NCBI RefSeq assembly: GCF_024679095.1
Contig: NC_066529.1
Coordinates: forward strand, 2,677,094 to 2,741,093
From: Eriocheir sinensis
Taxonomy: Eukaryota > Arthropoda > Malacostraca > Decapoda > Varunidae
Reading direction: 5' to 3'
Length of the DNA stretch: 64,000 nucleotides
The notes beneath the pieces were generated by a model that worked only from the letters and a program-made list of their open reading frames with translations, searched no databases and had not been told where the DNA came from. Both the position numbers and the translations under genes were made by a program. Of the stretch, positions 1-64,000 are shown one piece after another. The first letter of the stretch is position 1; every line of letters begins with the position of its first letter.

Positions 1-1000
1 GTTAGGGAGACAGGCGTATGATATAAACAGAGCAACTGGTGGAATGTTGCAGGAGAGGAATAATGAAGGAAGGGGAGGAGGGGAAAGAGAAAATGATGGA
101 GGGAAGGGAGGATTAACAAAAGGATATGAGGTAAGGGAGAGAAAAGAAGGTTAGGGAGAGATAGCTTTGATGGAGGAGAGAAAGAGGAAGGTTAAGGAAA
201 GGGAGCATAAAGAAGAGAATGATGGAGGGAAGGGAGGAATAATTTAGAGATTGGAGATAAAGAGAGAGAATAGAAGGGTAAGGGAGAGATGGAGAGATGG
301 AGGAGAGGGAGGTTAAGGAAAGGGAGCATAATGGAAAGGAAGGGGAAGGGAGAGGAGGGATAATCAAGGGAGAGAAGATAAAGGGAGATAATAGAAGACA
401 AAGGGGGAGATAAAACGATGGAGGTGAAGGGAGATTAAGGGAAGGGGAGCATAAGGGAGAGAAGAAGGGAGGGGAGGAATAATCAAGGGAGAGAATAGAA
501 GACAAAGGGGGAGATAAAATGATGGAGGAGAGGGGAGATTAAGGAAGGGGAGTACAAGAAAAAGGAAGGAGAGAGGGGAGAAATAATTTAAGGATAGGAC
601 GTAAGGGAGAGATAAGATGATGGAGGAGAGGATGATTAAGGAAAGGGAGCACAAAGGAGATGAGGGAGTTATGTAAGGGGAGACAGGTGGCCAGGGTGGA
701 AGGGAGAGGAACAGAAGAAGAGAAGCGTAGAGGGCAGGGAGCAATCAAAGGTTTTAATAGAGATGGCATGGAGGCAGTAAGGAGGAGGAGGAAAGGGTGA
801 GTTGGTCATTTGAATAAGAGGGAGGAAGGGAAGGAATAGGAACAGAAGAAGGCAAGCTTAAAGAGAAGGGACAGTCAAAGCTTTTAGTAGAGGCGGTAAG
901 GGCAGGGAGGTAGAGTGAGGGAAGGTGAGGGGACGGGGCATTAGAGAGGGAAGAACGGGGTGAGTTAGTGGTTGAATAAGAGCTGTGTGTGTGTAGGATA
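1..1000. repeat. Purine-rich imperfect tandem repeat block
   Basis: The + strand is almost pure A/G here, built from degenerate copies of a GATGGAGGAGAGG / TTAAGGAAAGGGAGCATAA pattern. Open frames across it on either strand encode only Ser/Pro/Leu-rich low-complexity peptides and are not genes. Such long purine strands can form triplexes, but that is inference. Confidence 0.8.
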
Positions 1001-1077
1001 AACAAGATGAGGTAAGCTGAGGTGAGGTAAGCTGAGGTGACGCGATAACGAGGGTAAGGAAAGGTAAACAAAAAGCC

Positions 1078-1140
1078 ATACAGCCACCACCACCACCACC
1101 ACCACCACCATCACCACCACCACCACCACCACCACCACCT
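1078..1140. repeat. (CAC)n microsatellite
   Basis: A CAC/CCA trinucleotide run with one interruption. No gene seen around it. Confidence 0.9.
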
Positions 1141-1159
1141 TGTTACACGTTCCTTTCAC

Positions 1160-2054
1160 TCTTTGGTGCGTTGCTGTGAAGGTTTTTAACAGTGGACTGG
1201 AAGAGATTTGAAGGAAGAAGATAAAATAAGACCAGGAAGGATAGTTAGGGGTATAGAAAGTGGAAGAATGTAAGAAAAGAAGGAAGGAAGGAAGGAAGGA
1301 AAGAAAGACAGGAAGGAAGGAAGAATGTATTTACAGATAGATAGATGGACAGTTGGATGGGTCGAGAGAGGGAGGGAAGGAAGGAAGGAAGAAAGCAAGG
1401 GAGGGAGGAAAAGAGAAAGAAAAGAAAGACTAAGAAAAGAAAGAAAAAGTAAGGAAGGAATTCAGTCACCTAACCTATCTCTCCTTTCTCTTCCTTTACC
1501 CTTTCGAAAATCAAGATCATACCACTCAAGCAATCAAATCAACAAGCAAGAATATAATCAAGCAGACTAACTAAGCAAGGCAGTAAGAGGCAATTCAGTG
1601 AGTCAATTGGAGAGGGACGAAGCAATTAGAAAAGGTAGCTAATCCATTACGAAGGTTTGCATAGTTGCTCATCCTCCCTCCCCGCTGCCCTTTTTTTCTC
1701 CCCTCCCTTCGAGTCTTCAACGGGCAGGGCAAGGAAGAGATGGGTAGGCGGTCAGTGGTCAGTGGTCAGTTTTTTCCCCTTTTTTGCTGGGGGAGGAAAA
1801 TGGTCGAGCGGGGATCTTATTTTGGTCCTCGTCTGCTTCGTCATCATCGTCATCTGCATCATCATCATCTTCTTCTTCTTCTTTCTTTCTTTCTTTTTCT
1901 TCTTTTCTTGCTTCTGTTCTTCGTTATCAATGTTTTCTTTTTTTATTCTCGTCCTCCTTCTCCGTCTCTGTTTCTTCCTCCTCCTCCTCCTCCTCCTCCC
2001 TCTCAGCAGAAGGCTTCAAATGGCATGTAAAGAGGGAAAGGAAGGAGTTCACAG

Positions 2055-2057
<3 letters not shown>
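1160..2057. other. Gene-free low-complexity stretch
   Basis: GGAA-type repeats (about 1,260-1,470) followed by pyrimidine-rich TTC/CTC runs (about 1,840-2,000). No splice-bounded exon or recognisable protein motif on either strand. Confidence 0.6.
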
Positions 2058-2114
<57 letters not shown>

Positions 2115-2141
2115 AAAAATGTATAGCGTAACGAGAATTCA

Positions 2142-2180
<39 letters not shown>
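2058..2180. repeat. (CA)n followed by (GT)n microsatellites
   Basis: A (CA)n run at about 2,058-2,111 and a (GT)n run at about 2,144-2,180 are separated by 32 bp. The order CA then GT makes them an inverted repeat that could pair in single strands. Confidence 0.9.
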
Positions 2181-2181
<1 letters not shown>

Positions 2182-2298
2182 GGCCTAACAGGTAGTCGAT
2201 AGGCCCCCCACACAGGTAAGCAAACAACACCTGCTGGCAAGGGTGACAATGTGGGTGCTTACTGTACCCTTATCTTACTGTTATCTAAGTGGTATAGT

Positions 2299-2300
<2 letters not shown>

Positions 2301-2388
<88 letters not shown>
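2301..2388. repeat. (CT)n microsatellite
   Basis: An uninterrupted (CT)n tract of about 88 bp. It is the complement of the (AG)n tract that begins about 80 bp downstream. Confidence 0.95.
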
Positions 2389-2390
<2 letters not shown>

Positions 2391-2464
2391 ATTGGCATGT
2401 ACTCTCTCCTAAGTAACCGTCTCATCCTCAAGGACGTTTGTTCCACACACACACACACTGAGCG

Positions 2465-2466
<2 letters not shown>

Positions 2467-2551
<85 letters not shown>
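2467..2551. repeat. (AG)n microsatellite
   Basis: An (AG)n tract of about 85 bp, inverted relative to the preceding (CT)n tract. Arg-Glu and Ser-Leu reading frames across it are artefacts. Confidence 0.95.
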
Positions 2552-2555
<4 letters not shown>

Positions 2556-2859
2556 ACAAGAAGAACGAGAACAAAAACAAGAACAAGAAAAAGAAGAAAA
2601 AATAAAGAAAAGTTAGAATGAAAGAAGGTAGGTAGGAAGGAAGGAACGGTAAAAGGAGGGAAATAAGATGTTGCTAGGAAGGAGAAGGAGAAGGAGGGGA
2701 GAGGAGACAGGAAGGGAGGAAGGGGGATAGGGAGGGAGGGGAGCACATCTCAGGGTGACCTACACACCTGCCTCAAGTCCGCCCTCACCTTCTTTTTGCC
2801 CCGCCTCTAATGGCAGACCCGGTCAGCTCTTCAAGGCCACTCCAGATGCGACCTGCCCC

Positions 2860-3125
2860 CTGCACGTGGCTTGGAGGGGCTGAGAGGGGCGGGGGAAGAG
2901 GGAGAGGGGCTGAGAAAGGGGTGAGGGGAGCTGAAAAGGGGTAAGGGGGGATGGGAAGGGTTGGGGGGTGGTCCGGGAATGGATGAGACGGGTTGGGAAA
3001 GGGTGAGAGGAACTGGGAAGGGGTGAGGGGTGCTGGGGAGGGGTGAGGGAAGGTGGTGAGGAGGGCTTGAAAGGTGTGATAGTGGTCTGGATGGACTGAG
3101 ACGAGCTTCAAGAGAGGTTGGGTTG
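2860..3125. repeat. G-rich short tandem repeats
   Basis: Repeats of GGGGTGAGGGG/GCTGGGAAGGGG type with many G runs of 3-5 on the + strand, so potentially G-quadruplex forming. No gene. Confidence 0.65.
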
Positions 3126-3820
3126 CGCTTCCACAATGCTGGAGAGAGAGAGTGAGAAGGAAGAAATGACTTTGAAGGAGATGAAAGTTGTTTAGAAGAG
3201 CATGTGAGTTGTATCGAAATCTAGACATTAATGGAAATGGATCAAAAGGACTTACTGGGGTTTCAGATCCTATGAAAAGGGTTTGGAAGGAGTGTTTATG
3301 GATTTAGAAGGGTTTGGGAATGGTTAGAAAGGGTTAGAAGAGCTTGAGATGAGGTTTGGAGAGTCCTCAAGGGGATAAAGAGCACATAGCCCCCCAAAAA
3401 AAGATAAAAAAAAAATTGTGGAGATAAAAACAGATAAGAAATGAAAGTTTAATTGGGATGACGAAGAGCAAGAGTGGGTTGAGTCCTTTCCCACGCAGCA
3501 TCCAGGCATCTATCAAGAATGTATGTGTCTCTTTTTGAAACCGTGTCCTTCAATTTTACGGTTCCTTCACTTCCACTCTTACCAAAAAAAGAATAGTTTA
3601 GTGCAATCGAAATTATAAACTCGTTCTCGTCCCCTTTAACTACGTGGCGATGCGCAGAGGCGAATGGAGAGTGATTATTATTATTTTTTTTACTTCGCTA
3701 ATTCGGGATTATTAAAAGGAGGACGCAGTAGTTATATAATCTATTAGACATCATAAAGTTGTGTTAATAATTATATATAATCTTCGTACTCGTGTTACCT
3801 CCTTCCTGGCGCTTTGCATA
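3126..3820. other. No recognisable feature
   Basis: AT-rich sequence with homopolymer runs. Nothing gene-like seen on either strand. Confidence 0.5.
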
Positions 3821-3824
3821 TTAG

Positions 3825-4285
3825 TGAAGGTGAAAGGAAGGAACGATTATGATTTTGGTATGTTTTTTTTTTCTTTCCCATTCTCTCTATCTACCTATCT
3901 ATCCATCTATCTTTTTATCTATATATCTATCTTTTTTGTCTATTTATCTACATAGCCTATTATCTTTCTATCTTTATGAAAGCGAAAGGAAGAAATGTTT
4001 ATGATATGGGGTATGCTTTTTTTTCCTCAAAGTCTCTCTATTTTGTTATCTATATCTATCTCTCCATCTCTCTATGAAGGCGGAAGGAAAGAACATTTAT
4101 GATTTGCTATTTACTTGTTTTCTCTCTTGCAGTTTATCTTTCTATCCATCTATCTATCGTTTTTTATCTATATTTTTTTCTCTACCTAACTTCCTTATTT
4201 TTATCTACGTATATCTATCTATCTGTCTGCCTACCCATCTTCAATTTCTCTATCTACCTATCTATGTACCTATTTATCTATCTCT
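3825..4285. repeat. Three-copy repeat with TATC/CTAT tracts
   Basis: A GAAGGCGAAAGGAAGAA...TTATGAT segment recurs near 3,825, 3,975 and 4,073, each followed by degenerate (CTAT)n. Length varies through the tetranucleotide part. Confidence 0.65.
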
Positions 4286-4423
4286 TAATCTCTTATCTCT
4301 ACTTGCAAACACTCTTAGGAACTCCAATTTCCGGGGCCATCTCTCCTTGGCCCTATAAGTATGTGTTTGCGTACCGGAGGAGGAAGCGGATGTGTCTAGG
4401 TGTGGAATGAGGAGCAGAAGCCG

Positions 4424-5300
4424 GCGGATTCTGAGCGCTTCAACGTTACAACCTTTGCTCGCTCTGCCATTAGCATCAGAATTAGGCTGAAGATTAAGAG
4501 GAGGAAATAAAGTTAAGGGTATCGTTTGGAGTTGTAAGTAAGCGCATGTGTTGTGTTATGTGATGTTCAGCTCCGGGTTCCGTTAAACTTCAGAACCTTG
4601 TCTTGCTCCATTATTAGCCTCAGAATTAGGGCAAACTATAAGGGGAGGAAATAAAGTTAAGGGTATCGTTTGGAGTTATTAGTAAGCGCATGTGTTGTGT
4701 TATGTGATGTTCAGCTCCGGGTTCTGTTAAAGTTTAGAACCTTGTCACACTCCATTATTAGAGGCAGAATTAGGCTAAAGATTAAGGGGAGGAAATAAAG
4801 TTAAGGGTATCGTTTGGAGTAGTATAAGTAAGCGGATGTGTTGTGTTATGTGATGTTCAGCTCCGGGTTCTGTTAAAGTTTAGAACCTTATCACACTCCA
4901 TTATTAGAGGCAGAATTAGGCTAAAGATTAAGGGGAGGAAATAAAGTTAAGGGTATCGTTTGGAGTTGTAAGTAAGCGGATGTGTTGTGTTATGTGATGT
5001 TCAGCTCCGGGTTCCGTTAAACTTTAGAACCTTATCACACTCCATTATTAGAGGCAGAATTAGGCTAAAGATTAAGGGGAGGAAATAAAGTTAAGAAGAT
5101 CGTCTGGAGTTATTAGTAAGCGCATGTGTTGTGTTATGTGATGTTCAGCTCCGGGTTCCGTTAAACTTTAGAGCCTTATCACACTCCATTATTAGAGGCA
5201 GAATTAGGCTAAAGATTAAGGGGAGGAAATAAAGTTAAGAAGATCGTCTGGAGTAAGTAGTAAACGGATGTATTGTGTTATGTGATGTTTTGAGAAATTG
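4424..5300. repeat. ~144-bp tandem satellite, about six copies
   Basis: The landmark CTCCGGGTTC recurs at 4,571, 4,715, 4,861, 5,005 and 5,149, a spacing of 144-146 bp. Each unit also carries GGAGGAAATAAAGTTAAG and TGTGTTGTGTTATGTGATG. Copies are highly alike, with degenerate edges at both ends and a (GATA)n patch near 5,325. No long frame. Confidence 0.9.
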
Positions 5301-5339
5301 AAGATGGGTAGGCAGAGATAGAAGGATAGATAGATAGAT

Positions 5340-6100
5340 ACTTCAGCAGTTCCGGGTTCCGTTAAACTTTAGAACGTTGTCTTGGTCCACTCTTAGCATC
5401 AGGATTAGGTTAGACGGTATTGAATAGGAAGTAAAGGTGTTAAGTGATAATTTAAGAAGTGGTAATGTGATAGGAAAGGAAGGTTAGGAGGTACTTTAGA
5501 ATCTGTACGTTCCCACTTTGCATCAGAAGTGAACTAAATGATAAGGATTAGGAAGTTAAAGTAAGAAATATAGATTGAGATAGTGGTTTGTTAAGAGATG
5601 GAGGGAGAAACATGGGCACTGTAAAAAAAGTGATCTAGTGTTCTTCATCTGCGTGAGAATGAAAGAGAGAATGATATGAGAAGTAAGTAACAAGGTAAAT
5701 AATTTGAGTAAGATAATAGAGTTGAAATATCGGTGCAAAGTATCGAGAACTTCCAAAGACTCCTCGATCCTACCTTTTGCCTCAGATATAGACTTGAGCA
5801 TTACCGAAAAGGAATAGAACAACAACAACAACAAAAAAAAAAAGGAGGCAGGAATTAAAGTAACGGAAAGGGGCGGTGGTTAGGGCGGTACTGCAGGCTC
5901 CTTTTCGGCATCCATTTGCATGACAATGAGAACATGAAAAAAAAAAAAGGAAATTGGAGAAGCGTGACTCTGTACTGGACTCATTTACATCAGAATGGAC
6001 GACGGACGGCACAAGGGAGGGATGGGAGTGAGATGCAAGGTGAGGGAGTTTTTGGATGAGGGTACGAGAACAAAGAAGTATATTGAGGCTGTATCCGTAG
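5340..6100. other. No recognisable feature
   Basis: AT-rich sequence with oligo-A runs. No supported exon, RNA gene or repeat family. Confidence 0.5.
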
Positions 6101-6117
6101 AAGTGGAGACATCGCGA

Positions 6118-6600
6118 GGCTGCACTGCCCTCAAATTTGTGACGAAAAATGAAAATGGACAGAATCGCGAGAATGTACTGTGTCTGTGGCGAAAAAAGGA
6201 AATCACAGAAGCGCCAGACTGCACTGCCCTCAAATCTGTGACGAAAAATGGAAATGGACAGAATCGCTAGAATGTATTACCCTCAAATCTCATGCGGAAA
6301 AGGGAAATCACAAGCGCCAGACTGCACTGCCCTCAAATCTGTTACGAAAAATGGAAATGGACAGAATCGTGAGAATATACTGCCCTCAGATCTGTTACGA
6401 AAAAGGAAAATAACAGAATAATGAGAATACTCTGCCCTTTAAATTTGTTACGAAAACATCACTTTATTCTTGAGATAAATAAATAAGGGTTTTAAGTTAG
6501 GGATGTTGATAAAAAATGGAAATAAGAGACCCGGGAGAATGCACTGCCCTCAAATCTGTTATGAGAAATGAAAATAACAGACGATTAGAAAATAAAAATG
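6118..6600. repeat. Degenerate tandem repeat (CACTGCCCTCAAATCTGT)
   Basis: CACTGCCCTCAAATCTGT plus GAAAATGGACAGAATCG segments recur about every 55-65 bp from roughly 6,118 to 6,420, with a last copy near 6,540. Frames through it are short and repeat-derived. Confidence 0.75.
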
Positions 6601-7284
6601 TGTATAATTGGGAAAGAAATGATTAGGCCCTGTAGCTATATATAGTTTACCCCTTTTGTATAATAGTTCATGTTTATCTGTAGAACCAAAGAGATAGTCA
6701 GAGTTCTTTTTCTACTCCTCTGATTTCGTACCAGAAGCAACACAGCGAGAGGAAAGAAGAATGATATGAAAGTAGGTCAAGTGAGAAGCAAGATAAGTAG
6801 TGATCAGATTATAAAAAATAAAAAAATACCCAGGCTCAAGAAAAATGATATGAAAGTAGAGTCGAATGAGAAGCAATATAACCAGTGAGTAAATTATATA
6901 AAGAAAAAATAAACACCCAGGCTCTACCATTCCCTCCAGCCATGACAACTGGTGGTGGAGGTGGTGGTGGTGGTGGTGGAGGTGATGTAGGTGGTGGTGG
7001 TGGTGGTGATCAGCTGTGGCCGTTGTGTTGCCTCCGACATATGTATAAAAAAAAAAAAACGAGATAAGTGTTATTAAACTGGTTTGTGAAAAGATGAAAT
7101 TTTGTTCCTCGATTATTATTATTTTTTTTTTTATATGTTTATAAATGTATATAATCAGGAGTCAGTTTGGATGCGTCAATGGTTAGAGGAGGGCAGTTTG
7201 GGTCCGCGTATGCTGAAGCCTCGACCTTGGTGACGCCGAGAATGCTGTTTATACGCACACACCTGACCTAGAAAATGCAGGTAC

Positions 7285-7287
<3 letters not shown>
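6600..7287. other. Gene-free stretch with a GGT tract
   Basis: AT-rich, with a near-duplicate of an AGAATGATATGAAAGTAG segment (about 6,760 and 6,845) and a (GGT)n tract at about 6,950-7,009. No exon recognised. Confidence 0.5.

Positions 7288-7362
<75 letters not shown>
7288..7362. repeat. (CA)n microsatellite
   Basis: Perfect dinucleotide run of about 75 bp. Confidence 0.95.
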
Positions 7363-7365
<3 letters not shown>

Positions 7366-7495
7366 CCATACGCATCATAATGTACGCAAACACACCAGCT
7401 TATTATAGATGTTTAAAGGATATATACATTCAAACATACTTACCTTCTTACTTACTGAATGGCTGACTGACTGACTGACTTACATATACAAACAT

Positions 7496-7605
7496 ACACA
7501 CACACACACACACACACATTATATGGAGTAAATGGAAGGTAATACACGGGTAGTCATCTCGAAAAGACTCATTCACAGTCGACAGATGACCTTGAATATA
7601 TAAAC

Positions 7606-7659
<54 letters not shown>
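7496..7659. repeat. Two (CA)n arrays around a short unique segment
   Basis: (CA)n at about 7,496-7,518 and 7,609-7,657 with about 90 bp of unique sequence between them. Confidence 0.9.
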
Positions 7660-8090
7660 CCACAACCTCAACCCTCACTCCCTCAACCTTCTCCTCCTCT
7701 TCCTTTTCCTCTCCCCTTCCTTGAACGTTCTCGTAAATGTAATCTCTCCCTCCCTTTCTTTCTCTCCCCTTGAGGACCTCTTTCTTACCTCGTGTCCCTG
7801 CGCATTGCCCCCTAAATATTTGATGCATTCGATTTCTCCTCCCCAGGGTGAGAAAAGTTGGACTAAAAGCGTTCGCGGACTCGGTGACAGGGGAGGAGGT
7901 GGTGCAGGTGGTGGTTATGGTGGTTATGGTGGTGGTGGTGAATTATTTCGCTTCCACCACCACGTTTATTACCGAGAGGGGTGAGGGAAGGCGTTGTTCT
8001 AAAGGTGGTGTGGTGGTGGTGGTGATTAAGGTGATGAGAGTGAGGGTGCTGAGTGGTGGAGGTAATGGGAGCGGTTGGGGAGGTGGTGGA
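7660..8090. other. Gene-free, GGT-rich stretch
   Basis: Pyrimidine-rich then (GGT)n-rich (about 7,895-8,060). Frames here are Gly/Val or His/Thr low complexity. Confidence 0.5.
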
Positions 8091-8270
8091 CGAAAGGAAT
8101 GGGAGGAAGGAAAGAGGAGTCATGAGAGGAGAAGGCAAGTCTGGAGAGGGCAAGAGAGGTGGAGAAGTGGAGGAGAACAGAGTAGGGGAAGTGGAAGAGG
8201 GCGTAGTAAGAGAATGGTATGGGGAGGAAGAGGTGGAGGAGCAGAGTAGGGAAGGTGGAGGAGGGCTTTG
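8091..8270. repeat. Purine-rich repeat unit, copy 1
   Basis: A ~180-bp purine segment containing GGCAAGTCTGGAGAGGGCAA and GAACAGAGTAGGGGAAGTGG. A closely matching copy lies about 1.3 kb downstream at 9,412-9,590. Confidence 0.8.
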
Positions 8271-8528
8271 AGCAGTGGTTCCCAAAGTGGGCAGTCCCGT
8301 ACACTCGGAGGCGGTGGGAAGATCTGAGGAGGCGGTGAGGAATATATGGGCGGTAGAGGGGCGGCAGGGGGCATTAGGAGCAATTGATAACTTCTTACTA
8401 AATATAAATAACAAAATATGTGTCATAGATACTAAGACTAAGCTAAAGGAACACGCCTTATAAATGAAAAAAATATATAAATGAGAGAATGGTTTTAGTT
8501 TGCTTCGTACGAAACTTAGGGCTTAGGG

Positions 8529-8531
<3 letters not shown>

Positions 8532-8607
<76 letters not shown>
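8532..8607. repeat. (AG)n microsatellite
   Basis: Perfect dinucleotide run of about 76 bp. Confidence 0.95.
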
Positions 8608-8610
<3 letters not shown>

Positions 8611-9411
8611 TGTTAATGTTAGTGGGAGAGGGGGAAGACTGAGTGATTTTGGAGAGGGGAGGTGGCAGAAGAAAGACAATTTGAGTGGCGGTGTAATTTA
8701 GGACCTGGGAAGGCTGAGGAAAGGTAAGGGAATATACCTGTTGATGAGAGGAAAAAGGTGCTACTGTATTGGGAAGGGGGAGGGGGAGAGGAGGCTGTAC
8801 AAGGCAGGCTGAAGTGATAATTAGGAGGGGAAAAAAAAGGCTTGCAAGGCGACGTTAATGAAGGGAAGGTGAAATAAGGCAATGGCGATAATGGAAAGTT
8901 AGCGATATACTGGAAAGGTGAAGGAGAATGTGGTGGAGGGATATGGTAGGCAGGATAGGGTGTAGTTGCTAAGGGTGAAGAAGGAGAGCAGTGAAGGGTA
9001 GTTATAGCCAAGAGGTAAAGGGACTAATTTGGCCTCAAGGAATGCCGGAGAGAGGGAGAGAGAGGGGGATGGAAGAATGGAAGGAGAGTGGGAGGGGAGA
9101 ACTTTAGTACGACCAGGGAGAGAGAGATTAATTAGAGATAGATTTTACGTGATGGAATGCAGAAGAGAAGAGGAGAAGGAGAAGGGGGACTTATGCAACA
9201 GAAAAAGGAAGTTAAAAAGTATATTCAAATTTCACTATAGGGGATAAGGGATAAGAGAAGGAGAATAAAGAAAAATAATAAATTAGTTTGCCTTAGATTT
9301 TAGAAGGGATAGGTTTACTTAGATCTGTTGGGAATGAGGTATAAAAAATTAACACTTCAGTAATAGTAGTTAAGTTAGACTGGATGATGATGAGTAATGA
9401 GTGAGTGAACG
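8608..9411. other. Purine-rich gene-free stretch
   Basis: AG-rich low-complexity sequence with no identifiable exon, between the two copies of the ~180-bp repeat. Confidence 0.55.
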
Positions 9412-9786
9412 AAAGGAATAGGAGGAAGGAAAGAGGAGTGATGAGAGAAGGCAAGTCTGGAGAGGGCAAGAGAGGTGGAGGAGTGGAGGAGAACAGAGTA
9501 GGGGAAGTGGAAGAGGGTATAGTAAGAGAATGGTTTGGGGAGGAGGAGGAGGAGGTGGAGGAGCAGAGTAGGGAAGGTGGAAGAGGGCATAGTAAAAGGA
9601 GTGGTGGATTGGAAGCAGAAAAGGGAGGAGGAAGAAGTGGAAAAAGGTAGAATAGGGGAGGTGGAGGAGGGCAAAGTAAACGAAGTAGTGGATTGAGAGC
9701 AGGGATGGAGGAGGAAGAAGTGGAAGAAGGCAGAATAGGGGAGGTGGAGGAGGACAAAATAAAAGAAACAGTTGATTGGGAGCAGG
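9412..9786. repeat. Purine-rich repeat unit, copy 2, plus shorter derivatives
   Basis: 9,412-9,590 repeats the 8,091-8,270 unit. It is followed by shorter GTGGAGGAGGGCAAAGTAAA / GATTGGAAGCAGGGAGG derivatives. Confidence 0.8.
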
Positions 9787-9853
9787 GAGGGAGGAGGAGG
9801 AGGAGGAGGAGGAGGAGGAGGAGGAGGAGGAGGAGGAGGAGGAGGAGGAGGAG
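9787..9853. repeat. (GAG)n trinucleotide array
   Basis: GGA/GAG run of about 67 bp within the polypurine region. Confidence 0.95.
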
Positions 9854-9904
9854 GTGGAGAAGAGTAAAATAAAGTAAGGGAAATACTGGTTTAGGACAAG
9901 GAGG

Positions 9905-10235
9905 GAAGGAAGAGATGGATAAGTACTGTAGGGAAGCGGAGAAGGATATAGGAAGGAAGGGAATGAGAGAGGAGGAGGTGGAGGAGCAGAATTGGGGAGT
10001 TAAAGGAAGGCAGAGTAAGAGAAGGGATGGTTTGGGGACAAGAAGAGGAGGAGGAAGTGGTGGAGGAGAGGTGGATGAGTACTGTAGGGAAGTGGAGAAG
10101 GTTATAGGAAGGAAGGGAATGAGAGAGGAAGAGGTGGAGGAGCAGAATTGGGGAGGTAGAGGAAGGCAGAGTAAGAGAAGGGATGGTTTGGGGACAAGGA
10201 GAGGAGGAGGAGGAAGTGGAGGAGGATCAGAGTAG
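9905..10235. repeat. Two-copy ~157-bp purine repeat
   Basis: GTACTGTAGGGAAG through GGGACAAG appears twice, from about 9,920 and 10,078. Both copies carry GGAGGAGCAGAATTGGGGAG. Confidence 0.85.
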
Positions 10236-10883
10236 GGTAGTTGGAGGAGGGGAGGAGAGGAGGAGGGGATGAGGTGGTGGAAGAGTAGATTGATGAGGTG
10301 TGAGCCGCGCAGGGACGGTAGCGTCGGTGAGTGAAACAGGTCATCCGTCTCGTCTTAGTCTCCCGCACGGCCCTGCCCGCCCCGCTCCCTGCCGCCGCTG
10401 CCTTCACCACCACGAAGAGAGAAAAGAGGACGAGGAAAAAGGTACATCGAGGAAGGAGAGAAGCAAGAACGAGGGAAAAGATAGATCGAGGAAGGAGAGA
10501 TAGAAGGACGAAGAGAAAGGAGGACAAAGAATAAGTAGATCGAGAAAGGAGAGGACGAAGGAAGAGTAGATCGAAGGAGAGAAAGGGCGAAGATAAAGAT
10601 AGATTGAAGGAGAGAAAGAATGGGAAGGAAGTAAGGATGAGATGGAGCAGAAGGAGGGTTAAGGACTTGTAAGAACTCAGAAAAAGAATCACCACCACCA
10701 CTACCACCACAACTACCACCACAACCACCACTATCACTGCCAGCACCGCCGCCCCTGTTGCTATTCCTTCGGTTGCTATTCAGAATCGGTTAGCTGTCAT
10801 ACACCGGTGAGTCTGTGCCCATACCACACCCACACCCGCCGCGTGGAGGGCTGTGGGCTGGGGCTCACTCCAGAGGTTATACT

Positions 10884-10885
<2 letters not shown>
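10236..10885. other. Gene-free stretch
   Basis: Purine-rich, with a repeated AGATCGAGGAAGGAGAG motif (about 10,450-10,560) and a CAC-rich tract (about 10,690-10,735). A short GC-rich patch at about 10,300-10,420 shows no exon boundaries I can defend. Confidence 0.5.

Positions 10886-10969
<84 letters not shown>
10886..10969. repeat. (GT)n microsatellite
   Basis: Perfect dinucleotide run of about 84 bp. Confidence 0.95.
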
Positions 10970-10970
<1 letters not shown>

Positions 10971-11193
10971 GCTTTCCCTTCTGTGTTCTTGCGATACTGT
11001 TAATGTAGGTGACAATCCCCCGTGGATTTATATTGCGTCTGTGGTCATGATTTGCTTGTATGTTACATAGAACATTGCCATAATAAATCACCATCCCGTA
11101 ATGTAACACCACTGAGTGCCGGGGATTATTGCGTGTTAATAGAGTTTCTCTAAGATATAAATTATTAAAATTTCAAGTTAATCAAGCGATTTT

Positions 11194-11224
<31 letters not shown>

Positions 11225-12046
11225 TTTTTTTTTTTTTTTTTTGCTCAGTCGCTGATGCACCCCCTTGCCTCTTACACGCACACAGGATGCTTTATTAGTG
11301 TCCTAACAAGCGTACATGTTTATTCATATACAAGCTTTTTTTTTATTCGATTAATTGTCTTTTGCATGATGTGCAAAGAATATGACCTCTAAAAAATAAA
11401 CCTATAAGTTTTTTTCTAAAATAGTTGAACTCATAACCCCCAGTTCCTATCAGTACCATTCGAAAACTAAAAGCGAAGATGCATTTCGTGAGTATTTTAT
11501 ACTAGTTTTGAGAAAGCGTAATTGAAGTGCTGTTCCTATTTTCGTACCTCAGTGAAGTTTAAATCCCGCTAACTTGCTCGCATGTGAATTTTATGGACTC
11601 TATAGTCACATATTAATGCATGTACATAACGACCCAGCTCCTGTTCCCCCTTAGAAAAAGGTATAAGTCGCCGAGGGGAGAGGGTGTTGGGCGCGCCACG
11701 CCCCTCATTGTAGCCGGGTTCGATCAGACTCACCGCTCACAACTCACCTTCGACGTCACTTCTAATTACCTTCAATTTTCGCCACTTTGTATCTTATTAT
11801 TATAACCAGAGAAAATTAATATGTTGGAAGTAACTATTAACCCGTATAAGTGGTTCACTGAAAGCTCTTAGAGAACTGGTTACAGCTCACTGATATTGCT
11901 GGAGCTGATCTCAGGGGAATGACCAAGGAAGGGAGAGCTATAGGCGTCTGCTTTCCCTTTTGTGTCAAGCTATTCTGCTTCCTCCAAAACAACATTCTCT
12001 GGCTAAATAGTCTTCATCTATACTCATCTTACGTCTTCTTAAAAGT

Positions 12047-12051
<5 letters not shown>
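10970..12051. other. AT-rich gene-free stretch
   Basis: Contains a (TTTA)n tract at about 11,193-11,226 and several homopolymers. A GGGTTCGATC at about 11,718 resembles an RNA polymerase III B box, but no convincing A box or tRNA fold is present. No exon seen. Confidence 0.45.

Positions 12052-12131
<80 letters not shown>
12052..12131. repeat. (AG)n microsatellite
   Basis: Perfect dinucleotide run, followed by two copies of GGTGGGTTACAGAGGACGGA. Confidence 0.95.
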
Positions 12132-12134
<3 letters not shown>

Positions 12135-12219
12135 TGGGTTACAGAGGACGGAGGGAGAGAGGAAGGGAGGTAGAAAAGGGTGGGTTACAGAGGACGGAGG
12201 GAGGGAGGGAGTTAGGGAG

Positions 12220-13754
12220 GCCCCCCAATAACCTAACTAGTGCTATCATCATAATAACTCCTACTCAACCTTTCTTTTCCCATCAAGTAAATTCTAATAT
12301 CTTTCTCGTATTCAAGTAACTCGCAAACTTAAATCCGGTTCGTAATAATCTAGCACAAAAAAAAAAAAAACTATTTCTTCCCTCAGTTTAATTTGAGGGT
12401 AACACGGTAAGCAAACACGAGGTACCAACACGCTGTGGTTTCCAACGCTCCTTTTCTTTTCCTTTTTTTTCGCGCACGTGGGTCCCTAATAACCTAACTA
12501 GTGCTCAAATCCCTTCACTCCACCAGGTAAAAAAATCTCAGCAGCGTTTCTTCTTTACCTTCCAGCAGCGTGGCGATACTGCGCACTCTTTACAGACACC
12601 TTTTCTTTTCTTCTGTCGGAGGCGCATCGGGTGGACTAACAAAGCCTTTGCCTCTATTGGATAAACTTAATGACTTGTTGACGTAAATCTATTCACTCCT
12701 TTCCCGCAGCAGGCCAGCACTACACCCCTCCCCCTCTCCCACTCCTTCCCTGCCCCTTTCTAATATTCCTTTCGGTGGGCGTCATGGTAGAGGTTGTGGC
12801 GGTGGTGGTGGTGCTACTGCTAGTGGAAGGGATGGAAGTGGTAGGGGTAGTAGTGGTGGTGGTGGTGGTGGCGGTGGTGTAGGACGATTGGTGGGTCTCT
12901 GAAAACCTTAAAAGAAATGAACAAGTATTTAGAGACTCGTTAGTGCATTGGTGGGCTTGGGAGGGAGCAAATGGAGGAGGAGGAGGTGAAGGAGGAGGAA
13001 GAAGAGGAGGAGGAGGTAAGATATTACCAGAAGGCCCGTAATTTTGGCAACTTTTGAAGGGGCGGCAAGAGGGCATCATAGATTCATGAGTGAGGGGAGG
13101 TTGGGTGGCGAACGAAGCGACCACGCGCTGGTGGGGATTTTTTTTTTATTTTTTTATTTTTTAATAAGCACTTTTAGAGGCATTTTGAGGCCGATATACA
13201 AAACATTGAGGGGGCTGTAGCCCACCTAGCCCCCCCAAAAAAATTACGGCACTGAGAAGGAAATGAAGGAGGAAAAGGTGGATGACGAGAAGGGACAAAA
13301 ATCAATATGGAGAAAGAGAAGACGTAGCAGTTTTACTCAACCCTTAAATGACGGGCTAGAGGGCGACTGCTGATCGCAGAGCGTGTGCCGTGTTGATAAA
13401 TTCTGGCGAAAGGTGTTCTTCAGCAGTGCCCTGTGTGACAAATTCAGAAAAAAACGCCGTAATTCATGGTGCTTTTTCACCGCCGATCTTTTATCTACAC
13501 GATGGAAGAAACTTGAAATCCCTCGCTTGCAGCACGGTGGAGCGGATGCCGGGAACTCCCGCCACCCGTCCTTAATGGGTTAATTAAGACTGGGTGAGAA
13601 TATGTCTGGAGAAGAGAAAACGATGGTGTAGAAGGATAAAGGCTTGCGGAGCAGAGCGAAAATAATGCGGAAGGAGAATGGAGTAAAGACTGACGATATG
13701 AAAGATGATGAAACAAGAACATGAGGGACGATACACACACGAAAACTGAATAAG

Positions 13755-13755
<1 letters not shown>
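12220..13755. other. Gene-free stretch
   Basis: Mixed composition, with a repeated CCTAATAACCTAACTAGTGC motif (about 12,222 and 12,485) and GGT/GGA trinucleotide patches. No splice-consistent exon identified. Confidence 0.45.

Positions 13756-13811
<56 letters not shown>
13756..13811. repeat. (CA)n microsatellite
   Basis: Perfect dinucleotide run of about 56 bp. Confidence 0.95.
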
Positions 13812-13812
<1 letters not shown>

Positions 13813-14105
13813 CAGTCCGCCGTGCAGGGAAAGCCATAAACCGAGTGCAGTGCCGGTGATAGTGCGCGCAACAAACAATGGGTAGTGGCGACCCAGCCAG
13901 CCCTCAGCGACCCGGCGAGGATGAACACCTCGCCGCTACCCGCCCTGCTCCCAGTACGGTAAACACTGAGCCGAGCCACCCGTCTCCCCTGCCCTCCCCC
14001 ACCATCTGCCAACTCTTTTTGTCTCTAATTTAGCATTACGACTTAAGAGTTTTATGATGTAAAATTTCAGCTTAACGGCTGCTAAAACATTACAAATATA
14101 TATAT

Positions 14106-14173
14106 ACCCTGGGGACAGGTGTGTATCCTACTTCTTCAGCAGTAGTAGTAATAGTAGTAGTAGTAGTACTAGA

Positions 14174-14263
<90 letters not shown>

Positions 14264-14291
14264 GTTGTTGTTGTTGTTGTTGTTATTATTA
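14106..14291. repeat. (ATT)n microsatellite with a shared left flank
   Basis: A left flank with GGGACAGGTGTGTATCCTAC and CAGTAGTAGTAATAGTAG leads into about 90 bp of ATT repeats and then GTT repeats. Nearly the same flank precedes the (GTA)n array at 14,943, so both arrays probably belong to one dispersed element. Confidence 0.8.
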
Positions 14292-14942
14292 TGAAACACA
14301 CACACACGCACATAATGATTCTTGCGTTAAATGCTATTGTTTTCCTTTTTAACAGGTAATTAATTCCTTCCATCCTAATCTGAGTGACATGAGTAATGAA
14401 GGTGACGTTCTTTACACCTTTCTCTTTTGTGTGTGTCATTATATTAACGACTTTGGCACCACGTAAAGTTCTGTTGACCTGCGTTTTATCTTATGTTCGT
14501 ATTAATTTTTCCTCTTCGCATGTAATTATTTCTGGGTGTGGGTGGCGTATAAATGCAGGTGACACGTTAATCACCTGTCCTTTATATCTGTGTCACGTCA
14601 GCCTTTGTGTCGCTACCTCGCCGTCAATACTGCACCTCGCTGAAGCCTCGCCGTCCCATTGTCCTGCCTCGCGACCCTCCTGGCAGGCAGATGTTTGATG
14701 GATGAGCGACGCGCACTGCCAGCCTTCGATATGTAAGGAAACCTGAGGGGGTGTATTGGGTGTCACTGCGTCGGACTTTAGGCCACGCGCACGCACACAC
14801 ACTCACCAGCAAGCATAAGGGTTTGTCACTGCCCTGGAACCTTTGAAAGCCGCGCCAAGACCCATTCATTTGTATCGTGAAGTTGCTCCGGGTACACCGC
14901 GAGGGAGGACGGTCCACTGCCAGGCACTCATCACTAGACATC
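14292..14942. other. No recognisable feature
   Basis: Mixed unique sequence between the two flank-sharing microsatellites. No exon, RNA or repeat family recognised. Confidence 0.45.
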
Positions 14943-15170
<228 letters not shown>

Positions 15171-15300
15171 GTTGTTGTAGCAGTAGTAGTAATTGTTTTT
15201 GTTGTTGTTGTGGTAATAATAGTGATGATAAAAACAATAACAATAATGATGATAATTACAATAACTCAGGAAGCAGTCACGATTGATTGAACACCTTTTC

Positions 15301-15302
15301 AG
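15301..15302 (+). other. Possible 3' splice site of a 5'UTR intron
   Basis: TTGAACACCTTTTCAG precedes GCTTGGAGGCAGC and lies 24 bp upstream of the start codon. It looks like a 3' splice site, so the promoter may lie upstream of the microsatellite. I cannot place the upstream exon. Confidence 0.35.
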
Positions 15303-15326
15303 GCTTGGAGGCAGCAACACACCACC

Positions 15327-18300
15327 ATGCGCGGCGGCGCCTCTGCCTGGGCGGCAGTGGTGCTCGCTGCCTGCAGCATTCACCTCCAACAGCCACGTCG
15401 TGAGTGTACCTGTGTGTCGCCCGCACCGCCACTCCCTAGGGACCCCTCACACCGCAGCAGCACCACCAGCCATACACCAGAAAACCCCCTTCCTCGAAAC
15501 ACACATTCCAGTAGTCACTATTTCACCTCCAGCTCCACATGCCCCTTATTTTCCTCCTCCCCTCCCCTTTGGTACACCCACAACACGATACCAACACCAC
15601 CAACCACTACCACCTTCTTCCGATGCTGAGCTCTCACTCACTCCCTTCCCTGGGACGCCTTGCTTCTTTCACCGGGAAGCGACTTGTCCTCCGTGAAGTG
15701 CCACGTTCCTCACATCTGTGTTTGATTCTCCTTGTCGTGAGACAATTTCTGCCTTGCTTCCCGCTTCACCATGACTGATAGATCTTTGGTGGGCGACAGG
15801 CGGGGTCGTCGGCGTGGAAGTGCTGACCTTCCAAGAGGATCGCCTGGTCTCGGGCAGCACACAGGCGTTGTACAAGGGCAAGCTGGAGACCGCGCGGCAG
15901 CTCGGTTCTGTTACCCTCTGTGGCAGGATCTTTTTCTTCACCTTGCATTCCTGGGCCACCTTCTTCAGACTCACCAACACCAATGGTGTGAGAAGCATAC
16001 TAGAAGGAGGCGAGTATCAGTGTTGGCGAGCATCAGATTTTGGTGGATTCCCTTCTGTTTGTTTGAGTGACACTTTAGAAAATAGTTTTTCTTTTATTTA
16101 GTCTTATTTTACGCTGGGCAGCTGCAATATAAACGTTAGGAAGTCTTAGTTGGATGTCAACAAAGAAGAGTCACAAAAGCAGGAAAGTAAGCCAGGGAAA
16201 TACAGTTGTCAGGAATAACTAGGAAGAGTAACGGATTAAAAGTTAAGCCAGAAGCAGCCATCTCCGAAGCTATTTGGAGCACCCAAATATGTAGTGCAGC
16301 CAGGAGCCTTCAGTGTTTGTTAGGATCAGGATCTGGGAACAGCTGAATGCCAAGAGCAGGCAGGAGCAATCAGGGGTCAGAGAAAACAACGAGTCAACCA
16401 GGTGTCAACAGAGATTTTTCCTTGTCCATCAGATGTCTGGGTGGAGCGCGTGAGGGCCGTCATAGCTCAAAGCTGGAACTTCCAAATTCTCGAAAAGAAA
16501 CTTTGGGTGTTCAGGTGGGCGTTGATATGATTGTTTTCCTGCCACTCAGACAATACTATTCCCAATGGCTCTAAACATTACTTCACGTCCTTGGAATGAA
16601 TTTAAGCTTGACAATTGATTGTGTATATCATCACTAATTTTCTTTTTTTTTCTAGCATATCGATAAATACATGACAGTACGTGACGCATATTGCACACTT
16701 TTCAAACCTCAGGTGGCACCACCTGTGCTTCACGTATGATCACGAGCAGCGCCTGCTGAGCAGCTACGTGGACGGCCGCCTCAACGCCCGCCACGAGATC
16801 CACATCAACAGTTACATTGCTGGGGACGGGGCGGTGCTCGGGCAGGGCGTCGACCCTCGGAGGAGCTTCAGTGGGAACCTTACTCAGGTCAACCATTCAG
16901 CTATTCTGTTAACGATGCGGGTTGTTTATTTATTAGGAATGGGACTAGCATTAAATAAAATTACATGAATAATCATTAAGTATTAATAAGTTGTATGAAA
17001 CCTGAATATTTCCTCCATCCCTGCTTCAACCTCTGCTTCAGGTCAACGTGTGGGACTACCCTCTCGCCGAGGAAGATATTCGCCGCATGGCCGAGTGTGA
17101 GGAAGACATGCAGGGTAACTATGTCTCCTGGGACGTGGGCTGGACGCTCTTAGAAATCACCAGTCATGAAGTGCCTCTCCAAGACCTTTGCAAGCGTGAC
17201 GACGACACTTACTACTTTTGGTTTCCGGCACTACCTTACGAAACCGCTCGCTTCCTGTGTCGGGCGCTGGGAACAAGCCTCCCGCCCGGCACTGATATAG
17301 AAGAAGCTATAACCTTAACGAGAATTGCCCAAAGGAAATTTCATCACACACACAGCTGCTTTTGGGATTATTGGATAGCCCCTAATGACAAAAAAGTAGA
17401 GGGTGTGTGGATGATGGATGGTATTCCTCTTCATGATAATATTGCCTGGAAGACTACTGAACCCAACGGCTTGCACTACGAAAACTGTGGCGCTTTAGCC
17501 ACTGTTGGTGTCTCTGACATCGATTGTGAAACAAATTTGAAATGTGGTGTTTGTTCCTTCAACGATCTTCAGAGGTTTGCCCTCCTAGGCACGTGCGAGT
17601 CAGAGCTGCGGAACTATTACTACACGGCGTTCCAGCGTGATGAGGAGGAGCTGGTCTTCATTGGTTACGGAGCCTACCAGATTTCGCGATTCAACGGAAC
17701 CTGGACGTTGACCGATGTTGTCAAAGACGTGATCATCGCTTACCTGGAGGAGACTGAGCCAGACTATCCAATGGGTCGACTCTGGTGGCGGCTGGAGCAA
17801 CCAGTGTGTGACCAGAGGGCCGGCGGTCGGCGGAGGATGCTGCTGTCTCCCTGCCCGCCCGGCCACTTCACTTGCGACGACGCCACCTGCATCCCGCTGC
17901 CGCAGCGCTGCGACCTCAAGTACGACTGTGGTGACAACAGCGACGAGCTGGAGTGCGAGTCGGTGTCCTTCCCGGACGGTTACCAGAGGCACCTGCCGCC
18001 CCGCCGCGGGGACTCGGAGGAGGCGGCGCTGCCCATCGTGCTGACCGTCAGCGTGGAGTCGCTGGCCGTCAAGACCATCGACATGGTGATGGAGGTGTCG
18101 TACCAGCTGATGCTCACCTGGATGGACAACCGTCTGCTGTACCAGGACCTCAAGGAGGACAGCACCCTCAATGTGCTGCCGGCGGACGTGGTGGAGCGGC
18201 TGTGGACCCCACAGGTGGGTTTCATCAATACCATCAAGAGCGAACACACCCTCATGGACGGCGACACCATCATGAAGGTGGACCGCCTCGCCGACTCCAT

Positions 18301-19746
18301 CGGCATGAAGCCCGCCACGTCCGCAGAAGGTGAGACAATAGAGTCACCACACCTATTCCTCACAGTTTATGATTTAAACGTGACTGGTCCATCCGTCACC
18401 ATTTTTACCCAGAGCAACACACTGACCTAGTTTGTAGTATAACTGGTAGTTCCTTAGTCAGTGATAACACTATAGTCTGATAACACTATTATTGTAATAA
18501 ACCTTTCCTGGTCGCAGTTGAGCTGTTCTCCGGGGTTGGCAACACGTTGACAGTAGGGAGGAAATACGGGACATCGTACATGTGTGACCTCTCTCTCTTC
18601 CTCTACCCTTTCGACGTTCAACAATGCTTTATGCACCTCAGGATCTCGTCCGCCACCAAGTTTTTCTTGCTGTTTGACCGGAACATGTCCTCCGTTAACT
18701 ATACCGGCAACCACCTTCTCGTGGAGTACGAGGTTGGTATGGGTTGAGATGCTCCATATGGTGGCAGGGCGTGGCGAAAAGGTTTTCATAAATGCGTCAT
18801 TGTGCTGTTTTATATATCTAACTCGTATCCCGCTACAACAGGTGGGTGACCTTTCCCTGGTGCACGCCGACGAGGATCAGTTCAGCGAGGTCAAGGTGAG
18901 AGTCCCGCTCACTCGGCGCGCGGGCTACGCGATTCTCAACATCTACCTGCCCACGCTGGTGCTCCTCGTCGTGAGCTACGTGACGCTCTTCATCCGGCCG
19001 GCCATCATTGACGTGAGGATGACCTCGGCCCTCACGGTGCAGCTCGTCATTGCGACACTCTACTCCCAGGTGTTCAGACGTGCACTGCATAATCTCTCAG
19101 TTGTCACTTGAACCACTCTCAAGTTCTTAAAGGTTTCTCTCCAGATAGTTGACAATGTCCAATATTTATTTTTTTGCCTTCCTTCCGGTGTTTCAGTCTG
19201 CTGCCCTCACCAGGCGAAGGGTATTCCACTCAATCTTTTCGTCTTTTTAATAAGTCTCTCAACCCACATTAAAGAAAATCTCTGAAAGCTGGAACCAACT
19301 TTTTCTTATGAGGTTTGGTTCAGTCACCTTATTAGTTAAAAGTGTCTTGCTATATTCGTCTTTGGGCTTGGACCATCAGCTGATGAGCTCCTGTTCTTTC
19401 TCAGGTGTCCGCCTCTCTGCCCAAGACTTCCTATTTCAAGATGGTCGACTTGTGGCTGATTTTCTGCATCGGCATTACCTTCCTTACTATCATCTTCCAC
19501 GTGGTGGTGGACAACGTGATGCACGGACAGTCATCTCCAGGCGGCACTAGTGTGTGGGTGAGCTCACTGGCCAAAGTTAAGCTGGGCCCGTCAGTCCCGG
19601 GAACCATGGGTGCCACTGAGGCCTCGCAGTACCTGCCTAGGCAGGGGGTACTAGGACAGCGGGTCGTTTTGGCCACGAAGGTGATGGTAGCGGCTGTCTT
19701 TTTCGTCTTCAACATTGGCTACTGGGGCTTCATACTGAGCCAGTGA
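15327..19746 (+). CDS. Chimeric pentraxin / C-type lectin / LDLa / Cys-loop ligand-gated ion channel (gene 1)
   Basis: Eight coding exons: 15327-15399, 15800-16009, 16433-16514, 16713-16887, 17042-18329, 18518-18732, 18842-19069 and 19405-19746. Joined phases close exactly (2,613 nt, 870 residues, TGA stop), and an inverted paralogue at 38-44 kb has the same exon plan. Seen, in order: hydrophobic N-terminus (about 1-22, signal peptide); pentraxin/LamG-like domain with WHHLCFTYD and VNVWDYPLAEEDI (about 25-215); CTLD with WIAPND, EGVW and EPN at 320-322 (about 229-351); a linker with GRLWWRL; LDLa, six Cys plus DCGDNSDE (451-485); Cys-loop ligand-binding domain with WxDxRL (540-545) and a 13-residue loop C632-C646 holding YPFD; four membrane segments (about 710-732, 741-760, 772-794, 848-868). 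The architecture predicts a surface receptor gating an ion pore; ligand and ion are unknown. Intron 2 has a GC donor. Domain identity is firm, function is inferred. Confidence 0.93.
16010..16011 (+). other. Non-canonical GC 5' splice site (intron 2 of gene 1)
   Basis: The exon 2 boundary reads GGAG|GCGAGT, while the paralogous site on the other strand (43,400/43,399) reads GCAG|GTGAGT. Position and phase are identical, and reading through meets a stop downstream, so a GC-AG intron is the simplest reading. GC-AG introns are a known minor class and often less efficiently spliced. Confidence 0.7.
17042..18329 (+). other. Exon 5 of gene 1: fused pentraxin end, CTLD, linker, LDLa and start of channel domain
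   Basis: A single 1,288-nt exon encodes about residues 181-609: the pentraxin C-terminus (VNVWDYPLAEEDI), the CTLD, a ~90-residue linker, the LDLa module and the first half of the neurotransmitter-gated ligand-binding domain. The first ~720 nt are AT-balanced; from about 17,760 onward third positions become strongly G/C. The equivalent 1,285-nt exon of gene 2 lies at 41,121-42,405. No intron separates the domain types here. Confidence 0.9.
18842..19746 (+). other. Pore-forming exons 7-8 of gene 1
   Basis: Exon 7 (18842-19069) ends the ligand-binding domain and holds M1 plus most of M2; exon 8 (19405-19746) holds the M2-M3 loop with the family motif LPKTSY, M3, a short ~55-residue cytoplasmic loop and M4. 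In the pore segment [18 protein letters not shown], taking R as 0', the residues are T at 6' and L at 9' (the conserved gate). The Pro-Ala-Arg motif usual just before M2 in anion channels is absent; the sequence is IDVR. Ion selectivity is therefore open. Confidence 0.85.
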
Positions 19747-20090
19747 CGGGGTGACTTCCTGGTCCACATGCAAAGACTGAGGGCGTTAGAAGGGTCACCA
19801 CAGTGTGAAAGATTGCTGCGGGGTTTGGACGAAGTTACGCAGCCACACGCACAGCATATATTCCATCACTGTTTATCTGGCGACACCTGCCTACCATACC
19901 TAGTATAGGCTGCACTGTAAGATAATGATTTCCTCCTTAATAGCACATCGTGACTACCTACCGTGTTGATGTATCTATGTTATAATGGATAGCCTCTGGT
20001 TGTATTATAATTGTATTGCGTACGTAAGACAATCCCTACAGAGTGGAGCTGAATCTGTGATTTCCTTAACTTCTGAAAACTAGTCAAGAA

Positions 20091-20096
20091 AATAAA
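20091..20096 (+). promoter_or_regulatory. Polyadenylation signal AATAAA for gene 1
   Basis: The first AATAAA after the stop codon, about 345 bp downstream. It implies a short 3'UTR. Confidence 0.55.
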
Positions 20097-20099
20097 TTT

Positions 20100-20991
<892 letters not shown>

Positions 20992-21149
20992 GTAGACAAA
21001 CATAGACAGAAACCGACTGACAAAGTAGACAAACAGAAGGACAGAAACCGACTGACAAAGATACACACAAACTGACGGAAAAGAAGAAAGAGAGAACAGA
21101 CAGCATAACAACTTCCTATTGACAGAGAAAGACGCAAAAAACTAATTAT

Positions 21150-21640
21150 CCACATATGTAAGGAGGCCAACCCACCAGACAGACAATCAGACATACATAC
21201 AGACAGACAGACAGACAGAGGTAGCCAGCCCACCAGACGTCGAGGTATTGATGAAGGCTGTCTAATATAGTTCTTTCCCTGTAGCCACAAGGATTAATGG
21301 TGTTCTGTCCACTCCTTTAAGACAGACAGACAGGCAGCCAGACAGACAGCCGTAAGGTACTGATGAAGGCTGTCTGATGTTACTCTTTCCCTCCGACCAC
21401 AAGGGCTGATGGTACTCACGGCCACTCCTTCAAGACAGACAGACAACCAGCCGTAAGGTACTGATGAAGGCTGTCTGATGTTACTCTTTCCCACTGACCA
21501 CAAGGGCTGATGGTACTCACGGCCACTCCTTCAAGACAGGCAGACAGACAACCAGCCCTCTAGGTACTGATGAAGGCTGTCTGATGTTACTCTTTCCCAC
21601 TGACCACAAGGGCTGATAGTGCTCACGGACACTCCTTCAG
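21150..21640. repeat. ~105-bp tandem repeat, four copies
   Basis: TGATGAAGGCTGTCTGATGT recurs near 21,248, 21,361, 21,462 and 21,568, with CACTCCTT(C)AAGACAGACAGA in each unit. The variable (ACAG)n part explains the spacing range of 101-113 bp. Confidence 0.85.
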
Positions 21641-22800
21641 CCGGGTCACCTTCCCACACGACTTCGAGCACCTGGACTGACGGAGACTGATGCCCAAGAC
21701 CTCGAGCAGAGCGAAAGCAGAACTCAGAGGAAGGAGAACATGTACTGGCTGACCTTTTTTTTTTTTTTTTTTTCTTTTACTCCGAAGAGGTGTTAATTAT
21801 TTGTCATGTCTCTTCCTCCTCCTCGTCCTCCATCTCCTCCTCCTCCTCCTCCTCCTCCTCCTCCTCCTCCTCCTCCTCGTCCTCCTCGTCCTCCTTCTCC
21901 TTTTAACTTTATCTCGTTGTAATTCTCCTTCTTTTCTTTCTTAATATTTGTATCTTCTTTTGTTCTTCTATTTTTTTTTCTTTTTTTTATTCGTCTCCCG
22001 TTCTTCTTCTTCTTTATTGCCTGTTATATTTCCTCTACTTCATTTGTTTCTTCTTCTTCTTCCTCCTCCTCTTTTTCCTCTCCTCCTCCTCTTCATCATC
22101 ATCATCATCATCATCCTCATCCTCATCCAGAAAACGGGGAGAAATAGTAGTAGTAACATATAAGAATAAACAGAGCAAGAAGAAGAAGAAAAACAAAAAG
22201 AAATCGAAGAAGACGAATAGGAAGATGACACCCCGCATAGTTTAGTGTTCACGTCACCTGTCCCGTTGTCTCCATCTTTGGGCGACAGGTAGAAGCCCCC
22301 CCCCAACCCCCACCCCACACACACACACACTCCCAACACACATCTCTCTCTCCTGTAGATGGCCCGCCCCCTATCCGGCACCACCTGTCCTTCTGATGAT
22401 TGTGTGTAAAGTAGTAGTAGTAGTAGTAGTAGTAGTTGTAGTAGTAGTAGTAGTAGTAGAAGTAGTGGTTTTAGAATGCAAAAGGTACACTCCATATTGC
22501 TCCTTCATGCGTTTGAGTGCCTTCTTACGTAACACACACACACACACACACACACATCAACAGTCTCAGGGTTAAACTAGTGTCTGTGTGCGAGCAAACA
22601 AGCCTTTAATCCTGTCATTTATCCTCCACACAAGTATCTATTTTTCTTTCCATATTTCTTCCACAAGAGGAGCTAGAACGTGACCTGCGTGGAGTCTTGA
22701 GCATTCCAGTGCCTCTGCCCACATGTCCTTCCCTTCCATCCCATCCCTTCCCATCCCATCCCATCCCGTCCCATTCCCTTCTCTTTCCTACCAGACGCTC
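21641..22800. other. Gene-free pyrimidine-rich stretch
   Basis: Contains a (TCC)n array at about 21,822-21,900, further TTC/TCC/ATC runs to about 22,130, a (GTA)n array at about 22,411-22,460 and (CA)n at about 22,532-22,555. No exon recognised. Confidence 0.55.
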
Positions 22801-23237
22801 TCCTTATGTGGTGCAGCTGCGGCGACCTTCGGGGCAAGCTTAGGAACAGAGGCCGTCCGCTTATACGTGCCCTCCTTGAATCCTATATAAGAATAATAAG
22901 GGAAAGGCAGGTGAAGAGGAGGGAAGATGCGAGCCCTGACGCCGAAGACTTGGATGAAGACGAAAGACAGGAAAGGAAAGTAAAATGCGGACAAAAACAA
23001 AAAACTAGGAAAATATGTGATAGTTTTAGAGGATTAGTAATAAGAGAAGGGATAAAGCGAACCGCAACGTAAAAGGAGAATTAGATAAACATGAAAGGTA
23101 GTTAGGGAAGAAAAAGTAAAGACTGACAAAAACAAGAAGGTAAAAATGGGGATTAGATAGATGGGTTAGATAGATAGATAGATTAGATAGGTCAGAGGAT
23201 TAGTAATAAGAGGAGGGATAGTAATGCGGGCCACAGC
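22801..23237. other. Unassigned stretch
   Basis: An 88-codon frame at 22,806-23,072 (+) is charged (Arg/Lys/Glu/Asp-rich), has no recognisable motif and runs into purine-rich sequence with a short GATA tract near 23,170. I do not call it a gene. Confidence 0.4.
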
Positions 23238-23610
23238 ACCGAAGAAGAAGAAGAAGAAGAAGAAGAAGAAGAAGAAGAAGAAGAAAAGCGAAAAGGACAG
23301 AAAAACGAGAAGGTTGAAAGAAATTATGGAAGGTATTGAAAAGGGAAAAGAAATAAGAAGGAAAAAGAAAAAACGTTGGAAGGTATTGAACAGGAATAAG
23401 AAATGAAAAGCTAGAATGAAAATGTTGGAAAAAGAAATGAGAAGGTAAAAAAAATGTTGGAAGGTATTGAACAGGAAAAAAAAATGAGAAGATAGAAAAA
23501 ATGTTGGAAAAAGAAATGAGAAGGTAAAAAAAATGTTTGAAGGTATTGAACAGGAAAAGGAAATGAGAAGCTAGAAAAAAATGTTGAAAGGTATTGAACA
23601 CACACACACA
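23238..23610. repeat. (GAA)n array and short tandem repeats
   Basis: (GAA)n at about 23,239-23,285 is followed by recurring GGAAGGTATTGAACAGGAA and AGAAATGAGAAGGTA motifs to about 23,600. Confidence 0.75.
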
Positions 23611-24055
23611 AACAAAACAAAACAAAAATTAACAATACCAGAGAAGACTTCAACTCCCCAAACACAAACACACACACACACACACACACAAAAAAAAAAA
23701 AGCAAAATGAGCCCCCCCAAAAATGAAGGTGTACTTACTCCAAGCCCTCAACAAACAAGAAGGGCAAAAAATAAATCCTGGCGAGCTGTTGTGCATTTTT
23801 AAAAGGGATAATTGGAAAGCGAGGCAAGGACGAGTGTTGAGGATGCTAGGTCGGAAGAACAGACTGAGACGATTTAGAGAGGCGCTCTGGGCAAGGGTAA
23901 GGGAGAGGCGGGAGGGACTTAGATGGCGTTTAGTGAGAAGGAAAAAAAAATAGAGAGAAGCTGTTTACATTACCTCTGCACTGCATCCTGTTGTCCTCGT
24001 TCTCCTGCGATTCATTGTCTTCACCGTTCTTTTTTTTCCATCTCATTTTCTCCGG
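23611..24055. other. Gene-free stretch
   Basis: (CA)n near 23,668-23,690, oligo-A and oligo-C runs, then purine-rich sequence. Nothing gene-like. Confidence 0.45.
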
Positions 24056-24059
24056 TGCA

Positions 24060-24830
24060 GCAAGTATCTTTATCTGAGGTTACTCCGGGAAAAGACAGAC
24101 ACCCGTTTAACAGTAGAAAGGAGAGACAGACACACTCGTTTATTCCATCCTTTTCTTACTCAATTTTTCACACATCCACAATGGTATACTATTCTATCTG
24201 AGGTTCTTTTGACAGCAGGAAGGACAGACAGACAAGCCTTTTTTTCATTCTTCTCTCGCCCAGTTTCACACATCTACTGTACTGTACAATCTGAGGATCA
24301 TTTGATAACACGAAGGACAGACAGCCACCCCTTATTCCATTCTTCTCTTACCCATTTTCATACATCCACTATTCTATATTGAAGTTCTTTTGATAGCAGG
24401 AAGGACAGACAGACAAGCCTTTTTTCCATTCTTCTCTCGCCCAGTTTCACACATCCACTGTACTGTACAATCTGAGGTTCATTTGATAGCAGGAAGCACA
24501 GACAGCCACCCCTTATTCCATTCTTCTCTTACCCATTTTCACACATCCACTGTTCTATATTGAAGTTCTTTTGATAGCAGGAAGGACAGACAGACAAGCC
24601 TTTTTTCCATCCTGCTCTTACTCAATTTTTCACATCCACTGTATTGTACAATCTGAGGTTCTCTTGACAGCGGAAATGACAGACCCGTTTATTCCATCCT
24701 TTTCTTATCCACTTTCACATATCCATATCCACTATATTATACTGAAGTTCATTTGACAGCAGCATAGAAGAAAAACAGACACCTCCTTATTCTCTCCTTT
24801 TCTAACCCAATTTCACACATCCAAATTCAC
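24060..24830. repeat. ~90-bp tandem repeat with a 180-bp dimer pattern
   Basis: About eight copies of a unit with TTTTGATAGCAGGAAGGACA and a CCATTCTTCTC...CACACATCCACT part. Copies alternate between CAATCTGAGG and TATTGAAG starts and between two CAGACAG... variants, so similar copies lie about 180 bp apart (24,289/24,468 and 24,378/24,558). Confidence 0.8.
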
Positions 24831-24865
24831 TTTACTAAGGTTGGTATTACAAGACATTCATTTCC

Positions 24866-25068
24866 CACATCAACTATTTCTGTAGGTCAAAGAGGAGGTC
24901 ATTCGGGTTCTAACGAGTGTTTCTTTCGGTTGACAGTACAGAGGAAGGATCAGACTACCACCAGGGTCATAAAACTACCCCTGAAAATGCCCATAACTCC
25001 TACGAAAGCATTGCCAAATATGTGAACTTGGGCGGGAAAATGTTTTAAAATACGACCCTAACAGTCCT
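24866..25068. mobile_element. Solo arm of a dispersed fold-back repeat
   Basis: Sequence from ATCAACTATTTCT through AATACGACCCTA closely matches 55,384-55,586 and, inverted, 55,019-55,205. Only one arm is present here. It encodes nothing recognisable and is probably a MITE-like element. Confidence 0.7.
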
Positions 25069-25069
25069 C

Positions 25070-26699
25070 CATATTCACTCCCATCTTTAATACTGAAAGC
25101 TACATGTGTACAGCCTCCTTTCTGTTGTCCGTTCCTCCACATAACTCTCTCTCTTTTGTAACTCCTCCACACCGCTACATATGTATTCTCGCCCATGGCC
25201 ACACAGACCCATATCTATCCATATCTGTAACTAGGGGAGCTACACTTGTCCAAATGTTATTACTAGGGTGTTGTTGTTTTTTTCACCTACATCCAACATC
25301 TTCACCCACAGCCCATCGATATCCACATCCCTGTTCACTCCTGATTTCTCACTTTGCCATGCAGTTAACTTACACCATTTACAGGAAGAGCTACGGACGC
25401 TTTTTAATGTTACTGCTTGAATCTTTCACACCCACACTTATTAGAATCAACATACAGTTCCGCACCCATACCAAAGCAACGTTATACTCTCTCTATTGAC
25501 AACTTTATATTATGGATTTGATGCCTTCTCCACACATATCCAACACGTATCGAACAGGTATCCACACCCATCAATATCTACCCCTTATCACAGACCCTCC
25601 CTTCAACACCTAACCACATTCATACACCGCCAGTCACCCTCACCATCACCACCACCACATCCACACCCATCCATACTCACCCCCATCACCCCCTCCCCCT
25701 CCCCTCATCACAATCACCAGCCCATCCATCCACTCCCGGATATGCATCGACTCCACTTTATGTAACACTTCGAGCCATCCAAGTGACCTTCAACCCCAGC
25801 TACCTCCCCCCCCCCCCCGCAACACACACACACACCTGTACACAAACATGCGGCATCTTCTTAACTCGTAAACTACTCCTACACGTGTGGCACTCCTACC
25901 TCTATTCTCCTCCTCATCCTCGTCCTTTTCTTCCTGTTTGTCGTACCTCCGCCCATACAGACCCATAAGCACACACCACGTACACATAAACCACATCACA
26001 TACATAAAGATCTACCACCACCGCCACCACCTCCACCACCACAACTACAACAACAACAAATAGATAAAAGACAACAGTATCACCCGTCACTCCCTCACCA
26101 TCCCTCTGTGACACCTGCTCCCACTAACTTCTCCATCACAGTCCAGCACGAACAAACACAACCAATTCGTATAATCCTGAGTGTCAATTTTTCATGCCCT
26201 CCATAAACGTTTTGATGCTTAACAGAGAGAAAACATGAAGAACGGTGGGTAGTTAGTGGTGTGTAAAGATGAGATATCCAGGCAGTAGGTTACCAAGGAG
26301 TTTGCAATGTCACACACCTACACCTGCTTCTTAGATGAGTTTTAGGGAAAGAGGCAAAAATGTTTAAAAGAGTCGAGTGTTTTCTCCATGAGTTTTCTTT
26401 TGGAGACTAACGTGCTGCATATATATATATTTTTTTTTAGTTTTGTTTATCAGCTTGTTTTGCTTATCAGATGTTGTTTTGTACTGTCCTTGGTCTGTCT
26501 CCTTACCGTTAATAATGTAACACTAATAAATTGAAGACATTATCCTTTGACAAGACTTCCCTTACCTCGATAAAAAATATAAAAAATCAATTATTGCGTC
26601 TTTTTTTTTTTCATCATGCCACGAAACTTCATTTAAAGACGTCATTATATTCTGCCACAAGTACACTTCAAAAAAAAGTCCCCTATTTTATTTTATTTT
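25070..26699. other. Gene-free stretch, CA/CCT-rich
   Basis: Pyrimidine- and CCA/CAC-rich (25,560-26,060) and then AT-rich sequence. No exon boundaries or protein motifs recognised. Confidence 0.5.
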
Positions 26700-27285
26700 T
26701 TTACAGTAAAGAAACCAACTCAAGGGCAACAAAAAGAAAGTGTAGGAAAAATCCCGCTAATCCCTTCTATAAAAGAGAAAAGTAAAGAGTGACCAAAAGA
26801 AAAGAGAGGTGGATGTGGGTATTTCCTTGTGTAGTTTCCCCTCCACACCGGACCTTCCACTGTGGCCTTGCGTTGAGGAAAAGGTGCAAAAAAAAAAATG
26901 GCCTTAAAATAATGTACTCAGGAGCTCCCAGTGATGGCGGAACTAGTACATCATTGCAACCTTTGTCCGTCTGCCTGTGGGGGTCGGAAAGCCCTTCAGA
27001 GACCTCATAGTAACAAACGCGCCGCTCCCCGCCCCTCGCCCTCACACTCATGCTTCCTTCCCTTCATCACGGGGAAATGCATAAACAAGAGAAACAGTCC
27101 TTCTTCTTGTCTCACGTTCATGTTCCTTAATAGTTTACCAGCTCGAGTTTACGTTTATCTTGTTCTTTTTTTAATATACAGTAAATGAAACGGCTCAAGG
27201 ACAAAAAAAAAAGAAAACAATAATGAAAAAAAAAGTCCGCAGAAGAGTTTAAGAGGAGTGGTCAAAAGAGAGGTCAATTTCGGGA
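26700..27285. repeat. Two diverged copies of a CTCAAGGGCA dispersed repeat
   Basis: Near 26,700-26,815 and 27,176-27,285 a segment of the type ACAGTAAA...CTCAAGG(G)CAACAAAAAG...CCGC followed by GAGTGACCAAAAG/GAGTGGTCAAAAG recurs. It resembles better-preserved copies at 45,187-45,279 and 60,541-60,632. Confidence 0.6.
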
Positions 27286-27389
27286 GGTCAATTTCCGTTT
27301 TTTGGATGTGTACTATTTTTGTTTACTCATATATTATTCTGCTTGTGTTCTGTTTTTCTTCCACCTTGCTGCTTCTGTTTTACCTGTGC

Positions 27390-28310
27390 CCGTGTACCTG
27401 TCGCTTGTTTGCCAGAAAAAGAAATAAAGAGAGTTTTTTTTGAGGGGGAGTATCATTGTTATTTACCGAAGTGCTGTTTCTTTGCTCGTGTGTTTTTTCT
27501 TCTACCCTGTTTTTTTCTCTTTTTTTTTTTACCCTCTGTCTCTGTACCTGCCTCCCTGTTTGCCGGGATAGGAAACAAAGGAAGTATTATATTCTTTACC
27601 CAAGTGTTGTTTTTTGGCCTGTATATTTTTCTTCCACCCTGTTTCTTCTTTTTTTTTTTACCCTCTGTCTCTGTGCCTGCCTCCCTGTTCGCCGGAATAA
27701 GAAACAAAGGAAGAATCATACGAAGAACTGAGTGTAGGAATCGCATACTCCACTGTACCTGTTCCCCTTTTGGGCCAGACAAGAAATGAGATGAAAATAA
27801 ACGAAGAACTGAATGTAGCTATCCCATACTTCACCGTGTACCTGTCAAAGTAAGAAATAAAGAGAAAATAAAACAGTAGAACGGAAAACTGATTGTAGAA
27901 ACGCTGTGTACCTGTCTGCCTGTTTGTCAAAATAAGAAAGAATGACAGAATAAAAGGAAGAGATGAATGTAGAAAACGCATATTTCACTGTACATATTCC
28001 CCTGTTTGGCCAGAAAAAGAAGTGAGGAGAAAATAAACGAAGAACGAAGAATTGGATGAATCTAACGCATAGCCACTTCACTGAGTACCTGTCAACATGT
28101 CTCCCAAAAGAGAACAGAATAAAAAGAAGAAATGAATGTAGAAAACGCATATTTCACTGTACTTAGTCCCCTGTTTGGCCAGAAAAAGAAGTGAGGAAAA
28201 AATAAACGAAGAATTGGATGTAGCTATCGCATACTTCACCGTGTACCTGTCTCCCAGTTTGCCAGAATAAGAAATAAAGAGAGAATAAAACTGGGAACAA
28301 CATGTAGGAA
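27390..28310. repeat. Irregular tandem repeat (TGTTTGCCAGAATAAGAAA)
   Basis: About ten diverged copies of a unit holding ACCTGTCTCCCTGTTTGCC and AGAATAAGAAATAAAGAGAG, at irregular spacing of roughly 70-130 bp. Apparent frames on both strands are repeat-derived. Confidence 0.7.
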
Positions 28311-28824
<514 letters not shown>

Positions 28825-28849
28825 AAAGAGAGACGGGGGGGGGGGGGTT

Positions 28850-30215
28850 AGGGAGGGAGTGGGAGTGCCCTGAGATCCCTTCCTTCTTTCCCCTGTCGCT
28901 CAGTTGCAGGCTCCAAGGTGCGCGGGGCGAGGCAAGGCGTCTCATTGGAGGTAACTGATGCTTGGCGAGACGCGGGCGGGGCTTGAAGGCTGTGGGAAGG
29001 CGGGCTGGTGGGTAAACTAAGGGCGGGAAGGGAGTCAGGGGCAAACAGGTGGGCGGTGGCGGTGGCGGGAGGGAATGCGAAGGCTGTAAGGAGGTGAGGG
29101 GCGGGAGGAAGGTGATGGGAGGGTGATGGATTAAGAACAGAAGGGGAGTGGCGAGGGGAGAGCTGATGGGAGAGGTGGTAAGCTGGTAAAGAGAAGGAAG
29201 AGAAGGGGGAACTGGAGGCTTCTGTGAAAGGGGTAAAGAGAGTGGATGGGTGGGAGGGCAGGCGAAGGGCGGAGTTGGAGCCAGCGAGAGAGAGAGAGAG
29301 GTGAGGTGCAGCGAAGGAGAAAAAAAGTAAAGAAAGAAGAAAAGTACAGCAAAGTGCCATGTGCTATTACGGTTAGCCGCTGTATTTTTTGTTATTCAAT
29401 TGGCGGTCCCGACACGGCCACCAGCTAGACAGGCCGGCAGAGGGACAGATAGCCAAGGAGAGTTATAGACAGGAGGAGGGGAATCAGTGTCCTGTTGCTC
29501 ATGGTCAATCGTCGGTTCACCTGAAGATGATAATTAGGACGGTGTGTTGGTGGTGGTGGTGGTGGTGCTGCTGCTGCTCCTAATGTTAAAATGAAGAGGT
29601 GAAAGAAGAACTAAACTCGGGGACTGATTCGCGAAGGGGATTCACAGTGTACTCGTAAATCTAGTTTTTAAGTTGACCGCCATCATACATTCAGTCAAAT
29701 TTTATCAGATTTTATCGGAAATGGGCCAGCCGACCCTTGGGAGAAGCAGGATACCAAACACTCGTGGTTTGCGTCGGACCGCCACCCAAGCCTTTCGTGC
29801 ACCACAGGAAGCACCCACGCCCGGCCCGCAAAGCCAAGACGGGTGTTTCCTTAAGTAAGTCATTCAGTCACTCTGTGTTTTCATTTATTCGTCATCATTT
29901 AGTCACTTCATCGAAGTTTTTCCAAAAAGTTAAACACCTTGAGATATTAACCTATGAATGTGCTCATATGAATTCGGTGATTATTTGCCGATCCGTTTTT
30001 TTATATGTATTTTTTTATAACGAGAAAATACAGACAAAGAAACACACATACAGAGAAACGAAGAATTATCGCCCCCTCAGAGACAGCCGATAATCATAAA
30101 GATAACGATAATGATAATGATTTTAATAATGATTATTATAAAACTAAAAATAGTAAGCAGGCAGCAATCCAGCTCAGGAAAGATTCTTGTTGAAGTATGC
30201 GAAGAAAAAAATCAC
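28850..30215. other. Gene-free stretch
   Basis: G-rich on the + strand to about 29,300 (GGGCGGG / AGGTGATGGGAGG), then mixed. Frames near 29,680-29,860 have no family motif or consistent splice partner. Confidence 0.45.
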
Positions 30216-30216
30216 C

Positions 30217-30218
<2 letters not shown>

Positions 30219-30250
<32 letters not shown>

Positions 30251-31460
30251 GGGGGGAGAAAAAAATAAAGGTTCTTCACCTCTGGTGCTAGGAGTGTGGC
30301 CTTGACGCTGTTGCTAATGCCCTTGGGAGCGCCTCTGAAGCAACACCAGGTCGAGGACCACAACCTGGGGACACTCACCGCCGTCTGCATGATGAAGCAA
30401 CTCCAGAGAGCTATGGAAAATCTTTGTTTATTATTTCTATCAAAAGAAGCATGATACCGTATTTTGCCGAGACTGTAGGTAACTACAAACTAGTGAAAAG
30501 TTTCTTTATATATTCGTCGGTGTTCAGTTTCAAGTTATTCCATTGTGGTAGAAACTGGTCATTGAACTTTATGAAAGTTACTTAACGCCATCACGATATT
30601 GATTAATGTTTCTATAAGAAACTTCCTTGAATATTAATGAGTACCGATTATATTAACATAATTATGTAATCATATACTATTAATATGTAATATGGTAATA
30701 GTCTTCAGAATAGTTTTACAGACGTTTTACTTTGTGATTTAATTTCTTTCGGCACCCTTGACTGAGGTGGCCAGTGAGGGCCTAAACAGAGGGTTTCTGT
30801 TTTAGTATTGGAAACTTTAGAGAGCTAGGGGATGTTTCGTGATGGTAATACTGCAAGGATAGATAGAAGCCCTAGTTGTTAACATTACTTAGATATGCTT
30901 AAACCGTTTTTTGGGTGTTGGAAAAAGTTTGCAGAAAGCAGGGCAAAGAGAGCCATTTGAGTTAGTGACACTGCAGGAATTGATAAAAAATTTTTTTATG
31001 TTTCTAGTTACACGGAGAGGACGGCTGAAAGCTGTTTTTGGTGTTGGTAAAGCAATAAGGATGACTTTGAACTTTTTGACTGGTAAATGGGGATTTGATC
31101 AGAGTCTGTCTGGGTGTAGCTAACACTGAAGGCATGACCATAGGAGCTGGGGGGAAGGGGGGGGGGTCTGCTGAAAGCTGCAGTATTTTTTAGCTCCACT
31201 TCTGGTGTCGCTAACGCTGTAGAAATGGGAAGATGCTCCTTTGGGGGTTGGTAACACATGATGGCGGACAAGGTCTAGATTGTATAGTTATGACGATCGC
31301 CAAGGCTGACGAGGGGCCGAGGCGCCGGAATACAGATTTGCAGAGCTCGTTTTTCACATTATGGAGTCGTTAAGCGCGGAATAACGTCGGTGGCTGGTTT
31401 TTTTTTTTTTTCTTTTCTTCTTCTTCATCTTTCTTCTTTTCTTCTTCTTTTTTCTTCTTT
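30219..31460. other. Gene-free, mostly AT-rich stretch
   Basis: A short (AG)n at about 30,220-30,246. Two loosely similar stretches lie near 30,800 and 30,920 (GGAAA...GCAGAAAG/ACTGCAAGGAT). Nothing with coding or RNA structure recognised. Confidence 0.45.
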
Positions 31461-31462
31461 CG

Positions 31463-31588
<126 letters not shown>

Positions 31589-31589
31589 C

Positions 31590-32431
31590 ATATCATTCAT
31601 ATTTTTATTAATATTAATAATATTATTATTATCTAAGGCAGTTTTACTTCGATTTAATTTGATTTTTTATTTGTGTGACGCATAAAGTTATGGAAGGTGT
31701 ACATGGAATAGCTTTACACAAAAAAGAAACACGCACGCGCACGTTTCCTAATGGTGATGGTGAAAATGAGAAACAAGAAAATGTGAGAAAGAAAAGTTCC
31801 TTGCGATTCTCCTTCCAAAACACGTCAATAAAACATGGAATATACTGCAATATGATATATCAAAGGCATAAAGATATCCCATTGCTAACATAGCTAACCT
31901 AATCCTCTTCAGATCCCTGACGCGTCCGAGGAAGCTACATTTTACTGAGAAAGAAAAAAAAATTCATAATGCAGGTGTCGTGACTAGGTTCCTTGCGTTG
32001 ACTTCCGCCCACAGCCAGCGTCATCCGTAAGACCAGGAGATGAGTGCATGGCGAAGCTCAGCTCCTGCCGTTGATGTCGTTACACTCTAATCTGCTGAAT
32101 GGCATCATAATACATTATAGCAACAATAGATCTCTAGCCGCCTTGCTGACAGCAGGGGTCACGAAACGCCGCGTTGTGGTTGTGCAATTGTTACTTCTCA
32201 GGCACAAGCCACTGGAGTGCTTTTGCTGTAGGCGAAGAAACAAATATTAATTTAAATTTTTCCACACCTATACGGAGGGTCCAAGCGTGGCGCCCGGAGA
32301 CTGTAGCAGCACTGTTGTCCGGCTGTGGCTCAGCACTCAAGGAGCATTAGGTAGAAGTCGCTGGGCATAGCACTGACCTCGGACGGGGAGATGGACCCGC
32401 ATACGCGAACACGACACGCACGCCTCTACGC

Positions 32432-32432
<1 letters not shown>
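31590..32432. other. No recognisable feature
   Basis: Unique sequence. No exon, RNA gene or repeat family identified. Confidence 0.45.
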
Positions 32433-32482
<50 letters not shown>

Positions 32483-32678
32483 ATACCTATATTTAATCTT
32501 TGAAAACAGCTTTAGTTGTGTTGTAATATATATTGTGGTTGAGATACAGAAATGAAAGAAAATACAGACCATAGACATATTGCAATAGAGATTTTTCTAG
32601 AGTAAGTAATTTTTCTGGGCAAACCGTACATTTTAAGCGGGCGGGGTAAGAGTAGTCCTTGTGGTGCCCTCTGTCTGC

Positions 32679-32735
<57 letters not shown>
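32433..32735. repeat. (CA)n and (GT)n microsatellites around a unique segment
   Basis: (CA)n at about 32,433-32,477 and (GT)n at about 32,681-32,735, inverted relative to each other across about 200 bp. Confidence 0.9.
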
Positions 32736-32736
<1 letters not shown>

Positions 32737-32819
32737 ATTCACCATGGTCTGATCATGCGCCGGACTCACGATCGCCAGCCAGTACTCTCCCAGAATGAGT
32801 TTGGAGTTCACGTGACGGA

Positions 32820-33012
32820 ACTGGGTACGACTGAAACCTTATCGTCACACACCCGGGAGGCGGGACACAACTCTCGACTGACACCCGGTACCCATCCACT
32901 GCTGGGAGGACAGGGGGCACGGATTAAAGGAGACTGCGTGCCCACCCGTCCCCAGTCCCCACTCCGCCGAGGAATCAAACCTGGGACCTCTTGGTTGTGA
33001 GGCGAGCATGCC
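32820..33012 (-). mobile_element. tRNA-derived SINE (type 2)
   Basis: Read on the - strand, GTGGCATGCTCGCCTCAC (A-box-like) is followed about 25 bp later by CCAGGTTTGATTCCTC (B box). The rest is a GC-rich body ending near 32,820. It lacks a full tRNA fold and extends well beyond tRNA length, so it is a SINE rather than a tRNA gene. Confidence 0.6.
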
Positions 33013-33475
33013 ACAAAGATCCGCGTGTGTGTGTGTGTGTGTGAGGGGAGGAGCCTTGCCTGAAAGTGAAGGTGCGGCCGGAGATCCAAGAGAAGCGCGC
33101 GTTGCCTTGGACCAGTTCCTACACATCCTCGCCGCCCCAGGCAAGGCCAACCACTTTGTCCAGCATTGCTTCGTCCGCTTCCCTCTTCTAAATAGATCAC
33201 AACAATACATCACAAGCAAACCTCATAAGACATACATTTTTTTATCAACTATCCATCGTCTTTCTCGTACTTGTGACTGTGATATTTAGCGTTGAAGAAA
33301 AGTCATGTAACACCCCCAATGAGTCGCCTCCGTGAGCGATATCAAGAGGGCCACGACCGCTCTGCAAGGAAGGTCCCCTGAATGATCCAACTGAAGAGGA
33401 TTCCCGCTGCGAAGAACATCCAGTGCCCATCTTCAGGGTGGAGCACGCATGTATGTACGAACGCATGTCGCCGGG
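33013..33475. other. Upstream region of the cuticle gene
   Basis: Includes a short (GT)n at about 33,024-33,042, then unique sequence leading to the cuticle gene promoter. No further gene. Confidence 0.5.
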
Positions 33476-33504
33476 TATATAAGGGGCAAGTAGACCAGCG
33501 TCAG
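33476..33504 (+). promoter_or_regulatory. Core promoter of the cuticle gene: TATA box and initiator
   Basis: TATATAAG at 33,476-33,483 is followed 25 bp later (first base to first base) by GTCAGC with TCAG at 33,501, the arthropod initiator pattern. This predicts a ~30-nt 5'UTR before the ATG at 33,531. Spacing and motif fit an RNA polymerase II TATA/Inr promoter, common for cuticle genes. Confidence 0.75.
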
Positions 33505-33530
33505 CCAGAATCCCGCCAACCGCCGCAGAC

Positions 33531-33584
33531 ATGGGATCCTGGACTAGCTTAGTGAGTACTGCATCCACACGTGTCTTCGTGCCT

Positions 33585-33652
<68 letters not shown>

Positions 33653-36185
33653 ACATATCATATACATCAATATTCTTTTAATCGTTATGTTCTTACATAC
33701 GTAAATGTTTACGCACAATTTTCACAGTTCATAGTTTTAGCTAATGCGTATTTCCCCAAGCAGAAGGTAAATTGTAACACTTCCACCTCTCTTCCAGGCG
33801 GTGTTGGCCCTGGCGGTGGTTAGCGCGCTAAGTTTTCCTGATCCTGATTCTGACTACAAAATTCCGACCGTGGGAGGAGGACATCGGGCCCAGTACTACG
33901 TCCTGCACTCTGACGGCACCTACAAGTATGGCTACGACACCGCCGACGGAATCTTCGAGCAGGCTATGGCGAAGACACCCGGACGTCTGAGCGGAGAGTT
34001 CGGATACAAAGACCCGACAGGCACCGACGTTAAGCTGGAGTATACGGCTGATGAGCGAGGCTTCATCGCAACAGGCGCCCATCTTCCGGTGGCTCCTGAG
34101 GTAACGCTTCCTGAAGCTGTGGCCCCGTCAGTGTACAAAGCAGCTGACCCGGCCCCTCTGCCTGCTGCTGACCCGGTCCCAGCTTTCGAAGATGTGATTG
34201 CGTTGAGAAGCGGCACTGGTGCGCCTGCTGCCCCGTCCACTTATGAAGTGGCTGACGTAATAAGCAGTTTTGGAGATGATGGGAGCTACAGCTTTTCGTA
34301 CGGCACTTCCGGCAGTTCAAGGAGTGAGTCTGGGGACTCTGACAACGCAGTAAGCGGAAAATATTCCTACGTGACGGATGATGGAGTCGACCACAAGATC
34401 GAGTACGTGGCAGGGGCAGCCACAGGCTATATTGCCAGAGGAGATTCCCTACCCGTGGGTCCACCTGTTCCCGGAGCAGAATCAGGTATTCCCACAGGAC
34501 ACATTGTGCCCGTCCTTAGCGAGGAAGAAGCAAACGCCCTCGCTGGAGCCAGGTACACAGCAGCAGACCCCGACACTCCTGCCCTAACTTACAGCGCAGC
34601 TTCCTCTCCCAGGGACGCCTCCTACTCGTTCAGTTACGCCGCCGATGATAGCTCTCGCTCCGAAAGCGCCGATGCCAACCTCAACATCAAGGGAAGCTAC
34701 AGCTTCCTGCCGCCTGGCGAGGGTCAGAGACTTATTGTTAACTACATTGCAGGATCTGAGACTGGATTTGTGGCAGAAGGTGACCACCTTCCTAAAGTTT
34801 CAGATGATTTTGGCTCGAAACTAACTGGTGTTGCTGAACCTGTCTACCCCGTTCTGACTAAGGCAGCTCCTCCATCTCATTCGGCCTCCGCAGCCCTTGC
34901 AGCCCCTGTAGCTTCCTCTGAGCCAGCAGGATCACCTGTCATCTCGTACAGTGCTCCCTCTGACGCCGCATACTCCTTCAGCTACGATGCGGGCGACAGT
35001 TCTCGATCCGAAAGTGCAGACTCAAACCTTAACATCAAGGGAACCTATAGCTTTGTGCCTCCAGGTGAAAGTCATCGGTACAGCGTGAACTACGTGGCAG
35101 GATCTGGCACAGGCTTTGTAGCCGAGGGAGACCATCTCCCAGTGGCACCAGAGGCCACGTTTGATTCAAAACTTTCTGGGGCTTATGAAACTGCTGCACC
35201 CGTGCATGATACACCGTCAGTGTACAAAGCAGCTGACCCGGCCCCTCTCCCTGCTGCTGACCCGGTCCCAGCTTTCGAAGATGTGATTGCGTTGAGAAGC
35301 GGCACTGGTGCGCCTGCTGCCCCGTCCACTTATGAAGTGGCTGACGTAATAAGCAGTTTTGGAGATGATGGGAGCTACAGCTTTTCGTACGGCACTTCCG
35401 GCAGTTCAAGGAGTGAGTCTGGGGACTCTGACAACGCAGTAAGCGGAAAATATTCCTACGTGACGGATGATGGAGTCGACCACAAGATCGAGTACGTGGC
35501 AGGGGCAGCCACAGGCTATATTGCCAGAGGAGATTCCCTACCCGTGGGTCCACCTGTTCCCGGAGCAGAATCAGGTATTCCCACAGGACACATTGTGCCC
35601 GTCCTTAGCGAGGAAGAAGCAAACGCCCTCGCTGGAGCCAGGTACACAGCAGCAGACCCCGACACTCCTGCCCTAACTTACAGCGCAGCTTCCTCTCCCA
35701 GGGACGCCTCCTACTCGTTCAGTTACGCCGCCGATGATAGCTCTCGCTCCGAAAGCGCCGATGCCAACCTCAACATCAAGGGAAGCTACAGCTTCCTGCC
35801 GCCTGGCGAGGGTCAGAGACTTATTGTTAACTACATTGCAGGATCTGAGACTGGATTTGTGGCAGAAGGTGACCACCTTCCTAAAGTTTCAGACGATTTT
35901 GGCTCGAAACTTGATGTGGTTCCTGCCCCTGTCTCTCCTGTCCTGACCAAGGCAGCTCCTGTTGCTGCTCCGGTCCCCACTCTCCTGGATGAAACTCAGT
36001 TGAGGAGTGGCACTGGTGCCTCTGAAGCAGCTGTCGTTCCCGCTATCATTGAAGCCGTCGAAGTCAGAGACAGCTATCAGCCTATTGGTCACTCGACCCA
36101 CGTGGTTGGTGATGTCTTGCTTCATCAGTACGGCTCGGCGAGTGCCGGCAAGTATGGTTACGTCTTCACTGCTCTTGACCACTGA
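33531..36185 (+). CDS. Large multi-module RR cuticle protein (802 residues)
   Basis: Two exons: 33531-33551 (MGSWTSL) and 33798-36185, phase 0, GTGAGT donor and CTTCCAG acceptor; TGA stop. A short signal-peptide exon split from the rest is typical of arthropod cuticle genes. Residues 1-19 form a signal peptide ending VSALS. Six Rebers-Riddiford-like modules follow: the first (about 46-104) fits the chitin-binding consensus (GEFGYKDPTGTDVKLEY, YTADERGF, HLPVAPE). Modules 2-6 (about 167-225, 280-340, 396-455, 530-588, 643-703) keep aromatic residues (YSFSY, GFVAEGDHLP) but replace the A-x-E of the consensus with AG-x2-TG. Modules 2-3 and 5-6 are identical copies. Linkers are Ala/Pro/Val-rich. 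It is expected to be secreted by epidermis and to bind chitin in the exoskeleton; the binding of modules 2-6 is uncertain. Confidence 0.93.
33592..33649. repeat. (CA)n microsatellite in cuticle-gene intron
   Basis: About 58 bp of CA within the 246-bp intron, starting 40 bp after the donor. A possible polymorphic marker linked to the gene. Confidence 0.95.
34125..34822 (+). repeat. 698-bp internal block, copy 1, of the cuticle gene
   Basis: Identical to 35,214-35,911 except for two synonymous changes (CTG/CTC Leu near 34,160; GAT/GAC Asp near 34,805). The offset is 1,089 bp, a multiple of three, so the frame is kept. It encodes residues 117-349, covering RR modules 2 and 3. Confidence 0.97.
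35214..35911 (+). repeat. 698-bp internal block, copy 2, of the cuticle gene
   Basis: Encodes residues 480-712, identical to residues 117-349. Module 4 and its linkers (about 350-479) separate the copies. Near-identity at synonymous sites points to a recent duplication, gene conversion, or an assembly effect. Confidence 0.97.
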
Positions 36186-36348
36186 AGTGAATTTAGCCGT
36201 ACAAAGAGCAGAGAAAAGACAGGACGGACATTCTTCAAGCTGAATTTCTGACTACGACCTGATACGTTTACTATACAAGGGTAACCGGTGCTGATTTTTT
36301 TGTACTAACAGTTGGGAAAATGTAATGTGAAAAAAGCATTTTGACGAA

Positions 36349-36354
36349 AATAAA
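36349..36354 (+). promoter_or_regulatory. Polyadenylation signal AATAAA of the cuticle gene
   Basis: About 165 bp after the stop codon, followed by an A-rich stretch and ATTCTTTATTGG. Confidence 0.65.
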
Positions 36355-36386
36355 AAAAATACATTCTTTATTGGAATTTATTTCAT

Positions 36387-36518
<132 letters not shown>

Positions 36519-36856
36519 AGATGAACGCTCTCTGATGAGCTGTAGTCCATCCAAAATATCAGTAGTTGCAATTAATATAGTAAATCATTGTTATCAGAAA
36601 AAAATCTCAGGAGACGTTTAATAACAAAAAAAAACAAGTATTATATTCTTTGAGTTCGTTCAAGAACATTCTAATTGTTTTACTTTGAATGACACTTGCT
36701 TATGAAGATTAATATGCATGGGTAACCTCAGTGTAAAGGAAAAAAGGATAAAACACGAACATAATGTACTTAATGTTGACCAGAAATGAAAAAGAAAACA
36801 CTTGTCCGGTGCCTGAAGGTGCTGAAGGAGGCAATCCAGACACACTTGTTCAGACC

Positions 36857-37051
36857 ACCGTTGCCAGATCATCGTACTCAGAGCCATGGTATTTACCGGC
36901 TTCTGACGCACAGCTATTGCCAAGTAGCATCAGGAATTAACTATTTTAACGATAATTATAAGTGAATTTCGTTATTGTGGTCCAGGAGACAGTTTTGGGG
37001 TCGGAAGTCGGTAATTATAGGAGGCTGAGTACGACAATCTGGCACCGTTGG
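36857..37051. mobile_element. MITE-like element, family A, copy 1
   Basis: Ends form imperfect inverted repeats: ACCGTTGCCAGAT(C)ATCGTACTCAG at the left and CTGAGTACGACAATCTGGCAC at the right, about 195 bp apart. No coding capacity. It is most similar to copy 4 at 59,462-59,654, including the internal TTTAACGATAA and GGGTCGGAA parts. Confidence 0.8.
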
Positions 37052-37190
37052 AACTTCAGACTCTTGGGTGTCGGCTGTTTAAGTTGCCATGATCGTGTGA
37101 AGCTGCGTGCCGGCGTTCATGTTTCGCCGGCAACACTTCTCTTCATACACGTCAGCAGTTCCAGGTGGAGTCAGCGAGAAGAAAAGTAGG

Positions 37191-38092
37191 TCAGGATTAT
37201 AAGGAGTCAGTACAGTAGGTCAGGATTCTTAGGAGTCAGTACAGTAGGTCAGGATTATAAGGAGTCAGTACTAATTCTAAGGAGTCAGTACTAATTCTCA
37301 GGAGTCAGTACTAATTCTCAGGAGTCAGTACTAATTCTCAGGAGTCAGTACTAATTCTCAGGAGTCAGTACTAATTCTCAGGAGTCAGTACTAATTCTCA
37401 GGAGTCAGTACTAATTCTCAGGAGTCAGTACTAATTCTAAGGAGTCAGTACCAATTCTCAGGAGTCAGTACTAATTCTCAGGAGTCAGTACTAATTCTCA
37501 GGAGTCAGTACTAATTCTAAGGAGTCAGTACCAATTCTCAGGAGTCAGTACTAATTCTCAGGAGTCAGTACTAATTCTAAGGAGTCAGTACTAATTCTCA
37601 GGAGTCAGTAGTAATTCTCAGGAGTCAGTACCAATTCTAAGGAGTCAGTACTAATTCTCAGGAGTCAGTAGTAATTCTCAGGAGTCAGTACTAATTCTCA
37701 GGAGTCAGTACTAATTCTCAGGAGTCAGTACTAATTCTAAGGAGTCAGTACTAATTCTCAGGAGTCAGTACTAATTCTCAGGAGTCAGTACTAATTCTCA
37801 GGAGTCAGTACTAATTCTCAGGAGTCAGTACTAATTCTCAGGAGTCAGTACTAATTCTAAGGAGTCAGTACTAATTCTAAGGAGTCAGTACTAATTCTAA
37901 GGAGTCAGTACTAATTCTCAGGAGTCAGTACTAATTCTCAGGAGTCAGTACTAATTCTCAGGAGTCAGTACTAATTCTCAGGAGTCAGTACTAATTCTCA
38001 GGAGTCAGTACTAATTCTCAGGAGTCAGTACTAATTCTCAGGAGTCAGTACTAATTCTAAGGAGTCGGTACTAATTCTAAGGAGTCCGTAAT
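37191..38092. repeat. 20-bp minisatellite, about 42 copies
   Basis: After a few longer starter units (GTCAGGATTATAAGGAGTCA) the unit GGAGTCAGTACTAATTCTCA repeats with exactly 20-bp period from about 37,260 to 38,090 with no indel. Variants are mainly TCTCA/TCTAA, with rarer CTAATT/CCAATT/GTAATT. Length 20 rules out coding. It ends about 47 bp past the stop codon of receptor gene 2, so it probably lies in its 3'UTR or immediate flank. Confidence 0.97.
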
Positions 38093-38139
38093 TCCCCTGT
38101 CTTAGGTCCTCGTGACGCTCCTCCATATCCAGGCCGTCA

Positions 38140-41100
38140 CTAGCCCAGTATGTAGCCCCAGTAGATGATATTAAAGAGGAAGAACACAGCAGGCACCAGT
38201 ACCTTTGTGGCCCACACCACCCGCTGGCTCAGTAGCTCCCTTCCCCCCTGACCGTGCATGCCTCCCTTAGACTTCCAGCTCCCAGAGTCAAATTTTCCGT
38301 TGCCCTTGGAGCTCACCCACACCTTGACTCCTCCTGGGTGTTCGTTACCGTAGAGAATGTTGTCCACCACCACGTGAAAGATGATGACGAGGAAAGTGAT
38401 GCCAATACAGAATATCAGCCACACGTCCACCATCTTAAAGTAGGAAGTCTTGGGCAGGGAGGCCGACACCTGAAGGAGAGCAAAAGGTCAGTCTTCAGGA
38501 CCAGGCTGTAGGGCGCCAGGGAATGTAGGTGCACGCTTTACATCTCTTCCATACTTATTTCTTTAACTAAGTGGAGGATTTATAGAACATTTTACGATTT
38601 AGGTTTGGGGTTAATATGATGATTACGGTAGAAGTCGAAATGTACATGGTATAGATACTTATCTGTAGTTTCAGATTTACAGTAGAAGTGTGCAGCAACT
38701 GTGCATTTTGTTCATCAGAAAATTACTCTCAGCATAAGATTATCGGGAGTTGTGTCTTTCATCACAGAATTGCTCATTTTTATTCATTTAGAACCTTACA
38801 TCCGCAAACAATGGGTGACAGTTTTGAGCTCGTCACACACTACTGATTCATGCTCACGTAGCAAAGATGGACCAGTATCACACTACTGAGACTCGTGGAC
38901 TCACTAAAGCCCCGTTCACACTGCGCCGACTCCGGGCCACGACAACCCTGCGACTCGGAGTATGCAAGGTCTTGGGTGTGAGATGTTGATGTGAAAGGGT
39001 CGCACAAGGTCGGAAAGTGGTCTATAAGCGATCGCCGGATGCTGATTCGGCTCAGTGTAAAGGGGGCCTAAAAGTCGCTGTGTGTGTTGTGGCCCAGAGC
39101 CCGCACAGCAAAGATGGATCGTTATCGTGACTACAAATAAAGATAAACACCTTAACATGGTACCTGCGGGGATCATGTTTCTTAAAGGTCCCTCTAAGCG
39201 AGAAAAATGAGAAAAAAAATCATCACTCACGCAAACTGGTTCATAATATATATCAACGCTTTTGTGATCAGTTTATGCATCATCTATTTTGGGGGGTTTA
39301 TATCATGGCGAAAATTTGGCCCGTCGCTGCTACACGTAAAGCCACAAATTTGGCCCGTCGCTGCTACACGGTAAAGCCACAAATTTGACCCGTCGCTGCT
39401 ACACGGTAAAGCCACAAATTTGGCCCGTCGCTGCTACACGGTAAAGCCACAAATTTGGCCCGTCGCTGCTACACGGTAAAGCCACAAATTTGGCCCGTCA
39501 CTGCTATACGGTAAAGCCACAAATTTGGCCCGTCGCTGCTACACGGTAAAGCCACAAATTTGGCCCGTCGCTGCTACACGGTAAAGCCACAAATTTGGCC
39601 CGTCGCTGCTACACGGTAAAGCCACAAATTTGGCCCGTCGCTGCTACACGGTAAAGCCACAAATTTGGCCCGTCGCTGCTACACGGTAAGCCACAAATTT
39701 GGCCCGTCGCTGCTACGGTAAAGCCACAAATTTGGTCCGTCGCTGCTACACGGTAAAGCCACAAATTTGGCCCGTCGCTGCTACACGGTAAAGCCACAAA
39801 TTTGGTCCGTCGCTGCTACACGGTAAAGCCACAAATTTGGCCCGTCGCTGCTACACGGTAAAGCCACAAATTTGGCCCGTCGCTGCTACACGGTAAAGCC
39901 ACAAATTTGGCCCGTCACTGCTACACGGTAAAGCCACAAATTTGGCCCGTCGCAGCTACCGGGTTAAGGAGGCACACCACCGCCACACACCTGCGAGAAG
40001 AGTGTCGCGATGACGAGCTGCACCGTGAGGGCTGACATCATCCTCACGTCGAAGATGGAGGGCCTGAAGAAGAGCGTCACGTAGCTCACGACGAGAAGCA
40101 CCAATGTGGGCAGGTAGATGTTGAGAATCGCGTAGCCGTAGCGCCGAGTGAGCGGGACTCTCACCTTGACTCCGCTGAACAGACCCTCGTCCCCGTGCAC
40201 CAGATCCAGAGTCTCCACCTGCCACGAAGAGACGCCTGATGCACCACCAATAGTTACATCAGATTAAATGTATACTTATTATTTTGTTGTTGTTGTTGTT
40301 TACGTTCGGTCCATAGCGCCGGTACCTAAAAGTTATTCTTTACATGTTTTTTTTTTATAATTTCTTGTGAGTATAAATTATGCAGCAAGATGTAAAGATA
40401 TGGTTCCAGGCCTGGGGTGGTGTGGCTTTCAATCGGATGTTTTTTTTGTTTTTTTAATCTTTACTAACCCGGGTTCCGAAGTATCTTTGTTTCTCACTTT
40501 GGTCGTGTTTAGGTGGCAAGTTGTCTTAAAACAATTTGATTTTTCGTCGCCTCTTTACTGTTTCGATCAGACTTTCGAATCGTTCCTGAATCCTCCCGCA
40601 GTTTGCTGGCCCTCTCGCTCTGCACACAAGGTGACCACAACTTCATCTCATCAAACTACCTTCACCACCACACGGAGCAATTGTAACACACCTCATACTC
40701 CACCAAAAGGCGGTTTGCAGAGTTGTTGACGACGGACTTGTCGGTATCGAACAGCAGAAAGAACTTGGTGGCTGACGAGATCCTGAGGTGCATGAAGCAC
40801 TCCTGCACGTCGAAGGGGTAGAGCGAGAGGTCCAGGTCACACATGTAGACGGTGCCGTACTTCCTCCTCACCGTCAGTGTGTTGTTGTCGCCGGAGAAAA
40901 GCTCCACTGTGGGCAAAGGAAGTTCATCATGTAATTAATCATATATAATTAATCATGAAACTAAAGCTTCTATAATAAAAGTTTGTTAATAAGATGATTA
41001 TGTGGTTTAGCGAATTATAACACTGGTGGTGTAGATGAATGTGTCCAAGGCTGCTGCATGGACTATTTGACAAACCTTCATTCCCATCGTACCATGCACG

Positions 41101-42874
41101 CGACGGGGCCCAGAACTCACCTTCTGCGGGCGTGGCGGGCTTCATGCCGATGGAGTCGGCGAGGCGGTCCACCTGCATGATGGTGTCGCCGTCCATGAGG
41201 GTGTGTTCGCTCTTGATGGTGTTGATAAAGCCCACCTGTGGGGTCCACAGCTGCTCCACCACGTCCGCCGGCAGCACATTGAGGGTGCTGTCCTTCTTGA
41301 GGTCCTGGTACAGCAGACGGCTGTCCATCCAGGTGAGCATCAGCTGGTACGACACCTCCATCACCATGTCGAGGGTCCTGACGGCCAGCGACTCCACGCT
41401 GACGGTCAGCACGATGGGCAGCGCCGCCTCCTTCGAGTCCCCGCGGCGGGGCGGCAGGTGCTTCTGGTAACCGCTCGGGAAGGACACCGACTCGCACTCC
41501 AGCTCGTCGCTGTTGTCGCCACAGTCATACTTGAGGTCGCAGCGCTGCAGCAGCGGGATGCAGGTGGCGTCGTCGCAAGTGAAGTGGCCGGGCGGGCAGG
41601 GAGACAGCAGAATCCTCCGCCGGCCGCCGGCCTTCTGGTCACACACTGGTTGCTCCAGCCGCCACCAGAGTCGACCCATTGGGAAATCTGACTCAGTCTC
41701 TTCCAGGTAAGCGATGGTCATGTTTTTGACTACGTTGATATATGTCCAGGTTTTGTTGAGCCGCTTGATGTGGTAGGCGCCGTAACCCATGAAAATCAAC
41801 TCGTCGCTCTCCTGGAAGGCCGTGAAGTAAACATTTCGTACCTCCAACTCGCAGGTGCCCAGTAAAGAAAATCTTCCGGGTTCAGTGAAGGCACACGCGA
41901 CGCAGTTTAGATTCGTTTGACAGTCAACATCAGCGACACCGTAGGGATAAAACACGGCACAGTTCTCGTACTTCAAACCATTGGGTTCCTTTGGCCCCCA
42001 CTTAACCTCGTCATTGACCACCATATCGTCGATCATCCAAACTCCCTCCAGCTTCAGATCGTTGGGTTCTATCCAGATGTCATCACGACAGTCGTGGCCT
42101 TTAGGGAACTTTTCTTCCGCCTGTCCATATATGGTATTTATCTCCTCCTGGCTTTTGCCGAAAGGGAGCCTTGTGCCCAGCGCCCGGCACAAGTATGTCG
42201 CAACCTTGTAAGTAACTGAAGGGAACCAAAAGTAATATGTACCATTTTCACGTTTGCAGAGATCGGCGAGAGGCACCTCATGGCTGGTGACCTCCTGGAG
42301 CGTCCAGCCCACGTCCCAGGAGACATAGCTGCCTTGCATGTCTTCCTGACAACTGGCGATGCGGCGGATCTCGTCCTCGGCGAGAGCCCGATCCCACACG
42401 TTGACCTGAAGCAGAGGATGACACAAGGGGGTTAAGCTTTACATACAAAGTATGTTGTTCATCTAAATTCCTACAAAAACATCAACAAGACGGTTTGCCT
42501 TCATATTCCCTTTTTCTTCAAAAATAACAGAGCGTTCCTCGGTCAACCTGCGTCAGATCGCCGCTGAGGCTCCTCGTAGGCTCGACGCCTTGCCCGAGCC
42601 GAGCCCCGTTCCCGGACACAGGCTTGTCGATCTCATAGTTTTGGTGGTTGTTGAGGCGGCCGTCCACGTAGGTGCTTATTTGGTATTTTTGATGGTCGTA
42701 GGTGAAGCACAGGTGGTGCCACCTACGAACGATACAGGTAGGAAGTTTTCATGACGTAATTATGTTAATAGAAAGATGTTTTTATCTTGAAAATCGCTTA
42801 GACGAGATCCGTAAGAATCAGCTAATGAAACATAGGGGTGTGGTAACCCTTCCCATGACACTGACCCCACTGTG

Positions 42875-42917
<43 letters not shown>

Positions 42918-43929
42918 GCACTGTTACAACTCAATAAAAGTGAATGGCGCTCACCTGAACACCCAGAGGTTCTTCTTGAGGATCTGAAAGTTCCAATTCC
43001 TGGAGATGACGGGCCTCACGCGCTCCACCCACACGTCTGTCGGCGAGGCAGGGTTGGTTACTTAAGCGCACAACTTTACTGATTCCTCAATTTATCACCG
43101 CCCTTGCCGTTATTCCTGGCGGCATTCTGACATTTCTTTGTTTTCTTGTTTACACTTGACTTCTTTAAACTTTTGTCTATCTCTGTGGATATTCCTGCCT
43201 GCCGCCTTACTTCCAGATTGATGCCTTACTGTTTATTATTCCCGCTCCTACTCAGATGTCAGACTCGCTGATCATTTTTCCTCATTGGTTTGCTATAACA
43301 GCAATATCACTCATATATCTTTGCTCCAACTTGTTGCGAGCCTCTGCGCCATAGTCAACTCCATTTTAGGTTTCCATTAATCAAGGTTGCACCACTCACC
43401 TGCCTCCAAAACGCCCTTAAGCTTTTGTTCGTTCAAGAGGGCGAAGAAGGTGGCCCAGCCGTGGAGGGTGAACAGGAAGAACCTGCCGCAGAGTGAGAGG
43501 GACGAGAGCTTCTCTGCAGGGTCCAGCGTGCCCTTGTAGAACGCCACTGTCTTGCTGGTAGCCACGCGGTCCTCCTGAAACCGCAGCACCTCAACGCCCG
43601 CCGCCCCGCCTGTCAGAAATCTGTCATCAGGGTGTGGGGAACGTGACATCTTTAGATGGCAGGGGGATATTGTGAGCTGATGATGTTTGTGAAAAGGGAA
43701 GCATAGTGCTGGGGCGGCGCTGCTGGTCAACGTGTGGGGAGTGTTAATAGGTTCTACTGGAGGAAGGAGTGTGTGGAGCAGGCTGTGTTGGGGTGTTGAA
43801 CAGGTTGGGGGTTGCACCCATAGCAAATATGGGCGACAAAGCACATAGATACTAACGACGAGACACCTGGAGGTACACATAGCAGACCACGAGCACCACC
43901 GCCGCCCAGGTCGAGGCGCCGCCACGCAT
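38140..43929 (-). CDS. Chimeric pentraxin / C-type lectin / LDLa / Cys-loop ligand-gated ion channel (gene 2)
   Basis: Eight exons in - strand order: 43857-43929, 43400-43609, 42955-43036, 42548-42722, 41121-42405, 40692-40906, 39991-40218 and 38140-38469. The sum is 2,598 nt, 865 residues, TAG stop; exons 1-4, 6 and 7 equal the lengths in gene 1 and all phases agree. All donors are GT. Domains match gene 1: signal peptide ([12 protein letters not shown]...), pentraxin/LamG-like domain, CTLD with WIEPND, EGVW and EPN, a linker with GRLWWRL, LDLa with DCGDNSDE, ligand-binding domain with WxDxRL, Cys-loop of 13 residues with YPFD, M1-M4. By hand count the CTLD is 61/119 identical to gene 1, the LDLa plus early channel domain 161/174, and exon 6 57/72. 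Convergent to gene 1 with the cuticle gene between. Function and ligand are inferred only. Confidence 0.93.
38908..39110. mobile_element. MITE-like element, family B, copy 1 (in intron 7 of gene 2)
   Basis: Left part GCCCCGTTCACACTGCGCC and CGGGCCACGACAACCC; right part CGATCGCCGGATGCTGA and GTGTAAAGGGGGCC. The same blocks make up 63,492-63,712. No coding capacity. Confidence 0.7.
39314..39960. repeat. 35-bp minisatellite, about 19 copies, in intron 7 of gene 2
   Basis: The unit contains AAATTTGGCCCGTCGCTGCT followed by ACACGGTAAAGCCAC. Most copies are identical; a few carry TTGACC, TTGGTC, CGTCACTGCT or 1-4-bp deletions. The array ends about 30 bp from the donor of exon 7 (39,991). Frames such as the 62-codon one on the - strand are artefacts. 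Confidence 0.97.
41121..42405 (-). other. Exon 5 of gene 2: fused pentraxin end, CTLD, linker, LDLa, channel domain start
   Basis: 1,285 nt, three fewer than in gene 1. The 5' half (about 41,700-42,405) is diverged from gene 1; the 3' half (about 41,121-41,695) is nearly identical at nucleotide level, synonymous sites included. In the CTLD the EPN motif is kept, while the site aligned with the usual WND reads VAD-x-D-C (VSD-x-D-C in gene 1), so classic calcium-dependent sugar binding is doubtful. Confidence 0.9.
42876..42914. repeat. (CA)n microsatellite in intron 3 of gene 2
   Basis: About 39 bp, 40 bp downstream (on the - strand) of exon 3. Confidence 0.95.
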
Positions 43930-44067
43930 GCTGGACCACCGCGGCGCTCCCTGACCCACGTGAGGCCGACGTACAGACGCCGAAGGGAAAAGTGAATAAC
44001 GTGGACTCAGACAGTGATGCAGCACCTTGTGAGGGGATGGACGCTCTTGTGGCCCTCCTCTCGTAGC

Positions 44068-44070
44068 TCT
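44068..44070 (-). other. Possible 3' splice site of a 5'UTR intron, gene 2
   Basis: On the - strand TCCTCCTCATCATTGCAG precedes AGCTACGAGAGG, about 140 bp upstream of the ATG. It parallels the candidate site upstream of gene 1. The upstream exon is not identified. Confidence 0.3.
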
Positions 44071-44222
44071 GCAATGATGAGGAGGATTAGAACCATCATG
44101 AACACTGTGGTGGTGGCGGCTGGAGAGAGAGCAACCCGAGGAAATCAATCACCGTTTAAAGTGAAGATGCAAGGCAGCCAAGTAATGAGGCAAGTTGGAT
44201 CAATTCTGAACACTAACGGCGG

Positions 44223-44417
44223 CAACGGTGCCAGATTGTCGTACTCAGTTTCTTATATTTCCCGATTTACAACCCAAACACTGTCTCCTGGGCACCAAAA
44301 ACTGTCTTTTTATCTTGTTATCGTTGAAATGGTTAATTATTTTTGTTTCCTGGTGATATTTATGGGGGAAAAGCCTGTAAAAATGATGCCCCGAGTACGA
44401 CAATCTGGCAACGGTGA
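44223..44417. mobile_element. MITE-like element, family A, copy 2
   Basis: Inverted ends CAACGGTGCCAGATTGTCGT and ACGACAATCTGGCAACGGTG, near-perfect over about 20 bp, 195 bp overall. The interior has only partial similarity to copy 1. Confidence 0.85.
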
Positions 44418-44525
44418 ACGGCGGTGGAATTTAAGGGAACAGTGAACCGGAAAGCGAAGTCGAAAATAATCAAACTTAAGAGCACCTCGGTTTACGTTGA
44501 TGCGTTTAAAAGGAGGATGCACAGC

Positions 44526-44727
44526 AGCGTTACCATATTATCGTACTCATAACATCGCTTTTATCAGTTCCAGGCCCCAAAACTCTCCTACCCACACAGA
44601 TAACGAGATTCCAGTTAAAGTTATCGATAAAAGCGTTACTTATTGGTGTTTGTTTACGACAGCTGTGAGTCAGAAACCGGAAAATACAATGTGCTGCGTG
44701 GATGAGTACGATAATTTGGTAACGCTG
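44526..44727. mobile_element. MITE-like element, family A, copy 3
   Basis: Inverted ends AGCGTTACCATATTATCGTA and GTACGATAATTTGGTAACGC, about 200 bp. It lies only about 110 bp from copy 2, both upstream of receptor gene 2. Confidence 0.75.
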
Positions 44728-44729
44728 AT

Positions 44730-45186
44730 GCACATGGAGATAACTGAGAGAATTCCCTTGTACCGTCACCCTCCGGCAGTGGATGGACCGAAGGCTGGGC
44801 GTCGCGTAACACTGGGCAGCGACCCTGAGTGTGTGCAGGATGTGAGTGCGAGTGTGAGGGATGAGTCAGCGTGAAGTGCCTCTGACACGCGATGGACACA
44901 ATCTGGTCCGCACCGGCTCGGGAAATTATAAAGTAGTAGTCATATCCATCAAAACAAGCAGGTGACACATGGAAGATTTTTCATGTAATCACCACGCAAT
45001 TTCAGTGGTCGGGGAGTTGGAATTTCAAAGCCTAAATTTGATATGGTGTCAAGAAATGCTATGGAGGGTTTTTTTTCGTCTTTTTATTTTAGGTGCTGCC
45101 TGTTGGTGGCGCAGGTGAATCTTATTTATAGTCGCTGCCGTGATGTATGACCTGCTTGGCCCATGCTGCCCCCAGATGCTCCACTT
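44730..45186. other. Gene-free stretch with a SINE-tail-like segment
   Basis: About 45,090-45,180 (GGTGGCGCAGGTG...TTATAGTCGC...CATGCTGCCCC) resembles the body of the SINE at 48,806-49,118. The rest is unassigned. Confidence 0.5.
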
Positions 45187-45279
45187 TTTTTTTTTTTTTA
45201 CAACAAAGGAGACAGCTCAAGGGCACACAAAAAAGGAAACAATAATAGAAAAAAAAGCCCGCTACTCGCTGCTCCTAAC
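45187..45279. mobile_element. Dispersed repeat (GACAGCTCAAGGGCACAC)
   Basis: Oligo-T, then ACAACAAAGGAGACAGCTCA, GGGCACACAAAAAAGGAAAC and AGCCCGCTACTCGCTGCTCC. A near-identical inverted copy lies at 60,541-60,632 in an intron of the methyltransferase gene. Confidence 0.75.
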
Positions 45280-45626
45280 GACTGAAATTGCCGAAGTTAG
45301 GATTGCTTGAAGACCCGGGCAGCATGTGGGTGATCTTCCGCCAGTCCAGTCCAGTAGTAGGCGTGGGATTGCCTTTGTGACGCCTCCCACTTATGGTCCT
45401 TTTTCTTGTTTCTTGATCATTGATTGGCGTTACTGGGTCTTTTAGTCTTGGTGAATTTTCTTTTTTTATTCTCCTACAGTTTTTTGTGATATATTTTTTT
45501 CTGTCTTTAATTTCTTCCAATGTTAATGGTTGGAACACTAATATAATGGCTCTTTGGTAGTCTCTGGTTTGGTTTTCTGTGTTCTGCATAAAATTTTCGG
45601 CAATGGTTGAAAAGGTTAACGTGCAT

Positions 45627-45705
45627 CGGTGGGAGTCGAACCTAGGCTAGAGTCCCAGGGTTCACCACTCCCTCACGCTGACGGCTCGGCCACCGCCTCC
45701 CCAAA
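45627..45705 (-). mobile_element. tRNA-derived SINE head
   Basis: On the - strand GGCGGTGGCCGAGCCGTCAG (A-box region) and AGGTTCGACTCCCACC (B box) are about 50 bp apart. The fold is not a complete tRNA. With the body-like segment at 45,090-45,180 it may be a SINE interrupted by the repeat at 45,187-45,279. Confidence 0.6.
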
Positions 45706-45748
45706 GGTTTCATTGATAATAAGTGAAAAAAAATGTATAGTCGTTCCG

Positions 45749-45749
<1 letters not shown>

Positions 45750-45800
<51 letters not shown>

Positions 45801-46018
45801 AACGTGTTTCTTGTGTGTTTTATTCGTTTTATGTGCTGTATGTTTTGTGGTGCTAAGTGTTCTTATTACCTTGTACGTATTCTGCGCGTTTGTTTAGTGT
45901 ATATTTTCATTCTAAGTTTTAAAGAAATGCTAGTTTCTGGACCATTTTGTAAACTAGAGATTGATACGTTTTATTGTAAGTTGTGGTCAATAAATATCTA
46001 TCTATCTATCTATCTGTG
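45750..46018. repeat. (GT)n microsatellite and a short (ATCT)n tract
   Basis: (GT)n at about 45,750-45,798 and (ATCT)n at about 45,993-46,014, with AT-rich unique sequence between them. Confidence 0.85.
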
Positions 46019-46224
46019 TGTAGAGTGAGAGAGAGGGAGTGACGAATTGCTTTATGCTAATGCGACAATAACACACATTCCTCGACGCGCTGCCATAAAT
46101 AAGCCCCACAACACCCCGGATCCACCCCGAAGACTGGAGGACTCGCGAGGCGGCGGCACCAGTAACTCAGGCGGCCGATGAAAGGAGAAGAGGTCCGAGC
46201 CTGTGCGTCAAGAGAAAATAACAT

Positions 46225-46460
46225 AACATAACTCAGCGAGGCGAATGAGGAAGTTTTTTCGCCCCGGGCCGTGTGGAGAACTGTAAGGGAAATTAAATAA
46301 CTCAGCGAGGCGAATGAGGAAGTTTTTTCGCCCTGGGCCGTGTGGAGAACTGTAAGGAAAATTAAATAACTCAGCGAGGCGAATGAGGAAGTTTTTTTTT
46401 CGCCCCGAGCCGTGTGGAGAACTGCAAGGAAAAGGACATAACTCAGCGAGGCGATAGAAG
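46225..46460. repeat. 69-bp tandem repeat, about 3.3 copies
   Basis: ACTCAGCGAGGCGAATGAGG starts at 46,231, 46,300, 46,369 and (partial) 46,441. The unit is 23 codons long and the last spacing is 72 bp, so an 86-codon - strand frame (46,208-46,468) stays open with repeated IRLAELFNFPYSSPHG. No signal peptide or family match that I know; I annotate it as repeat. Confidence 0.8.
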
Positions 46461-46469
46461 GGATCCAAG

Positions 46470-46885
46470 TTGAGCCATAAAGAGAAGATATAGAAAGAAC
46501 ATAATCATGATAAAAGTAATGTTAAACGACTTACTACCGTGTGTTAGAAACTTATCAATTGAATTAGGTACGGTACACATAATAGACCTTTTACTTTCCC
46601 TTTTTCTCCTTCTACTCCTAATCGTACTCCTAATCCTAATCCTACTCTTGCTCCTTGTCCGCTTCCCCCTCCTCCTCCTCCTCCTCCTCCTGTATTTACT
46701 ATGTAGAATGGCATAAGAAAGGTGCGGCAATAAGACGGAACGTACGAGCATCGCCAGGCGCGTCTCAATCTTTATTACTTGGGCCAAAACTTTTATGAGG
46801 GTGAGCCGCGCTGCAGATAATGAGGTAACGTGCTGGCCATTACTTCCCGCTACCCTGCCATTACGGGGGCGAGCGAGGGATGTAA

Positions 46886-46927
<42 letters not shown>

Positions 46928-47780
46928 ATTAGTAGTAACCCCATGAATTACACAAATGGGTTAAGATTTTCGATTCATAACTGGATAATGTTTTTGTGTG
47001 TGTGTTCAGAAGAGTTTTAGATATCTTGTAACAATCCAGAGAGAAAGACAGACAGGCAGACAGAGAGACAGACAGACAGACATAGAGGCAGACAGACAGA
47101 CTGGACAGAGACATAAATAGTGGAGGAAGGGAAGGAGATTAGAACAGCATAAAAGCATTCATTTTACCGCCGTTTTCTTTCATCACTTTTTTTTGGCGCT
47201 ATTTTCTTCCTGTAACTTTCATGGGTCTTACTTTATTTTCTTCATTTCCATTAGGTATATCTTTTTTGGCTTTTTTTTCTTAATTTGACCGCGGTTAGAT
47301 TTTATTCCTAGTCTTTTTCTCTGTCATCGGTTTTTACATCCTATGACTTTCACGACTTTTACTTTCCTCCACCTTCATTTCATATGCCTTTTCGTCTTCG
47401 CTTTCATCGCTTCTTCTATTTTTACTTCGTTTCCTTTATTTTTGTCCGCCTTACCCTTCACTGCTGTTGATTTTTCTATAATATTCTCTGTCAAATCACA
47501 AGCGAGTCTCCAATTACTCTGGCCCGTCAGTCGTTCGTTATTGTAATGGTGTGCTTGCCTTCGTCTTTCAGCCGTCACGCCTCGTCTCATCCCTCATTCA
47601 CTACCTCATTCCCTCACGCAACCCTTGATACACCCAGCGCCCTCACGTCAATCCGCCTGCCCCGCCCTTTAGTGTCGCAGCAACTCGCATACCTACATAG
47701 CTACTCATCCAATTAGTTAAACTCTACGGAAACTAGAGGCATCTTTTCAACTTCCCTCCCCGTCTGATACCTTAATTAAT
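46470..47780. other. Gene-free stretch with short simple repeats
   Basis: CTC/CCT-rich (about 46,600-46,690), (GTA)n at about 46,883-46,927, (ACAG)n patches (about 47,040-47,100) and T-rich sequence. No exon recognised. Confidence 0.5.
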
Positions 47781-48037
47781 AGAGCAGGCGGTTGCCGAGG
47801 GGTTACTGTGCGGGCGTGGTGATCCCGTGGACCTGGGTTCGAGTCCCACGAAAACACGTTGATTTTTCAAACCATCGCCGAGTGTCGAAAGATTACCCAC
47901 ATGCTGCCCAGATCTTCAATCAACCCTAACTTCACCGACTTCGGGGAGCACCAAGGGACAACCAAGAGTCATATAGCACGGTAGATTCTATAAATAAAAC
48001 TTGCCTGCGCCACTAGCGGGCTGGGGTAGCATTGAAC
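47781..48037 (+). mobile_element. tRNA-derived SINE
   Basis: AGGCGGTTGCCGAGGGGTTA (A-box region) and CTGGGTTCGAGTCCCACG (B box, 47,833-47,850) are followed by a body ending in CTTGCCTGCGCCAC...GCGGGCTGGGGTAGC. The tail resembles that of the SINE at 48,806-49,118. No complete tRNA cloverleaf. Confidence 0.7.
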
Positions 48038-48039
48038 GC

Positions 48040-48550
48040 CTTACAGATCTACAAGAATTCGAGTTATAGAAATAGTGTGGATATCAGAACATAACCCTCG
48101 GGAACAGAAACCGCCGCCCACAACCATAAAGGTCTCAAAAACTGTCAAAAATCACGCGAAATGACACTGAAGTCGAACATATATTCTCTAGTTATTCCTC
48201 TGCAGTGGTGGGGTGACGGCGCTGCCCACGTGTGTTATGCAAGACCTGCGAGGCAACGAGGAATTGTTAATGCAGGCGGAGGTGGTGAAGGTTGAAAGCC
48301 ATCAACAAGACAAACACTGCCTCCCTACGGTAATATATATAATGAGGCGAAGAGGCGGGCCCATAAACTAAACTAAAGGACTTCCCATCACTCTCGTCTT
48401 TGTTGGATCGTTTGTTTGACCGTACTCGTGTTTGCTAGGTCCATACAGCATGTTTGATATATAGAGAGTAATGACGGGCTGCGCTATACGATCATTATAA
48501 CGAACTCCCACTTCTTCCTATTTAATTGCGTTAATGGGAAATATTATAAA
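48040..48550. other. No recognisable feature
   Basis: Unique sequence with a TATATATAAT patch near 48,335. No exon or RNA gene supported. Confidence 0.45.
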
Positions 48551-48563
48551 GCTGCTGCTGCTG

Positions 48564-48614
<51 letters not shown>

Positions 48615-48633
48615 TTAATAATAACACTATTAC

Positions 48634-48682
<49 letters not shown>

Positions 48683-48711
48683 TTTCCTATTACTCCTACT
48701 ACTACTTTTAT

Positions 48712-48758
<47 letters not shown>

Positions 48759-48800
48759 TTACTCCTCCTCCTCTTACTACTACTACTACTACTACTACTT
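48551..48800. repeat. Compound (CTA)n / (ATT)n microsatellite
   Basis: About 250 bp of CTG, CTA, ATT and CTC trinucleotides. The 144-codon poly-Leu frame is an artefact. Confidence 0.95.
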
Positions 48801-48805
48801 ATTTT

Positions 48806-49118
48806 TTACGTTTCTGCCTATGGTTCCGGTAGGCTTTCTTGGTGGGGTCTGATGGTCGGCCCCAGCCCGTTGTGGCGCAAGCAAGTGTTTATAGTGGCGC
48901 TATCTTGCTTGACTCATGCTGCCCCACGTAGTTCTTCATTAACCCTCTCCTTTAGAGAGATAATCTAGAGTCCGGGTTGCTAGGTGGTCTTCTGGACAGC
49001 GTCTTAGTCCACTCGGCAGTGACTGAAAAATCCCAGCTTGTGGCACAGGGCGGGACGCGAACCCGCGTCCTCCTTGACGCGGCGCCAACGAGCTGACCAC
49101 TCAGCCACCGCTTACCCA
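48806..49118 (-). mobile_element. tRNA-derived SINE, about 310 bp
   Basis: On the - strand GGGTAAGCGGTGGCTGAGTG plus GTCAGCTCGTTGGCG (A-box region) and ACGCGGGTTCGCGTCCCGCC (B box) head a ~300-bp element with GCGCCACTATAAACACTTGC near the tail and CGGGCTGGGGCCGACC. The tail adjoins the (CTA)n array, a common SINE 3' context. Confidence 0.75.
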
Positions 49119-50092
<974 letters not shown>

Positions 50093-50301
50093 CGTCATGC
50101 CCCGCGGACGTTAGTGTCATTTTTTTGTAATTATGAGTTGATGGTTTCGATTCTCGTTTATGTTTCAGGCTCTAATGCGTCTGCTGTTAGGGAGGGATAG
50201 GAATTCATATACAAGTAGACGGATGTTTAGGTGGATAGATAGAAAATAAAGGTAGATATAGGGAGGGAAACTACATACACTTTTCCTCTCCCTCCAGCGT
50301 T

Positions 50302-50560
50302 AAGGGGCTATTACACTGGGCAAATTTTCCGTGGATCTTCAGTCAAACCACGATTTCCGCTGGCGTGGTTCTCATATTTGCGTGGTTTTCTGACGTGTCC
50401 ACGATCTTCCAAAGCTACGGTAGATTTCACTGAAGGACGACGGTATTACTCATCATCTTCATCAGCAGCAATAACAACAAACAACTGAGAACCACGCCAG
50501 CGGAAATCGTAGTTTGACTGAAGATCCACGGGAAATATGCCCAGTATAATATCCCCTTTA
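50302..50560. mobile_element. Fold-back (palindromic) MITE-like element
   Basis: The left arm (AGGGGCTATTACACTGGGCA ... GATTTCCGCTGGCGTGGTTC) is mirrored by the right arm (GAACCACGCCAGCGGAAATC ... TGCCCAGTATAATATCCCCT). Arms are about 70 bp with a ~115-bp loop. No coding capacity. Confidence 0.8.
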
Positions 50561-51248
50561 GTTTCCTTCTGTTTCTTATGCTCTGAGGACGACAACTCCT
50601 CTTGTTCTTCCTCTTCATGTTCTCGTAAGGTGTCACGGTCAGTCCCTCATCAGTCCGTCCTTGACCCAGAAAATAAAAATGGTGAAAGGAATGAGAATAC
50701 TTCGTGGCGAGATGTTTCACCGGGAATTATTTACCCTGATGGAAGACTCGTATCTCGGTAGTACATGCGCAGTTTCCCTACTCGCTGGTGAGAAAAAGGT
50801 CACTTATTGAAATTGTTAGTATTATTGATAGTAGTAGTAGTAGCAGTGGTGGTGGTGGTGGTGGTGGTAGTAGTAGTAGTAGTATAGTAAAAGTAGTAGT
50901 AATAGTAGTATCCCCATTATGATCATCTGTAACAACAACAACAACAACAACAATACTAATAGCAATAATATTTTTTTTTCTTGGCGTTATATCATTGCTA
51001 TTTTCTTCCCCTCAGCACTGCGGCACACTTTATCCCCGCCATCCATCACGGGCGTCGTGGCGCTCCTCTGTGCAGCGGTAATCGGCCAACAAAGCGTCCC
51101 GTGGCATGGCGGGCCCACGCGCCGCCCCTCAACAACGGGACAACAACACAAACATTAATCTGTTCGTCTCCCTTGATGGGCGGCGATAAATATCACAACA
51201 CCAGACAAAGCCTCGGCGCAGACTCATTCACCCCTGCCCCCCACCCCC

Positions 51249-51250
<2 letters not shown>
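50561..51250. other. Gene-free stretch
   Basis: GGT/GTA/AAC triplet patches (about 50,820-50,960) and a GC-rich segment (about 51,010-51,150) without recognisable exon or RNA. Confidence 0.45.
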
Positions 51251-51251
<1 letters not shown>

Positions 51252-51301
<50 letters not shown>

Positions 51302-51412
51302 GATATCTTATGTTTTGTGTAATGATGAGAATCTCAGCGCTGTCACCTTGGCGGGAGGGGCGGCTGTGTGTGTTTATTTATTGCCTTCATCACCTGCTCG
51401 TTACTCAGACTC

Positions 51413-51505
<93 letters not shown>
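51252..51505. repeat. Two (CA)n microsatellites
   Basis: About 51,252-51,298 and 51,415-51,505, separated by about 115 bp of unique sequence. Confidence 0.95.
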
Positions 51506-51509
<4 letters not shown>

Positions 51510-51649
51510 GCACTAAAGCATTCAATTCATTAAATCACCATATTTTGATAAACAAATAAAATAATATTGGAATAAGAGGTGTACCAGTACAACGTCTTTG
51601 TAGTTACCTTTGCAATAGGTCACAACGAGTTTACTGTAACAATAATTTT

Positions 51650-52400
51650 TCACAGTTTATACCCATCCCCAGGGGGTACCACAAGGATCAGTGATAGGCC
51701 AATTTTTTTCCTGATATATATTAATGATATATGTAATGCAATTTCTAAATCTAAAATTACTATTTATGCTGATGACACCAGTCTGTTAACTGCCGATAAG
51801 GATATAAATTTACTACACTCAAACATAAGTTTAGAATTAAACTCAGTCCATCAGTGGATAAAATCTAATGAACTAAAACTTAATGTATTGGGCCATCCTC
51901 GTCTGCGGCAGCTGCTGTGTCTGCGCTGCAGGCACAGCAACGCGCACAGCGCCGCGCCGAGCACCATGAACACCTTCAGAATGTTTAGTGTTTTCATGTT
52001 GCTTTGAAATACTAAACTTTGGGCGAGGAGCGAATACACGCTTGAAGACGTCCTGACGAAGACTGAGATGTGTCCCGTGGCGGGCTGAGAAACACATATT
52101 GGACTACTCGAGGTTTATAAATGGTTGAAGGGCTTTAATAAGGGAGATATTCATAAGGTTATGTTGGGAAGAGAACCGGGTAGGACACGTAGTAATGGGT
52201 TTAAACTGGATAAATTCAGATTCAACTGGGACATAGGCAAAAATGGGTTTACTAACAGAGTGGTAGATGAGTGGAACAGGCTGAGCAGTCATGTGGTGAG
52301 TGCCAACACAATTGTCACATTAAAAAATAGATTAGATAAATTCATAGACAGTGATATTAGATGGGGTTTATGGCTGCCAGAGGAAGAGTCAGGTTGTTAC
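51650..52400 (+). pseudogene. Broken non-LTR retrotransposon (LINE) fragment
   Basis: 51,665-51,891 encodes reverse-transcriptase palm motifs: GVPQGSVIG in one frame, then, after a -1/+1 shift, LIYINDICNAIS and the catalytic YADDT. From about 52,100 the C-terminal part resumes (LEVYKWLKGFNKGD, GRTRSNGFKLDKFRFNWD, TNRVVDEWNRL). The roughly 200 residues normally between them are missing and replaced by an unrelated GC-rich piece. It is therefore a dead copy, probably jockey/RTE-like. Confidence 0.8.
51893..52097 (-). other. GC-rich insert within the LINE, with a signal-anchor-like frame
   Basis: On the - strand an ATG at 51,997 starts MKTLNILKVFMVLGAALCAL followed by LCLQRRHSSCRRRG: a short basic N-terminus and a hydrophobic segment, as in a signal peptide or type II membrane anchor. 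It runs into LINE sequence after about 35 codons with no clear donor. It could be a captured first exon of another gene, or chance. Confidence 0.35.
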
Positions 52401-52519
52401 TCAAACGCCGTTTTTTATTATGAATTCTTTATATCTGCTTCAGTGAACTGGACACGTGCGTGGGTCATGGGATGCTTCTTCGGAAGGTACATACATATAC
52501 ACGAAAAAAAAAAGGGTAC

Positions 52520-52690
52520 TGCTATTCAGAGTAGTAGTAGTGGTAGTAGTAATAGTAGTAGTAGTAGTAGTAGTAGTAGCAGTAGTAGCAATAGTAGTAG
52601 TAGTAGTAGTAGTAGTAGCAGTAGTAGCAGTAGTAGTAGTAGTAGTAATAGTAGTAGTAGTAGTAGATGTAGTAGTAGATGTAGCAACAA
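52520..52690. repeat. (GTA)n microsatellite with interruptions
   Basis: AGT/GTA triplets with GCA and GAT interruptions. Poly-Ser and poly-Val frames are artefacts. Confidence 0.95.
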
Positions 52691-52991
52691 CAACAGCGCC
52701 AGCATCAGTCTTACACAAAAATATATCAACAGTAATGGAATTTCCTGAGCTTTTTTTTTTTCGTATTTACTTATTACAAAGACATCCAACTCTTGCAGCA
52801 GTACAGTTTTCGTGGGTGTGTTTGAGTTTGCATGTGAGGAAAATCAAGGGAACTGGTACACACGACTGTGACGCTATCAAATGTCTAGTTTAGTCTGTCG
52901 TGTTTGATAATCGAAGCTAATTGTGCACACCATCAAAAACTATATTTACCACTCGAAAGAAAATTTGAGCACGTGGGCATTGATGTTATTC

Positions 52992-52993
<2 letters not shown>

Positions 52994-53083
<90 letters not shown>
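52994..53083. repeat. (GT)n microsatellite
   Basis: Perfect dinucleotide run of about 90 bp, just beyond the 3' end of the methyltransferase gene. Confidence 0.95.
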
Positions 53084-53085
<2 letters not shown>

Positions 53086-53207
53086 GTGTGCAGGTGTGTG
53101 AGTTCAGGTGTAGCTACGGTTTCAGTCATGCATCAGATCAGCTCCATGACAACTCTCCCTTTCGTCTGTACGTCGTCTCTCATTTCGCCTCGTCCTCGTC
53201 TCCTCCC

Positions 53208-55997
53208 TTACTTGGTGGCGGTGAAGGAGGTCCAGGTCAGCTGCCCCTTCTTGGCCAGGACCAGCTGCACGGCGCCCAGACACACACCGAGGAATGAAGC
53301 AGACAAAGCGAACATTAGAACCTCTCTTTAAGCCATCGCTCCTCTCACAAATACACATTCATTGGTGCTACACGTTCAGAGCCTCGACGGGGAAGGGTGT
53401 TGTCCGATTCTTTAGGTCAACACAGGGTCATCTAAGCCTCTAAGGTCAATAACAGCTTGGAAATTGTATGTGTAAACCTCCTCAGTGGCAGTGTAGAGGG
53501 AGGTTACGATTTTGAGATGCCAAGTAACGAGGGATAAGTCATATGTACCAATGTGCATGTGTGTGTGTTTGTGTGTTTTCGTTACCTGGTAGTTCCCGTC
53601 GTTTCCAGGATTGTCCGAACCCCCCACCTCCTCCGTCAGGATCTTGGTCAGCTCCTGCGAGAGGTCCTTCGCCGTGACGCCCTTGAAGCCCGCCTCGCGC
53701 ATACTCATAGCCAGGTTGTCTGCCGTCTCGAGGTGGCACGCTGACGGGGAAGAGGGAAGGGACAAGATTAAAAGAGATACGAAGGAATGGGTGCACATGG
53801 GATAAGTATTATGTAACGTTTAATAGTAACAAACACTCTTCAGTGGTCATAACGTGTGGTGTAGCGGACGTAACAGTAACAGAACATTATAGATTTAGAA
53901 GAATATTTGTGTGAGATAGAATAACAGATGAAATTGTATAATGAGGTTGTTATTGCGATGTAAGATAGGAAGAGAGAAACTTACGTGTTATGTAGCGGAC
54001 GTAACAGTAACAGAACATTATAGATTTAGAAGAATATTTGTGTGAGATAGAATAACAGATGAACTTGTAAAATGAGGTTGTTATTGTGATGTAAGATAGG
54101 AAGAGAGATTATAAACTTAGACGGGCAATATTGTGATGTACAAGCGTGACAAAACTATTAACTTGTAGGAGTATGTTAGTGTTGTGTATAATAGGAAGTG
54201 CTCTCATAAACCCAAGAGTGAGTGTTAGTTTGGAGTATAACAATCCCATATACTGTGCTTGATATCCTCCCTCGTGTTGTTCACTGACAATACTAAGATC
54301 GTAACATAAATGCCAAAAGTAAGTACTATGATAATAATGATCAGAGGAATGATATATAAATAGATACAATTAAAATGTCCACCAAGATTATTTTCAATAT
54401 ATGCATAATAACCGAAGCAGTGCACAATTGATTTTAAGAAGTTATATTAATCTAACATTTACTAATGGTTACTTAAGCTACAGACGTTCTTCTCGGCGGC
54501 ATATCTTCCCATTCCACAAATGCTTACTATTCACGTTATATCGAAATCACCGGACGAAAAATACTTATAATTTTCCGGTACTGGTTAAATTATGTTCTAG
54601 TGTGCTGACTAGAACACTGAGACAAGAAGCGAGCGTCTATTGCTATGTGTGTTATCCCATGTTATCCAGTGACTGTGTATAACCCGCAGTCTCCTTAAAA
54701 TGCAAAGGAATGGAGAGACAGGAAGATTACCATGGATTACGGAACAGAAATCGGTCGAGGGTGCTCAAATGGCAACTCAGAGTGACATGAACTTGGAGAG
54801 GCAACATTATGCGTAGAACCGATAACAGATGGATAACAAAGTAGCAGAGTGGCAACTTGGAAATTGTAAGAAGAGTCAAAACAGAGAGAATCAGAGAGCG
54901 AGAGAACTTGAGCACTACTATTATGTCAGTTAGTGCTAAATCCTCCGTTTTCTGCCACACTTGTCACGCTGGAACCACAAACGAAAATGAATGCGATTAG
55001 AACGTAGAAAACACAAAAAAACTATTCGTCGCCCAAGTTCACATATTCGGCAAGGCTTTCGTAGGAGTTTTGGGCCTTTCCTGGAGTAGTTTTATGACCC
55101 TGGTGGTGGTTTGACCCTTCTTCAGTAGCATGAACCTAAAGAATCACTCATTATAACCCGATTGACCCCCTCTTTGACCTTTAGAGATAGCTGAAGGGAG
55201 ACGCTAAAGTGTCTTATAATATCGGGCTATATAAACGAGCTTTTTAAACTGACAAGGCCATTAGGCGAAAGATTATAAAAAAGATTAATAAAAAATAAGT
55301 TTGGCTCACCTCTGCATCCTGATAGACTCTTTTATGCAATACACTTCCGCACCATGGTCGGAATTTTAAGACACTTTCAATTTGCACATCAACTATTTCT
55401 AAAGGTCAAAGAGGGGGTCAATCGGGTTCTAATGAGTGTTTCTTTAGGTTCACGGTACAGAGGAAGGGTCAAACTACCACCAGGGTCATAAAAACTACTC
55501 CTGAAAATGCCCAAAACTCCTCCTACGAAAACCTTGGCAAATATGTGACCTTAGGCGACGAAATGTGTTCAGATACGACCCTATGTTAGATCATTATAAA
55601 AGGAAGAGAAGACTAGCCATTGTTAAAGTTTGGTTCATCTATAGATATTAAGAAATTAGACTATGCAACCAGTCTTTTGGCATATCAGGTTAATAATGGT
55701 AAGCGTCCCTCTGTTTTCACCCTCGCCCCTGCCACACGGGACTCACCAGGCTGGGTGTGGGCGTGGGAGCAGCCGGCGGCCCCCTCGGTACTGGTTGAGG
55801 AGGAAGCAGAAGAGGAGCAGCCGCTGGTGTACTCAGTGATGAAGAACAGACCTCCCTTACGAAGCCATCTCTGTAAGGAAGGCGAGAAAGAGAGGATGAC
55901 GATGATGAGGAGGAAGAGGAGGAGGAAGGGCCGCTGGTGTACTCAGTGATGAAGGGCAGTTCCCCCTTACGAAGCCATCTCTGTAGGGAAGAAGATG

Positions 55998-56028
<31 letters not shown>

Positions 56029-57266
56029 GAGAGAAACCATCCATCATTAGCTCTCCTTTTTCGCTATCCCTCACTTTTGCTAGTTTTCAGTGCAGGTCAA
56101 GGGCACAACAAAATATAAAGACGCCCCCAAATCACTGTCCCCACGAAAGAAGGACAAGAGTTCCTACAAAAGAATATCAGTTTAGGTTAGGAATGTGTCT
56201 AAATCCACCCCTCTTGAAAGCGTTCGAGTTGTGGGTAAGAGAAAAGCCGAGGGTAAGCTGCTCCCGAGTTTACCATTGAAAGAGATAAAAGAATGAAGGG
56301 ATTGATTAACTCATGCACTAGGAAGTTGGACAGCATAGGAATGAGCTGGAGAAGAGAAACGAACGCGTGTATTGTGTTTGATTCTCCCCTCTTGAAAGCG
56401 TTTGAGTTTTAGGTAGCAGAAAAGTCGAGGGAAAGCTGCTGCCAAGTTTACTAGTGAAAGAGATTAAAGAAACTGATTAACTCATGCATTAGGAAGTTGG
56501 ACAGCATAGGAATGAGCTGGAGCAGAGAAACGAACATGTGTGGTGTGTTTAGATTATCCCCTCTTGAAAGCGTTCGAGTTGTAGGTAAGAGAAAAGTCGA
56601 GGGAATCTGGTCCCGAATTTACCATTGAAAGAGATAAAAGGAACTGTTTAACTCATGGAATAGGAAGTTGGACAGCATAGGAATGAGCTAGAGTAGAAAA
56701 AAGAACATGTGCAGTGACGCCGCGGGTGAGGTAGAGTCAAGCTTAGGACAGAGAGCAAGAAAATAGCGATAGAATATAAGAAGGAAAACAAAGCCGCCTT
56801 GGAATTCAACTTTTACCCCCATTATTCGCATCCCTCTTTCCTCCTCACCACGTGGCTTCAGTAGAGACTAAGAATCACTCACGTAGAATCTGCCAAACAC
56901 GTCCTGCTTCTTGGATAGGACGTGCAGCGCCTCCCGGCAGTAGATGACGTCGTAGGAGTCGTCGTTCCGCTCCAGTTGTGTCAGACACCCGGCCTCGAAG
57001 TGCAACTGTGAGGGGAAGAAGGACAATAAGAGACGGTGAGGGAGGAAGGGTGAACTGACTGAGACTGAAGTACGTTGATAGAGAAATATAGTAGATAACG
57101 AAGTAGATGGTAGATAGATAGTAAAGTAGATAGAGATGTAGAGATATAGATAAAAAGATTGATTAATGGGAAGACGATTGAAAAGAAAAAGAGAGAAAAA
57201 AGTTGGACTGGATTCGTTTCTGTTTCCTTTCTATCACAAAACTCAACAAAATAAACCATATGGGTG

Positions 57267-57320
<54 letters not shown>

Positions 57321-60300
57321 CACCTCAGCCTCACCTTCTGCCTCAGGTCTCCGTCCATCTTCACCTGACGCTCTATTGCCTTAAACACACGGGCGGGGCA
57401 GCGGTCGACCCCGTGTACTGTCACCTGGTAGTGTCTGACAAGGAACTCCGCCGACTCCCCGTGCCCGCAGCCCACCACCAAGACCCGCTGGCCCGCTTGC
57501 AACCCCAGCCGAGCAGCGAACGCCTGGTTGAGGGGGAGGAAAGAATGCTTGGGATAGGAGTTTGGATATGTGTCTGAGTAAGCGGGTGAGGGATGGATGC
57601 ACTGGTTGATTAAAGAAGGAAGGGAGTGTATCAGAGCGAGAGTGGATGCGTTATGGTGTTAGTGAGCGAGGGAGTGGAAAGAGTGAAAGGGATATACTGG
57701 TTGAGGTATTCATTGCGCGGGTGAGTGACGCAATAAATAAAGGAGGTACTGAGTAAGTCGGGGATGCAGTGAGTAAATGTAAGATAGAGTGAGTGAGTAA
57801 GTGAAGTTTTGATGAAGAGTTGAAATTAAACTGTTTCTCTGCCACTCCTTCAACATTAGCTAGTGATAAGACTGTTTCTGTTTCCTCACGCCACGAGGCA
57901 AGACACGGAAAACCCCTCTCGTTACTAGTCGTACATACCAATAAACTATCTATGTTTTGAATTATCCATCTATCTGTGTGTCTATCTACCTCCTTGTCTA
58001 CCCACCTACCTACCTATATATTTACCTACCTTCTTCTATTTATCTATCATTCTACCTACCTACCTACTTATCTACTTGTCTGTCTACCTATCTGTACCTT
58101 AGTCGAGGCCTCTCCACCCAGGGCGTCGCCGGGACCTCCGTCGGGCAGCGCGGCGCCGAGGGGACAGATGATGTGCTGGCGGGGCTCAGGCTTGTCCTCC
58201 ACGTCCCGCTCGCTCACCTTCCGCGCCAGGAAACACACTTGGTTGGCCGCGCTCTTGTACTGTAATGAGGCGGTGGGTCAGGCTTGGCAGGTGTGTCAGG
58301 TTTGTCTTGGAGTCGTGATTTATATTGTGTTTATTCTTTATTTTGTCACGATAGTTTTTGTTTTTTTTATGTGCGAGTTTATTTTGAGTGTATCATTTGC
58401 TATTTTCTTAAAGTTACGATGATTATTATTCCCTGATGAGCCCTTACATTAAGTTCGAGCTCATTCTCAGGAAGTTATTTATTTGCGGTGATCATGCTTT
58501 GTGACATCGTGTGGGTGAACGTGTAACGAGGTCCATTTCATCCCCATACCGAGGTGGACTTTTATCTGTGCGAGTTTTATTTCATGCGTCACTTTGCTGT
58601 TGCCTTATTACAGTTACGATTATCTCATCTCGGGTGCTTCTTATGTCCGTGAGTTTACCATTAGTGTGCCATTTCTTCCTCATGAACCGATTGACCTGTG
58701 TGTAAGGTGTGGGATGGGCTAGGATGCGACCAAAGCGTCTAGAATCCTTGGATGCGACTGTGTACGTATAAACAATGGTGACGAAAATGGCACTGAAGAG
58801 TATAAGGGTAGTGATTAAAAGGGTGATGTGCGATAATGAGGAGAGGTGGTATAACGTGACAGATTGGTATGGTTAAAAGGACAATGTGGCGTGATTAGCT
58901 CAACAGATACAGCAAAAGTGCGTTGACAGTGGCGCCGTATTGCAACAAAATAACGTGACTTTCAAGAGTGCGTAGCAAAGAGGCACCGTGCCGTGTTTAA
59001 ATACATCAGACAACTCAAGACAAAGTTTAAGGAACAATGATATATATGTATACTCTCCATAACTTTCCCTGAGCCAGATGTGAGGCAGGGAGATGACGTC
59101 ACATAACAGTACGGTGTAATAACAAGACACTGTGACATGGATAACTAATCAGACACACTCTAAGACACACGTGAAGTGACCAGCCTGCTCTCAACAGCAC
59201 TCAAACCAACTGTGAGTCCTCGTGTAGGCGGGGACCAGCACGGGTAAGGTAAACACTACGGCTACGCAAGAGGCAGGCGGCAAGCAAGTCTACGTTTATA
59301 TAAGCGAGGACGTTCTTGCAGCGGAGGAGCGAGAAGGCGGACTGCTGGGCGTCGCGGGCCTGCAGCAGGTGACTCACGTACTCCTCAGGCCGCCGGAAGA
59401 TGGTTGGGTTCTCAGCAGAGTGTATCGTTCCTGTGAGGTGGTCTGGTGTTACTTGCGTCCATCATTGCCAGATTATCGTACTCAAAGCCTCGTATATACC
59501 GGTTTCTGAGCCATAGCTATTGCCAAAAAACACCAATGATTAACCATTTTAACGATAACTAAATATGAAGGCAGTTATTGGGGTCGAGGAGGCAGTGTTT
59601 GGGTCGGAATTCGGCAAACACAGGAGGCTGAGTACGACAATCTGGCACCGTTGCTTCCGTCCCTTGATCAGCCGTCACAAACAGCACACTGGTGGCAGCG
59701 GTGAGATCCGGTGCGGTGGCGGGGCTCTGTGTGAAGGGGTGGTGCCAGTGTGCTTGTGCTAGGTTCTTTAAAGTCCGGGTGTTGTCCCTGTACTCGAGGG
59801 CTTTATTTACCGAGTCGCCACTTCCAGCAAAAGGGAAGGAACATATATATTTGTTTTGTTTATGTTTTGTGATATGGGAGTAAGCAGCACGGTGAAATTA
59901 CTGTTATTGTGGTAGCAGTGCATGTTAGTTATAAACCATGATATCCACCATTTAGCTTTATCCTACTGTGCATGAAAATGGTGACAACAGTGGTGCATGA
60001 AAAAGTTGCATCCACATTTAAATACGAGAACAACACATGACAATAACTTCTCCGTTTCTCTGTGGATATAAGTTTATGAACCGTGGACTCGTCTAAAAAG
60101 ATAATCACATCCACAAAACGGCAGTGAGCGCCCAATGACTGATAGATTAACACAGTACCTCCTCCATTGACATAAACCTTAACAAACACCTTTATCCCTT
60201 AGACGTATGCGGTTAGTGAGGGTTTAAGAGACACAGATTTATCCACCCACACAGATTCACTCACCCACGTTGCCGAAGCAGGACTCGCGGAAGAAGAAGT

Positions 60301-61374
60301 GGCCGCCGGGACTGAGCCAGGAGAGGACTTTGGGAAGGAAGCGGTCCAGCTCGGCGTCACTCAGGTACTTGAGGAGCCAGCTGCTGAACACCACGTCCAG
60401 GCTCCCCTCAGGCAGCTCCAGACTTGAGGTGAGGAGAAGGAGAAGAGTTGTAAGGATGTATTGTTATTGTTAAAATTTTCCCTCATTTTTCCTTTTTCTT
60501 TGCAAAATTGACCTCTCTTTCGGCCACCTCTTTGGATTCTTTTTTAGGAGCAGCGAGTAGCGGGCTTTTTTATTATTGTTTCCTTTTTTTGTGTGCCCTT
60601 GAGCTGTCTCCTATGTTGTAAAAAAAAAAATGGTTCAGCTTATCACTCGTTATTAGGTTTTACAGTTAAGGGACAAAAAGTAGTTATTAGAATGACTGTT
60701 GTTGCTGTTGCTGTTATTTTTCCTCTTAGCGTAGGGTTAAACATATTCCTTGTTATTGTTTGTTTGTTTTTTATAGCAGTGGCATTTTCTAACCTAACCG
60801 AGTAGTGACATTTCCTTACTCAACAGCCTCATTAATTATTTGTCCAAGGTATCAAAGCCATCCTCTTCTTTCTCTTCCTCCATTCGCTTTCATTTTCTCT
60901 CTCCTCTTCGTCTTGTCCTCCCCTCCCATCGCTTCCCTTCCGATCCCATCCCATGCCATCTAACAACTATCCATTCCCTTTCCCTTTGTTTCACCTCCTG
61001 GACACCCTCACCACCGCACCCATACTTCACTACCTCTGCTTTTTTACTATTCTTCTTTTTAATCAAGGGTATAGTAAGAAGGGAAGTCGGTTAGTGACGA
61101 AGGTACAGTGGGGGAGAAGGAAAGATAGCAGGAGTGTACAGTTGTATGGTGTAGGTCTGCTCTGTTCACGTTCACTCCCTTCCCCCCCTCACCACCACCC
61201 CCTCCCCTCCTTACTTCACCACGTCGTCGCAGATGTAGGACACGTGCGGGAAGTGATGGTTCTGGGCTCGGTTCTCCCTGATGAAGGCCTCAGACACGTC
61301 CACCGCCGTCACCTGCGCCGCCACCTTCGCCAGACTTGTCGTGAACCGCCTGCAGGAGAAAAAACGAAGGATAA

Positions 61375-61436
<62 letters not shown>

Positions 61437-61685
61437 GGAGTCGCAAGGAGGGGGTAAGAGGGAGATAGAGAGAGATTAAAAAGAGCACCCTCCTCACCCT
61501 ATCCCAGCCGCGAGGTCTATCACTCTCTTGCACCTCAGGTCGGGCAGGTAGGCCATCACCTCGTCAGCGTCCTCGGCGGCCAGGTGTTCGAATCCCTCCG
61601 TCTGGATCATGGCCACGGTGCTCGCCTCCTGACCCTCCCAGAACTCCTTGCGTTGCCTCATCAGCTGACTTTCTGCGACGGCCAT
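53208..61685 (-). CDS. PMT: Bipartite phosphoethanolamine N-methyltransferase-like protein (475 residues)
   Basis: Ten exons in - strand order: 61498-61685, 61215-61349, 60265-60422, 59294-59430, 58098-58259, 57335-57523, 56883-57005, 55747-55870, 53586-53740 and 53208-53264. All splice phases agree (1,428 nt, TAA stop) and all introns are GT-AG; donors of exons 4 and 5 are weak. Domain 1: EFWE at the start, SAM-binding motif DLAAGIGRFT (57-66), AVDVSEAFIRENRA, DVVFSSWLLKYLSD (about 117-130), GGHFFFRESCF and the tail CKNVLAYI...QVCFLARKV, as in phosphoethanolamine methyltransferases. Domain 2: VLVVGCGHGE (about 274-283), GVDRCPARV, DDSYDVIYCREALHVLS, RWLRKGGLFFITEY. Family role: SAM-dependent methylation of phosphoethanolamine to phosphocholine in the cytosol. 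Domain 2 lacks the usual QY...FG...STGG lead segment and has EYT for DYC, so only domain 1 looks clearly active. The final 19-codon exon is the least certain. Confidence 0.87.
53850..54112. repeat. 131-bp tandem duplication in an intron of the methyltransferase gene
   Basis: GTAGCGGACGTAACAGTAAC occurs at 53,861 and 53,992, and the following ~120 bp are nearly identical. The rest of this ~2-kb intron is AT-rich and otherwise unassigned up to the fold-back element at 55,019. Confidence 0.9.
55019..55586. mobile_element. Fold-back element in intron 8 of the methyltransferase gene
   Basis: The left arm (about 55,019-55,205) is the inverted copy of the right arm (about 55,384-55,586): both hold GACCCTGGTGGT(A) / ACCACCAGGGTC, GTAGGAGTTTTGGGC and CGATTGACCCCCTCTTTGAC or complements. 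The loop is about 180 bp, AT-rich. A solo arm is at 24,866-25,068. Confidence 0.85.
55920..55985 (-). pseudogene. Duplicated partial copy of methyltransferase exon 8
   Basis: CCGCTGGTGTACTCAGTGAT through GAAGCCATCTCTGTA occurs both in the real exon (55,821-55,874) and 110 bp away here (55,931-55,984). This upstream copy has its own acceptor (CTTCCCTACAG) and encodes RWLRKGELPFITEYTSG, but no GT donor follows. Since 110 is not a multiple of three, using this acceptor shifts the frame into a stop. Confidence 0.8.
56190..56720. repeat. ~180-bp tandem repeat, three copies, in intron 7 of the methyltransferase gene
   Basis: CCCTCTTGAAAGCG occurs near 56,207, 56,388 and 56,569; each unit also contains TAGGAAGTTGGACAGCATAG and GGAATGAGCTGGAG. 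Copies are close in sequence. Confidence 0.9.
57269..57314. repeat. (CT)n microsatellite beside exon 6 of the methyltransferase gene
   Basis: About 46 bp, roughly 20 bp downstream (on the - strand) of the exon 6 donor at 57,335. Confidence 0.95.
57530..58097. other. Intron 5 of the methyltransferase gene
   Basis: Contains a degenerate (CTAC/CTAT)n tract (about 57,965-58,095) and unique AG-rich sequence. I searched it for a missing VSTGG-type exon and found none. Confidence 0.6.
58260..59293. other. Intron 4 of the methyltransferase gene
   Basis: Unique, slightly AT-rich sequence with no repeat family or nested gene recognised. Confidence 0.55.
59462..59654. mobile_element. MITE-like element, family A, copy 4 (intron 3 of the methyltransferase gene)
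   Basis: Ends ATTGCCAGATTATCGTACTC and GAGTACGACAATCTGGCAC; the interior is close to copy 1 (GCTATTGCCAA, TTTAACGATAA, GGGTCGGAA). About 193 bp. Confidence 0.85.
60541..60632. mobile_element. Dispersed repeat (inverted copy of 45,187-45,279), intron 2 of the methyltransferase gene
   Basis: AGGAGCAGCGAGTAGCGGGC, GTTTCCTTTTTTTGTGTGCC and CTTGAGCTGTCTCCTATGTT are the reverse complement of the 45.2-kb copy with few changes, including the terminal oligo-A run. Confidence 0.8.
61376..61434. repeat. (CA)n microsatellite in intron 1 of the methyltransferase gene
   Basis: About 59 bp. The whole intron is only about 148 bp, so array length should affect intron size directly. Confidence 0.95.
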
Positions 61686-61689
61686 GCTG

Positions 61690-61832
<143 letters not shown>

Positions 61833-61919
61833 GAAGAAGTTTATACAATCGACATAATCAGTATCATCATTGCCATCATAACTAACCTTTATTTATTTAT
61901 TTATTTTACAAATGACAAA

Positions 61920-62460
61920 ACTCACTCCAGTACGAAAGCGACGAAGAGTGAAATAAGCAAGTGAAAATCTAACTCTGACTACATGACTTTCATCTACATA
62001 CATATAATAAATGACAACAACACACTCACTCCATTACGAAAGTGCGTGGGAAAAGGGTGAGCTAAAGAAGTGTGAAAACCAGTGAGTGCGTTGTACCGGA
62101 GCGGCGGCGTAGCATATATAGCGTAGCGCGTAGGGAATCATTAGCATCATCAGTCCCTTTCATCTAACTAACATATGGCAGCAACTTACTCACTACAATA
62201 CAAAAGTGGGAAGAGGGTGAACCAAAGAAGTGAAATTCAGTGAGTGTGTTGTATCGGAGCGGCGGCGTATAGTGTAGCTTAGCGCGTAGGGAATCATTAG
62301 CGTCATCAGGCCCTTTCATCTAACTAACATATGGCAGAAACTCACTCCAATACGAAAGTAGGAAAAGGGTGAACTGAAGATGTGAGAACCAGTGAGTGTG
62401 TTGTATCGGAGCGGCGCGGCGTAGCTTAGCGCGTAGAAAATCAGTAGTGTCATTAATAAT
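61920..62460. repeat. ~155-bp tandem repeat, about three copies, over the probable methyltransferase promoter
   Basis: CGGAGCGGCGGCG recurs at about 62,097, 62,255 and 62,407; each unit also carries ACTCACTCCA(N)TACGAAAG and GGGTGA(A/G)C(T/C)AAAGAAGTG. Only the gene-proximal copy contains TATATA (62,111-62,118), with a CTCACT initiator-like motif about 30 bp downstream on the - strand. A GTGAGT donor-like site near 62,028 could end a 5'UTR exon. Confidence 0.6.
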
Positions 62461-62727
62461 TTAGCGTCTTCGTAAAGCCCCGCGAAGGAACCTGATTCGT
62501 GGATAGCATTGATTTTGCTTCTATGGTGCCCTGCGTGTTCTAACATAAGCCCCCCTACTTAACCTATTCCCGCCCCCTACCCCTACCCCACCCCGCCCCT
62601 GCATGCCCCCTGATGGTTGTGTGTGGAAGACTGAGAGACGTGAGGGAATTATGTGTTGAGATATCCTTGTCGTGAATTATTGTTGTTGTTGTTTTCTTCT
62701 TCCACTTTTCCTTCTTTCTTCTTCTTC

Positions 62728-62761
<34 letters not shown>

Positions 62762-63490
62762 GAGACTAACGTGGATATTGTCAAACGTATTAGTGGTTCT
62801 GTACGCCTATTTGAAAAGCCTCTGTATGGGAAAAGTTGCTGCGATTTCCAAGGACTGTTTTGTGACCCCATACAGTGATAGTTTTACCCGGCTTCTGCAT
62901 CAAGAACGGGAATAATACCAATGAAAACCCGGTTAATCTCATCTGTGGCCTTGGAAAATATAGTCGTGACACACACAGAATATCGGGTAAACTGACAAGG
63001 CTGGGGCGGGGTGAGCACAAGGAGAGTTGGTCACGCAAACCTAACCTACCAATACCGTAACGCGGGACAACCTATACGCGACACAGGTGAGCCAGGTAGA
63101 CCCCTCACTCCATCCAGGTGCAGGAATGGAGCTTATATAGGAGGACCACATTGAAAAACAGAGGGCCACTGTAGACTTGAGAACCACATAGGAAATAAGT
63201 CTATGGATATCATCATGTTAGGTTAAGTTATGAAAGACTAATAGGTGCAAGAAGGATGGGAGAAGCATCAAAGAAGGGGAAAGAAAGAAAACTTAAACGG
63301 TACGGCCGAGGCAAGAGATGAAAAGAACGTGGGAAAAAGAGTAGGCCTAATGTTATATAAAAGTGCTGTAGGTGCAAAGGCAGAGAGAAAGAGCAACGTT
63401 GAGATATGGTTGGATTGTCTTAAGGAATCAAAATCAATTGAGTCTTTGAGTAATAAGTGTTCTCTGATAACTTAATTCCGGTCAGTTAAA
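62461..63490. other. Gene-free stretch
   Basis: C-rich patch (about 62,548-62,610), (ATT)n at about 62,729-62,760, then unique sequence. No exon or RNA gene recognised. Confidence 0.5.
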
Positions 63491-63491
63491 C

Positions 63492-63712
63492 CCTAGGCCC
63501 CGTTCGCATTGTGCCGACTCTGGGCCACGACAACCCAGTGACTCTTAGGCCCCCTTCACATTGGGCCTACTCAGCATCCGGCGATCGTTTCTAGATCTCT
63601 TTCCGACCATGTGCGACCTTTTTTACATCAACATTTCACACCCAAGACCTCGTGTACCCTGAGTCGCTGGGTTGTCGTGGCCCATCGTCGGCACAGTGTG
63701 AACGGGGCCTTA
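63492..63712. mobile_element. MITE-like element, family B, copy 2
   Basis: Ends TAGGCCCCGTTCGCATTGTG and CACAGTGTGAACGGGGCCTTA are inverted repeats; further in, GGGCCACGACAACCCA and TGGGTTGTCGTGGCCC are also mirrored. An internal AGGCCCCCTTCACATTGGGC suggests a nested end. Related to 38,908-39,110. Confidence 0.8.
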
Positions 63713-64000
63713 GACACCCCAAAAAATATACATGTTGATATGGTCCCTGTCACTTTCGCATTTATATAACGTTTTTCAGCGACACTCAGCTTATTTTCAG
63801 TCAAACATGAAGTAACATCCATTCAGTTTCGTTTTCATTATTCAAGTAAAACCGCGTGGTATTGATCGGGATATTCTAAGTCGTAGAAAAGATCAATCAT
63901 ATCAGTTATTTAATGCTGATGATGATGATGGTTGTTTATGATTGATGTCGACTGAGTGGTGATGACAGCAGGTGGTGGTGGTGGTGGTAGTGATGTCCGG

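Follow-up and report, generated by a model that had tools for sequence, protein, structure and literature searches.

A pair of predicted lectin-bearing Cys-loop channel genes in Eriocheir sinensis and their crustacean relatives

Here, we describe two convergent genes, A and B, in a window of Eriocheir sinensis DNA (the whole stretch that was analysed, 64,000 nucleotides), each of which is predicted to encode one polypeptide in which a pentraxin module, a C-type lectin, a beta-rich module and an LDLa repeat precede a complete Cys-loop channel subunit. The pair is no special case: these are two of dozens of related genomic places. We give about an even chance to a reading in which the subunits assemble as pentamers, with five lectin arms that attach to surfaces bearing glycans and make the pore more or less likely to open. 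Such a family would enable cells to respond electrically on touching a surface coated with sugars.

Genes A and B lie on opposite strands with 18.4 kb between their stop codons (Table 1). Their exon joins, predicted from splice sites and relatives, give joined frames of 870 aa for A and 865 aa for B with an identity of 71%, and the phases across the eight exons (1,1,2,0,1,0,0) are the same in both, confirming the full-length inverted pair that an earlier note on this DNA had described. The donor is GT in 13 of the 14 introns of A and B together and GC in the remaining one, and two donors are weak.

Table 1. Coordinates of the two genes, their exons and modules, and other features in the window.
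Feature	Position	Strand	Description
Gene A	15327-19746	+	start codon to stop codon
A exon 1	15327..15399	+	start codon, hydrophobic leader (signal peptide by eye), ends in phase 1
A exon 2	15800..16009	+	pentraxin N-terminal part; GC donor
A exon 3	16433..16514	+	pentraxin
A exon 4	16713..16887	+	pentraxin/Laminin_G_3 core
A exon 5	17042..18329	+	one open frame: pentraxin end, C-type lectin, beta-rich module, LDLa, first part of ligand-binding domain
A C-type lectin module	17204..17569	+	aa about 235-356; EPNG and YENC kept; WND replaced by VSD
A beta-rich module	17570-17839	+	aa 357-446, between lectin and LDLa
A LDLa repeat	17849..17956	+	aa 450-485, with calcium box
A tract common to B, conversion-like	17768..18319	+	aa 423-606 of A
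A exon 6	18518..18732	+	ligand-binding domain with Cys-loop
A exon 7	18842..19069	+	end of ligand-binding domain, M1, most of M2
A pore stretch -2' to 17'	19010..19069	+	DVRMTSALTVQLVIATLYSQ
A exon 8	19405..19746	+	M2 end, M3, short loop, M4, stop
Gene B	43929-38140	-	start codon to stop codon
B exon 1	43857..43929	-	start codon and leader
B exon 2	43400..43609	-	pentraxin
B exon 3	42955..43036	-	pentraxin
B exon 4	42548..42722	-	pentraxin/Laminin_G_3 core
B exon 5	41121..42405	-	one open frame: pentraxin end, C-type lectin, beta-rich module, LDLa, first part of ligand-binding domain
B exon 6	40692..40906	-	ligand-binding domain with Cys-loop
B exon 7	39991..40218	-	end of ligand-binding domain, M1, most of M2
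B exon 8	38140..38469	-	M2 end, M3, loop, M4, stop
Cuticle protein frame	33771-36185	+	between A and B
20-bp tandem repeat	37260-38090		about 50 bp past the stop codon of B
35-bp tandem repeat	39312-39959		within intron 7 of B
Reverse-transcriptase fragment	51579-52007	+
Exon-like frame	56981-57502	-	methyltransferase motif

Pfam places Pentaxin, Laminin_G_3, Ldl_recept_a, Neur_chan_LBD and Neur_chan_memb over cut-off in both proteins, with 48.1 bits in A and 52.8 in B for the ligand-binding domain (LBD), 31.5 and 30.9 for the membrane part and 37.0 and 37.4 for LDLa; Lectin_C is barely over cut-off in B and under it in A. The pentraxin module of both proteins has the jelly-roll fold, and the lectin has the C-type-lectin CRD fold with its four conserved cysteines. 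The LDLa repeat contains six cysteines, and its calcium-box residues (D471, D475, D481 and E482) are present in 42 of 42 aligned rows, as are the Cys-loop cysteines (C-x13-C); the membrane helices are present in the structure model. The beta-rich module of A is strongly conserved across the chimeric family and its structure is predicted with confidence; a fold search assigned no fold to it, the results being filled by lectin matches that left the module barely probed. The Pfam calls and the open frame of exon 5 bear out the claim that pattern-recognition modules and a complete Cys-loop channel share one predicted protein; the domain search proposed with that claim finds the pentraxin, LDLa, ligand-binding and membrane domains together in A and B, and Lectin_C over cut-off only in B.

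Could the lectin and channel parts be separate transcripts, misjoined by gene prediction? The joins outside exon 5 are indeed predictions, with one GC donor and two weak ones, and among the relatives P0065 and P0072 are unspliced exon-5 frames with an apparent intron at both ends. However, exon 5 alone holds the lectin together with LDLa and half of the domain for ligand binding, and these three lie in one frame at 19 of the 22 loci of this genome that were compared (A, B and L009-L028). At L010 and L011 no intron interrupts the frame from the end of the pentraxin to M4; Pfam gives LDLa, LBD and the membrane part and no Lectin_C at these two loci, where the lectin was called by alignment and the EPNG/YENC motif, as it was by motif and alignment in L012, which likewise lacks Lectin_C in the Pfam list. 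Ten of 18 paralog frames scanned with Pfam carry Lectin_C, LDLa and LBD over cut-off and seven also Pentaxin; the second membrane part (M1-M2) was located at only 14 of the 22 loci, within the DNA fetched around each. Outside this genome, 40 of 41 related proteins have LDLa and LBD, and 34 of these further include, within the same annotated protein, a Pentaxin, Laminin_G_3 or Lectin_C call. Transcript proof was sought in P0031, P0064, P0065, P0068, P0072, P0090 and P0091; several of these database relatives turned out to be frames of exon 5 that seem to run into introns, and they were therefore excluded as transcript evidence. On the single frames we reject an artefact of separate transcripts as extremely improbable.

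How large is the family? A genome search with the exon 5 frame of A as query, in which 90 of 256 candidates were scored, returned at least 87 matches that merge to at least 77 places on 51 contigs; the match count is a lower bound and could be inflated by haplotype copies. Some near-identical paralogs could be such copies, so that gene numbers are approximate. In 27 of the 87 matches one frame runs from the lectin to the ligand-binding domain, 25 times without a stop. A frame of 2160 aa from the same search proved to be an artefact of N letters. The QPD-type paralogs L016, L017, L019 and L020, on three contigs, are nearly identical and represent recent duplicates or haplotype copies.

The 41 relatives include proteins from Scylla, Portunus, Panulirus, Petrolisthes, Macrobrachium, Palaemon, Procambarus, Homarus, Halocaridina, Penaeus, Oratosquilla and Hyalella, and a channel-only profile search added a krill relative and further amphipod relatives. 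Relatives thus occur in krill, amphipods and mantis shrimp as well as in decapods. In a tree of 64 sequences A and B are sisters (support 0.953) adjoined by a Scylla protein (1.0), and the eight-member clade around them (0.896) also holds Petrolisthes, Panulirus, Procambarus and Homarus (P0011), a placement that points to a crab as the likely source of the window. The channel-only search, with the best 7,996 candidates scored, gave at least 68 proteins, namely LDLa-bearing relatives, fragments and LDLa-only proteins, and no stand-alone channel parent among them. Two proteins, P0040 and P0045, have LDLa and the ligand-binding domain without a listed lectin; since the sequence of P0040 begins inside the beta-rich module, a lectin-less ancestor does not follow from them. 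Three divergent relatives (P0058, P0060 and P0063) have lectin-like, LDLa and ligand-binding parts. The tree includes P0060 and P0063, both of which branch apart from the named malacostracans, and the architecture may be older than Malacostraca.

In the conversion-like tract A and B differ at 19 of 552 aligned sites. Third positions differ at 7 of 184 codons inside the tract compared with 292 of 681 elsewhere, and the best score in 2,000 codon shuffles was 60, compared with 305 observed. Values of dS between the two genes are 0.08 in LDLa, 0.03 in the exon-5 part of the ligand-binding domain, 1.4 in exon 6 and 2.58, which is saturated, in the lectin. The dN/dS ratio is 0.32 over the whole gene and 0.135 in the lectin module, where, at that saturated dS, the comparison of A with B shows no excess of amino-acid over silent change and hence nothing that points to positive selection. 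The simplest reading of the tract is gene conversion between these two inverted genes, with strong constraint on silent sites as a possible alternative. Conversion would keep the channel half alike while the lectins diverge, and the tract suggests that diversity would come from the lectin part, with LDLa and the channel kept alike.

What kind of pore do these subunits line? Aligned family members have Arg at 0' in 39 of 39 cases and Leu at 9' in 38 of 38, and the pore of A and B reads DVR. Position -2' is D or E in 37 of 40 rows and Q in three, and -1' is Val in 30 of 39 rows, with A before R in three of 39; by eye, the genomic paralogs have D or E at -2' in L009, L012, L013, L015 and L024, Q in L021, L022 and L027, and N in L026 and L028. 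In the bacterial channel GLIC an acidic -2' ring is reported to bring about cation selectivity, and might do so here; no such basis was found in the passages of one GLIC paper that were checked. Metazoan channels have two selectivity signatures, GE[K/R] and A[R/K], according to a published account (PMC4795631), and A and B match neither, the signature being a usual feature of such channels and not a defining one. A canonical anionic pore is rejected for A and B on the DVR sequence. A pore with neither usual metazoan signature might also belong to subunits that reach the surface without conducting, as lectin receptors or silencing subunits, but the invariant Arg and Leu indicate that the pore is maintained and selection between A and B is purifying, and we regard non-conducting subunits as very unlikely.

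The alignment to glycine receptor alpha-1 (E 2.4e-22) covers a ligand site that has changed: Met stands in place of loop D Arg, Ala and Glu take the places of loop C Tyr and Thr, and loop C has no cysteine pair. Because the Arg, Tyr and Thr residues that serve agonist binding in the glycine receptor are replaced, neurotransmitter binding by A and B seems doubtful.

The lectin arms present a mixed picture of binding sites. The calcium ligands of pentraxins such as CRP are a Glu-Gln-Asp triad, which is missing in A (GQGVD) and B (GQGVE); of the 12 genomic frames that cover this stretch, eight keep it (L016, L017, L019-L021 and L023-L025), but not A, B, L015 and L018. At the primary lectin site A and B keep EPN, Glu and Asp and hence four of five calcium ligands, and have lost the Asn and Trp of WND (VSD in A, VAD in B). 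In an alignment of 42 rows (A, B and 40 relatives), the Glu and Asn of EPN are found in 38 of the 40 rows with a residue, while the second motif has its Asp in all 40 of 40. EPN is the mannose-type and QPD the galactose-type motif, and the first lectin motif at 20 alignable genomic loci is EPN in 13, QPD in five, EPD in one and DPN in one. Carbohydrate binding by the arms is suggested by the four ligands kept in A and B and by the triad in distant paralogs. The motif and triad counts make the distant paralogs better candidates for sugar binding than A and B, which lack the triad and the WND Asn and may therefore bind sugar weakly or not at all; this counts against the lectin-arm model.

Two other readings bear on these sites. 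The lectin, pentraxin and LDLa modules could serve to anchor the channel, clustering or positioning it at synapses or on matrix, while an ordinary small ligand opens the pore through the ligand-binding domain. The best relatives of solved structure include neuronal pentraxins 1 and 2, members of a group that clusters glutamate receptors, and the lost calcium triad of A and B is what a structural module would be expected to show. However, anchoring leaves the EPN/QPD alternatives and the conserved calcium ligands over the paralogs hard to explain, and the agonist residues of the glycine receptor are missing; we consider it somewhat unlikely, though a credible contender. Alternatively, the proteins could be environmental chemoreceptors for small waterborne molecules, with arms that serve to concentrate the ligand or to bind mucus and play no part in gating or immunity. 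A large family dispersed over 51 contigs is typical of chemoreceptors, and the expansion of ligand-gated channels in the European lobster is taken as chemosensory in one study (PMC13286009), but the conserved calcium ligands of the lectin suggest that it is more than ballast, and this reading appears unlikely.

In the lectin-arm model that we favor, five subunits would assemble, as expected from the Cys-loop fold, into a channel from which five lectin arms point outward. On touching a surface that bears glycans the arms would be pulled or ordered, and this might bias gating through the junction between LDLa and the ligand-binding domain, a coupling for which DeCLIC offers a precedent. Against the model stand the Lectin_C call under cut-off in A and missing from the Pfam lists of L010, L011 and L012, the membrane part located at only 14 of 22 loci, and dN/dS values that reveal no positive selection on the lectin. 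Chemosensory cells or haemocytes are the presumed sites of use. If the arms do gate the pore, pattern recognition would be linked directly to membrane excitability, without second messengers; if not, the family is still one of animal Cys-loop receptors that carry extra domains at the N-terminus and a pore outside the two usual metazoan types. The most elaborate version, a glycan-gated, crustacean-specific expanded family with five lectin arms, a third pore type ([D/E]VR), an EPN/QPD specificity swap and a channel half kept uniform by conversion, is rather unlikely to hold in all its parts.

DeCLIC, a bacterial pentameric channel, resembles A and B in being a channel subunit with added beta-rich N-terminal domains, and its jelly-roll lobes influence gating kinetics; it differs in its bacterial origin and in having no lectin, pentraxin or LDLa (PMC9897478). 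The abstract of that paper describes such N-terminal domains as absent from eukaryotic relatives, a statement to which the crustacean chimeric family is, by sequence and predicted fold, a counterexample. Compared with glycine and GABA-A receptors, which are anionic Cys-loop receptors, A and B have about 490 extra N-terminal residues and a DVR instead of a PAR pore, and they have neither the agonist residues of those receptors nor the pair of cysteines in loop C. Unlike PTX3 and neuronal pentraxins, the pentraxin module of A and B has no calcium triad and would form the tip of a channel, and unlike collectins, mannose-binding protein and DC-SIGN, A and B have the WND Asn replaced and are not soluble or single-pass receptors. 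Chimeras of pattern-recognition and Cys-loop parts were reportedly presented as a new class by Polinski et al. in 2021 with the American lobster genome; A and B likewise join both parts in one predicted protein and may belong to that class. Of the likeness to these receptors drawn in the earlier note, the architecture holds, in A and B and in four Homarus proteins (P0011, P0018, P0020 and P0030), the first of which shares their clade, while the neurotransmitter binding is questionable for the reasons given above, and the direct gating by microbial or glycan ligands and the immune-neural setting put forward there are hypothetical. In Homarus, ligand-gated channels, pentaxins and C-type lectins are all expanded and are listed as separate families (PMC13286009); these three expansions may partly be one chimeric family. 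A full-text literature search, beyond which most subscription and CC BY-NC papers lay, found no description of these chimeras. The class itself is reportedly already known from lobster, as an uncharacterised kind; added here are the intact pair, the family size, the single-frame paralogs, the EPN/QPD variation, the DVR pore and the conversion-like tract of A and B.

Finally, several other features were noted in the window. The cuticle protein frame has six Chitin_bind_4 stretches and an internal direct duplication with an offset of 1,089 bp, its side frames at 34375 and 35464 being identical. The 35-bp tandem repeat comprises 18.6 copies and the 20-bp repeat 41.5 copies, the latter likely in the 3' untranslated region of B. 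The reverse-transcriptase fragment (RVT_1, 22.2 bits, under cut-off) is likely the remnant of a non-LTR element, and the exon-like frame with the methyltransferase motif scores 22.6 bits for MetW, barely over cut-off.
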